Of a stretch of 64,000 bases of DNA, positions 1-64,000 are shown in pieces. The notes below the pieces were generated by a model. The model was not told the origin of the DNA. It worked only from the letters and a program-made list of their open reading frames with translations, and searched no databases. Position 1 is the first letter of the stretch. Each line of letters starts with the position of its first letter. Both the position numbers and the translations under genes were made by a program. The stretch lies in contig NC_087079.1 of NCBI RefSeq assembly GCF_026151205.1, positions 1,638,028-1,702,027 of the forward strand. The letters run 5' to 3'. The DNA is from Bolinopsis microptera. Its lineage: Eukaryota > Ctenophora > Tentaculata > Lobata > Bolinopsidae.

Positions 1-1059
1 AAAGTTGATAAAAATCGTGAAAATAACAATTTTCAGTGATTTTAGCTATTTTAAATCAATTTGGGCGTGTCCCCACGTGTGCAACTTTTCGATTTTCTAC
101 TTTAAAACTAGCCTATTACACAATTTAGACCTTTAAGAAGCAAAATTGAGCTCCACAACCCAAGGGATAGTCCAACACCAGAGAATACTAATTCACAACT
201 TTTGTGTTTTTATAAAATTATTATTCAAAAAAGCACTAACTTCAATAGCGAATATCGTTATGAAGGAGTAAGGTAGGAAACTTTTCCGGTAGATTTTCAG
301 AATGCTTGAACAACTATCTAAGGTGAAAATGTCCTCAGATTTTGAATAAAATTTCTAAATAATGGTTTAAAATCGATTTGAAAAGTTGTTATTTTGTCAA
401 AAATCAAGTTTTAAAAACACTTAAATTGATGACGTCATCAAGTGATGATGATGACGATAAATTATTTTTTGATATAATGTAAACTAAAGTATAAACAATT
501 ATCTTTAAAACATGTGGTTCGAAATGACTGTAGCTTTTATACTTTTGAATCTACGGACACTTAAATAGTTAAATGTAGGCTACAATTGACTGCCAAAGCG
601 TCTATACATACATATTGATATACTTCACGACAATCTGTTGTAAAACAGGGGTTCCAGAAAACCCACTTCCCGATACTCCTGAAACATGAAATTTTGTTTA
701 CAGTCGATTTGGACAAGGTCTAGACGCCCTGCAAAGTTTTAGATCTCTAACTCAATTTTAACATGGTTTTTAAGGCACCTGAATATGGCGATTTTGGGTT
801 TTTTGCCTAATTTCGTATAACATGCTGGCGCGTATTTTGCGCAAAACCTCCACATAACTATTTCTTATTGCTGTCATCTTTAACATTGAATTAGAATGTT
901 TTGAACTTAAATATACCTGCTGAACTACTTTCGATGAATCTTAATGCCTGGAAAACAATAAAAGAATAAAGGGGATATAATAGTATAGGGGGTAAATAGT
1001 GTTGTGAATATAAGGGCAACGGTTATGCTAGCCAGCATTGTGATATTTCTTGCATCCTG
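1..1059. other. AT-rich intergenic stretch, no gene seen
   Basis: I see no convincing coding frame, RNA gene or repeat array here. A CRE-like palindrome (TGACGTCA) occurs near 430-440. The segment lies downstream of the minus-strand receptor gene, so its right end should contain that gene's 3' UTR. Confidence 0.5.
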
Positions 1060-1974
1060 TTAGTCGAAGTTCAAGACGAATTTTTTCAGTTCTTTCATCC
1101 GCCAGAAATATAGCATCGGGTTCAGCGCCGCATTTAACACCATGCAGAAAAGGTTAGACACAAACCACCAGTAAAATCTCATGAACTCTGCCGATTTTAG
1201 CAGTGTAGTATTGTTCAGAATCCTTACAGTAACCAGATACAAGACTCCATTTGTGAAGGCCGCCAAATTACAAGCCAGAAACACTGCTGTAAAGTAGGAT
1301 ATCGTCACGGATGCTTGAAAGTTATTTTTCCTCGATAGTGATTGAAGATCTTTTTGTCCCGTTGTAAGTTTCGTTAGTGTAACAGTGAAAGCCACTGTTA
1401 TTACTATCGGGGGAATGCCAATGCAGATATTGTAGTGGATGTTGTATGCAATACCCAAGAGGTGATTTTGTGATGCCAGATAACAGAATGGATCGTTCTT
1501 TGTGAAGACCGACTTGGCATTGTAATAGTTTACTGTGAACCGCAAAATCAAATACGCCGCGTAGACAGGTATCGATAGAATAACAGCTCTTTTATTAATT
1601 CTAAAGAAAGGAAACATGATGACTAAAGTTCTTGACACCGACATTAACAAGACCAAGAACATTGACATCTTTTGTAGAAATAAAAACATCATGTACCAAA
1701 ATGAACAAAAGGTAGGATTGTCCATTATCCCAGGGTTCCGTTGGTTAAACAGAACTGCAGCTACAGGTAGGTGGAAGATGCTGGTAACACTGTCGATACA
1801 GCATGATGCTATGTACAGGTTATTTGATAAGCTTCGTCCTGGTTTAGAAAGAAAGTATCTCAGAGAAAAAATGTTGCCTGGAAATCCCACCAAGAAGCAA
1901 ACACTCAATACTGTCGCCAGTAAGACATCGCAGATTCTGTAGTGGAGTTTCTCCAATATTTCTGCGTCATCCAT
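1060..1974 (-). CDS. Orphan class A (rhodopsin-like) GPCR, intronless
   Basis: Single-exon frame of 304 residues from the ATG at 1974 (ATAATGG context). The open frame extends 7 codons further upstream but without another ATG. Seven hydrophobic segments are visible. TM1 carries the GN motif (FPGNIFSL, about residue 32). A Cys at the top of TM3 (TFCSFW) and one in extracellular loop 2 (DPFCYL) could form the usual disulfide. The TM3 end reads SVSRTLVIMFPF where family members have DRY, so the acidic residue and Tyr are replaced (S-R-T). TM7 has the canonical NPxxY (NPMLY) followed by a basic helix-8 stretch (RMKELKKF). The tails are very short, as in lineage-expanded invertebrate chemosensory or peptide receptors. 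The ligand cannot be inferred. No neighbouring paralogue is seen. Confidence 0.85.
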   Translation of the reverse strand: MDDAEILEKLHYRICDVLLATVLSVCFLVGFPGNIFSLRYFLSKPGRSLSNNLYIASCCIDSVTSIFHLPVAAVLFNQRNPGIMDNPTFCSFWYMMFLFLQKMSMFLVLLMSVSRTLVIMFPFFRINKRAVILSIPVYAAYLILRFTVNYYNAKSVFTKNDPFCYLASQNHLLGIAYNIHYNICIGIPPIVITVAFTVTLTKLTTGQKDLQSLSRKNNFQASVTISYFTAVFLACNLAAFTNGVLYLVTVRILNNTTLLKSAEFMRFYWWFVSNLFCMVLNAALNPMLYFWRMKELKKFVLNFD

Positions 1975-3588
1975 TATGAAACCTGTTCCTGTCAAATTAT
2001 AGCATCGTCAAAATATTGTTCTTGTAACTTAACCTGACTGCCACGATTCGTAATAGTTTCTGCTATAAATCAAACCAAAAAATAGATTGAAGTTTACATT
2101 CATCTATTCAAAATAAAGCTAGTTTGATATTCATTATTCATCGAATACAAAAACCATAAATTTAAATTCTGTCTCATTTGAGGCTGAGATTAGTCACAAC
2201 TCACAACAAATTTGCTTCATTGTGCTAATAGTTTATGGAAGTTCAAGATCGCACAACCTGAAGACCTTTTAATTGTTCTATTTTAACTTTAAGAGACTAA
2301 CGCACAAAATTTTTATAAACCTAGTCAAAAACCATGAAAACATCAAATTAAAATATTTTATCTTAAAATGTACACACTACACCACTGTAACTCTGTAAGA
2401 GACTAATGAGGAGTTTGGTAGCTGGGAGGGGCCGTCGCCGACTAAACATACTTTACCTGGACCTTGCGAACATTAACCTCATGAAAAGATGACAATTGGC
2501 GAAGCGAACAAAATGTTGATTCATTCGGTGAAACTGAATGAATCTGAGATTAGTTACATACGTAAGATCGATTTTTATTATTAATGGTAGAGTGCAAAAT
2601 TGTCAACTTAAGTCATCTTTCCAGGCAGCAATAGGAATATAGTAATAGTATGTAAAATATAAACAAAGAACTTACTCTGTGAATGTGCACAATTAAATAT
2701 ATAAACAAAAATAAAGTAAGTAGTATAAACTACAAAGCAGGTGCGTTACTCCTTTTAAAGCTTTAGGACGTGATATCACAACTAGAACGCTCTGCTAAAT
2801 AGTGAACACTGTAAACATATTTTAGCTCATTATAATCCTGTGCGGGAAGTGGTTGCTAAATAGTGGTCGATATAATAGTTGGGATGTAATTGTTATGGCT
2901 GATAATTTGTGTTGGTATTAGCGAGATCATATTACCATTGCGCATCTTGACCGAGCATGAGCGACTTTAACTGTTCTGGCAACACCAGCTGACTCCAAGA
3001 AAGTACGTTTTAGGCACACCTAGACCTCGATATTCAACGGTAAGATACGGGCCACATCGCCATGCTGGCAAACGCCTCCGGGGGTTTTAAAAGAAGAAAA
3101 ACAAGTATTTAGACCCAAAAGAAAGTTCATCGTCAGTCCAAATCTGATTCAAACGACTACAATTATGTCCGCTCACGAAATTTCTGTCCAATTTAAAATG
3201 ATTTACGCCCAAATTAATTACAATCTCTAAAAATATCTAAATCAAATTACCTACTTTCTCCCTGAAAGTGAAACTGCACACACTATTTAACAAAAATGAA
3301 AGTGAGCGTGTGATATAAGATATTACTGTTGGAGTTTTAGACCATGATATAACTTGTGATTTACAAATGTTTTAACGATATATTATATAAACAGACTAGA
3401 CGTTAGCTCATTAGAATCCTAAACGGGAAATGGTTATCAATGTGGTCTCTAGTCGGTCAGAGTTAATTGTCATATAACTCAATAATATGTTATGAAGTCA
3501 TGATATTGTTGAGATTGTAACGTGTATCTTGGTCAGCACATGAGCCGCTAACGACCCCAGAGGGCGGAGACACCCTCTCTATCTCTGT
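1975..3588. other. Intergenic, upstream of the GPCR
   Basis: AT-rich sequence with no coding frame I can support. The part next to 1975 should contain the promoter of the minus-strand receptor. No clear core element was recognised. Confidence 0.4.
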
Positions 3589-3702
3589 ATCTATAAATAC
3601 AAAAACATGCTTTAGACTTTAGCTGCATCTATAAATACAAAAACACGCTTTAGACTTTAGCTGCATCTATAAATACAAAAACACACTTCAGGTTTCAGCT
3701 AA
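3589..3702. repeat. 38-bp tandem repeat, 3 copies
   Basis: The string ATCTATAAATACAAAAAC recurs at 3589, 3627 and 3665, giving a 38-bp period. The third copy is diverged. No gene is associated. Confidence 0.8.
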
Positions 3703-4850
3703 ATATGTATAAATAAAAAGCGCGCCGAGGGCGTTTTGTGATAAGTTGTGGTCTTTACCACAAGCAACGATAATGTTTAAATATGAGATTTATTGCCAGG
3801 TCATAAAACCCTAACGTTACAAAACCCTAACGCATCTGTTTTCAGATGGGTCGGGTTATAGAGGTCCATAGAGAAATTAATCATTTGTCGGTGCATTAGT
3901 CATGAAACGGGAAACCTACAGTTCATTAGTCCTTGAGTTTTATTTGTATAGAGGTCTTCTGTACTCTTGACCAGTTTTTTGGTCATATAGACATAGTTGC
4001 AATGACACTAATGTTTATCAAATCGCGGTGTTAGGTACCTTCAGTGGATCTGTTTTCAGTTGGGTCGGTATAGGTCGTTAATTCTGATGTGACCAATAAT
4101 TTGTTTGCAGTAATCGATTATTTAGATGATCTGAATCGTAAATCTTAAAGTTCATTTATAATTATAGTCCTTGCAACTTTTCCCCAGTAAAGTAGTAATA
4201 ACTACTATAAGTATAAAGTAGTAGAAGAAAGTTATAAACGTTGTGATCTGACCATTAAAATCAGCTTGAACCAGCTCAGCAGGGTGGAGTAAGGAGATCC
4301 CGTGATAGGAATATCACAATAGCCTAGCGAGTTGTGGATATTTTACACCTCAAAGTTGAGCAACATCTCTTTTCGTTTTAGCTTCACTCATTTTTTAAAT
4401 TAGGTTAATGTGTACATAAAAATTATACTGTATGTATTGTAGATAAAATATTCAGCTATCGGATTATATGGTCAAAAAGCAAACATAACTTTTAACAAAA
4501 TATTACATTCGTAATTGAACTACAAATCTTTGACGCGTATTTGTTTAAAAAGTTTGTTATGTGCGGAGTCCCTTATTCATATTATATTATGTATTAACTA
4601 TAAACTTTTACAAATTTTTATGAATATTTTACATTAATGTTTGCCAAATAATTTGCAATCAAATTGTATTATTATTGATAACTCAAATAAAAAGTTGTTA
4701 TGATCATTCGGCTACAAAACGTTTCCTATCAGAACAAGTAATAAAACCGTCCAGGGGAGGTCCCGTCTGTGCGCGCCGGGTTGTCATAAGTGCTAGAAAA
4801 TTTAGAGATGTAGGCAGTAAAACGATTTGTGGCACAAATATGTTTCACCA
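3703..4850. other. Intergenic, nothing recognised
   Basis: AT-rich sequence with many short frames but no recognisable protein, RNA gene or repeat. Confidence 0.4.
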
Positions 4851-4859
4851 CTGTACTCG

Positions 4860-5815
4860 TTGTAGGATTACAACCTACCAGGACGCGCACCGAATTGGAC
4901 TGTGGACTCGTCGACGGTCATGTATATATGGAACAGATATTTTACGAGTATCACCCGTTAACTGTACTTGGTACTGAAAACTTTTTATTTATAGTCAGTG
5001 TAATAAGCGCCAAGCGCGAGCACAGAACGTTTTCTCCGATTTCGATAAATTTGGTACCAAAAGTTGTTTAAAAATGTGAATTAAATAAATCCACAGTGTA
5101 ACAATTTTCGCTAAAAATGCGTCACGGCGCTTGTTTGCCGCGCGTGCTTTTTGTGCGCAAATTTTTAGTCTTCGGCCTAACTTCACTTTTTCAATTATTA
5201 TCACATAGTTATTATGGTATTGTAATCATGGCTCATCGAGACAAAACTTTTAATACTAATATTTTAACTTAGGTGCTTTAAATATTATATAATCTTGGTA
5301 CCAAAAGTTGCGTCTGATTAAGTTCATTACTTGATTCACGATGCATCAATCCTCCGCATTTCGCCGATCTGCATACGTGGTTGCGAGAAGAATTATTTGA
5401 TGCGCGGCGCGACCCAGTAGTGCATCGCGCTACAAGTTCATTGCATTACGATCCTGTAAGAATTATTTCAAACTATTCAAAATTCTAGGAGTTATAGGCA
5501 TTTAAGGCGATAAATTAACCATTTTTCGTTATATAACGGGTGATACTCGTAAAATATCTATTCCATATATTGGACCGACGAGTCCAACTCGGCGCGCGTC
5601 CTGGTAGGTTGTAAACCTACCAATTTTTTGTCCTTTGTTCACTTTTTGCAATGCACAGGTAAGGATGTAAGGAGGTAAGGAGGCCCACATACATCTCGAC
5701 GTTATCGTGCTACACGGTGAATTTTCATTATTCACAGTCAAAGGCAACTTTTGGTACCAAATTTATCAAAATCAGAGACAAAAAATTCTGTACCAACTCA
5801 TGGCGCTTATTACAT
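4860..5815. repeat. Inverted duplication with GGTACC motifs
   Basis: Block A at about 4860-4960 reappears inverted at about 5530-5625. Both copies contain the string ACGAGTATCACCCGTTA in opposite orientations next to a CCTACCAGGACGCGC segment. Block B at about 4993-5065 reappears inverted at 5745-5815 (TTTGGTACCAAAAGTTG). A further TTGGTACCAAAAGTTGCG copy lies near 5296. The order is A B ... A' B', so this is not one simple hairpin. It is probably two or more copies of an unclassified dispersed element. Open frames here are translations of the repeat, not genes. Confidence 0.65.
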
Positions 5816-7049
5816 AGACTATTAAGAGCTATTTAAGAGAAAACGAAAACAAATATGGTACAACTGGCTGTAGTCCTCTGCTAGCTAAGTCTCATGTTAG
5901 CTAGCTGATAGGACTATAATACGCGCATTATGTAGAAATCAGCAAGAGTCGTGATGTTTTAGCTTAAATTAGGTCTCGCGCGTTCCGCAAAGTACATAAG
6001 TAACCAAAACAAACCTCTTTGTAACCGTCGTCCAATAATTCAGAACATTTTGAGATAAAAATAAGATTTATCATTTAGATGGCTTCTTGTTCTAAATGTT
6101 TAGAAAGTTCAATTAAGAGTTGTTTCTGTCCTACAAATGATATCTTACGTTTGCTTAAGGATCAATCTTATCAGCTGGGTAATGTTTGATGAGCCTTCCT
6201 GGATGTGACAGTAGATATTCTACAAATGACAGGATTTCGGATGACAAATAGATCTGCTAGAATGTGTCGCCCCCAAAAGCTATGGAACAGCTTGTTCGTA
6301 ATAAGGGGGAACGTGAATGTAAGTCAATTTGACGGTGTTATTTTCGATGCTTTGTGAAAGCTATCAGAGAGGAGTTCAGCATTGATATGAACCGGGACCT
6401 ACGTTATAACAAATGAAATGCAGTTTCAATTATCTAAATAATTAATGTAATAAATAATCAGATGTTCTCATTGATATTGGTAATGATGGGTACAAGTTTG
6501 TTTTAACACGTGATTACGATTAACCATTCAATTTGCAGTATCACGAGTCAAAAAAATCTGACAACTTATTTTGATAGAGCTATCTGTATATTATACTTTC
6601 AATTTTCTTTTATAAATCAACCTTAATCTTATGATCATATTAGTGAAAAAACAAAAGACTAGAGATCGTATTCAACTTTTGAATTAAATAATATAAACGT
6701 TTGTTGCATTATATAATTTATACAAGTTATAACCAATCTGAAAACTCTGTATGTTTTATCATAAACTATGGAAGAAATCGTAAATATTTGGTTCTAATTC
6801 TGTCCATTCTTTACATTATACACCACACGAACAAAGGCTCCAGGCCCTCACAAATCTTAAATGTAATGCTATGGACATTATAATATTATAATACATAATC
6901 TGTACGCGTATGAATATGTACATTATAAAAAACAACCAAGATAAAGTGCTCTCTGAATTAAAATTACATCAAGTAAATAACTTATTTACTAAATAAGTAA
7001 TGTGGACTGAAAATAAAATGTACAAAAAATACATGATAAGAAGCGGGCT
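5816..7049. other. Intergenic, downstream of BBS2
   Basis: No coding frame supported. The 3' UTR of BBS2 (minus strand) must begin at 7049 and run leftwards. I see no unambiguous AATAAA signal on the minus strand close to the stop. Confidence 0.4.
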
Positions 7050-10000
7050 TCAAACACCACCACATTCGATGATTTTGAAGAGTTTTTCAACGTCACCCTG
7101 TTTGATAGCACTTCGGCAGGCTGTTACAACTTGAGTTTTAGGTTTTCCTACCCTCAGACGTCCTGCTTTCTGAATACCCTGGGAAATAAATAAAACTTTA
7201 TAAATTTATATTGTATAATATTAATTTAAAGTATCGAACTGTTAAAGTGCTCTCCAATTTTTCTTAAAGAAAAATAAGCCGGATTCCGAAGAATGGATAG
7301 TGGCATGGATACGTCTAATTTTTAGGGTATATCTTCAAAAAGAATAATTTAAAATGCTGCTTTAACCTGATTGACAATCTTGAGACAGGCGAGTAGCTCG
7401 GAGTGATTGTTACAACGAATATTGTAACCGTTTACAAGATCCCTGTAAGAGAGGAAGTTAAAAATAATATTTCGCAGGGTTTCCATAAAAATGTTCTGAC
7501 CCAAACTTCTGCATCTAAAGAGAAGGCTCCGATTCTCATATTGATGATACTCTAGCTGCCCAATGGGACAGCACCGCGGACTGTGTTCCTTGACTAATAG
7601 TACCGTCCCTGATTGGTCACCAAATAGCACGTGACAAGATCGTTGATCGTGATTGGTGGCCATAGTATTGGAGTGATACAGGTGCGGTTTCCATTGTTAC
7701 GAGATTCGAGCACTTATTATACTAAAATAGGGAACGCTTCTCTTCAGGAAGACAATGCGACATAAAAAGAGCTCGCCGAGTGACAAGATCGCATTTTAAA
7801 GTTATTATAAAGGCAGATCTCAGGGACCTACGAGAGCATGGCGAGATGCTTATTAATAGATCCTTCCTTTCTCTGGTTCAATAAAAACAACAAATCTACC
7901 ACGGGGAGATGGGCCAGAGTGGAGCTTTTATTCGATTAATTGCACAAATAAATACCAAGGGATTCTCTCACAACAGTTCTGTGTCATGAGGATAGGTAAA
8001 AGCTTTATTAAGATTATAAATAGTAATCGAGGATTGCAGTATTTTAAGTTCAGATGATATTTTAACAGCTAAGTATTGTCATGGCGACGTGATGTCCATA
8101 TCCACTTTACATCCATTACCAAAGTACTGATCTCTACCCAGGAATGTGATGTGTTGTTTTAAGTGCTCCAGAGAGTTATTTCCAACCTATTTTACTTTTT
8201 AAAGGACATTCTACAAATAAATACCAATTAACCCCCTTTACAAGAGCAGCCTCAGATATACAATATAGAATCAGTTAAGACGTTGGTAGGATATGCAGTT
8301 GTACCCCGAAATAATGTGCCCAGGGTAAGTGACCATCAATACCATTAATCCGCTACTAATGAACAACAGTATCTTGATTTAGGATAATATGACAAAATAA
8401 TGTGTCAACACTACACAGTCTAGACCCTAGTGCGTTGTCCTTCAGCGGAGACAGGATTACTGGGTTAATTTTCTAGCATTTTCAGGTGCTTTCATATCTT
8501 TAACACTATATCCGGTGGTCTATTGCATCTTTAACCCCATCTTTAACAGTTCGACTGTCCGATTTTAAAATTACATAATATTGTCTCCAGATAGACTCAA
8601 CTGAAATCGTCAACGAATTAAACTCTAACCTGTTAAGATCGTATAACTTGAGATAACTCTGTTTCATACTGTTCATGTCGTTCATGAGGCGCGCGTCCTC
8701 CGCACGTACCACCAGACTCCGGATCAGATTGCTGTGGTCTGCCATCTCTGCTGTAAGCTTCTGTCGGACGTTGTGATACTCGTCAACTTTAACCAGTACC
8801 TGATGTAAGATGGGATTAGCAACAAGCTCTAGGTTGTGGAATATGAGAGATTTATAAAATGGCGTGTTGGTAATAACTGAGACATTATGGCACAGATTTC
8901 ATGGTTAAGCTATTAACTGTAAACGGGGAAACAGGTAAATATTATATAAAGCACCTCTTTAAGCTTCTCAATAAAGTCGGGGAAGTTGGCGGTGGATGTC
9001 ATGTTCTCAATATTAAGAGAGGCAGCTAGAGCCTGTACTATATCCCCAACCAAGTCAATATCCTCACAGTGTATCGTTATTGTACCTGAGCGGATCCGAG
9101 TTAATTCGTATTAGCGATCTTAAAAGCTTAAATGAGGTGGCGGTAAAATCATAAATAGTTTAATCTTGTCTCAGTGGAGCGTTTTTTAACCACCACTTCA
9201 CACATTATATCATTAAGTCAAGTAACAGGCAAAACACAATGTAACTCCCGTGACTAGCAACTGCGGAGTGTAGTTCTGTAGCTGTCAACTAAAAATCAGA
9301 ATTCATAAACTGCGTATGAATTTAAAAGTTTATATTAAAGTTCGTATTAAAGTATTAGCACAACTTTTACAATAATTGGACATTAAATCGGGGAAAGTAA
9401 AATAAATATTCCTGCTGCCAACTTAATTTGTCTCTCAAAATACTTCCAGTGTCTCTCAAAATGCTTCCAGACACGAAAAGTGCGCATTATCTAAATTGCA
9501 TAACTAAACTATTAACCTGGAACCATGTGGAGGAATATTGGACATCCAGTTCTCAGCGCCATCAGTTTTAGATCAAGTTCCGTGTCAGCAGAAATCTGAG
9601 GTATTTAGTTAAGATATTTTGTAAAATACAGCTGTTTAATCACACGTTTGTATGATACTGACAATTGAAAACATTATTATTAAGTCTATTGAGATGGGAG
9701 GTGGGATGAAACTTGAAATAAAGTACGCTTGACAGTCATATTTCTAGTTGGTGATATTAATTATTGCTCTGCTTTGAATACAACTATTTTTGCTGCCATT
9801 TTTTGAATATTTCGTGTGGTCACAGGACGGTTTAAATGCACGTGCAAATAATCGCGCGCAACACACAAAACACACATGCACACAACACTCTCGTGCAGTG
9901 CAGTGCTACGAACTCACTGCGCAAACCTCCTCGTCCAGCAGGAAGTTCTGATTAATCCACATCACCACCCGGTTTATCCGCTCGTTGACCGGGAAGGAGA

Positions 10001-13000
10001 CAAAAGATTTGGGCTTAGCGGTGTTAGTGGGAGCCTGGATGTAGAGGGTAAAGCGAGGGAGCTGGCGGGATAGCTCAAACACGTGGTACTGTGAACTGTT
10101 CTTGTGCCTGAGGGAGGTGAGTCAGAACACGTGGTACTGTGAACTGTTCTTGTGCCTGAGGGAGGTGAGTCAGAACACGTGGTACTGTGAACTGTTCTTG
10201 TGCCTGAGGGAGGTGAGTCAGAACACGTGGTACTGTGAACTGTTCTTGTGCCTGAGGGAGCTGGCGGGATAGCTCAAACACGTGGTACTGTGAACTGTTC
10301 TTGTGCCTGAGGGAGGTGAGTCAGAACACGTGGTACTGTGAACTGTTCTTGTGCCTGAGGGAGGTGGGTCAGAACACGTGGTACTGTGAACTGTTCTTGT
10401 GCCTGAGGGAGGTGGGTCAGAACACGTGGTACTGTGAACTGTTCTTGTGCCTGAGGGAGGTGGGTCAGAACACGTGGTACTGTGAACTGTTCTTGTGCCT
10501 GAGGGAGGTGGGTCAGAACACGTGGTACTGTGAACTGTTCTTGTGCCTGAGGGAGGTGAGTCAGAACACGTGGTACTGTGAACTGTTCTTGTTACTGAGG
10601 GAGGTGGGTCAGAACACGTGGTACTGTGAACTGTTCTTGTGCCTGAGGGAGGTGGGTCAGAACACGTGGTACTGTGAACTGTTCTTGTGCCTGAGGGAGG
10701 TGGGTCAGAACACGTGGTACTGTGAACTGTTCTTGTGCCTGAGGGAGGTGGGTCAGAACACGTGGTACTGTGAACTGTTCTTGTGCCTGAGGGAGGTGGG
10801 TCAGAACACGTGGTACTGTGAACTGTTCTTGTGCCTGAGGGAGGTGAGTCAGAACACGTGGTACTGTGAACTGTTCTTGTTACTGAGGGAGGTGGGTCAG
10901 AACACGTGGTACTGTGAACTGTTCTTGTGCCTGAGGGAGGTGGGTCAGAACACGTGGTACTGTGAACTGTTCTTGTGCCTGAGGGAGGTGGGTCAGAACA
11001 CGTGGTACTGTGAACTGTTCTTGTGCCTGAGGGAGGTGGGTCAGAACACGTGGTACTGTGAACTGTTCTTGTGCCTGAGGGAGGTGGGTCAGAACACGTG
11101 GTACTGTGAACTGTTCTTGTGCCTGAGGGAGGTGGGTCAGAACACGTGGTACTGTGAACTGTTCTTGTGCCTGAGGGAGGTGGGTCAGAACACGTGGTAC
11201 TGTGAACTGTTCTTGTGCCTGAGGGAGGTGAGTCAGAACACGTGGTACTGTGAACTGTTCTTGTGCCTGAGGGAGGTGGGTCAGAACACGTGGTACTGTG
11301 AACTGTTCTTGTGCCTGAAGGAGGTGGGTCAGAACACGTGGTACTGTGAACTGTTCTTGTGCCTGAGGGAGGTGGGTCAGAACACGTGGTACTGTGAACT
11401 GTTCTTGTGCCTGAGGGAGGTGGGTCAGAACACGTGGTACTGTGAACTGTTCTTGTGCCTGAAGGAGGTGGGTCAGAACACGTGGTACTGTGAACTGTTC
11501 TTGTGACTGAGGGAGGTGGGGTTGGGTCAGACTTGGGAGTAGGAACTGAGGTATCTTGGGATCTTTTATCTTTTCTCTAGGCGTGTAGTATTAGCTAATG
11601 GGTACTGAGCAATTAAAAATATCTGTAACTCCTACAAGAGAGTTTTGTAGTTATTACATCTGTCAGCACGTTGACAGACACAATGTCGAGGTTCGTGACT
11701 GCTGAGTGTCATCAGATTCACTTAGCTAATGGTAGATATATAAGTAGTGTCACGTGGGTGAGGTTAGGGCATCAAAATGGTTTTAGGCGAACCCTTTTAG
11801 CACTTGAAGTGCTAAGTGCTCAAGATAAGATCCAATAATGAAACTCAAAGTAGCGTTAAATATAGAAGTTAAATGTCGTATGACCACAAGTTCGTGACAA
11901 TTCGTTTTCATCCCCATTAGAGCATGCTCATTGATCCGGGTAGACTCACATTACGATTTGAAGAAGTTGACGATTCATTAACTTTTAAGTGATTCCCAAG
12001 TAAGTGCCCATTCTCTCCATCATAATAAAAAGACCCACCATTAGCCGAAAATCAAACCAACTTACCCGACGAAAGTCTTGACATGTAAGTCAATGGGGAC
12101 GTCTTTAGGCGGGAATATAGGGACACTGAGAGCGGAGGTGATTCCACTGGAAGGTGGGTGTACCACGTGACTCTCTCCGTTAAATATCCCTTCGGCAAAT
12201 ATCATTACTGCCTGAAATATATGGATATGTTACTGTCTGAAATATGTATTTATAGATTACTTTAAAATACATACTAAAATAGTTAACAGCTAGTTAAGGG
12301 GGCTTCATGAAAATTTTCTCGAAATCAACTTTTTAGTTATTTCTAATAGAAGGGAGTGATATCTATCAGCTGCTTTTGATCACATCGAAAAACATTGCTG
12401 GTCAAAGGTTAGCGCTCACGGGTAATTGTGTTGCGCGGTCTTTGAGGTATTGGCCGTCAGATCAACAAATACAGCTGTTAACGATAACTTAGTTCTTCAA
12501 TGTAGAGTGATATTAAGAAATAAATTCATATACATCAGTTACACAACCAAATTACCATCAGGTACACAGTACACCGCGGTTTGGATATTTAGTACAGTAA
12601 AACCCCGATTTACCGCGTAGTTTGGGGGAAGGTCATTTCCAAAATGGTTAGAGGGTAACTAGGGTAGCTATATATTGAGTGATATTTTTAATTGAGAAAT
12701 TTAACGAATTATTCTTGTAGATGTTTAATAGCTTATTTTTGGTTGTTTTCTTTGTACCGTTTCAAACTCTATACATTATAAAGTTTACCAATTTCTTGCC
12801 TCAACCATTTACTACTTCCATATGATTGCGTAATATAAGGATAAAACATGGTGGAAGCAGTAATCGACCGGGATTCCCGGCGCCGTGAAATCCCGGCACC
12901 GGGGGAGCTATTTCTTCCCGGCCCCGGCCCCGGCCGATTTTCAATTTTTGCCGGGAATTTGGCCGGGAATTTTTGATCGAAATCGGCCTAAAACTTTCAT

Positions 13001-16000
13001 ATAAGTCTTAAAATTACATTAAAAACGAACATTATATTGTCATGTAAAAATAAGTTCAGATCCTAAGTCCTGAAAAGTTCTAACTTGGCCGTGGATTTAT
13101 TAAATTCACGGCCCCGGCCCCGGCCAAATTCCAGAACGGCCAATTCCCGGCCCGGCAAAATTTGGACATTCCCGGCCCCGGCCCCGGCCCCGGCCAAATC
13201 CTACCCCCGGTCGTTTACTGGGTGGAAGTCTTACAGAATTTTGACGAGTTGGACAATTTACAGTAAAACCTCGCTTACCGTAAACCCCGATTACGTGATC
13301 CTATGAAATACGTCTCAAAAATGGGTCGAACTCCTTAATTCCCCTATCGGCTTGAGTGCTTCTAAACCATAACCCCTAGTTGGAAACCAGTACTTTGCAG
13401 AGGAAAGGTTGTGATCTGTCCGGGTAAACCCAGACCTACAGTACGACCCGTTTTAGTGTACTATTTCTCTTTCCTCCAAACTGTAGTGCGAATCGGGGTT
13501 TCACTATAATTATTTTGGTCAACTGGTTAAGTTCAGAGGAAGCCTTTGCCATCGAATTTAATTCTGAAAACATTCAAAAGTGGCTAAACGTGATCTTAAA
13601 ATGGAATAATAATGCACATATTATAAAAACGAGCAAAGTGAAGTAGTTGCTGATCACACAATTACCTGTAAATCATGAAATTATTAACATCAGCTGTAGG
13701 AACAGGTTTTTTTTTTTATTGAAATCTTTCAAATCGATCAATTACATACAAATTTACACAATGAATGAACAACATTAAATTTTCTCAAAAGTATAAGACT
13801 CCGATAAAATCAGATTTTCTAGGACAAAATGTATGTAATCAAAGGACCTGAGGGTCACCAAAACACAGATGTTGAGAGCAAAATGCACCTCCTGCACAAG
13901 TATGGGCCCACGAAAATCTTAAATTTTAAATAGAATTTCAAATAGAAACACACAAAAATATCAAAAGCAATCAAATCATATAATAAAGTGAAATCCATGA
14001 TGTGATGACATGCACTAAAATGAGAAATGAGAAATACAGACAACAGGGATTTAAGCTCCTTATGAACATATTGTTAGCTTTAGGTAAACTGCTTCACATC
14101 TCTGTCTCGAGGGAAAAATCTAGATCATAATCAAAGTCCTCCGGCATAATTTTATCCCACATGTAGGAGGTCAATTTGCTTTTGAACTCAGAAATAGTCT
14201 CTATCTCACGTATATCTAGAGGAATATGATTCCATTTGGAATGGGTCCTAAAGTAAAAGTTCTTAGCAAAAGCGTTAGAGCTTGCTCGTGGTAAGATCGA
14301 GCTTACAAAACATAAGGGGTCCATGTGGCTATTTCTTAACCTTGAGTGGCCTTGATATGGTTGCAAATATGAGGGTAAAGTGACAGGAATATGTTGCTTC
14401 ACAATTTTAAAGAAGAAAATAAGGTCAAGAAAGTCGAAGCGGTCTTCTATGGGCATAATCTTAAGCTGTCTGCATTTCTGAATGTATGTGGATGGTGGAT
14501 AACTCATATACTCCTCGCGAAGAATCCACTTAATAGCACGCTTTTGGAGGCCCTCCAGCTTGCTTATCTGGGATTTTGTGACCGGTCTCCATATAACTGA
14601 GCAATGCTCAAATTGACTTCTCATTAAAGTGAGATACAGTACTCTACGACGATTTACATCTTGAACAAAATAGCAATTTCTCCTTGCCATGCCTAATTTT
14701 TGGTTGGCCTTTGAGAGGACTTTAGAGCGCTGGTCTTGCCAGTCGAGATTCTTGGTCACAAAAACACCCAAATCCTTTTCATGATCGACATAGTCAAGTG
14801 CGATTCTTCCCATGGAGTATACAAAGTTAAAGAGTGGTAGGACACTAAGGAGGGAAACTGTTTCGGATATCCTTCCTGCGACGGTGAGGACCTTACATTT
14901 GTCGGGATGAAATCTCATTTTATTAGAAAGTGACCAGTCATGGAGATAATCAATGTCCTTCTGCAGTCGCAGGATATCAGACTCCGAAACAATCTCACGC
15001 CAAATTTTAGTATCATCGGCATACAGTGACAGTTGTGTGCCAGGTGAAATCCCCACTGATATATCATCAATGAACATAATGAACAACAAAGGTCCCAAAA
15101 TTGACCCTTGTGGTACACCAGATTGGGCGTTTCTCATGGAAGAAAACTTACCACTTATCAAGACCTGTTGTTGCCTGTCTCTTAGATAATCAGTGATGAA
15201 TTTCAGTAGCCTCCCATCAATACCAAATTTGCTCTTTAGCTTAAATAATATAAGATCATGGTTAACTGAGTCGAAAGCTTTGGCAAAATCAAAGTAGACT
15301 ACATCTGTTCTCATATTTTCATTCAGTGAGAGAGCTAGGCTCAGGTCACATAGACCTACAAGATTAGTTGCACATGATCTTTCAGCTCGAAAACCGTGTT
15401 GTTTATCGTTGATCATGCCGTTAGTAAGTGCAAGTAACTCATCTTTAATTATGCGTTCAAGAACTTTGGTGATTAAGCATGTAAGGGATATTGGCCTATA
15501 ATTTGAAACCTCGTGTTTATCACCTTTTTTATATATGGGTACAACGTGTCCCAGTTTCCACTCCCTAGGTAATGTCCCAATGTTGTAACATGAATGAAAT
15601 AATAGTGATAATGGGTATGCAAGCCCAACAGCACAGTTTTTCAAAAGTTTCCCATGAATACCGTCAGGCCCATAAGCTTTGTTAGGGTTAATATTGGAAA
15701 GGATTTTTCGAACCCTTTGGTGGTCAAATGCAATATCAAAGCGCCAATCGTTTGAATAATCAATATCTATGTCGTATAATGATGCTTCAGAGAACTGCTC
15801 AAAGAAAAAGCCATTAAATAAGTTGGCCTGGTCCTCTGGGCAGTTGCGGACAATGCCTTTGTAGCTTACAAACTCAGGAATTCTTTGACTAGCTGTTTTT
15901 GATTTTACATATGACCAGAATTTTTTTGTTACAAGAGCGCTATCATCTGATTCATTTAATGTTTCTCGCATTTTTTGAGCAACCACATTTTTGAAGTTTT

Positions 16001-19000
16001 TCCTGGCAAGGGAGAATGCTATTTGGGCTCTATCGCTTTTATGTCTATCTTTATGCAGTCTTATTTTCTTGCGCCATGCATCATAGCACTCTGAGTCAAA
16101 CCATGGATCTTGTCCATCTGTCTTAACTGAGCATTTCTTGATGAATTTGTCAGTGATATTAAAAAGTTTTTCTTTAAATTTTTTCCACCCAATTTCAGGT
16201 TCTGTGCCATTAAGCAATACATTCCAGTCTGTGTGCCGGAGTTCATGGTTTAACCTCTCCCAGTTCACGTTTTTATAGTTATAGCACATACGCTTAACCG
16301 GCTTCTTCCTATTTACCTTAATGTTGATCTTAAAGTTAAATAATTGAACTGCACGAAAAATTAAATCTATGGTACAGTTAAACCCCGATTTACCGCGGAG
16401 TTCGGGAGAAAGAAATAGGCGCGGTAAATCGGGGTTTGCGGTAAATCGGGGTTTTACTGTATAACTTATCAGTAGCTCGCGCGCAATGTTTAAAATTTAA
16501 ATACTTGCTGGTTCGGTGGCGTTAGTTGTATTGATAAGAAGTTGCACGTGCACGTACCTTGATAACGGTGGTGTTAGTGGTATTGATAAGAAGTTGCACG
16601 TGCACGTACCTTGATAACGGTGGTGTTAGTGGTATTGATAAGAAGTTGCACGTGCACGTACCTTGATAACGGTGGTGTTAGTGGTATTGATAAGAAGTTG
16701 CACGTGCACGTACCTTGATAACGGTGGTGTTAGTGGTATTGATAAGAAGTTGCACGTGCACGTACCTTGATAACGGTGGTGTTAGTGGTATTGATAAGAA
16801 GTTGCACGTGCACGTACCTTGATAACGGTGGTGTTAGTGGTATTAATAAGAAGTTGCACGTGCACGTACCTTGATAACGGTGGTGTTAGTGGTATTGATA
16901 AGAAGTTGCACGTGCACGTACCTTGATAACGGTGGTGTTAGTGGTATTGATAAGAAGTTGCACGTGCACGTACCTTGATAACGGTGGTGTTAGTTGTATT
17001 GATAAGAAGTTGCACGTGCACGTACCTTGATAACGGTGGTGTTAGTGGTATTGATAAGAAGTTGCACGTGCACGTACCTTGATAACGGTGGTGTTAGTGG
17101 TATTGATAAGAAGTTGCACGTGCACGTACCTTGATAACGGTGGTGTTAGTGGTATTGATAAGAAGTTGCACGTGCACGTACCTTGATAACGGTGGTGTTA
17201 GTGGTATTGATAAGAAGTTGCACGTGCACGTACCTTGATAACGGTGGTGTTAGTGGTATTGATAAGAAGTTGCACGTGGGAGGGCATGCTGTCCGTTTCC
17301 GTGGTGACTTGTAAGGAAGTCTGTAGTTGGGTGTTAGCTGGGATAATGCCCATGTGTTGGCCGTCTACGTCGGTTGTAGCGCTCAGTTTCAAACCTCCAA
17401 CCTGTGTGATGGGGTAGAAGTGAGGGAAGATCACTGATCAGGTGAACGAAGTTAACACCCAACTCAAAAACTAAATATTATATTGTTTTAAAAATCATAA
17501 TAAATATTCATTAACTTAAATCGTAATAAACATTGATTAACTGGATGATTGGTTATGGTAATCTACGGATTACAATTGGGCCACAACACAACTTTCGTTA
17601 CACATTATAAAGCTAAAATTATGAACTGACCTCCTTTCCTGCTTTGGTGTTCTCACTGTAGTTCTTAAGTTCTAGGAGCAAGTTGTTCTTCCTCTGCGCT
17701 AGTTCTCTGACCAGGTCTTGTTCTGCATCATTATCCATCAGGTTGTGGGACGAATCCTTGTTGGCGGGAGAGTAACCTCGAACCTTGAGATAGAAGTGTT
17801 ATGACGTCATGACTGAACTGGTCATGAGAAAATGATAACGAAATTATTGATATATTCAACCGCCACATAGCCACATGACTGAATAGTGAATGTTGTTCTT
17901 TCGTTTGACCGTGTATGTGATAATGGTACTATTATTAGTCAAATAGGTTTCTCTTAAAACCACAAAAACATAATTTGAGGTCATAACACCTCAGATGGTA
18001 GAATATACCACCAACTTCAATCTGAAATCTAAAAATAATCAGACGGCCAACCAGATGTCCAGCCACGATATATGGTTGGCACTGAGCCACACGTGACACG
18101 CACGTGACAACACGTGACAACACGTGACTAGTACTCACCTCCCCATCCACACTACAGGTAATGAGCTGTTTAGTCCCGTCCCGCCTGTAGTCGCCCTCTA
18201 CGATGCCAGCCACTGCTGAACCAAAGTTATCTTTAAACACTACCTGGGGGAGGAAACCTTTAGCTATTTCAAAGCGGGGGTGAGGGTAGAAAGATGGTGC
18301 AACTTGCTGAAGATAATTAGAAGATAATATTTAACTAACCATTACCATTTTTACAATTCCACTAAATAATTTTTTTTCTGAGTCTGAAGGCGTCCAATCG
18401 ATGTTCAAATTACCTAGTTTTAAAAATTTAAGGTACCAGTCTGTTTTAAGGTATTGTTCTATCGCCAAACTATTAAACCACCACGAACAAGTTTAGCCCA
18501 CGTGACCAGCACGAACAAGTTTAGCCCAGGTGACCAGCCCACGTGACCAACACGAACAAGTTTTGCCCACGTGACCAGCACATACCTCTCCGTTATGGCT
18601 ACTCCTGGCATCAAGTTTACCACTACTCCACCCCGTGATCAGCTCCGGTACTCCGTCTCCGTTCAGATCATACGAGAAGATGGACACCGCCTGGTTCTTG
18701 GACTTGATCCTCCAGAAGCGTGAGTTACGGTCGTACACTCCCACTGTACCGTTAGCTAGAGCGTACCTGTTGTAGGTCAGGTAAGGAATGTGGCGTGACG
18801 AGATATATCTCTGGTTATTAAACGTGTACCAATACCAACACGCACAATGCAAAATATTATGGATGGAACTAGTAAAATGCCTGGTATTCCACGACAAATC
18901 CAGAACCCATCCAGAATTTCCAAACTCTAGCGACAGCTCCGTGACTGAAAGTATAATCTGCTATCTCATTGTATCCACAGTAAACTTACCCGAACTTGCT

Positions 19001-21496
19001 GCCGTTCATAGCAGCTAGACACGTGACACTCTCGGTCTCAGTGATCTCAGCTATCATCTCATCAGAGTGGAAGACCCTTATCTCGTAGTCCTCAGAACCC
19101 ACCACCAGCTCGTTGATGTTGTCCTGGTTGTAGTCGAGAAGAGCCAGAGAGCACACGTTATCCCCCGTTACTGTCCAGAACTTGTCATCTCCGTCTTCTG
19201 AGAAGCCTGGACAACGAGACAATGTTAGAAATATAGTAGTTATATTACAGTTAGTTGTAAATTATAGTTGTTCTGGATCAAGATGAAGAACTGGGCAGAT
19301 TTTAACATACTTTTAAATAATCCTGTAATTTCTAATTATTATTATATTTGAATAATCACATAATATTCATATTGTTATTTGATACATTGTTGCATAAGAA
19401 CAGCAAGCATATAAAATAATCCTCATACCCTCCACCTACCAGAAATAGAGCAGTTACCACCAGTGAACACCAGTGGAACATCACAATCAGCAATGTAGCC
19501 GTGAGCTATCGTGTTCACCCCGTCCGGACACTCTCTGTAATAATATTGGTGACTTTTTTTGAGATTTTGGACTCGCAGACTACCTAGTTGAGAGTGTACC
19601 ACAACCTAGCACCCTGCCTAAACGTTCAGAACTACCGGACCTATGTGGCAAGCCTGTTCCCTGAACACAAAAAAAGTAGTAATGGTGCAAATAACACTTT
19701 TTGTTGCAGTTATTTTATGTGCCTTTCAGAAAAGTCATTTACAAAATAAAAATTCAGTATACCATGCCCTATAATACCAGAAGATTTATTATGTTTCAAT
19801 CCAGGATTCCAGACCATTTGAAACCGCACAGCTCCGGGGGTCCCGAGTAGTAAGTATATAATAATGCTCACTAACTGACCTACACTAATGGAACCAGCTA
19901 TATCATCACGTGACACAATCACCGAATTATTCCAAACATCCTCGACAAAGAACCCAGGTCACTTAAACCTATAAAATGTTAAATTTGCAGGAACTCTCCC
20001 CCTATTATAACAATAACAGGCAGCTACAAAGTTATTTTGGTACCCTCATATAATCGATTATGCTGTATAAGTATTGGATGTCAGATGTTAAAATAGGGTG
20101 GTGGCGGGTCTCCTTTATTGTACAGACCCCGGTACTGAAATGCCACAACATATTCAGGGGCTGCATTAGGGGCTGCATTTGAGCTCTGAGCTGAAGAACT
20201 TTAGCTGTAGATGTAAGGATGTAGACATAAGCAATTTATTTCAAGATCAACACCCTTCTTTTCTAGACATCCAACTACCTAACAGCCATGACATCATAGT
20301 AAAATATGCAATATTAATCATAGCCACAACTTACATACATGTGACTAAAGAAAGAAAGAAAGAGATTTCCTTGTGTTTTATTGCGTCATACTGAAGATTG
20401 TTATACCTGTAAAAGAGGTCGGAGTTGTTGTGAACGTCGTAGGCCAGGAAGTGAGTCTGTGATCCGACGAACAGGGTATCCTTGTCATCAGCACCCAGGC
20501 ATCCCGCACCCATCGCAGAGATCTGCGGGAGAGAGTGAAGGTGTTATAACAGTGTTATATTAAGGTGTAAATTATAAAGGTGTTATATAGAGGTGTTATT
20601 TTTTATCATACTGTGATCACAACGAATGTGTGAGTTGTTAGTACCTGTAGTACTACTACTATACTACTACTGCTTTACTTTACTTTACGTTGTTTAGCTG
20701 CAAGGGGTCATCTATGAAAACCACCCTTTTTCTTTTACTTCGGACAACCATGGCCGGCACCAGCACTTACAGGAACCCGAAGGATCGATAACTAAGGCCA
20801 GCGACGGTTAAGGTATTATACCACACTTTATTCGCCCGTGGCTCCGCTGTATAGATCATGTACAGCTCCTCATTTAACCCTCACACACACGATTTCTCGA
20901 GAATTCGGCTGAGTAGACCGGGGGGCTGCATTGGTCCATCGGAACCCTTAGCAGAACGGCAACGCCGCTCACCCCATGGCTAGTGGCACAGGCGTAGATC
21001 GAACCCGCAACCTCGTGATTGAGCAGCATATCACGAGTAAGGCAGGTCGACTAACGAACTGCACCGCTAAGCCACTTAGTACTAATACTACAAATAATAG
21101 TAATACCTGTTGCCCAATGTTGAGATAGTAAAGATCAGGTACAAGGTTGTCAGAGGTAACTAGTCTGCTGCTCTTTCCCTCGCTCATCTGGGACCCACTG
21201 AACGGGTTGTGGATAAACACCTAAAATAGTTGTTATTGTTGTTATTATGTTGTATAATATGTTGTCATGGTGCCACATCTCTAACATTTCATGATTTCAT
21301 AATTCCAATTTAACTAATAGTGTGATAAATATTTAAATAAACTATTAATTAATAGAGCGATTACTGTCAATTACTGTACCTTTCCGGCAGAGGTAGCACA
21401 TGCTAAGTTAGGATTTACACCATCAAATTTTCCTAGTGTAACTCTCCGTGGGAGGATCTTCTGTTTTAGCTTTAGTGTAAAGAGTGGAGCTAGCAT
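7050..21496 (-). CDS. BBS2: Bardet-Biedl syndrome 2 protein (BBSome subunit)
   Basis: Complete 16-exon gene. Coding exons from the 5' end: 21380-21496, 21107-21220, 20407-20522, 19440-19534, 18990-19206, 18586-18766, 18139-18243, 17631-17783, 17234-17401, 12066-12211, 9918-10107, 9517-9595, 8955-9085, 8630-8799, 7367-7442, 7050-7178. Every junction has GT/AG ends and compatible phase. The sum is 2187 nt, 728 residues plus stop (human about 721). The N-terminus [18 protein letters not shown], the propeller segments ([25 protein letters not shown]) and the C-terminal helices ([32 protein letters not shown]) are hallmarks of BBS2. Known role: with BBS7 and BBS9 it forms the BBSome core that moves membrane cargo in and out of cilia. 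Exon 8 ([17 protein letters not shown]) is a likely coiled-coil linker. The exon 11 donor is taken as GCA|GTGAGT rather than an upstream GTTTGC. Two large splice-site-containing minisatellites lie at the exon 9 donor and exon 11 acceptor. Confidence 0.96.
10108..11540. repeat. 48-bp minisatellite carrying copies of the BBS2 exon 11 acceptor
   Basis: Thirty copies of the core TGAACTGTTCTTGTGCCTGA lie at a 48-bp spacing: four from 10101 (the first inside exon 11), then one 55-bp step, then 26 copies from 10300 to 11500. On the minus strand each unit reads CTGACCCACCTCCCTCAG, then the first 30 nt of exon 11 (encoding [10 protein letters not shown]). Every unit is therefore a copy of the 3' splice site plus exon start. 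The unit near 10258-10290 also includes the following exon sequence (FELSRQL), which marks a second duplication step. Because 48 is a multiple of 3, long open frames appear on both strands, but they are repeat artefacts. The array fills most of BBS2 intron 10. Confidence 0.95.
11541..12065. other. Remainder of BBS2 intron 10
   Basis: Unique-looking intron sequence between the 48-bp array and the exon 10 donor (GTAAG at 12061-12065). No other feature was recognised. Confidence 0.5.
12298..12436. mobile_element. Solo arm of the TTAA inverted-repeat element
   Basis: Starting at TTAA (12294-12297), GGGGGCTTCATGAAAATT and the following 120 bp match the left arm of the 572-bp element at 39177-39748. 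Shared strings include AGTGATATCTATCAG and TTGTGTTGCGCG versus TTGTATTGCGCG. The opposite arm is missing here. It lies in BBS2 intron 9, just beyond exon 10. Confidence 0.75.
12594..12632. mobile_element. Pogo/Tigger-like terminal fragment
   Basis: TACAGTAAAACCCCGATTTA followed by CCGCG matches the termini of the short elements at 16375, 13261 and 37674. No facing end is seen nearby, unless the sequence up to 13506 is one composite copy. Confidence 0.55.
12866..13217. mobile_element. GC-rich CCGG-repeat MITE-like element
   Basis: A 350-bp island made of GGCCCCGGCCCCGG blocks inside AT-rich intron DNA. The left end reads CGACCGGGATTCCCGG and the right end is roughly its inverse (CTACCCCCGGTCGT). 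It encodes nothing convincing. I interpret it as a non-autonomous DNA element in BBS2 intron 9. Confidence 0.5.
13261..13506. mobile_element. Pogo/Tigger-like MITE, 246 bp
   Basis: It begins CAGTAAAACCTCGCTTACCG after a TA and ends CGAATCGGGGTTTCACTA before a TA. This is the terminal inverted repeat and TA target expected of pogo/Tigger-type elements. There is no transposase frame. Confidence 0.6.
13707..16330 (-). mobile_element. 5'-truncated non-LTR retrotransposon (LINE)
   Basis: On the minus strand this holds the C-terminal part of a LINE polyprotein (14094-16289), a 3' UTR, an AATAAA and an 11-nt A tail ending at 13707. The coding frame stays open a little upstream of the first Met to about 16330, where similarity ends, so the endonuclease domain has been lost by 5' truncation. 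It sits in BBS2 intron 9 in the same orientation as the gene, and the tail supplies a sense-strand polyadenylation signal inside the host intron. Confidence 0.85.
14094..16289 (-). CDS. Reverse transcriptase of a Jockey/CR1-like LINE
   Basis: Uninterrupted 731-residue frame. Residues 1-190 are the linker that follows the endonuclease in such elements ([15 protein letters not shown]). The reverse transcriptase domain follows: [67 protein letters not shown] and the catalytic box YADD at about residue 423. The C-terminal part ([32 protein letters not shown]) is typical of this clade. An intact long frame suggests a fairly recent insertion. The missing endonuclease makes the copy non-autonomous. 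Small frames on the other strand within this interval are shadows. Confidence 0.93.
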   Translation of the reverse strand: MCYNYKNVNWERLNHELRHTDWNVLLNGTEPEIGWKKFKEKLFNITDKFIKKCSVKTDGQDPWFDSECYDAWRKKIRLHKDRHKSDRAQIAFSLARKNFKNVVAQKMRETLNESDDSALVTKKFWSYVKSKTASQRIPEFVSYKGIVRNCPEDQANLFNGFFFEQFSEASLYDIDIDYSNDWRFDIAFDHQRVRKILSNINPNKAYGPDGIHGKLLKNCAVGLAYPLSLLFHSCYNIGTLPREWKLGHVVPIYKKGDKHEVSNYRPISLTCLITKVLERIIKDELLALTNGMINDKQHGFRAERSCATNLVGLCDLSLALSLNENMRTDVVYFDFAKAFDSVNHDLILFKLKSKFGIDGRLLKFITDYLRDRQQQVLISGKFSSMRNAQSGVPQGSILGPLLFIMFIDDISVGISPGTQLSLYADDTKIWREIVSESDILRLQKDIDYLHDWSLSNKMRFHPDKCKVLTVAGRISETVSLLSVLPLFNFVYSMGRIALDYVDHEKDLGVFVTKNLDWQDQRSKVLSKANQKLGMARRNCYFVQDVNRRRVLYLTLMRSQFEHCSVIWRPVTKSQISKLEGLQKRAIKWILREEYMSYPPSTYIQKCRQLKIMPIEDRFDFLDLIFFFKIVKQHIPVTLPSYLQPYQGHSRLRNSHMDPLCFVSSILPRASSNAFAKNFYFRTHSKWNHIPLDIREIETISEFKSKLTSYMWDKIMPEDFDYDLDFSLETEM
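16375..16459. mobile_element. Pogo/Tigger-like MITE, 85 bp
   Basis: A compact near-palindrome: CAGTTAAACCCCGATTTACC at the left and the inverse (GGTAAATCGGGGTTTTACTG) at the right, flanked by TA on both sides. It lies at the truncated 5' end of the LINE and just below the 52-bp array, in BBS2 intron 9. Confidence 0.8.
16515..17277. repeat. 52-bp minisatellite carrying copies of the BBS2 exon 9 donor
   Basis: About 14.7 copies of a 52-bp unit. On the minus strand each unit contains the last 36 nt of exon 9 ([12 protein letters not shown]) followed by the donor AAG|GTACGTGCACGTGC. Fourteen donor copies occur from 17233 down to 16557 in 52-bp steps, and the first is the annotated site. Units are almost identical apart from a few single-base differences. 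Because 52 is not a multiple of 3, each further unit shifts the frame. Reading past the first donor gives a TAA after 11 codons. Confidence 0.95.
18083..18128. repeat. 10-bp CACGTG repeats at the BBS2 exon 7 donor
   Basis: On the minus strand the donor GTGAGT (18133-18138) is followed within about 5 nt by four imperfect copies of TCACGTGTTG. This is one of several arrays abutting exon edges in this gene. Confidence 0.7.
18483..18581. repeat. 28-bp repeat at the BBS2 exon 6 donor
   Basis: About 3.5 copies of a unit containing GCTGGTCACGTGGGC and AACTTGTTC begin about 4 nt inside the intron, after the donor GTATG (18581-18585). Confidence 0.75.
20673..21078 (-). mobile_element. tRNA-derived SINE in BBS2 intron 2
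   Basis: On the minus strand a tRNA-like head has a perfect A box (TGGCTTAGCGG, 21064-21074) and a B box (GGTTCGATC, 20997-21005) at normal spacing. A body of about 300 bp follows, then a GTAAAGTAAAGTAAAGC tail (20673-20688). The element nearly fills intron 2 (20523-21106). It is not a functional tRNA: the acceptor stem does not form and the sequence runs on after the B box. Confidence 0.8.
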
Positions 21497-22676
21497 CACG
21501 TGACTCAAAGATAACAGAGATCAGATAACAGAGATCAGATAAGACAGCTTATTCCATATCTTCCTACAAACCAAACAGTTGGTCATTAACAAATATCTTG
21601 ATAAAATATGACTCAATTGCACTATAGTTTGAAATTTAATGTATTTATAGAGTTTTTCGCTGATAACGTCGCGTCTTGTATTGACATTCTGTCTAGCAGC
21701 AGTCAATTTCAATGAACGCCCATCATATTGGGTTTGACGGAGCTTAAGATTGCTTAATAACATGACTAGGTCAGACTTTTCCGACTTTATCAGAAACTAA
21801 AATACAAAACTTGATCAGACGAGATCTTATAAATTGCTCAACAATGTTAAGTTCCACACGCACGGCCACTAACAGCAGATATTTTATACCTTGATGGCTA
21901 TAATTAGAATAATTCCACGCACCTCCTATACTCACATATTTTCATATACTCACATATTTTGGACATTCCGCCGCTTTTTTAAGCTCAAACTGACCACTTC
22001 ACTGTTCACACGTTTTTTATCACACCTCCACACACTATTTTGAACTGTAAAAATGTCATGCTCTTAATATTCAAATAAAGCAGACTTTGAATTCTGTGAA
22101 AGTCTTATAAATTTATACAATACATGATGTGTTAAATTTTATAATGCAATATTATGCAATAAAATGAATAAATACAATTCGTAATACTTTATGACTTTAT
22201 TAGGTACATAATTGTGACATCTGTTAATGCCCGAATTACCGCCCCAACTACGATACATTTTTCTGCACTGCAAACCCTACAGCTATATAAAATGTATAAA
22301 ACTGACGTGTCAAGACATACCAACTGTGAAAACACCAATAATTGGCATATTAATTAGTAACTCAGAAGTGGTAATCCACAACTAATTCAATAATTGAAAT
22401 AATGGAATAACGTTAAGTCAGTCAATTTATAAACTCATCAAATCATTCAAATTACCACCCCATATAATAATAGCATAATTTTTACAATTGTGCATCGAAA
22501 CTGTGCCAATATAAAAATAGAAATGAGCGATAAATATCGATACTGAAAGCCAGAAAAATGCTCAAAAATGCTGTCATATAATAATTCTTTGATAAACCAA
22601 TAAATATCTTAGATAAAAACGTATGATTATGTACAATAAAAATACCTTTACAAGAGCTGAAAATCTGAAACAAAGG
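21497..22676. other. BBS2-IQCB1 intergenic region
   Basis: This separates the IQCB1 stop (22754) from the BBS2 ATG (21496) on the same strand. Next to the BBS2 start is GAGTCACGTGATG, an E-box-like CACGTG only 3 nt before the ATG. Immediately upstream are two direct copies of ATAACAGAGATCAG (about 21508-21540). No X-box or other coding sequence was recognised. The region should contain the IQCB1 3' end and the BBS2 promoter. Confidence 0.5.
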
Positions 22677-22753
22677 TGACAAAGTGGCTAGCGACAAAGC
22701 GGCTAGTGACAAAGCGGCTAGTGACAAAGCGGCTAGTGACAAAGCGGCTAGTT
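22677..22753. repeat. 15-bp repeat directly after the IQCB1 stop codon
   Basis: Five copies of GTGACAAAGCGGCTA end at the base next to the stop codon (22754-22756). The array is the start of the 3' UTR. A leucine/alanine-rich minus-strand frame here is a repeat translation. Confidence 0.85.
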
Positions 22754-25700
22754 TCAAGAGTCCAGCTGTCTTATCTTGTAAGTTAGAGGAGAGAACTTCA
22801 GATCGAGATCCAGAGCTGATGAGATTAGATCGTACTTGAACCTGTCGTCTCTTTTGTACCCAACACTCTGAAAAACGATGAAAATGATCCCATTAAAGCT
22901 TCTTGATTACCAAAATATATTTCTAAATAAATGTGGATTAATTCATTAAGTTCTTATTCACCAGTTTTCATGTATAATCATATAATGTACAATATACATT
23001 ATACTTTATTAATGTATTATGTATAATGTGGTTATCTGGCCAAGATCAAATAGAAGAATTCTCCATGGCTTTTGTATCTGTTAAATACAATAATGACTTC
23101 TAATTTGATGTTTTCCAGAAACTAAAAATGTCCTCAACTAAATAAGTCTCTACAGAAGAACAGTGGTAACCTGGTGTTGAAAACCGGTGATTAAATGACA
23201 AATGCTTAGCTAGGATCTTAACGCATGTACCAATCGAAATCGTTGCACAAGAAATATAAATAGGTGCTTCGTTAATCCGTATAATATACTGTTATCCTTC
23301 GTGGGTATACCTCTAGAATTGGCTTTGGTGCAAAAATCTCATACAGTACGAGATACGCTCAGAATTAAGATCAAATTTAATCTCACTGTCTCACTGTCTG
23401 TGAAGATAGTTAGATATTGTGAAATTGTAAACAAATTCCCCACTTACCCGCACTCCGCAGCTGGTACAACACCTTGTCAAAGACATATATTCCTTATTTT
23501 AATTATTTTAACCGTCCTCTAACTTCACCCTTAAATTAAACAACCACCTGTCAATTACACTGTCTACTTGACACTGTCTAGGATTCATTACCCCATTATT
23601 TAAAACTCCTTGCACAGATAAAATAAACATTTCTTTGTGAGTTTATGAAGCAGTCTGCTATATATAGTACCATTGCTAACTCTTACTAAAATGAGGCTCC
23701 TCAGCTGCCTGTTTTCACTGATGCTGACTACACCAACTCTGCCACTAGAAGTAAAGATCCTGAATACTCCCGACGGTAAACCCCACCCACCACCCTGCGC
23801 TTTAACATGCTCCGGAATCTCCAAATACAGCGATACTGGAGACTACGAATGGAGGGGCTACCATGGTCAGGCTTACAAAAGAAACAACATTACTGGCTGT
23901 GGGTTTGTTTCAGCTCCAGTGGTTACTGCTGTACTGAAGGGGTACTACACGAGGGGTTGTCCGTCTGTGTTTATAGAGCTGAGTAAAGAGACTAGGTTTG
24001 TTGTTCAGACTGTTGAAGGGGCGACAGCAGGGCAGATGACTAAAGATAGGTGTGATGTTTATTGGACTGCTAACGGTTTCAACTGCTGAGCCACCGACGA
24101 AGAAGATTTATATTACTCGTGGTTCTTTTCCAAATTTTTGTTGTATGTAACTCTATATTGTAAACTATGCAAAATTGTTTCGTTTCCCTCGTTTATTTTC
24201 TCGATTTGTCGCTATTAAGCTATGATATTATGGATTGTTTTGCAGGACTGATTTTATTCCATGACCCAATTTAAGAGTAAAAAGTAATTTTTTACTCGTG
24301 CAAAAGATGATAGGAGTCATGATAATAAGATTATCACACCTATAGAGTATAGACTATAATAGACTATAGGCTGTAGACACCAACCAAATGATGATATAAG
24401 GGCTACCCCAGCCAATAACGCATAGTAACGATGACATAATGCAGCTCCCTATTGAATATTCGATCCAATAACCCACAATAATGGGAGCAACTAGCTACCT
24501 TTATTGTAGATATTCTGTTATAATATATCCGTACAACTTATACTCTGCTGTTTTAGAAGACGTTTAGTTCCTTACACCTCTTTCAAAAGGTGTAGTTCCT
24601 TACAAAAGGTGTAGTTCCTTACAAAAGGTGTAGTTCCTTACAAAAGGTGTAGTTCCTTACAAAAGGTGTAGTTCCTTACACCTCTTTCACCCTCAAACTA
24701 AATCAACAGTACGCTCTGATTTATTGACAAGAACCAATTTCAATGATGTGAACAACCCCAACAACAAATCCAACACTGAACAGGTCGAGCATGCAATGCT
24801 AAACAGTTACCTGGTAAGGTGCTACACAGTTAGGGTAAGGTGCACACTACACACTAGGAGGGGGTTTGTTTAGCAGAAGCATTCAAAATACAGCTTCAGC
24901 AGCTTGAGCTGCACAGTGCACACTAGTCACCCCCCCTCCCCTCCAACCCCTGCAGTCACCTAACTAACCGTGTTATCGGAGAGGGAGGTAACCGCATTCC
25001 TGTGGTTCTTTCGAGCCTGTTCCAGTACCACAGGGTCACAACAAGACATGAGCTTTGCTTCCTCTGGTGTGCAGTCTTCTAGGGTGGGGGCGTTCTTTAG
25101 CTGCGTCAATCTGTCTGATATCTGAGTGGGAGGGGGTACTGTTAGAGTGGGAGAGGGGGGGTTAGAGTGGGAGGGGTTCTGTTAGAGTGGGAGGGGGTTA
25201 GAGTGGGAGGGGTTCTGTTAGATCGCTTGAGTAATTATGAGTAAGCTATTATTGCAAGAGTTAGATATTATGTCAAGTTTATGATTGCATCTTGTGTAGA
25301 TATTATCTTCATTATATAATTATGATACCATACTAAAGTACTAAGATACTGTAAGAATACATCTTTAAACGTCAAATTTCATGCTAGAATGTATGATTGA
25401 GTCTGAAGATGTCAGTCTTTAAAAGCTTAATAACTGCCAACGACTAGCTAATCGCACCATGTCGTAAAGGCCACGAAATCATGCTTGAAAGATCATGATT
25501 ATGAGACGTCAATCTCACCATGTTCATTTAATGTTCTAATGCATCTAACTACTTATCATTTTCCTACTGGTCATGCTCCTGGTATCATGGTCGTGACATT
25601 TCCTGAGAACATCTTCTTGAAAGGCTGTCAAATCATTGCACATATTATTCCATATTATTACATAATATAATAATACTCTGCAATCTTAAATAAAATGATG

Positions 25701-28700
25701 ACTTTAAGAATATCCACCAGAAGTTAAATGGTTGCGACTGTTAAATACTGTTTAGTGAGAGCCGTAAAATATAATGTCTCGAATGTTAAATTTCACAATT
25801 CTCGGATCATACGTAACGTGGAGAAAGTTGTGTACATATTATAACAATGTTAAACGTTAATCTTAATCAATAATAACGATAACATCATGCACATGTAAGT
25901 AATAAAACGAAGACCTTGCAGAGCACATTATTACTTTACTTGTCACTGTAATGTACTAGCTGTCTCTAATACGCTATTACACTGCTTGTCACACTAATGT
26001 ACCGAGTGTGCAGGAGTACAGCTTGACAATGTACACTGTACACACGGCCACGTGACATACACACGTGGTATACATTGTACACTATTAGCAAATTAATAAG
26101 ACCAGGTTATGGAATGTACAGAATGTACAAACACCCGAGTTTGTATCCTGTAATATAGCTACTATCCGCTCCAGCGAGCTTGTATATTTCTATTTTACTT
26201 TTTAATTTTCCCCTGAGTTCGGAAAAAGTGTTATTACTTTATTAGAGCCTTGTGCAGGCTTCAACTTAAGTTGGAGATAGTTAAGTAGAGGTGCCATCGC
26301 CGATAAAATAAACAGGTTTGAAATTGAAACCTCTGATATTATAGAAATTAAACGCAGGTAATTATAATCATGCGATGCTTGTGACTACAATACTCGGTCA
26401 CACATGCGAAACAATTTTACCTAATAAAGAACATAAATTAGAACTCCGTTTAGTTCAAGTAAAAGCAGGTAGAGGTAGAGCTGTATATTTATTTATTGGC
26501 CGTCATTTTTACTGCTTTTCGAAGAGATATTGCAGAATAACAGGTAATAATAATAGAAATAATAATTAGAGATGTAACAATATCTTGCACATGATAACAG
26601 GCGGGGCCAGCGTGTTGATTAGATTATTGGAGTGCTACAGTTCAACATAAAACATCCCGGCATTAAACTAGAATAAAATATAGAAATAATAATTATGAGT
26701 GGAGTTAAAATTAACTGAACTGTTCACCTGAAACTCGTATTATATAATAATGTCTTGTCCATTTTTGGATGTCTTAATTTCTCAAAAAGAGACCGACTTT
26801 TGCAAGTTCATTTGTAGAATCCTTAAACATGCATAATTAAACGGTGTTAATATTCTGCTGTTTTCACCCTAACAAGCCTTACCAATGTATCACACGAAAG
26901 TCAACAAGTTCTTTTCTTTCATTCTAATTTTACAAGAACGAACTCAATCAAAGCCAAATAAACCTGATTTGAGTGCTGAATCCTGTTCACTGTATTTTGT
27001 CACAGTATTTGAATTTGTCCTAGCGTAAGAATAAGATTTTTGAAGGTGGTAAAATTCGTTGTGACAGCGTTTAACTGATCAGCTTACAGCAACGATCAAT
27101 CAAACGCTAACTTTAAAATTTCAATAAGCTTGGGAAAAAAAGTCTCAACATTTTTATTCTCTTTAAAAAAATATCAATTTACAAAGTAACATCACAGATA
27201 AGTAGTTTTTCATATTATGATTTATGAGTCTGTAAAACTAACTGTAGGACTAACTCTACTCTTAAAAGCTTATTTACTTGCCATGATCTGCAAGCAATCA
27301 CAATCCACCTATCCTTGTGGTGGTCCTGTGTAAATTTCATGAGTATTGGATCCTTCACAATTCACCTATCCTTGTGGTGGTCCTGTGTAAATTTCATGAG
27401 TATTGGAGCCTTCACATGGATATTTGAATTTATATTATTAAAAGTTCGCTGAGTCAAAACATCAAGTAACAATCTAGCACATTGAACGTTCAAGCCTAAA
27501 GAAATTCAATAAACCAACATACCTATAACAGAATGAAAGGTTTTTCTCTTATTTCAGTAGTTTACTTTGAAAAGTACATACGTAAGTACATTCTATATCC
27601 CAGAATGGAAGTGTACACATACTCCCAATATGCCAGCTGAATATGACCAATGGTTCAGATACCCCCATACTAATCAACATGATTGCCATCAGCTTCTCTA
27701 GTATAATATAGAGCCTGCAGTATTATTAAAGTTTACACGTCTTACAGTCAGAGTACATCCAATATACCCTCGCACTGAGCAGCATGTTCCATATTAGATG
27801 TTAGCACTGGTATTCTATACTGATAACATGTTTTTTGTTATTTTACTGATAACAACTTAGGGACATCAACACTCATATCAGTAAATACTGAATATTATCA
27901 GTATAATTGTACCACCCATGTCCCATGTGTCTTTATTTCTAATATAAAATACTGGAGAATTTAACAGAGAGGTGTCATCGTTATTTCCACAATCGACCTT
28001 TGAGAACTCCTAAATAATAAATGGCGAAGAAATTGTCTCCATTTTAGCAGTTTAATTTTGCAGCTAAAATTGAGTATTAATTTCTGTCAGACAATATTCA
28101 TTTTATCAGGCTATGAGGCCGCAATTTGAATCTTATTAAAACTTTAAAAGCACTGCAATTTGATAGCATTTTTCCGTGAATATTAAATTCCTCTGAAAGA
28201 GAAACCAGTTTTACTGGAAGGAATTTAGAATTTACAGGAATATTGAGACTTGGCAAATGGCAGACTTTATATTGTCCTGTATTGACAATACTTGTGGTGA
28301 TACTGCACTTACTGGATAATGGAACTATTATATTTTGGTGAATGTTGGCTACGGTTAATAAACATTTACTACGCGTACGTAAATAGTCGGTAAACAGTAG
28401 CCAGTCAATACTTTAAAACATATTTTACAGACGTTACCAATACCATTGTTAGGGAAAGGGTATTGTGTCCGGAGAACACAGATGATCGCAAGTTTTAACA
28501 GGTGTTATGGTAAAGTGGTGATAGATGACGATAAAGCCCGCCCAATCCGGGGATACCATGTCTTTGAGAGTCCTTTAGACAATGGAATATGATGGGGGGG
28601 GTACCAATGGCATAGAATGGAGACAAATGGCATAAAATTCATCAAATGGCATAGAAATTTCATGGCATAAATGGAAATTTTGTTTGGCCAATTCTCCATT

Positions 28701-31700
28701 TATGCCAATTTATGCCATGAATTTAGGTCTTCATATTTGACCTTTAGGATGACTTTAAATTCGCAAATATTATTAGTACTTGAATAAGAGACATGTTTCA
28801 TGCTTTATAACGCTTGGAATGATCTTTAAAGATTCATATGACAAATAAAGAAAATAGAAATGTATTATATCAAACATATACCAAACATTTGACTATTCAA
28901 GAAAAACAAATTCGAAAGTAGGACCCTAGAGCGGAGTCAAATCGCCAGGGTAGGACTCTAGAGCGGAACCCCCTTACCCGTACCGGACCCATACTATGAG
29001 GACCCTAGAGCGGAGTCAAATCGCCAAGGTAGGATTCTAGAGCGGAACTCCCTTACCGGACCCATACTATGAAGACTCTAGAGCGGTACCCACATGCAAA
29101 TTTTAGAGCGGTTAGAAATTTGAGAGTAAAGTTAGTTTTGAAGATTGAGCTATGTTTTTTAATCAATGATTAATAATAGTCGTCACATAATGATGATAGA
29201 ATTGATACAACTTATTATACATTAATACTGCGAATCAAATATCTTAAAATAGTTCACTCAGTTCCAGGTTCCTCGACCATCACGTTCCTCAACATGTCAA
29301 GGTGGGAGAGTGAGACAATGTCATGATCGTCGTAGACTTTTACTAAATGTGCCAGTCGGCTATCCTTGGTACGCTGACGGGCTCGTTTTGCAGGAGGAGC
29401 ATCCCCGTAACCCTCCTTGAGCATCATCTCATCTGTAGTGGACTGTTCTATGTAGACGGCTTAAAGAAAGGTCCAGATAGTTGGGTAAGAGTGTCCCAAC
29501 ATTGCTGCAAACTTTCTGTTAAAGGCCTCTGCGTAGTTGAAGTTGCAGGTAGTCCGGTCGACGAGGTTCCAGGATTGCGGAGGAAAGCGGGCAGGTTTGG
29601 TGCTACGAGCGGTGGAAACTCCCTGTACCCAATTCGTCATGAAGTAGTTAAGGAAGTCGTCGAGGCCAAGGTGGGAGGGCATAAGATCTAGGAGCTCCAT
29701 GAAAGAAGGGAGAACATCGTCCACTGAGAGAAAGGCAAGATGCATAGTGCATAAGTCTACGTATCCACACTCGAACAGGACCTGAAGTCCAGGAATTGGT
29801 AAGGGGGTCGTTAATTCCTTCGTCGTAGTCCTTCTTCAGTCCGTTCTCCCGTACCCATCTCAGCTGTTCGTCCCCGGATGAAGACGGCCTTCTCAGGAAG
29901 AGTTAAGTAATAACTGTTACTCAGCATATTGTAGATAGTTGTGAAGAGGAGTAGGAATCGAATGTGATATACTAAACTAAATTCTCTGTGACATTTATAC
30001 TGCACTATCGAAATCACTAACAAGAACCGCTATGCGATGGGATCTGATCTGGAACATACCCTGTCACTAGACTGAACATGAGATACCCTTAGTAGGTGCT
30101 AAAGTGTCACACGATGAGATCCTCATTCCTAAATGATCTGCTTGAGTGCACGTACTTGGTCGGTATTTCGCTTAGCGAAATCACATCGACCAGTTCATAA
30201 TTATACCTCTTTATCAAAGAATCTTTTTGCATTTTAGAGTAGCATCAGGATATTTCAGTCAAATGGAAGAAGTTTATACCGAACAATTGTCTAACGTATC
30301 TAAAAATTACAATATGATATGATGTATAATATAAATAATCTAGGACAATTTTCTGCTTCAACAACTCCATGAATTATTCTAATCTCACTATTATAATAAT
30401 CAATCACGAGTTGTATCTAATCTGATTTCAATCTTCCGACCAAGTCCACTCTACAGTCCGATCTCGAATTTCTAACCGCTCCAAAATTTACATGTGGGTA
30501 CCGCTCTAGAGTCCTCATAGTATGGTTTCGGTAAGGGAGTTCCGCTCTAGAGTCCTATCCTGGCGATTTGACTCCACTCTAGGGTCCTTATAAGCTTATA
30601 GTATGGTTCCGGTAAGGGGGTTCCGCTCTAGATTCCTACCCTGGCGATTTGACTCCGCTCTAGGGTCCTACTTTTGACCAAGTACGCCATACAGTCCCCC
30701 GCTCTACAGTCCTACAGCCCAAATTGTGAGATGTTCAAAATCCTACAATGATTATACTAGATTAACGTTATTATAGAAAAATAATTAAGGAGTGCTATGT
30801 CGCCATGCAGCAGTGAATATGAAGATATTTAAGCAATATATTATGTAATCATAATTTTGTATAATAGGAAGCAAGTATTTCAGGTTATTTGGTGAACTGT
30901 TATGTAATACTAATATACAGGTTCATCGAGATATCAATGAATATTACTTTTAAGAGGCTACCCATTCGAAACACAGATCATTATCAATCTTATGAAAATG
31001 TTTAAATTTCAAAACCTTCAACATGAACACGGCCCCGACACGATACATCTGTACACATCATTATTATTAACAAATAATATTTTAATCGAGTTGGTAATGT
31101 TACAGTTTTCCACTGTTAATTTGGATATCCGATTGACTGGGAGCATTCAGTCGACTGTCCTCTCTGTTATACGGTGTGTAGCATGAACTATGCCATACTG
31201 CCCGGTCACTTGTCCACAATCAACCAAATCATCATAGGGGGGGGGGGGGGGGGCCAAGTGGATATTTGTAGATATTTGTAGATTAATGTAGAGTGGATAA
31301 TCCACGAAAAAAGTGGATGACATTCTACAAATTTATACATTTATCTCCAAAAATTCAGTCGAATTTCTGGGCACATATTTGAGATTACATTTTTTGTAGA
31401 TAAATGTAGATATTTGTAGATTATTGTCAATGGATAATTCACGAAAATTCTACAAATTCTACAAATTTATACATGTATCTCCAAAAATTCAGTAGAATTT
31501 CTGGGCACATATTTGAGACATACATTTTTTGTAGATAAATGTAGATATTTGTAGATTATTGTAATGGATAATTCACGAAAAAAGTGGATGACATTATCCA
31601 AATATCTACAAATATCCACTTGGCCCACCCCCCCCCCCCCCCCCATCATATCATATTGATATACATTGAACGTAATTATAATCAATAATGCCCATTGCTA

Positions 31701-34700
31701 GGGATATTTTGAGGAATTTAATGGGTGAAAATAGATGTTGTAGTACAATAAATAGAGATAAAGGTGGACAGTACTAGTGGGGTGCAGACAATTCGTTAAA
31801 TTAAATTCTCAGTTCAAAGTTTTAAAATTTCATATTTCGAATGGCATAGAATGGAGACAAATGGCATAAAATTCATCAAATGGCATAGAAATTTCATGGC
31901 ATAAATGGAAATTTTGTTTGGCCAATTCTCCATTATGCCATTTATGCCATTGGTACCCCCCCAATATGATCAATTGTATCGGATTATAACCGTGTTGTTA
32001 TCCAGGACACATTTAGAGAGGCCAGATAATGAACTTATATTAAATAAATGTAGTACCGATCCCAAAGGGAGTGTGTTTTAGGGTGTTGTGTCTGGTGAGA
32101 GGTGCGTTTTAGGGTGTTGTGTCTGGTGAGAGGTGTGATTTAGGGTGTTGTGTCTGGTGAGAGGTGTGTTTTAGGGTGTTGTGTCTGGTGAGAGGTATGT
32201 TTTAGGGTGTTGTGTCTGGTGAGAGGTGCGTTTTAGGGTGTTGTGTCTGGTGAGAGGTGTGTTTTAGGGTGTTGTGTCTGGTGAGAGGTGTGTTTTAGGG
32301 TGTTGTGTCTGGTGAGAGGTTAAAATCTTATGTTGAGACGGTACTAACAGGATACAGATTACAGTTGTAGTAGGGTGGAGACTGTATATAGTATGGCGTG
32401 AGACTGAAACATTATTCAAAAACTAAATTATATTTGATAAAGTGATATTAAGATGCCAACACATTGTGACTAACCATGACATGGCCTCTGGTAGCCACTT
32501 CAACCCCTCACAACCTTTAGTAGAGCTGGTACCCCTCACTGCAACACTCGCAAACAAGGTGTAGAGCTGGTATCGTATGTCACTTCTCCAAGGACCATGT
32601 TATTATAACACCAGAAAAAACATAGTTATTTTTGGCAAGCCACCCCGTTTCAGTGGCACCTGGCACCACATGCTCCCGCTAGAAATAGCCACCCATCGTA
32701 AATAGTACATACCAATATGTTATGTAGCACTGTATTACTCTACTCTAGAAGAGAGTTATCAAACCTGACTTATAAATAATAAAAACTTATGTATCTCTTG
32801 TTAAAACTATTCTAATCCTAGGTATAGGTTTGCCGTATAGTAAAATGAAACGATGGTACTTACAGTTCTGCAAAAAAATTGTTTCGTTGTTTAAGAGTTG
32901 ATATAAATATAAAATAATATTATGACACGGATAACAATATGAAAGTTGGCACCCCGGCCCTGGTTAATAATAGTACCCAGTCAGGAGATCTGGCGGGAAT
33001 ATTACTCGTATTATCGAAAAGATGAATTCTGAGGAATCAAAAAGCTTCTCAACATTTAAAAACCGCTTTTGAACAGCCAAGAATTTGTCCGGATAACAAG
33101 CTCTCCGTTGTTTCACGTGTTATTTGGGCCAAAATCTGAAAATAATCTTTTGACGAACGTACAAAAGAATGTGACATGATAATAATATATAATAATGTCT
33201 AATAATATCCCGTGAATACATTAGTACTGTGTCTCTACTGTACTCTACAAATGTCGTCGTAATAACCAGCTGAGTGTTATTAGTGAGTACAACACGTTGG
33301 GAGCTCTGTTTAAACTTTAAACTTTAAAATGTAATTTGGAGTGGAGCCAAATTTAATTGCAGAGGCCAGGCACAACTCACCAGTTGTAATGTACGGACAC
33401 CTTTAGTTGTTCAACCAAGGCAATGCTGGCTTCTTATTGGCTGGCTCCTCGTTCAGAATTACCTGCTCGGCATTTTATATCTAACTGCTTTGCAGTTTAA
33501 AGTAGTATGGCATTTATAACATAGATGAACTGAGTAAAAATTTAACATCTTAGCTTAATTTTGTAGAACTTGCAAATAATATATGGGGTATGCGATGAAA
33601 CTGCAGAAAGTGGATTTTTTGTTATAATATTTTCCGGGAATTATTTTCCCGAAAAGTCGTGGACACTGGTAACCGATAATTTCACGCAAGGGTTGCCAGA
33701 GTATTATGAGGACAGACTGCGAGTCACCTCAGGGAAGTTTCAAAACAAATAACAGCTAATTTAAAAGCAGACCAAAATTTTAGTAGGGCATAGTATATGA
33801 CATAAATATTGAATATTATTGAGCTTACGTTGTTTATAATCAATATAATGGCATCACCGTTCCTACTGCTGAACTACTTTGACTATTACACGTGTAATCC
33901 ACTGCTTTTATGCTTTCACATTCTCCTCCTTCCTTTTCCCATCAGGCAGTGTCTGCATCTAGTTTAACTCTAGAATTGAACTTTTAAAACTGCTGCTATC
34001 ACTATATGTTATCATAAACCATTAAACATCGCTAACTGTACACAGCCCAAAGGATCCTACTGCATGAACTAAGAAATTTGATGTTATGTTATGTAATGTA
34101 ACTGATGGATGTAATGTTGGCTCGTCGTTAGAATTCAAACAGGGAGACATTGAATGTAAATCATTTAATCGACATGCCTGACTTTAAAGTATGACTTCAT
34201 GTGCGAAATCGGGGAAAAACAGCTAAATAATGGAAAAATCAAATAAATGGAATTTTAAATGGTCTCGGAAATTCGGAAAAAAAGTGACTAAAATTGTTGT
34301 AGACTAAAAATTTGCGAAATTTTTGACTAAAATTATGGTAACCAAAATTTGTGTAGCCCTAATTATTGTGCCCTAAATTTATTGGCCTTAAGGTATTATA
34401 TTGTTACATCATGAAGTCAGTTTAGATAATTTTATCTGAATTTATTGTCTTATTTCGCTTTCTGTTAACGTGAACGGCCTGTTACGGTTAAATGTTACGG
34501 ATAAATGACCATTGTGTTACGGTGAAATGACCATTGTGACGTCATGACCATTGTGTTACGGTTAAATGACCATTGTGACGTCATAACTTTTAGATAATTG
34601 TAATCTGAAGGACTGGCTTATCGCAGAAATAATCAGTTTAGTTCATACCCAAATTATAAGATAATTTTTCCTAAGAATAATTTTCAGCTGTAAAATCACA

Positions 34701-37700
34701 TTTTTTGAAGAGTTACAATATATCAGTGCGAAGTAATTAGAAATATTTGGGAGCGCAAGTCAGTATTCAAGTCTGAGATCAAGTCACACAAGCATACAGC
34801 GATGCAGTCATGTCAAGTCACATTATATAATATGTAAGCATACAGCAGTCATGTCAGTACAGTTTAGGAAAAAATAAAGCAGTGAAAATATTCAGTACAC
34901 ACCTGACGGCAGAGATTTTCCCTTCTCGTTTGAACCTTCCGAATATTAGCCTGATTCTTCCTGTACTTTAAATACATATCTTGTGACTTCAAAACCAGCT
35001 TTTCCAGCTGAAACATTGTTGTGTCAAATGTGTTTAAAAACACACGTAATAAAGCACAGTGCCATAATACACGATAAATTACGAACAGTGCTGTAACTTA
35101 TCTGGTTTACTGGGTCAAGTTACTGAAGGATAATCTATGTAATTCACTGTGTAATTCACTGTGTTTAACAAGAAGCCTGTGTATTATGTTATATTGTAAT
35201 ATTATTATGTTAAAGGCCTTTCTTTTCGATGATTTACTGGTCTTACTGTGAGAAGAATTTTCTCATCAGAGGTATTGAAAGTTAGGTATTAGCATTTTAG
35301 CACTGTAGAATAACATTTACAATGTTATATAATATGGGTGGAGCACAGTTTATAATTTCATTAACAATGATAATTTATCATCTTATCACTTCATCATGCA
35401 GCCATTCTCTTATTCCATCCTTTAAATGGCGTGACAACAAATTACAAAGTGAGGAAATTCATGATATGATATGAGCTTAAAATATTGATTACTTAGTCCG
35501 GTGTTGTAATAAGATGTGGCAAATCTAAAAAAGGGATAAACTGAGGTAAAATCTAAAGTGGGGTTAACGGAGGTAAACGGTTCTCTATCCAACAATCTTG
35601 TAATTTATCTGGATACTCGCGACCAATCAATTTCCAGCATGTGAAGTATTGACCAATCAAATCCCAGGATAACTGTCACGTGTCAAACCTAACATGGTTC
35701 ACCCTCTGTGTTCAGATATATATATATTATATATACACAGAACTAAACTCTAAAACTTTGGTAAACTGTGTAAGTTTAAAAGTTGATAAGTAGAAACTAA
35801 CCTCTTCCTCGCCCTTCTGCTCCCCTTCCTCCAGCTGGTTAAGCTTTTGTACTTTACTGTTGAGCTCCCTGACCTTGTCTGCAGTTAAACCCGGGGGTAA
35901 CAATCCTGTGCTACTGTAACTAGCTCCAGTCCTGAAGGTGTAACATATCGGTAATAGAGGGTAATTAGAGGGTAACATGAGTTCTGTACTACCGTAACAG
36001 GTAACTACGCGTGTCGTCACCATGGTGATAGCCGATAGGTGTTTATAACATGCCCCTCACTTTACCTGTAAAGACGATACTGTCTCTGGATTGAGACAGC
36101 AGCTCTGGTCTGTTCTCTGTGTTTCCTCATCTTCTCTACCTCCCTCTTCGCACTGTAACCTCTCCAGCTGGCCTGTATTTTACTAGCAGCTGCACTTGCC
36201 ACCTGAGATTAATTAATTAATTATTCTCTCCATAAATATTATTTGCAGAAACTCTTGGGATAACTCATGCCAAATTTCCATGATCCACTTCTCTGTTCAC
36301 TTCATGTTCGATAAAGTTTTAGGAACTACGGATTCTTAATACTCTACCCTCAGGCTTCATTGCAGATATGCAGGTTATAAAGTATTTTATAAGGTATTTC
36401 AACACTTCAACAGTATACCTGGGCCTAGAAATGCAAATATTTGAACCCAGCCCCAAGGTGCAATTAATCAAAACATTCCCAGAGCTCTTTTCATTTTACT
36501 GTAACACCTCCACAAATATAATGATAGTAATATAAATCACCCCGAGTGTTGTATAGACTAGTATGTGTTAAACACAGCTGAAATTGGCTGGTAAATATGC
36601 CACCACGCAAAACAGCATTACGCCTATAGTTTCGCAACATGGTTACCATGGCAACATGCACGTTTTCACACAGTATAGGTTAAAAGTTGTCTCACTTTCG
36701 GGCGTGCTTAATTGGGGTTAATAATGCAAATGGTTATTGTTTCCAGACATGGGTTGATCGCTTTTGATGACGTCACTTTCAACTTTGACTGTGAGTAGTT
36801 GATGTTTATTAAACAAAACAAAGGTCACGTCATGTATGACGAATCATCCAGATCATCCAGATCGCAGACAAAAACCTTTTGAACTGCTAACCTACTGCCC
36901 TGGTTGATCAGTGACGTAAGACGTTTAGATTTCTTTAAAATTCGAAGAGAAAGTTACCAACGTAAATTTCAAAGCACTTAATGAGTTAATGCCTCTACGA
37001 AAGAACAGCCCTCTTGTTCTTTCATTCGAGGACGAATAATCACAAAATTACACATAACTGACATCGCGTGTCAAATCATACTCAACAGCTAGCTGATATT
37101 ATGATCATAATATAATGCTCAATAGCTAGCTGATATATTATGATCATAATATCATGTTCAACAGCTAGTTGATATTATGATCATAATATCATGCTCAACA
37201 GCTAGCTGATATGATCACTACCAAAAACTCTGTTACAAAGTGTTAACTCTTTAATAATCTAAAGTGCTGATCTCAGTGCTAAAATACACGTATAGTATAT
37301 TAGTAATGACGTATAGTACTACATAATGATTGTCGCTGTATATTGCGTATACAGTGTGTCCACATGTCTGGATTCAGTCTAAATCACTTGTCATGACAAA
37401 AATTAACACTTTGTACACTACTATTATAACTACGCTAAAACATGTCATTCGGCCACGTTTTGTAACACCAAACTTCATTGTTTAACATTACATTTGAAGG
37501 GATCGTGCGTGTAACCACGTGTCAAAAACCACATCCTTACTGTTTAAACACTGCTAGACCACGACAAAATACCAGACTGTAAATAAAACAGTCATACTGC
37601 AGAAAACCTTCGTTATTTTGCACTCCCGTGGTGTTTAGCTTTCACAAATCACTGGTTACAATAATACACAGTACAGGAAAACCCCGATTTACCGCGGAGT

Positions 37701-40700
37701 TAGGGGGAAAAGGAAACATCCGCGGTAAATCGGGGTTCGCGGTAAATCGGGGTTTTGTTTGTTTACACTATGCATGTTAAGCCCTATTTGGGGGAAGGAT
37801 ATGTCCACGGTAAATCGGGGTTTGCGGTAAATAGGGGCGCGGTAAATCGGGGTTTTAACTTTTACTGAACTAGTACCCATCTTGATAAAATACACACTTT
37901 TATTGACCATAGTCTCAAATGAAAGCTCTACCTTACCACATACACTGTAAAAAGTAACAAAAAACTTCACATTGTGCAGCTGTTATAATGTTAATAAGGA
38001 GTTAAAGTTTCTCAAATCACAAGTGTAATAATATAATGCAGCTCAGTACACGTCTTGATAAAATACACACCCTCACGACTCACATAGAACTGACTGGAAT
38101 GTCTCGAATGTATGTCACAGAGGCACGTGAAGCATGTAACTATTGTAACTATTTGGCTCACTGTAATCTAGCGTGGTAGAGTGAAGACATACTAGAGCTG
38201 TGGTAAACCGTTAACCGACACAATAATCACTGACATTGGTAGACAATAATCACTGACATGAGTAAAAGATAAAACAATAGTAATTGTCTTCCTCGTGAGG
38301 CAGAGCAATTGTTAAGATAATAGCTACAATAATAATATAAACAAGACGTGGTCCGATATTTGGAGGTATTTGAGGCTGGTTATAATAACATAGCAGGAGG
38401 GGAAATGATTTTCTGATTTAACTGTTCATTAATTAGCTAATTAGTGAACATTTAATTAGCTCATCAGCCAATTAGAAGCTCTAATACATACCGCCCACAA
38501 TTAACATTATCATAAGCAAAAGATAATTAAATAATAATAATTAAAAACGAGAAGCCAGACTCAGCTCCGTAGAATTCCACCGAATTAATATTACAGTGGA
38601 ATTAGGATTGGGATCAGGGTTAGACTTATATTATATGGGCGATTTCACGTAAAGTAAATTACACTTTGCACAAAAATTTGGCCTTATTCTGACTCTCAAG
38701 CATTACACAAACATAACAGAATCATGATAAATTGCATGAAACATCTCTTATGTACTCCACACACAGCTATATTAAGATTTTTACTCCAACTGCTATGGCT
38801 TTTGAGTGAGGCACGTTTGAAAATGTAAAGTAAATTACAGGGCACAAATTGACATTCCTGACCAACGTGTATTGAAATCTCATTTCGTGCCCAGGTGTGA
38901 GAGTAAACATTTAAATATTTTTCATGCACACTGGCAAATGTCTTGCCTGTACTGGAAAGGGTTTGTTTTGGTAAATAGTTAATAGCTGTGTTCTGTAGAA
39001 GCCTTTGTTCCTTGTAAAGTAAGTTACTCTTTTGTGTCAAGTAGTTTACACTGTTACACAATCCTTTGATTTTAACTGTTTAAAGCTGCCCCTTTGTCTT
39101 TAATTCGTTTGCTAAGTGTATGAACTATGTAATATATGATTAATAATGATATATCAGTTTATCATTAGCCAATTAAGGGGGCCGGGGGGGCCTTCATCAA
39201 AATTTTCTCGAAATTGACTTTATAGTTGTTTCTAATAGAGGGGAGTGATATCTATCAGATGCTTTTGGTCCCATGGAAAAATATTGTTCCTAGACGAAAT
39301 TATTATCGGTCAAATGTCAGCGCTTATGTGTAATTGTATTGCGCGAGCGATTTTCAATTTTTGAAAATCTTGGACCTCAAAAAATCGTCAAAAAACGAGG
39401 TTCAAGATTTTCAAAATCGAATAAAATATGTTTAAAGGCCTATCTCAAAATTCTGTTTGGCTCATCTCTTTTAAATTATCTCTAGAACATATCCTGAAAG
39501 TTTCAGGGTGATTGCTCAAAACATGTAGGAGAAAATAGATTTTTAGACTCGATTTTCAGGACACGTGATTGAAATTCGCTCGCGCAATACAATTACACAT
39601 AAGTGCTGATCTTTGACCGACAATAATTTCGGCTAGGAATAATATTTTTCCATGGGACTAAAAGCATCTGATAGATATCACTCCCTTCTATCAGAAACAA
39701 CTAAAAAGTCAATTTCGAGGGAATTTTGATGAAGACCCCCCGGCCCCCTTAAGCCCTTAATTGGTTGATTGATCCACTGATTGGGTCCACAGTTAGCCCA
39801 GTTATACAGAGTAGGTAGATGGGCGTAAATGTACGAATGTTTCCCAGCTCAAAAATTTGTGTTCAAGCAGGCCACTGAATTTTCTGTAAAGTAAAGTATT
39901 ATTTATATTATATTTTCGAAAAGTCAATTTTTAACCATTTTAAACCATTTTTATAGATTTCTTTAATGAAATTCTGACCAGAACCAATCTATTATCACTT
40001 TTAAATAACTTTTATTCTGTTTGACAATCGTTACTTGTTGTGTTTTACTACTATTACTGAATAAAAAGCATATGTGTAAATTACTTGACACGTAAATTAC
40101 TTGACATGTAACTTACTTGACGCTGGTATTGACATGATCTGATATCTATGGATCTAAATAAACAAGTACATTATGTCTTGACATCAGAATTAGCTTGTTT
40201 TAGCAAGATTTCAGCAAGAAATAACATGAAATGTGGCCAGCAGAAAACTTTTTTGTTTTTTATGTATAGTAATTTACACTAAAAACAGGAGAAAGTAGAA
40301 TAGCATTGCTCAGAATCTGCTTAAATTTTGAGTCCCAAATTTTGCATACAGCTTCAGTGAAGTGGTATGCACCTTTACAGATCAAGAATTAATGAATATT
40401 ACAACAATCTCTTTTTAGTAAACAGCTTTTATTATAGAGTAGTTTTAGCCTGTAAAACATGACAATTTATGGGTATTTTGAAAACGCGATAACACAGAAA
40501 CGAAGTGAGATATTTATAAGCGGTTTTTTGTGTCTAACAGTTTATAATCTTCTCTTTCAGACTCCAATCAAAGCTAGTGCCATAACTGAAATTAATTTTT
40601 TCCCTCCTTGTTCATGTTTCATGAAATTGCCCATATAGTGTTCGATTATAGGGTACTAGGCGTATGATATATTTCTGTAGAATTCTACAGAGCATAGAGC

Positions 40701-43700
40701 TGTGTTGGGCCTCTTGGATAATGGATAATTAAGTGCACATGAGCATAATATATAATATATAACATATAATAATACAATTGATCAACTACTAAACCAGACT
40801 CTAATTACTTCTAGGTAGGTACTATTTCTAAAATGAATATTGAGTACACTGACATGTTATATAATATAAATAATATCACTAACCTCATGTTGGTGCGATG
40901 GTATCTTGCTGGCTGGTATTGTACGGAGCTTGCTCGCCTCTTCTTGTAGCCTGGTTCTTCTCCTCTCACGTGCCTGAACACAAGGTAGTTACCATGGTAA
41001 CCTGGTGTATACTGTATAATGGAACATGTTGAGATCCAGCAAGCTCTTATTGATATGGTGTCTCACAAAAACGAGCGAATATTTAAACTGAGTCAATTAA
41101 TTTCCTGTCCAACTTAAAGTTGAGGCTCAACTGAACCACATTTAGTTACAGCAATGGGCTTACTTTGTCTGTAATTGCTCTTAATTTCATAATCTTTTAG
41201 TATTTCTGTGGCACTAAATATGAGATACATATTTAAAGCTCCAACTATCCAACAAGTCAACCAGTAAGAACAAATGTTCCTGAATTCAAATGTAAAATAA
41301 AGGGCAGCTATTTTCGTTCGCACCTTTCTCGATGACAGCTCTTTTTCTAACTCTGTATCCTTTTCCTCCTCCTCCCTCTCCTTCTTCTTCTTCAACCAGT
41401 CCCTGAACTTTAGCTGGAACTTGCTGATACGCTGGGAGTTGAGGCGCAGCTCCCTCCGTGTCACGTAACCTCTGTAAAACGCTTGTATTTTCGTGGCAGA
41501 GGAGTCTAGACGCGCCTTTTCTGCTTCATCTCTTCTCAGTTTGTCAATATACCTAAAGAATAATTGTTTGGTTAAAACGAATTATGGATATTGTAATTAA
41601 AACCGTTTCCTCATTTAGCTGATGATAACTACTAATGAGCACCTGGGCTTAAATAAATATTTAGTTCAAAACGAAATTATTTAAGTTTACGTTTAGTGTA
41701 AAGTAGACAATAGTATTTGAGTAATTATTATCAAAGACGTTTCGAGTTATTTAATATGTAGGCAATACGGCAACTCTCTAGTTTCTACTGTCTGCTGCCT
41801 CCGATACCGGTAAACGGTTACCATGGTAACGTGGTGTAACCTGAAATGTAGTTACCATGGTAACAAGTTACACCACGTTACCACGGTAATTGGTAACGTG
41901 GTGCAACTTATAACACCGTTACCATGGTAACATGGTGTAACTTATAACGCCGTTACCATGGACACGCAGTATTTACAGGTAGGAACAGTGGTGACAGTAA
42001 ACTAACCAAACTGTCAAGAACAATTGAATTGGACTGAACAGCTGCCCTGTACAAGTGTACACAAGCTCTTACAACAGTCTACAGTACGCGTAATTATTAC
42101 TGGCACTTGTACAAGTTTACATCATAGCTCTATCAGGAATCTGTGTTGAAGTACTGTGTACCTCCTAAACTGGGATAATACCACACCAACCACTAGTTTT
42201 ACACGTGGTGGAATATAGGGTTAAACTTTATCCGCCATTATATTACCCCATTATCCTTAACAGTATGGTTACCCGAGAAAATGGAGGACAATCAACGTTT
42301 TACACCTATTACTATCACGGTGCAGGACACTGTATCAGACATCCTGAGCTACTTGCCAGTGATTTAGTCTTATGGGAACCTATGCATGGTACAGCACAGC
42401 AAGGCCAACCAAAACAAAGCTACTTGTCTATAATACTGAAGGAAGTTGGGACAAACTCTAAAGAGGAACAGCAAACCCTGATGCGGGACAGGGATATATG
42501 GAGGGAATTATCTGGAGTAGATCGGACTTAGTTCCGACATAGTAGTAGTAGTACTATCACAGTGATATGATCGGTTCATTAAATAACTTTAGTAACTTTA
42601 GTAACTTTAGTAACTCACTTGAGTAGCATGTTAATGTTATCGTGGGCACCGGGAGCTGTGTTGATAACCTCCAACAAATCCACAACCTCTTCTCCGTTCT
42701 CCAGCAGTATACTCTGAACATTTATGAATTAGACTCATAATTATATTTAATTAGATAATAATGATAATTGGGATCATATTATGATAATCGATGAATTATG
42801 ATAATAGTTAGCAATGCAAATGTATTATTGAGTGTGAGAATTAACCATGCGTATCTTAACACGTGTCTTAAGACTGAGAAAATACAAACAACTTGAGAGG
42901 GGATTCTTGAAACAGATAAATGATAGCATGGTAGCAGGAGCTTTCGAAATACAAATTTGGAAATATCGTCTTCAACTAACTCAGTAACTCTGAAAGGTTG
43001 GTGCCGTTTAGCAGCCTGATAGAAAATAAGAACTAACTCTGAAAGGTTGGTGCCGTTTGGCAGCCTGGTATAAAATAAGAACTAACTCTGAAAGGTTGAT
43101 GTCGTTTGGCAGCCTGGTAGATGACATCAGCTCCAATCTGTTGTAGTGCCGGAATATCTTGTTCTGTCATCTTCAGCATTACTTCGTCAAATATCACCTG
43201 TAGTTAATGGAAACTTTTAATGAAGGTAATTATGATTTTAATCAAGGTTATTATACACTTGAGAGTTACAGCTCATGATGACTTCATGGCCAGTATGATT
43301 CGATTATCTGCAGCAAATTCTTGCAGACACAATCAGTAATGTGCAATAATTTCAACAGACTTCTATTCGTTAGTCGAATAGTCCTAGCAATAATATGAAA
43401 ATTAAAAAACGCTGTTTCTCAAAATACCTTAAACTGAGTATATTAGCATAATAGATAATACCTTAGTTCCCAAAAAATTGTGTGCCATTATATTGAGCAC
43501 AATTTATTTGAGCCCGAAAAATTTGGGCAGAAAATTTGAACTCATTTGGGCGACCGAAAATTTGGGCACAAATTCTTCGAAAAATGAACGATTTTCCACT
43601 AAAATTTCAGTTAGATATTTGCCTTAGTTCATTATTATTCCTTATTATTCCAGTCATTTTGCTTTCAATTTTAAGCATGTAGGTGATAGTCTGAGTTGTT

Positions 43701-46324
43701 TCACATTATGAAATTTACGATCTGCCCAGTAACTACTAAAAAATACAGTGATGATGGCACAGTACAAAATGATAGATATACAATAGTGATATTTAGTCTC
43801 TCTTTAGCCCCTGGACTGGCTAAGAAATTCATGCGCAATAAGTACGAAGATTGGTACCGAAAAACATAGTGTGTCAGCTCAATGGAGGAGTTTCATCAGA
43901 CAATGTGAAAATTGATATCTGCTTGACAGTGATCCGTGAAGTACACGCTCGTTGGATCAACGAACTTTTTGTATATTTAAAAGGGAAGCCAGATGACATA
44001 AGGAAAGGCTTTGAGAAATCGCCAATCGGATATAACTGATGCTTGTAGATCAAACTTTACTGTGGATGATAATCCATTTGCAGATCTTGTTTAAATCTCT
44101 AGCTATCTGTACCTCTAGCCATTTGTTTTATAAGTAGCTGTTAGCTATTCCAGTTATTTCTATTCGCTTAAAATATAAGCCTTTTTACTTGGCCAAGCCA
44201 TGAATGACAGATTAGAAAACTAAAATTTCAAATATTATTTCACTTGGATATGAAGAAAAAGCCATCTTTCTATAGATTTCAGGGCCACAGGCCAAATGCC
44301 AAAAGTTTGGTTAGCAAAAAATTTAGCAGACGGAAAAGATTTATGCAATAAATTTGGTCTGCAAAAAATTTGGGCGAGAGGCCCGCTCAAATTTTTGGTC
44401 GCCCAAATTTTTGGGAATTAAGGTAATATTATATATAATAGATAATATGAGATGTAATAGTAACTTACCAGAAGTTTATCACGTTCAATGTAGTACCGTG
44501 CAGCAGTAGATTGGGTCAGCACTACTCTCAGTAACTTCAATAAACACATGTCTATACCCACACTGCCTGTTAACATGGTTACTGTTAACATGGTTACTGT
44601 TAACATGGTTACTGTTAACATGGTTACTGTTAACATGGTTACTGTTAACATGGTTACTGTTAACATGGTTACTGTTAACATGGTTACCATTAACATGGTT
44701 ACAGTTAATATGGTTACTGTTAACATGGCTACTGTTAACATGGTTACCGTTAACATGGTTACAGTTAATATGGTTACTGTTAACATGGTTACTGTTAACA
44801 TGGTTACTGTTAACATGGTTACTGTTAACATGGTTACTGTTAACATGGTTACTGTTAACATGGTTACTGTTAACATGGTTACTGTTAACATGGTTACTGT
44901 TAACATGGTTACTGTTAACATGGTTACTGTTAACATGGTTACTATTAACATGGTAACTTACTCTCAGTCATGAGCATGGTAAGGAGTCTCGGGGACTCAA
45001 TGATGGTCTGTCCGAAGGAGGGGGAGTAGTCCACCAACCAGAACACACATTCCAGACATTGTCTGAAGTCTTCCTCGTCTGGAGATACAAGTCCTGGGGG
45101 TGATAGTCAGATTTGGATGATAAAAACGGCTTTAAATGTGATAACCATAGTAACGAGGTGATTCACAGGGTAACAAGGGGAATTAACAGGGTAACAGTGG
45201 TGATGGAAGCTAATAGAAATATCTTTCCCTAGAGGCTAGAACTATGTACTTTATTAACGCATTACGTAATCTACCAGAGCTACAGTGTGAGACCAAGGTT
45301 AATGGTTATACTGTTATCCAATTATGATTTATTAAATTTAACGAGGTATGATCGTCATCTTCTTAGAGCGTTTGATGTCTGTGTGAAGGTAAAATGGTGA
45401 CATCCCATAACTTTAGTATTGCTATACAACTACTACAGATTTATTAAATTGATTAAATGTAAACCATGCAGGCTCTCAACTAGGTGGTTGGTCAGGAAGT
45501 CAGGAATTTGATTTAAAATATTGATCAACCAAAACTAATATATAATATGGTCAGTGCACAGTTGGTGCATAATATCGAGCGAGTGTACTTAATGTTGAAC
45601 CTTGAATGTTATTGGCTAGTTCCATGAAACTATCGACCACCAAAGGGAGGAAAACACCAGAAAACTCCTGTGACTGAGTGAAGCCCATGCAGCACTTAGC
45701 TAGGAGAGTGCAGAGTTTAGTAGCCGTGCTCCAGGGCACCCTCAACCCCTCAAAATCTTGTTTTATCACATCTGTCATGGTGCTGGGGTGATGGAGAGAG
45801 ATGTAAGATTTATGTGCAATATCCTGCTTTTCATGGTATTGATAATATTGTTGAAACACTAATCACTATTTAATTACGGATATAAAACTTCTTGTCAGAT
45901 TATGGTCTGACAAAACCACAATTATCAGTTACTTAATAACCCTGAAGGTATCATGTCTCAAACGTACCTCATGATCTCGTTCTCCCAGAGCAGTGATCTG
46001 ATCTCCCTGTTATCATGCTGTTCCAGCAGCTGTTCTATCTGGTAGATTGGAACAGTAACAACTTCATTATCGATCATGATTTTAGGGGAGTTATTCACTT
46101 TACTTGTTAGTGATGTAGGATTCATCGCGGATATCATTGGATTTCAACAATATTCCCAGAACAAATAATAATTTATAACAAAATTGTAGATTTTAAGCTA
46201 ATTGAAAATTATGTTAAAGCAAGCAATAAGTTAAACAAACCTGTAAAAGTAGAGTTGGTATGTTGCTATCTCCCGCTTTAGACAGCTTGTACAAGAGAAC
46301 ATCAACCTCTTGTTTCGCAGCCAT
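22754..46324 (-). CDS. IQCB1: IQ-motif centrosomal protein, nephrocystin-5 (IQCB1/NPHP5)
   Basis: Fourteen coding exons: 46237-46324, 45968-46097, 45601-45782, 44962-45093, 44469-44566, 43087-43197, 42619-42713, 41324-41552, 40884-40973, 36066-36202, 35802-35931, 34903-35007, 24969-25121, 22754-22867. Phases join to about 597 residues (human 598). Recognisable parts: helical N-terminus (AGDSNIPTLLL; VPWSTATKLCTLLAKCC; CLECVFWLVDYSP), an IQ motif near residue 299 (ATKIQAFYRGYVTRRE), a charged coiled coil, a second IQ near 393 (SKIQASWRGYSAKREVE) with AAVSIQRQYR after it, and a C-terminal helical tail (APTLEDCTPEEAKL). NPHP5 binds calmodulin, works with CEP290 at the ciliary transition zone and is reported to interact with the BBSome. 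The least certain junction is exon 1/2: the phase-compatible donor is GTTTAA at 46236, not the nearer GTTTGT at 46240. The last exon is weakly conserved. Confidence 0.9.
23691..24089 (+). CDS. Small secreted cysteine-containing protein, nested in IQCB1
   Basis: Intronless frame of 132 residues from the ATG at 23691 (CTAAAATGAGG). Upstream in-frame codons lack an ATG. Residues 1-20 form a signal peptide (MRLLSCLFSLMLTTPTLPLE). The mature part has six Cys (CALTC, GCGF, RGCPS, RCDVY and the C-terminal NC). Its layout, with an aromatic YEWRGYHGQAY segment then CGFVSAPVVTAVLKG, IELSKETRFVVQT and a final W/C stretch, resembles small secreted single-domain proteins common in invertebrates; I cannot name the family. 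A TATA-like TATATATAG lies about 32 bp before the ATG. It sits inside the last intron of IQCB1 on the opposite strand. Confidence 0.75.
   Translation: MRLLSCLFSLMLTTPTLPLEVKILNTPDGKPHPPPCALTCSGISKYSDTGDYEWRGYHGQAYKRNNITGCGFVSAPVVTAVLKGYYTRGCPSVFIELSKETRFVVQTVEGATAGQMTKDRCDVYWTANGFNC
24558..24690. repeat. 19-bp tandem repeat
   Basis: Five to six copies of GTGTAGTTCCTTACAAAAG, some with CACCTCTTTC inserted, in IQCB1 intron 13 about 470 bp downstream of the nested secreted gene. Confidence 0.8.
25124..25221. repeat. Polypyrimidine-tract repeat at the IQCB1 exon 13 acceptor
   Basis: Five variable 16-21-bp copies of GAGTGGGAGGGG plus TTCTGTTA directly upstream (in transcript sense) of the exon 13 acceptor. 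On the minus strand each is a copy of the CCCCTCCCACTC tract that precedes the true AG at 25122-25123. Confidence 0.8.
25222..27290. other. Part of IQCB1 intron 12, nothing recognised
   Basis: AT-rich intron sequence. Short frames on both strands lack any recognisable protein signature. Confidence 0.4.
27294..27416. repeat. Direct duplication of about 60 bp
   Basis: Two adjacent, nearly identical copies containing CACCTATCCTTGTGGTGG and ATTTCATGAGTATTGGA, in IQCB1 intron 12. Confidence 0.85.
27417..28585. other. Part of IQCB1 intron 12, nothing recognised
   Basis: Unique-looking AT-rich intron DNA up to the target duplication of the 3.4-kb element. Confidence 0.4.
28918..29110. repeat. Left subterminal array of CTAGAGCGG motifs
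   Basis: GTAGGACCCTAGAGCGGAGT and variants are repeated five to six times. The first 60 bp match the inverse of 30630-30690 almost perfectly. Such arrays are typical candidate transposase-binding sites. Confidence 0.85.
29240..29860 (-). pseudogene. Decayed MULE transposase C-terminal region
   Basis: On the minus strand the frame contains LAFLSVDDVLPSFMELLD, FLNYFMTNWVQGVS, ARFPPQSWNLVDR, NYAEAFNRKFAAMLGHSYPT and IWTFL, then after one in-frame TAA (about 29461) continues AVYIEQSTTDEMMLKEGYG and APPAKRARQR. This order (YF..TW, RFPP..WN, N..EAFNR, HP.IW, basic tail) is the C-terminal part of MULE transposases found next to FLYWCH/zinc-finger modules. Upstream, VRENGLKKDYDEG lies in another frame, implying a frameshift near 29790. 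The catalytic DDE core was not found, so the copy is inactive. Confidence 0.8.
30470..30715. repeat. Right subterminal array, inverse of 28918-29110
   Basis: Repeats of CCGCTCTAGAGTCCT, with TGGCGATTTGACTCC spacers, mirror the left array. A related array occurs at 63395-63535. Confidence 0.85.
31237..31644. mobile_element. Foldback element bounded by 17 G and 17 C
   Basis: It starts with 17 G and GGCCAAGTGGATATTTGTAG and ends with the exact inverse (CTACAAATATCCACTTGG, then CCCA and 17 C). The flanks carry the 6-bp repeat ATCATA on both sides (31231-31236 and 31645-31650). The interior is two to three diverged direct copies of a roughly 185-bp unit rich in TGTAGATATTTGTAGATTA. It has no coding capacity and is nested in the 3.4-kb element. 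Confidence 0.85.
32070..32320. repeat. 31-bp minisatellite with TTTTAGGG motif, 8 copies
   Basis: Eight near-identical units of GTGTGTTTTAGGGTGTTGTG plus TCTGGTGAGAG, in IQCB1 intron 12. Confidence 0.92.
32321..34902. other. Rest of IQCB1 intron 12, nothing coding
   Basis: AT-rich. A short repeat (TGACCATTGTG with GTTACGG, four rounds, some with TGACGTCA) lies at about 34475-34585. A possible relic related to the CCTTA-ended element lies near 34270-34400. Confidence 0.45.
36642..36655. promoter_or_regulatory. RFX X-box-like palindrome
   Basis: GTTACCATGGCAAC fits the RFX X-box consensus RYYNYY-AT-RRNRAC at every position. It lies in intron 9 of the ciliary gene IQCB1. RFX factors drive ciliary genes, but usually from promoter X-boxes. 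Confidence 0.5.
37084..37215. repeat. 37-38-bp tandem repeat, about 3.5 copies
   Basis: Units contain CAACAGCTAGCTGATATTAT and the palindrome TATGATCATA, in IQCB1 intron 9. Confidence 0.85.
37672..37870. mobile_element. Pogo/Tigger-like MITE, internally duplicated
   Basis: It starts TACAGGAAAACCCCGATTTA followed by CCGCGG and ends with several copies of GCGGTAAATCGGGGTTTT. It has the same terminal sequence as 16375-16459 but the inverted end is repeated about four times. It lies in IQCB1 intron 9. Confidence 0.7.
38640..40290. repeat. Dispersed GTAAAGTAAATTAC motifs around the TTAA element
   Basis: CGTAAAGTAAATTACACTTT (about 38648), TGTAAAGTAAATTACAGGGC (about 38824), GTAAAGTAAGTTACT (39015), three spaced copies of GTAAATTACTTGACA (40075-40122) and an inverse form near 40270. 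These may be ends or subterminal repeats of an older element into which 39177-39748 inserted. The 121-residue minus frame at 38696-39061 has no recognisable domain. Confidence 0.35.
39177..39748. mobile_element. 572-bp long-inverted-repeat element with TTAA target
   Basis: Arms of about 180 bp: the left begins GGGGGCCGGGGGG(G)CCTTCATC and the right ends GATGAAGACCCCCCGGCCCC. Both ends abut TTAA (39173-39176 and 39749-39752), the target used by piggyBac-type elements. A second inner hairpin (ATTTTCAA...TTGAAAAT) lies at about 39350-39420. It has no transposase. It is in IQCB1 intron 9. A solo arm is in BBS2 intron 9. Confidence 0.85.
40988..41001. promoter_or_regulatory. RFX X-box-like palindrome
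   Basis: GTTACCATGGTAAC, a perfect 14-bp palindrome that fits the X-box consensus, 14 bp inside IQCB1 intron 8 from the exon 9 acceptor side. Confidence 0.45.
41817..41965. promoter_or_regulatory. Cluster of RFX X-box-like palindromes
   Basis: GTTACCATGGTAAC occurs perfectly at 41817-41830, 41851-41864 and 41918-41931, with degenerate forms at 41877-41890 and 41952-41965. They are spaced by GTGGTGTAACTTATAAC-like sequence, so the cluster grew by local duplication. It lies in IQCB1 intron 7. Confidence 0.5.
42340..42531 (+). pseudogene. C-terminal fragment of a LINE polyprotein
   Basis: The plus-strand frame carries LVLWEPMHGTAQQGQPKQSY followed by an ILKEVGT..EEQQTLMRDRDIWR segment. This matches the conserved tail of many LINE ORF2 proteins (W.P.HG....GRP...Y...L...D..W). 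No RT domain precedes it, so it is a short relic in IQCB1 intron 7, opposite to the gene. The open frame starts at 42205. Confidence 0.7.
42583..42616. repeat. 9-bp repeat at the IQCB1 exon 7 donor
   Basis: Four copies of AACTTTAGT, which on the minus strand directly follow the donor GTGAGTTACTAAAG at 42618. Confidence 0.8.
42970..43118. repeat. 49-bp repeat duplicating the IQCB1 exon 6 end and donor
   Basis: AACTCTGAAAGGTTG recurs at 42986, 43035 and 43084. On the minus strand each copy carries the last codons of exon 6 (CCAAACGACATCAACCTTTC in the true copy) plus the donor AGA|GTTAGTT. The copy nearest the exon body is the one in frame. The two inside the intron have 1-3 base differences. 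Confidence 0.88.
43461..44423. mobile_element. 963-bp pogo/jerky-like DNA transposon relic
   Basis: The terminal inverted repeats CCTTAGTTCCCAAAAA and CCTTAATTCCCAAAAA (read inward from each end) are flanked by TA. The interior holds AAATTTGGGC repeats and a transposase fragment. It occupies most of IQCB1 intron 5. Confidence 0.8.
43800..44039 (+). pseudogene. DDE (pogo/CENP-B-type) transposase C-terminal fragment
   Basis: The plus strand reads LAKKFMRNKYEDWYRK, then in another frame NIVCQLNGGVSSDNVKIDIC, REVHARWINELFVYLKG and KGFEKSPIG. The (H)A(R/K)W..E....(L/M)......I..GF/W pattern is the end of the DDE domain in pogo/jerky/CENP-B-like transposases. A single-base shift in an A-run near 43862 separates the two parts and the catalytic acids are not present, so the copy is dead. 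Confidence 0.65.
44567..44961. repeat. 15-bp minisatellite forming all of IQCB1 intron 4
   Basis: About 26 copies of AACATGGTTACTGTT, a few with single substitutions (ACCATT, ACAGTTAAT). On the minus strand the intron begins GTAAGTTACCATGTTAACAG and ends CATGTTAACAG|G, so both splice sites are made from or merge into repeat units. Each unit contains GTAAC and TTAACAG, i.e. weak donor-like and acceptor-like strings. Valine-threonine-rich frames on both strands are repeat translations. Confidence 0.95.
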
Positions 46325-46930
46325 TTTACAAACCGACTTCACAGGCTTTTTTTTCAGTTACAAACTTGCTTTGCTCTTGTCTTACACCTAAAGCTGTGCT
46401 TTTGTTAGTCAGTTGATTGTTTTTTTGATATTCACAAAATTTGAATGATGAAATTTTTCGAATAACTAGTGAACATATAATAATGCTTTTGGACAAGGCT
46501 TGAAAAAAAAAATCTTCGTAAAACTACATCATTAGAGCCTGGAAAAACATTTAACTTTAAGATTAAGCACTCTATCAAGTAAAATTCATATATAATCATC
46601 ATAATTTATTAACTCAAACGTAAACTAGTGAACATAATTGGAAAAATCAAAACATACAATAAAACTTATAAAAAAATCACATAATCAAAACTTGCAATAA
46701 AATTTATATTATAAAAACTTGTATTATAAAAACTTACAATCAATAAGAATTTAATCATCGTTGAATTCTATACAATAGAAAATTAACAACTTAAAAAATG
46801 CAATCAAAAACATAAATACGTGATTTAAAAACCCAGAAGAATAATTTTGTTTGCATATGCATAGTTTACCCATAATTGGCATATTATTCATTTACTATTC
46901 ATCTCCTCACAGTCTAGTTCCTCACACATT

Positions 46931-47409
46931 CTAACAAAATACATAGTATGACACAGCTCCTCCAGCGCCAGCAACTGCAAAAACCGGAGCTGCAGCAGTA
47001 CCAAGAATTGAGGTGGCTCCCAGACTTTGTAAGAACGCGAAAGCAGAACCGGCAGCGACATTCCCAAAGTAAGCTTGTATTGCAGCAGCGATTGACCCAC
47101 CGGCTATACCATTTGCAGTAAATCCTGCCATCCAGGGTATACTGAGGCTGGAGAAAAGGCCGGTAAGAGCGCCGACTCCTTCCGCCCCTATTTCACATAG
47201 ATTGAAACTGAAAAGAAATGAAAAAGGTTACAGGATAGAACATATAATAATTATAATTAACCATATTCTATCTTTCTATCTAATCAATACTCAATAGTAA
47301 ACATTTCTAGATCGTGATAGAGTTAGTTTTCAAAATAAAGGCATCCGGAAAAAGCAAAACGTTTTAATAATTACTCATTCGCAGATTCTCCTTCAAGTAC
47401 ATCTTCCAT
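46931..47409 (-). CDS. ISG12/IFI27-like small hydrophobic protein A
   Basis: Two exons, 47375-47409 (ATG at 47409, MEDVLEGESAN) and 46931-47207, joined in phase 2 at GA|GTAATT ... TTTTCAG|T, giving 103 residues. The second exon carries the IFI6/IFI27 family signature: a glycine/alanine-rich membrane stretch with GFTANGIAGGSIAAAIQ, NVAAGSAFAFLQSLGATSI and a short hydrophobic C-terminus. Vertebrate members are interferon-induced mitochondrial or endoplasmic proteins linked to apoptosis and antiviral states; invertebrate roles are largely unknown. It is one of a tandem pair with the gene at 48060-48542 and lies 0.6 kb upstream of IQCB1 on the same strand. Confidence 0.88.
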
Positions 47410-48059
47410 AATCCTATAATATTATCAAAATTCACTTGAAATTATTCGAATAGCTAAATGAGATAAAGAACCTCCCTAATGTAATGCTATTATCACAATA
47501 ATGAATGATACTTAACAAACATTGCTTATATTCATTATCCCCATCTTGGGAAAACCAACGCAGAAAACGAAGTTTTACTCAATAACGAATCAATAACAAA
47601 GCGGAATTGAATGATCTACATTGTTTAATATCTCAAATACTCAAATAGCCTGAGTTATATCAATATAATAGTTTCTACTACTCTATATCAATAGTCATTA
47701 AATAAGTGAAACAATCGTTAGTTCTTTAATTCTATATAGCAACATGAAACTGTATCCTCTAAACTTATTAGTACAAAAATATAGCACTACGAAAATGAAC
47801 AATACGAAATACTCTAGAGATAAAATAAAACATTATACTGTAATATATTCTCTGAAATGAAATGAAATACACAATTTGCAAAATTGAATGCAAAATCACA
47901 CATTTTCTAAGGTAAAAAAGTGTAAAAAAAGGCATGATTCGGCTGCTGGCCAAACCAAGCGAATTATAATAAAGTATGGTTTTGTCTAAAAAGTCATACA
48001 GTTCTCTCTCTACAAGTACAAGTAATTTCCCTCACATCAGTAAAACAGCAGGATTCCTT
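47410..48059. other. Spacer between the two ISG12-like genes
   Basis: AT-rich. It holds the 3' UTR of gene B and the promoter of gene A. No coding frame or repeat was recognised. Confidence 0.4.
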
Positions 48060-48542
48060 TTAAAGCAACTTCTTGACGAGAACTGCTGCACCCCCTACGA
48101 TGGCAACCCCTCCTACAATAGCAGCTGCAGGAGTTCCAAGTGCTGTTGTGGCAGCAACACTCTGCATGAAAGCGAACCAACCCCCTGCAGCCACGTTTCC
48201 AGCTGCAGCCTGTGCAGTTGCCGCTATTGATCCTGCTACGACTCCAACATAAGTAAAGCCCGTTACATATGTAGCGCTAGCCGCAACCCCTGTCAAAATG
48301 CTGGTAACAGCGCCCACTGTTGATTTGTCCCTGCGATAAAAAATACCCTTAGATAGTTGTTTTATTGCTCAAGCAGGGTTATTTGGTGAATTAAATGATG
48401 AAATTGTTATTGCACAAGCTTTTGGAATTGAGGTTACTTAACACGTTTGTTTATTTAACAAATAATGCATTCGTTTGGTTATGGTAGTTACAATTATAAA
48501 AAATTGAAAAAAAAAAAAATCAAAATCAAATACTCACGGCAT
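48060..48542 (-). CDS. ISG12/IFI27-like small hydrophobic protein B
   Basis: Two exons: a 5-nt coding start (ATGCC, 48538-48542) and 48060-48330, joined at CC|GTGAGT ... TCGCAG|G, giving 91 residues (MPDKSTVGAVTSILTGVA...). The core GFTYVGVVAGSIAATAQAAA and NVAAGGWFAFMQSVAATTAL matches the ISG12 domain and is clearly paralogous to gene A. It shares the same phase-2 intron position before the domain. The C-terminus ends in a basic VKKLL. The tiny first exon is inferred from splice signals only. Without it the frame would start at the internal ATG of an aligned frame at 48317. Confidence 0.85.
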
Positions 48543-48592
48543 ATTTGAAATGTCTTATATTCCTACGAAAAGTATGAATTATTGATAATATA

Positions 48593-48660
48593 CAGGGTGT
48601 TCACGATACATACACACTTTTAAAAACGGTTAAAATTTTATTACAACCATGACCAGTCCA
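48593..48660. mobile_element. Mariner-like terminal sequence
   Basis: TATACAGGGTGTTCACGATA resembles the ACAGGGTGTYC ends of Tc1/mariner-type elements, with TA before it. No opposite end or transposase was found. Confidence 0.35.
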
Positions 48661-50357
48661 TGTCCCAAAAATTTAACTCAGTTCTCAAACAATTTTATTT
48701 TCATAGATTTAGTTTAAGCGTTGCATGGAGGATGAAATAAAACGAGGAGATTGATTTAAATCAACAACTTAACATTGTTATTACATAACCAATAATGTTG
48801 TTAAACAGCATTTAAAGATAACGTGAGGTTAATATTTTATCAAGATAGCAACACATGTTGATATAATAACAATAACATATTATTATTAACGAGTAAGATA
48901 ACAAAACATCAATTAGGATACAAATTATACCAGCATTATTAAGGTTATTATAAATTTATAAGTTTATAAAAACGTGTTGTTTTATAAGTTTATAAGTTCA
49001 ATGGCGTTCAACCCAAGAATAAGATCTAAATTTAAATTAAAGACTCGAAGGATTATTAAACAACTAATGATGATAATTTTAGGTATCGTTCGACTCGTCA
49101 AACCGATTTACGGTACCCTATACCTTCAAATTTTAGTTCAACATAATATTATAAGCATACCTACAGGTTATTCGACATTCTGCAAAATAAATTCAGAAGA
49201 TTATTTCGTTTAAAATGTTGTCTTAACTATTCATCAGAATACAAAAAAAGAGATTCTATTGTTTAAAAACCAAGTAGATATATTCCATCATTAAGGCTTG
49301 ATTATCACAAAAATTTCAAAAACGAATACTGCATGAACGGGGACAGCCCATAAACTGCATTTAAACAGGACATGCAAAAAAAAGATTAATAACAAATAAT
49401 TCAGCAATTTCAAAGTATTAAAGCATTTAGTAAATTCCGTTATGCATCATGAGTTAACCAGGTGTTATCGAGTTTTCAAACTGAGTTTCTAACCAGCAAA
49501 ATTTACAAAATTTTATAAACCCACAACAAATTAAACTTTATAACCAAACTAGCAACTGCATCAAACCAATTAAACACTAGCTATGATTTCATATCCAGAT
49601 AAACCGATATAAATGTTGAATAATATTAATGCTATCAAAAATGATCAGAGTAGATATGATTAAGGATGTTGCTCTTATCTTGAAAGAAGTTTTATAATTA
49701 TAAACCTATCAGTTACACCTACCAAAAGTTTAATTGCCATAATAATTATTATATGTTAATAAGAAAAATAATCGATACAAAACGCAAGTTAATTGAGCAA
49801 TTTAAAAGTAAATTATTTTGAATTTCATAGCACGAGACCATGACACATATTACATAATATCCTGAAATTTCGGCTTGCTCAAAAAATTTCAGGAGAGAAG
49901 CTCCAAAAGATTTTATCCCAATGATTTAACGATTTTTGTCAAATTTTGCAAGGCCTTGCAGTGTTTATTTCTTAATCTTTTAACGAGTAAATGAAATGAT
50001 CCAGATTCACGAATTTAGTACTGATTAATAACAATTCGACAATTATTACAGACAGCGAATTGTTGAACCAAAAATAAACGCGTGTTTAGTCCCGTATCTA
50101 GCTCCCGCACTAAATTCTGGTTAGAAAAAGTAGCAAAAAATTAAATACAGATTAGTTAACAGCAGTAGAGATTGTTAAAGCTAATCGGTGAGGGTTCATA
50201 GGAAATGAGTTCCGTTATTATCCCATCTCTCTTATCAGATAATGTGCTGTTTCTGCCAACAGATTCTTACGGAAGTGTAATGTGTATACTCTACTCACAG
50301 AAACGTTTCAACCTACCATTCTAGGTATTCTAGATCCTTATTAGGAGATAAGAAACT
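48661..50357. other. Intergenic, nothing recognised
   Basis: Very AT-rich. Frames such as the plus-strand one at 48974-49213 show no known signature. Confidence 0.4.
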
Positions 50358-50766
50358 GAGCACTGTTTCTACTGCATGTACTTCATACAACAACACCAAC
50401 AACAACAACAACACCAATAATACGGAACACTGTTTCTACTGCATGTACTTCATACAACAACAACAACACCAATAATACGGAACACTGTTACTACTGCATG
50501 TACTTCATACAACAACACCAATAATACGGAACACTGTTTCTACTGCATGTACTTCATACAACAACACCAACAACAACAACAACACCAATAATACGGAACA
50601 CTGTTTCTACTGCATGTACTTCATACAACAACAACAACACCAATAATACGGAACACTGTTACTACTGCATGTACTTCATACAACAACAACAACAACAACA
50701 CCAATAATACGGAACACTGTTTCTACTGCATGTACTTCATACAACAACACCAATAATACGGAACGC
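50358..50766. repeat. Higher-order minisatellite with CAA microsatellite
   Basis: Seven or so units of ACTGCATGTACTTCATACAA followed by a variable (CAA)n tract, then CACCAATAATACGGAACACT and GTT. Unit length varies only through the CAA number. A block of three units (about 166 bp) appears to have been duplicated as a whole. Confidence 0.9.
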
Positions 50767-51792
50767 TGTTTGAAGCACCACGTGTTACGTCAGTTTTTTC
50801 ATTTCATATTTCATAGATAAGACTTTAGACAGGCTAGGTGTTGCAATAAAGTTTGAATTTCTAGATTATATGAATTGAGCTAGTACAGTGAACTGAGATG
50901 CTAAGTGTATTATAATCTCACAAATAATGTGAAGCTGTGAGGACTGTAACAGCTGGTACAAGGAGTGGTTTGCTAGTTCATGTCAAAGACAAGGAGAGAA
51001 AGGAGAGAGAAGAAAGAAAAAGAGAGAAAGCTGTGTATTTAAAAATATAATGTAAGTTATGTCATTACTTATATAAATAAAGGCTAAAGAGTTAGGGACT
51101 TGAAGAAGAGGGAGTATATACATTGTCCACATATTATGAGACAGAGAAACGCTATCTTAGGCGAGAAGGAGTAGGACTCCTCGAACTACATTAAATCCTA
51201 CTGTAAAGTCCTCAATAAATGTAAAGATTTGAAGTGTTGAAATAAGTTAAAAACATATATAACTGGACCAGACGTTTATAGCCATAAAACAATATACACT
51301 AATGACTTAGGTGGTACTACTTTGAATTTTAGTTATTTAACTCCTGTGGTGTCTGATGTTATCATCGTAAGTATTATTAATCAGTAATTTAAATCTAAGA
51401 TGATCATGAATCTATGCACATTTTCATGTTTAAATTCGTTGAAACTTAGGTCAGGTTGCGGTGGATTGAATTTTTAAAACAGCTGAAGTTTTCTTCAACA
51501 TATTAAGTGGAATTCAATTTATGGGTAACTTACGAAAAATGTTTTCTCTAGAGTGAAAAATTCCTTTCTAGTGACTTTATTGAGGCTTATTCAGCTCTTT
51601 AGTATTTGTATTGGTGTGGAGCTCCCATTTTATACCATAATTTAATAAACAGCACAAATCGCTGAACAGCAGCGTTTCAACATATTTCAAAAGTCTTGCA
51701 ACCAGTTACAAACTCCCATTAACTCAGCAAAACATAATACGCCTAGAGTCTATTAATGAGCAAATAAAAAAGCGAAGATATATAAATTATAT
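50767..51792. other. Intergenic, downstream of the TRPC gene
   Basis: Contains a purine-rich strand (GGAGAGA/AAGAAAG, about 50990-51030). It should include the 3' UTR of the minus-strand channel gene. No coding frame was recognised. Confidence 0.4.
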
Positions 51793-54700
51793 TTAACATT
51801 CAGAGCTGTGGTTGTTACTTCGAACACGCTTTAACAGGATGTCTAGCTTTAGGGTGAGCTCCTGGTTGGCCCGCCTCAACTCCGATATAGAGTGCTCCTG
51901 AAAATTCAGAGATGTAATTTGGACATAATTCGATCTCCGCAAGCAGTTAGCTAAGTCTGGTATCTAAGTGTAAAAGCAAATTTACAAGCAAGGTGGTAAT
52001 GTGTTTCTTAGATTGTAACAAATTCTTACAGGTAGTCGACTTTAAATAATAATTAACAGTTCAAAATAAAATCGTGAATTATATTAAGTTAAGTAATATT
52101 AAGTTATATTAAGTTAAGAGTACTATATACCTGTTTTTCGAGGTTGCAAGACATCCTCTCCAGGGCGAGTGCTGGGTCCAGAAGACCAGTGGGGGACGAG
52201 GTCATGGACTGAGCGTCTTCTTCGTCTTTAGCTCCAGGGTTCTTCTGAAGCTCTGAACAAGCAAATTATATGTAAAATATGTAAAATATGTAATAATATG
52301 CAAATATGGAAGACAAAAACAACTTTCTACTTTTGTAAGATGTAAACGTACGGCAGTATCCAAGAAGCTCGACCCAGTCCGCGGACAACATATGATATGA
52401 TTGTATTATTGTAAGCAGATCATATAATATGTCCGCATAGTAGTTGAATGATATGTATGAATGGTATGTACATATGAATGGTATCATGGTATCTTGGATG
52501 CAATTAGTTACGACTAACATTAATTGTAATTACGTAGTAAATTGCTCAATGAAATTAACGATTTTTATCAAAGTGTGGTGTATAAATCATTTGATTCCTA
52601 TGGAGTATTATAAATTACCGTTATCATCAACAACAACTATTCCTCTGGAGTCTGGAGACGACTAGGGATTTACCGACTTGATTAGACTTGTCAAGAGAAG
52701 CGGTAGTTTTACAAATGGGATCACAGGATAGGAGTTAGGACCATGGAGAATTGATTAGGAAATTGTTGTGGAGGTAGGAGCCGGTGTTGTTGTAGGTGAA
52801 AATGAGTGATGTGGTCTGATAATATTGAGTGTTTATATATTGCATGATGTAAAGGCTAGGTAGTTTAAACGAGCCTATTGCCTAACAAGCTTGACACCAT
52901 TGAAATTGGCGTGCGATGATGTGAACTATCGACTAACCCTACTTGCGATGATGTGAAACTTGCTTTAGTCACTAGTAAGTGGACGGCTATGTGTACATAC
53001 ATGTTTGTATGATCTGCTTATCATCATGTCATAAGTAGTCTGCGGACTGGATAGGGCTTCTTAGGTACTGCCAAACTTACAAATTCAAGCTATGGCATAA
53101 TTATGGCGACAGAATATAGTCCGAAAAAAAAGACGGTGTTCTTAACTTCTTTCAATACTGCAGCCACTAAAACTAACAAATATTCGTAATATGAAACCCA
53201 TCATCTAAAGTAGTAGTACTTACTATTAATAGAGATTCCGGGCCATGATTTGCGTGTGAGATGAGAAGTAGCAAGGGACTGGATGAGAGCTGTCTTTCCT
53301 CTTCACAATCAGGGTTAAGGATCACTTTGCTCTGAATGTAGTACACGAGGTGTGGCTCCACAACCTGAACACAATGTTAATGTCAACTCTATATTCAGCT
53401 TATATCATTATTTTATTTGGTGATTTCATAAATTATTCGTCAAACACATCGACTTTTTGGTTTTAATTCTCCTCAAGAAATCTCCGCAGTTTTGATATTG
53501 TACATTAGAAACGATTTGAATTTCTCATCTTACTATCTTGTCATGTATTATCGGCAATATTACCGTATTGCACGGATATCATGTACGGAAAACAAAAATA
53601 GGCCAATATAACAATACATTAATGAAGTCATGCATATCAAACTCAGTAGTATGCAAAATCATGTAAAAGTTAGAGTAACTGTGTAATATGTACACTGTGC
53701 ATGGTAACAATTGTAAGATTTACCTGATCCTTGCCTCCAAACAAAGTTAGCTTGTTTGAGTCACCAAACATCCTGACCAGCGCCTGAGCAGTCAGGCTGA
53801 TAGGCAGGGAGATCAGGTTGAAGGGTATGATGGAGGGGTGGAGAAGGGAGAACTCGTGGGTGAGCTTGACTGATAGAAACTTCCACTCTGTCTCGAACCT
53901 CTTCTTAGCTTTGGTGTACTGATAATTAATCATGGCAAAGAGCAGCATTGCCAGCAGCCCCGATGAGAGGATTATGTAGCAAGCTATCAGGAGCAGAGCC
54001 ATTATATGGGCACTGTACTCCTCGAAATCATTGAGGTCAACCAAGGAGAAGCTAGCCCAGAATAGGGTGGTACTGATGGTGATGTAGTGGGAGAAGTTGG
54101 CGGTTAGGGAGGGGTTCGATGTTGTGTTATCATTTGCATACACATCATAAGCATTAAATATTTTAGTAATAGCAATACTGAATGAAATGTTCATGATCAT
54201 CAGGATTGCAAGGAACCTGAGTAATTCCCAGAAGAAGTGTCTCATGGACACGAGGATGGGTCCCAAGAACTTGGTGACTTGCAGCACATAGACTATCTGG
54301 AGTATGTGCAGAATTGTTCCTACTGCATAAAGCACATCTGCCACAAACACTAGCAGAGATATATTTGAACTTTGAGCACTGCTTGCTGTATAAATTCTGA
54401 TACCAAACAGCACTGCAAAGAAAAGTGTATAGAAACAGTCAAATACTCCCCTCAGTGCAGATACTTTGAACGAAGTCAACCTTATGACTTTATAATATTT
54501 GATACAGTCTGATAAAAGTTTTCCTAACAGCCAACAGTAGGCTATTTTTTCTGCATACGTCAAATGTTGTCGCGTTTTGTCTGTGCAAATAAACATGAGT
54601 ATTACAAAGAAGATGATGTGTGAGGTAACAAAGGAGAAGAAGCAAAGGCAAGGTGATCCAATAAGTTGTATTAGCTTGTTAAGATGCTGCAGGTTTCCAG

Positions 54701-55985
54701 CGACCAGTCCATACAGCAACCAAGTAGGTACCAGGACAGGTGCCAGCAGCACTTTGATAATAGCACTGACACAGGACCACCAGCTATTCTGAACTCCATC
54801 AAGTTCACCAAACCACTGTTTCTCACACACAACTTGTATCCAGGGCTGGGTCAGGAACTCCTTCTCATTGTACATCAGAGCCCTCCCAAAGGTGTTGTCA
54901 GCATTCTTCATGGACAGCAGCAGCTCTGCATCACTCGGTACCTGACAACAAGCAAGGAAATCCTTAGCAAACGTCTGACATTGCTTAGCTAGCTGTTGAT
55001 ACATATCTGCATGTTCGGTACAGATACGTGCAGCAACAAGGCTAGCCTCTTCCAGATCTAGAGCCATGTCTATCGGACTGAGACACGAGCAAAACACTTC
55101 TGATTCAACAAGCTCCTGTAGTGCTTCAAAGTTTGGAGGTGTTTCTTGAAGCTCTAAGATGCTTATCTCGCTCAGCTCCATGTCAACTTTAACATTGAGT
55201 GTTTTGTACAGCTCAACATCATTGACATTAGAAAGAACAGCAAATGCTAACTTCATATCTGCTCCCTTGGAAACAATATGTTTGATCACATCTTGATTCC
55301 TGCTCTCCAAAGCACAAACTAAAGGATGTTTTCTTGCTTGTTTGTCCAAGTGTCTTGATGGGTTGAGCTCTGCTCCATACTCCAGCAAGAGGTCAATACA
55401 AGGAATGCTCCCATTTTTTACTGCACAACTGGGATATTGTTCATGTTAGTGATATATTATGCTAAGTCAAAATATATAAAGATACCACACATTTCTGTTT
55501 TTATCAGCACCATTTACCGAGCAAGTTCAATTGATATTAAACTACACACCTGAGTGGAGTCAAGGGATCTAATCCCTCCGTCCTGCACAGAGAGTTGACA
55601 TCTACAGTTCCAGAATCCAAAATGGTTCTCAAACCTGATGGTAATTGATCAGTACAAATCTAAACTCAAAATATATGACATTATGTTCAAGCAGAGATTA
55701 AAACATAAAGTGAACCATCACAAAGTACAAATTTGTAAGATTACCACAGAAAATACATTATAATGTTTATTTAAACATATTGCGGAATTCCCATGAATTT
55801 GAAATCAGTACAATATTACCTTCTAGTTGACCATTCCTTGCTAGCTCATGCAATGATCTCGTATGCAAGTAAGCTTCAATGGCAATAGAGTCATCTTTAG
55901 TTATAGTTGAATCTTCGATCATCAGATCTAGGGAGGAAACAATTGTTTGAAGATCGAAAGTTGTATCAAAAGCTATAGTAGACAT
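51793..55985 (-). CDS. TRPC-type cation channel
   Basis: Six exons: 55820-55985, 55550-55634, 53724-55428, 53224-53364, 52131-52244, 51793-51897. Phases sum to 771 residues, within the TRPC range. Order: N-terminal ankyrin repeats (SLHELARNGQLEGLRTILDS; CAVKNGSIPCIDLLLEYGAE; HPLVCALESRNQDVIKHIVS), the TRPC linker (YQQLAKQCQTFAKDFLACC), pre-S1 segment (ALMYNEKEFLTQPWIQVV), six membrane segments, a pore region TTLFWASFSLVDLND with the LFW of TRPCs, S6 (SSGLLAMLLFAMIN) and the TRP box EWKF at about residue 598. The last two exons form a coiled-coil tail (ELRRANQELTLKLDILLKRV). TRPCs are non-selective, often Ca2+-permeable channels gated downstream of phospholipase C. For exon 5 I used the second of two nearby AGs (52245-52246), which keeps the frame. 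Confidence 0.92.
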
Positions 55986-58801
55986 AATAAAGCATCGATA
56001 ATGAACAACAATTAGTATTCATTCGCACAACTTCAAACAACTTTAAGAAAATTGTAATTCAAAAGGTAGCACTATGAATCGAGTTATAGAAGGTTAAAAA
56101 TGGAATGAGAATCAAAATATAAAACATCTCACACCAAACCAGAGATAACTTTTAAAACGGAATTTCTGTTACAATTCAGAGTTGTCTTTCTGTTTTGAGT
56201 CTGTCCACTTGCAAATTGGGTGGGCAAAAATGAGAAGGTTGCTTAGTAACAAGTATGGAAATGCATATGCAAAACTTATTGAAGCAGCATTACGCTGGTT
56301 TGTTGTGATTGCTTTGTGCTTAGGGCACGTCACATTTAAATCGGTTGGGATGGATATTTTTCGTTGCCATAAATACTGTCTGTCACAAAGATTTCTATCC
56401 ATTACCACGGGCATCCTAGTTATTATACTGCAAGGATGTGCCAAGACAAAGGGATACTTGTCATAAACTGCAACAGCCAGGCTACTTTAATGGCAACAAG
56501 CAGTACTGTAAACTCTAATAGTATCAGCATAACAATTTTTGAGCTAAACCAGCTCAGGATGGATAGCTAAGTTCACCTTACAACACAGCATGCTCACTGC
56601 TCAGGACTCTCTAGCCAAAAAATCTAAAACTTCATAATTTGTATTCCTTAAGAAGTATGGCTGGAAAAAGTTAGGTAAGTCTAACTTGGAAAAGAGAGCT
56701 CGAAATCAGCAGCAAATCTGTAAACTGGACATTGAGAAATCAAGCACTAGTCACTAGTCACTCAAGTACTAGTCCCTAACTTCAAGAAGCTCAAAAACAT
56801 CAAACATATCCACATTTTCTCATAATTATAGGGGAGGAGACATTAAACCACGTCGGTGGATAGAGCCTCATTAAGTGAATTCCTCAATAAGGAAGCTTCT
56901 GTAACTCCTTTAAGTGTGTCGGATTGACTGGACGAATTTTCAAGATTCTCAGCCCTTCACACTTTGTTTCTGCCTGGTTCTAATGTACCGTCACAATAAT
57001 GGAAAATTATTCAAACAATATACACATAATATAACAATAACCCTATATAAAAATTCTATATAAAAATTCAATACAAAATCTTAGAAAATTTCATAGAAAC
57101 CCTTTGTTGTAGTAGTTAAAGTAGCCGTCACAAAAGTGACTTTAATATTAATCAAGAAAAGTTTAAAAACTGTTAAAAAAATATATAAATATTTAGATTA
57201 ATATTTTCCGGCTATAAGGTTAGACAACCCAACAATGTACACACCAGTTAAATATAAAATAGAAATTTTTAAAAATTGGAGTATAAATTGTGAAAAACAT
57301 ATGTTGTGACTTGTGTAATCAGTAATATACCCAGCCAATCAAAAATAGATTTACATTTTTTTGATGCAGATTTACTGAGCTTATTTTAAATTTCCGCTGC
57401 AACGATCAGTTGAGACTTTTACTCAACAAAATTCCTTGTAAGAATTATGATGATCAATTGATCCTTAAATCAAATAACTTTTTGTATACTTTAACAAATA
57501 GTGATTTTAACTTTGAGATAAACTGCTAGATTATTATATTTTTGTACCAATGTTCACCTAACTTAACGTCTCTCACTGACACCATCACCCGGCAACCAAT
57601 TTTAAAGTATAATTTATTAACGATCTGACTACAGACTGGCGGTCAACGTTCCCCGTATAGCAGCTCAACGGAGAGGGTAATCAGGGCACGTGTTAATGAA
57701 AAATGTACGTGTCCTTCCACAATCCCCTCTGTTGGGTCACACGTTATTGGGAACTGAGATCGCTATCGTGTAACTAGAAGCAGTATATGCAAAGTAACTT
57801 AGGTGATAGGTGATAGGCAATATGAAATAACACATCTTACTTTAACTTTATCCCGTCACCCATGGACTTATCAATTAACGGCTGGTGGTGGTGTCATCGT
57901 TTGTCGTACTCAAAACGTTTCGCGGTTGCGAATGCCGGCCCATCGAGGAAAATCTTTTTACTTTGTATTTTAACCATTATAAAGTGTGATTAGTCGGATT
58001 TGTATCACGTTGCGACCCCCACGGTCGTTTCACTATGTGGGTGTCAAGTAATTTGCGAGCCGCACGAGAAATCTCAGGTGCAACTGTACGAGAAGAACTC
58101 GCGTGCGCGAAGCGATAATCTCAGTGCTAAATAGTTACTGCGTGCACTGTAAAGTCACATTTAGAAAGTTCCAGACTATTTGATGTTGTGTGTTAACTTT
58201 TTTGATGATGTGATCGCTATGTTGACAAAAAGCTTATCTCTGGCTTTGGGCTCTGGCTTTTTAAATTTTTGACTTGCAACACATTCTTAATCAATTATTC
58301 TTACTTGCTTACATGGGGACCCTGGGCTTTACTGTATAAATACTTAAGTCTTGGTATTGAGACTATTAAATCAGTTAAAGCCATAATTTCAGTCACAATA
58401 TTTACAGAATGGAGCTTCCAAACTAACCACATAATTCAAAATTGTATTATTGGTATCCTAAGAATAATACATAATATTTAACAGAACTAAAATTCATCTG
58501 TATAATAAACTATCAATATTACATACGTCAGTGCTTCAATGAACTATGTTTTTGAAGAAGTTTCAAAGTTAATATTCGGTTCCATATCGGGTAAAACTAT
58601 TAAAGGGCATGATAACAGGAAAATAGACTGATATCATACTGTTTCCGGTCCAGTAGCCAAATCTCTAGACGGGTACTCTGTTACTTGTCGTTTGTGATAA
58701 CATAAAAAGGTGGTATGTGGTAGAACTAGATATTTATATAGCATACTCTACAATCTAGATCTTTAAAACGAAGTAAGAGTTATCACGCCTATATTAGTCG
58801 T
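55986..58801. other. Intergenic, nothing coding supported
   Basis: The left end should hold the TRPC promoter. Overlapping frames on both strands at 56169-56466 (91 and 94 codons) have no recognisable motif and I do not call them genes. The rest is AT-rich with no repeats of note. Confidence 0.4.
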
Positions 58802-59339
58802 TTATCTCTCCGTTAAATCTACAATTCTAACATCATTGGGCAGCATGAGACAAGCAAAAAAAAAAGACATACGAATAGATTTCAAGCTCATAAAGGATCG
58901 TTGTTGGAGACCGGAGATTTCAAAACTAAAGTTTGATAGTCGAAGTTCTCTTGTAGAATTTGAGTCCAGGTAGAGCACTTTCGTTCGACAAAGTCCAACC
59001 TTAGGGTTTGTCGAACTACAGTTGTACGTGTCGAACTTGAGTATGTGTACCGAATTTACCGTGGTAAAAAACATCGTCACACCGTGAAATGTGCAAAAAA
59101 CTACAAAAGGTTCGCCTTAAGATCGTGTATCAATAATTTAAGGAGGCTTTGCCGAGACAACCTATACGCCCGGTTAATTTTTACAGGACAGCCCAGAAGT
59201 AATAGGTTCTGAAACAATTCAAGATTTAAATCTAATCCCTTTAAAGTAGGCGGCTCAGTTACTTACACATTATTACCAAAACAATTAAAATATACCCAAC
59301 TACCATCTATAGCCTATTTTCTAATAATAGAACAATCTT

Positions 59340-59628
59340 CAGCTAACATGGCAATTAGAACAGTTTGGGTTCTGCTGGAGGTTGAGGTTCAGACGAAGCG
59401 AAGGTTTAGGTTCTGCTGGAAGTTGAGGTTCTGCTGTAGGTTGAGGTTCTGCTGTAGGTTCGGATGGGGATATTTTTATGAAGTAAGGTCCAGGAAACGA
59501 GCTGCGGAGCAATATCTGTTCATCCAGCTCGGCCTTTTTCTGTTAAGGTTCATAAAATTGGTAATTGGTCCTCTGACTGTCTTTATTGGCTCTATCTTTG
59601 GATTTCTTCAGTCTCCTGAAATATATTA
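59340..59628 (-). pseudogene. Possible terminal exon with proline-rich repeats and in-frame stop
   Basis: After a good acceptor (ATATATTTCAG at about 59618) the minus strand reads RLKKSKDRANKDSQRTNYQF then YEP, a TAA, and in the same frame QKKAELDEQILLRSS and FPGPYFIKISPSEPTAEPQP, followed by TAEPQL/PAEPKP repeats and a stop after NCSNCHVS. The composition looks protein-like on both sides of the stop. It is either a decayed exon, an exon that starts after the stop at TTAACAG|AA, or chance. I do not recognise the protein and found no upstream exon with confidence. Confidence 0.3.
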
Positions 59629-60368
59629 AGCCACATTAGATGATACGTAAAGATTTGTTTAAGCATACCCAAAAGGATTTCTTTTATATTTATAGCTTAA
59701 TAAAAATCCAACATTAAGATGTATTTGAAAAGTAACTTAAAAGGACATGCAGAGCAACCAATATCGACTGAATCAATGCTTGGTAGCACAAACCGGAGGT
59801 TAGAAATGAATAGAAACCACATGGTTGTTGCATGGGTCACTTGCAACATATATCACATACCTTGGTTTTACATTTCCTTTTCAATAACTAAATTGGAGCG
59901 ACCTCCAATCTCTATAGTTTTTCAAACGCATGGTCCAACCATATCGACGAGAATTTTCAAATGATTTCGGCATTACAATTCCGGCCGCGGTTGCTGAGTT
60001 TCTGAAAAATAAATCATTATAAAACATTATTGGGATTTAATATTGTCTGAAATATTCGAATTTTCGAATGTTGACGACGGACTTCTCGAATGAATAGTTA
60101 CATAATAATGCCATCTGCAAAATTACAGGTCTCAAAATATTGAACACGTGTGTAACGGCGTTACGGCACTTTTGGCCCCCTCTATTACTCCTAGTATATC
60201 TATAATATTAGAGCTATTCTGGTGTATCTGAACAGTGAACAACGTTAGAGCTGCTAAAGTCTGGTGTATCGTAACAATATAAATACTAGTGAAGTATAGT
60301 GTATCTTAACAATATAAGAACTAGTGACGTCTACGTCTGGTGTAACTCAACAATAGTGTATCTGAATA

Positions 60369-61277
60369 GTGAACAACGTTACACTTACAGCTATTAAATT
60401 CTGGTGTATCGTACATAGAAAAGCACCAGCTATCGAGCATCTGCGTGACCAATCTAAGGTGCAGGAGTATTGCATCGCACTGCATAACCGATTCAGTGGT
60501 CTGCCGGTGGAAGAGAGTCTGGATGGAGAGTTGGAGTTGGTCAAGGAGGGCATCAGGGAGGTTTCTTTGGAGGTTTTGGGTCAACGCCCGCGCCGGAGGA
60601 AGAAGCAGCACTTGTCACAAGAGACAAAGGATCTTATCTCGGAGCGGAGTAAGGTCAAGCAGAAATGCCCAAGTGATGGATTCAATAGATCTGAGTATTC
60701 TCTTGCTAATAAGCGTGTTGAGAAGAGCTGCAAGAAGGACGATGAGAACTGGGCTTTACGGGTTGCAGCCGATCTGGAAACAGCTTCTTCACACGGTCAG
60801 CAGAGGGAGGTCTGGCAGATGATCAAGTCCTTGTCAGGCAAGAAGAGTCGGAAGTCAACTGCTGTCAGAGATAAAACCGAGAAGTTGATTTCTGACCCAG
60901 CTGCTCAACGAAAACGATGGGGTGAGCACTTTGCTGAACTACTAAACCCGCAGATAGGAGACGTGGACCTTTCAGACCTAGAGGTCGCACCATGTTTTCC
61001 GTATCTGAGTGATAGTGATTTACCCCCTAGCAGAACAGAGATCTCTGAGGCTTTAAAGAGTCTGAAGAATCACAAGAGCCCTGGAATTGATGAAATTTCC
61101 AACGAACAGCTGAAGTATGGGGCTCCTGGTCTTTTAGACAGGCTTGAGAAACTGTTTGCACGTGTTTGGGAGACGGAGAATGTGCCAGAGGATTGGGTTA
61201 AGGGTATCATTGTTATTGTCCCGAAAAAGGGTGATACATCATTCTGCTCGAACAACAGGGGCATAACCCTACTATAG
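60369..61277 (+). pseudogene. LINE ORF2 fragment ending inside the RT domain
   Basis: An open plus-strand frame of 302 codons. The start (about 60369-60420) is probably host sequence fused in frame. From residue 20 it matches the region between endonuclease and reverse transcriptase of RTE/CR1-like elements (LRDQSKVQEYCIALHNRF, EVWQMIKSLSGKK, RKRWGEHFAELLN) and the first RT motifs (LKNHKSPGIDEISNEQLKYG; VPEDWVKGIIVIVPKKGD; NNRGITLL). It stops at a TAG right after the motif that opens the RT core, and similarity ends there. Both ends are missing. Shorter frames in other phases are shadows. Confidence 0.85.
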
Positions 61278-62770
61278 TACTAATATAAACATGCATCTTA
61301 GGCACATTTTGGTTTATGTCTGAGGTCTGTATCTCAATCAGAAGCTGAGATAATCAATGGTGGGGGTCGCGATGTGGGCGCGGTCAGAAAGGGCGTGATT
61401 CCGGAAAATGCCCCACTCGTGAAAAAGTGTACCCGAGTCAATTGTGTTATTTAGGGTCATATAAGGCGGATTACATCGAGAAACTTAGCGCCAGTTCTTA
61501 GGTGAGCAGGACTTTTGCCTGGTACAGGATTATAATGCGCACTCAAATTTTATAACAAATGCTGAAGGAAGTGTGATTTATATGAAACTTTGCCACATTT
61601 TGGACTATAATTCGGTGTGTCTCTAATATGATATTTGCCAAATAATTGTGGCGTGTTCAGAGCCGCGCACACGTGCGAGTTAAGCGAGTATCTATCAACC
61701 AATGGAATGTACAAATGTGTGTCATGGTGTGTGCGAAGCAAATTTCAGCGTAGCCGATGTAATCTATCAAAACATATGCTATGATTCCGTTTTATTACAG
61801 GATCTGGCATCTGCCGTAAATATTACTGATTTTATCATTGACACACACTAACTGTGCAATGTTACCTGTTTCTCTGATAAACTGCTCGGACAAGTATACG
61901 GCTATAGGGACTGCGAGTCTATCAGCTAAACCAATATCAATAAGGAGTACTCCTCTTAACGGAATTAAATAATGAAAGTAGAAAGTGATCGATGGAGCGG
62001 ATTTTTAGAAGAACAGGAGAGTAAAAACTCAACGGTTGCCATCGTGTCTTCCGAGACTAGTGATAAAGGCGCAGATCAGCTGGATACTGGAGAACAGAAC
62101 CATCAATTAATGATCAAGAGAAACAGGAACCAGAACTTAACCACGATATGGGTTGAGTAACAGAGCAAGTTTGCGACCTCCGGACTATTACAGTGATAAG
62201 TGATAACCATGTCATCTACAATTAGACGGGTGACTGATTAACAATCACAAGCAATATTTCAGTAATGCCAGATAATCAAAAATGGGATTGGATGTTACTT
62301 AGGCCCAACCGAGCACAGTTCATCTATCAATTATAGTTGGCATAGTTCTAGCCACACTGCTAGATTACATCAGTATGAGTCAGGATGTTTATAGTATTTG
62401 TCTTTGCGAGGGGTGTCCAGGGTGGGGGGTCGTGAACTTGATTCTGACAGCAGCAGACCAACAAACTATGAAAAATCTGATATAAAGCTGATAAACTCAA
62501 GCAGGACTGGTACTGTCTTATTGGAAAGTCTTTGTGGCCGTGTAAACTGACTTGTTCTGATATTTGGACCTATGTGGGTATGGTGGTATCATTTCGAACC
62601 CGTTATATGTGCATAATAGGACCTCATAATAAAATTAAACCCTACAATTTTATTTCATTATTGCTAATTGCTTTGGTTGTACATTCCGCAGCTCTCTTAT
62701 CTCTATTGATAAAACGGTATTACTGTGCTAACCTTGTGTACAACGTGTGTAACTGTACAAGAAGTGTACA
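61278..62770. other. Intergenic, nothing recognised
   Basis: No supported gene. The short frames (for example plus 61972-62160) lack known motifs. No tandem repeat was noticed. Confidence 0.4.
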
Positions 62771-62977
62771 ATGTCAGGCGATAACTCTAATGAACTGGCT
62801 ATTGGGAACCTGCTTCTCCGTACAGGAAGTAACGAAATTGTGAAACGTGTCATTTCATTTTTTGACCACTCTGCAAAGAGTTTAGCAAATGTCAAGTCAA
62901 TATCTGCTTTTAATCTTGATATGTTGTGTGAGGGCCGCCTTTTATGCCTTGGGCTATCGGTTAGAGAAATACTATGA
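62771..62977 (+). CDS. Small open frame with an F-box-like segment
   Basis: A 68-codon frame from ATG 62771 containing NEIVKRVISFFDHSAKSLAN and VKSISAFNLDML. The spacing of E/I-V...I..F......SL.NV..(V/I)S resembles the first half of an F-box. It may be a first exon or a chance frame. No continuing exon was identified in the remaining kilobase. Confidence 0.3.
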   Translation: MSGDNSNELAIGNLLLRTGSNEIVKRVISFFDHSAKSLANVKSISAFNLDMLCEGRLLCLGLSVREIL

Positions 62978-63319
62978 TGGTCATTCACATTGATTGGGAT
63001 ATCTAGTTTGCTTAAAAACATTATCTAAGAGCTAATTAGACGTTGATTATAAAATAAAGAAAGGGTACATAACCTGATGTGAAGTTGAGTCGATGAGAAG
63101 GGAGAGGTCAGGATTGGATCATGATGAATCAGCACCAAGACGGTTAAAAGGTTCCAGCTAGGGATTGGCTGAGTTACCAAAACTGTAACGAGGAAGCGTT
63201 ACAATAATCTTAAATTAAGTTGCACTATAATATTAGTAATGAAATATTTATAATAAGTAAATGAAAATGTTCATTAACTCCATGACTTTTTAATAAAGTT
63301 ATCATCCTAGAATGTCATG

Positions 63320-63540
63320 ACCATAATCAATCACGAGTTACAATGTATAACTTAGCTTTGTTGAGTGTTCAATCTTCAAATTTTCAACCGCTATAGAGTC
63401 CTCATGTTATAGGAGGGCACCGCTCTAGAGTCCTCATGTTATGGGATCTATAAGGGAGGGCCGCTCTACAGTCCTACTTCCGACCTTCACCGGCCTACAG
63501 TCCACCGCTCAACAGTCCACCGCTCAATAGTCCTACATGA
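63320..63540. mobile_element. End fragment of the MULE-type element family
   Basis: CCGCTCTAGAGTCCTCATG and variants are repeated, preceded by ATAATCAATCACGAGTT. This matches the right-hand part of the 28594-31962 element (30395-30720). No transposase or opposite end lies inside the window. Confidence 0.75.
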
Positions 63541-64000
63541 CAGCCGTTCTACGGCCATGGTGAGGTGAATAATCTCCTCTCAAACTAAAATTGTCCGGGA
63601 GGCTACCGAATCAAAAATCTCTTATCCCGTGGAGCTCAGGAATTCATTGATCCCAGACTTCCGAAGCCTTATAATTGTGTTGAAATCTTTTAGTGGATTT
63701 GTGCTCGGAAATGGCAACAGGGGCTCGCCCTGTTGTCCAGGAAATTTCTTTATAAAATCTTTTTAATCAAAATTTCTGTCAACGTGTTTTGTCGGTCAGT
63801 TTTACATTTCTAAGAGGGCTGTTAGCGTATCTGATTGGTTAGGATAAATTAGTATCGGGCTCGAGTCGGCTTCCCTAATACCGCTCGTAATTGGGGCTTG
63901 CACTGGGGATGATTTAAGAAGCTTCATGGCACTCCGCTGGACTGGTGCAATATGTAATATCATAGCGTACCGTGCGGGGTTGCCAAAACATTAATTGTAT
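63541..64000. other. Window end, nothing recognised
   Basis: No coding frame or repeat that I can support. Confidence 0.4.

Follow-up and report, generated by a model that had tools for sequence, protein, structure and literature searches.

Results

Two ciliary genes with repeat arrays at their exon ends

The window, by which we mean the whole stretch of 64,000 nucleotides that was analysed (1638028-1702027 on its contig in the 264.65 Mb assembly of Bolinopsis microptera), holds two neighbouring ciliary genes, BBS2 and IQCB1 (Table 1). When BBS2 is spliced by hand, its product is identical to the NCBI Bolinopsis microptera BBS2 protein (100% across 728 aa), and residues 1-726 align, almost end to end, with BBS2 from solved BBSome structures. 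The product of IQCB1 aligns over its full length with P0121 (56% identical) and P0123 (40% identical), both from relatives' contigs of transcript size, and partially with P0122 (63% identity, 60% covered). Alignment with the relatives moved exon 2 to 46038-45968, and at the array-bearing junctions the alignment with P0121-P0123 is free of gaps. Among the four matches of a protein search there was no near-identical IQCB1 protein from the same species. A sequence-only reading of this DNA had proposed that two genes here carry arrays at their exon edges, and both genes are borne out, the one by protein identity and the other by the relatives' alignment. The TRPC gene, which the same reading had set beside them as free of arrays, was rejected as a control; it is largely one long open frame (53673-55445).

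Table 1. Genes, junction-spanning arrays and abutting arrays; positions are those of the window
Feature	Position	Strand	Unit and copies	Relation to junction, or basis
BBS2 gene, 16 coding exons	7050..21496	-		hand splice; NCBI protein match
IQCB1 (NPHP5-like) gene, 14 coding exons	22754..46324	-		hand splice and alignment to relatives
IQCB1 stop codon	22756-22754	-		read from sequence
Putative mirage array, BBS2 exon 9 donor	16514..17278	-	52 nt x 14.7	spans junction
Putative mirage array, BBS2 exon 11 acceptor	10078..11520	-	48 nt x 29.9	spans junction
Variant copy inside BBS2 exon 11 array	10252..10306	-	55 nt	comparison of copy and exon sequence
Putative mirage array, IQCB1 exon 6 donor	42985..43121	-	49 nt x 2.8	spans junction
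Array, whole IQCB1 intron 4	44567..44958	-	15 nt x 26.1	donor +3 to acceptor
Array, IQCB1 exon 5 donor (absent from the earlier reading)	44424..44460	-	19 nt	about 8-8.5 nt away
Array, IQCB1 exon 7 donor	42584..42615	-	9 nt	begins 3 nt from exon end
Array, IQCB1 exon 13 acceptor	25124..25222	-		ends 2 nt ahead of acceptor
Array, IQCB1 stop codon	22676..22752	-	15 nt x 5.1	begins 1 nt past stop
Weak array (TRF score 45), BBS2 exon 2 acceptor (absent from the earlier reading)	21225..21265	-		4.5 nt away
CACGTG-bearing array, BBS2 exon 6 donor	18477..18579	-		6 nt from donor
CACGTG-bearing array, BBS2 exon 7 donor	18089..18128	-	10 nt	10 nt from donor
L059 cullin acceptor array			73 nt x 45	acceptor and 28-30 nt exon
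L060 cullin donor array			30 nt x 17.4	six exon bases and GTAAGG
L061 cullin acceptor array			63 nt x 3.0	acceptor and 29-30 nt exon

Tandem Repeats Finder (TRF) returns 96 rows in the window. Intronic arrays were counted when their TRF score was at least 50 and their period at least 7, with merging, and by this count the introns of BBS2 and IQCB1 hold 32 arrays, which make up 14.5% of the intron bases in the two genes. Intron 9 of BBS2 contains an 800-codon open frame on the minus strand (14097-16496) that by eye resembles a retroelement reverse transcriptase. The array at 10221-11576 stays open for 452 codons, and frame-based gene finders may call arrays coding. Nested elements (31245-31645 and 28606-31970) comprise a repeat-rich stretch between runs of G and C, and outer parts that have the unit AATGGCATAA in common.

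Arrays that span a splice junction

Consider first the donor of BBS2 exon 9. The unit of its array consists of the exon's last 45 nt and 7 nt of intron, and the array contains 13 additional donors, each with the same score as the true donor (10.5 bits). At the acceptor of exon 11 the unit consists of the intron's final 18 nt, with CTGAC, a pyrimidine tract and CAG, and the exon's first 30 nt, and there are 29 additional acceptors, the majority of which score 15-16.4 bits. The true acceptors of BBS2 and IQCB1 score from 6.3 to 15.0 bits, and when the highest of these, which is that of exon 11 itself, is set aside, the majority of the copies outscore every true acceptor in the two genes. One variant copy in this array has 53 nt of exon where its neighbours have 23 fewer, and it enters the next copy at CTCCCTC, a stretch of 7 bases that the exon shares with the sequence ahead of the acceptor. 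In IQCB1, the unit at the exon 6 donor joins 35 nt of exon to 14 nt of intron, and its array has no additional donor of at least 6 bits under the final matrix (6.1 bits under an earlier one).

The NCBI BBS2 protein model takes the exon-proximal copies at the arrays of exon 9 and exon 11. When an inner copy is used instead, translation runs into a stop codon in both cases. When IQCB1 exon 6 is extended by one unit it stays open, yet the frame shifts by one base, because 49 is not a multiple of three.

The sequence-only reading knew of no named system that duplicates splice junctions. There is one, for in amphioxus, according to excerpts of two papers (PMC3087553, PMC3902484), minisatellites that span a junction are called mirages. 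Units that contain both exon and intron of one junction, the defining feature, are found at BBS2 exons 9 and 11 and at IQCB1 exon 6, and the further feature that many copies keep their AG or GT signals is found at the first two of these. Judged by the defining feature as it appears in the DNA, the three spanning arrays of the window are mirages, and the abutting arrays fall outside the class.

Arrays that abut an exon end

The units of the abutting arrays do not combine exon and intron sequence of one junction, and this holds at BBS2 exons 2, 6 and 7 as well as at IQCB1 intron 4, the exon 5 donor, exon 7, exon 13 and the stop codon. In IQCB1 intron 4 the array comes to 3 nt from the donor and 0 nt from the acceptor, and its units have weak splice-site scores. 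The distances had been put at about 5 nt or less from an exon edge or stop, and this is correct for eight of the ten points listed, the exceptions being BBS2 exon 6 (6 nt) and exon 7 (10 nt). That the units are unrelated is likewise correct in general, with the qualification that four BBS2 arrays (10078-11520, 16514-17278, 18089-18128 and 18477-18579) have CACGTG in common. Outside arrays this motif occurs 33 times versus 12.8 in the masked sample (about 2.6-fold) and 25 times versus 6.3 in the masked window (about 4-fold); since it is over-represented outside arrays too, we regard it as background. A ctenophore loop-anchor motif was considered as its source and rejected, as the available text of PMC12221973 names a GC-rich motif and does not contain CACGTG.

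Arrays in other genes of the same genome

The scale on which the pattern was tested is that of a gene sample and not of the whole genome. The sampled families (myosin, CCT, cullin and kinesin), which are conserved and multi-exon, were fixed before any array outside the window had been viewed. Three families and one kinesin make up a sample of 71 introns, namely 50 myosin/CCT introns and 21 cullin/kinesin pairs, in which arrays account for 23.1% of intron bases. The myosin/CCT junctions were located by Pfam coordinates; 57 were found, 7 were removed for low score, margin or indels, none of them with an array edge within 40 nt, and 50 were kept. The cullin/kinesin pairs were kept by hand from 16 Pfam-coordinate and 29 gene-finder pairs that overlap, and this set is curated rather than blind. 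The near copies L062 and L064 and doubtful pairs were excluded from it, the kinesin pair L063/L064 had been chosen as a near-identical pair and not at random, and three cullin genes were sampled, with a fourth place, on C5, outside the sample. A wider set consists of 113 pairs filtered from 261 pairs predicted by a home-made gene finder, and the wider sample in the placement test has 134 introns. The gene finder recovered 53 of 56 known edges at the chosen penalties, in genes that were partly its own training set.

A junction-spanning array is found in each of the three sampled cullin genes, so that exon-edge arrays are not confined to the two ciliary genes. Direct comparison of five spanning units with their exons gives matches over 30, 28-30, 29-30, 45 and 6 bases. 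L061 has a second site, with a two-copy duplication of an acceptor and about 19 nt of exon. The Pfam-coordinate method chose the exon-proximal site in L059, at the second L061 site and, by a margin of only 0.9, in L060. The first L061 site has no Pfam-coordinate pair, and here the gene finder chose the exon-proximal copy; in L059 it chose the preceding copy, with in-frame read-through.

The near-identical genes L061 and L062 lie about 116 kb apart on the same contig, C13, and agree to about 91-99% in the principal blocks of their alignment; they represent either a recent duplication or a second haplotype retained in the assembly. Several arrays differ in copy number between them, and the 63-nt acceptor unit has 4.0 copies in L062 versus 3.0 in L061.

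Some further features of these loci deserve mention. In all three acceptor-spanning arrays with many copies the repeated exon part is 28-30 nt (window 10078-10107, L059 2452-2481 and L061 6037-6066), which may be either coincidence or a length rule; the two-copy duplication in L061 (about 19 nt) and the BBS2 variant (53 nt) are exceptions. The arrays that abut acceptors in L036 and L053 have repeats with CTAAT immediately ahead of the acceptor, which we take to resemble a branch-point motif. The near-identical kinesins L063 and L064 differ in one intron, to which L063 adds about 930 nt (841-1771), and this additional stretch contains two tandem arrays with units seemingly in inverted orientation, as could be the case in a mobile element.

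Are the arrays closer to junctions than chance allows?

When arrays are placed evenly in the same introns, 1.7 of the 32 arrays in the window are expected to come within 10 nt of a junction, and the observed number is 9. The corresponding figures are 10 of 42 versus 2.4 for the 71 introns of other genes and 15 of 46 versus 3.65 for the 134 introns, and in all three sets the observed count was matched by 0 of 5,000 shuffles. The p-values for the window are flattering, because it was selected for an exon-edge pattern already noticed there. The 71-intron excess is driven mostly by the cullins: the cullin/kinesin introns have 7 of 16 arrays near a junction versus 1.6 expected (p 0.0006), and the myosin/CCT introns, with 3 of 26 versus 0.8 (p 0.037), are weak evidence on their own. 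The excess in the 71-intron sample persists when any one locus is left out (p at most 0.0013 throughout, 1,500 shuffles), when introns are at least 250 nt (8 of 38 versus 1.85 expected) and when they are at least 500 nt (3 of 26 versus 0.76, p 0.026). It is also seen for non-spanning arrays, of which 7 of 39 lie within 10 nt versus 1.7 expected (p 0.0016), as do 6 of 29 versus 1.6 in the window (p 0.0002).

Now let the null placement include an exon overhang. In the 71-intron sample the count of 10 is then compared with 7.1 for an overhang of 30 nt (p 0.14) and 8.6 for 45 nt (p 0.33), and in the 134-intron set the count of 15 is compared with 10.7 (p 0.08) and 12.8 (p 0.27), respectively; the myosin/CCT introns alone have 3 versus 3.0 at 45 nt. 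The enrichment check that the sequence-only reading had called for thus comes out positive against even placement and loses significance when an overhang of 30-45 nt is admitted. The overhang null absorbs the excess in the 71-intron sample, and therefore no exon-edge process is required there. The 134-intron set does exceed the null when the overhang is 20 nt (p 0.013) and, for a distance of 20 nt, also when it is 30 nt (p 0.036). At 45 nt the excess is retained by the window (9 versus 4.0, p 0.004) and by the window pooled with the 71-intron sample (19 versus 12.5, p 0.020).

The question can also be put from the side of the splice sites. In the window, an array is found at a distance of 10 nt or less from 10 of 56 splice sites (17.9%) and from 15.7% of interior intron points; the sites are no nearer to arrays than the points. 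In the wider set without cullins the numbers are 8 of 226 versus 12.9%, and in the 50 myosin/CCT introns 3 of 100 versus 18.7%. A similar relation is seen for 20-mers. Those that lie on junctions are duplicated nearby in 3 of 56 cases in the window, 4 of 42 in cullin/kinesin, all four in cullins, 0 of 100 in myosin/CCT and 0 of 222 in the cullin-free wider set. For 20-mers from the interior of introns the corresponding shares are 12.7%, 52% (a value that the spanning arrays inflate), 13.8% and 8.1%. Junctions are, in other words, not hot in absolute terms, and the arrays that exist favour intron ends over an even scattering. The earlier impression that few arrays lie mid-intron was mistaken, since for 23 of the 32 arrays in the window the distance to the nearest junction exceeds 10 nt.

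Discussion

A proposed explanation by duplication and tolerance

We propose, with a probability of roughly two in three, that the arrays are mirage-type minisatellites, generated by ordinary tandem duplication in a repeat-rich genome and tolerated through the use of the exon-proximal site. Segments of about 9-75 nt would be duplicated by slippage or by unequal exchange between short identical stretches. When such a segment straddles a junction, its copy would bring a splice site together with part of the exon into the intron, where an array would grow by subsequent expansion of the copied segment. As long as the exon-proximal copy stays in use, the remainder would leave with the intron and the gene would survive. 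The CTCCCTC join in the exon 11 array would be the expected trace of slippage or unequal exchange, as seen at one join only, and microhomology or slippage may be the general cause; the tolerance may be passive. In support of the proposal, BBS2 appears to be spliced correctly in spite of its decoys, as judged by the NCBI protein identity, and the length of IQCB1 agrees with that of its relatives at the array junctions. Also in its favour are the cullin arrays, the large share of repeats in the introns, the loss of significance of the 71-intron excess under the overhang null, and the likeness to the mirages of amphioxus.

Errors of annotation could imitate contact between arrays and exons, if exon borders were wrong or array edges loose. 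TRF edges do wobble by some bases, the wider sample comes from a home-made gene finder, the near match L037 looks mis-spliced by eye, and the cullin/kinesin set was curated by hand. The borders of BBS2 are, however, those of NCBI and the borders of IQCB1 those of the relatives, the 71-intron sample, obtained mainly from Pfam coordinates and GT-AG, retains the excess, and the exon parts of the five spanning units were confirmed base by base, all of which makes an artefact very improbable. That the arrays are peculiar to BBS2 and IQCB1, as ciliary genes, or to their part of the chromosome is scarcely credible: the contrast in duplicated junction 20-mers between the window and myosin/CCT points that way, but the cullin loci, on other contigs, largely refute it.

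It may also be asked whether selection retains the arrays for a beneficial or tuning effect of repeated splice signals on splicing. Among the six spanning arrays are three with many extra sites of the kind they copy (13 or 34 donors, or 29 acceptors), and the strength of most exon 11 copies in comparison with other true acceptors of both genes is what such selection would favour. Against this stand the stop codons met from inner BBS2 copies in both translated cases and the fact that the NCBI protein takes the exon-proximal site. As a general cause, selection on repeated splice sites fails, as at least two extra strong splice sites occur in only 6 of the 19 near-edge arrays of the window and the sample, all of them spanning, and the 13 non-spanning ones have at most one each. 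We consider selection improbable.

The strongest competitor, though still an unlikely one, is that exon edges are preferred birthplaces of tandem duplication, through a process tied to transcription or splicing such as R-loops, nicks or microhomology between splice motifs. In its favour, arrays within 10 nt are in roughly 4-fold excess on both donor and acceptor sides, not only in the window but also in a sample independent of it. This excess survives when any one locus is dropped and when introns below 250 nt are set aside, and the window and the 134-intron set exceed the overhang nulls of 45 and 20 nt, respectively. For 31 plants and algae, too, an excerpt of PMC3887541 reports that tandem repeats are commoner near the ends of introns. 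On the other side, neither outside sample has a significant excess at 45 nt overhang, arrays are no closer to splice sites than to random points within introns, and the data amount to only 42-46 arrays in few genes. The local exon-edge process of the sequence-only reading therefore fares unevenly: a near-edge excess does recur in other genes, but it is not special to ciliary genes, and the overhang null suffices for it in the sample. We hold it similarly doubtful that ctenophore exon edges are favoured for duplication, that a mutational process coupled to transcription or splicing steadily lengthens introns by duplicating the splice sites and exon ends that border them, and that mirages occur genome-wide.

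Ordinary duplication with tolerance has a shortcoming of its own. Under plain random duplication, non-spanning arrays should not be in excess within 10 nt of a junction, as they are, and the window and the pooled set exceed even the 45 nt overhang null. This part of the excess is unaccounted for, and a mutational bias at exon edges may therefore exist.

If the excess should hold genome-wide, these would be natural introns in which the spliceosome picks among up to tens of equal or stronger sites, which would provide a ready test of exon definition, as well as raw material for intron growth and new exons. Mirages, reported from a handful of lancelet genes in the literature excerpts at hand, would then also occur in a very distant animal lineage.

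Relation to known systems

A literature search on ctenophores and in general, by titles mainly, found no prior report of a ctenophore mirage. In the genome of another ctenophore, Hormiphora, an excerpt gives 13% as marked by Tandem Repeats Finder (PMC8527503).

The closest parallel is found in amphioxus. There, minisatellite-like duplications occur at both intron ends, and splicing is reported to be regular. The units measure 10-72 nt in Adh3 and about 150-160 nt in the globins BflGb6 and BflGb9, and copy number varies between haplotypes (PMC3087553, in excerpt). Further mirages are described in PGBD5 and troponin C in the accessible part of PMC3902484. As far as these excerpts go, the amphioxus mirages and the Bolinopsis arrays are alike in that they span the exon-intron boundary at donors and at acceptors. 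They differ in that the former were described in single genes of a cephalochordate, whereas the latter belong to other genes, in a ctenophore, and were tested for excess in a sample.

In plants and green algae, as in Bolinopsis, tandem repeats are in excess near intron-exon junctions, but the motifs named in the excerpt of PMC3887541 are mostly short, and it describes no spanning of junctions, unlike the Bolinopsis mirages. In the RdRp gene of potato, a new intron originated from a tandem duplication at an intron-exon boundary (PMC4974935, in excerpt). That duplication crosses the boundary, like the Bolinopsis arrays, and carries branch site, pyrimidine tract and acceptor. In potato, however, a new intron arises, whereas in Bolinopsis existing introns grow and the protein is unchanged.
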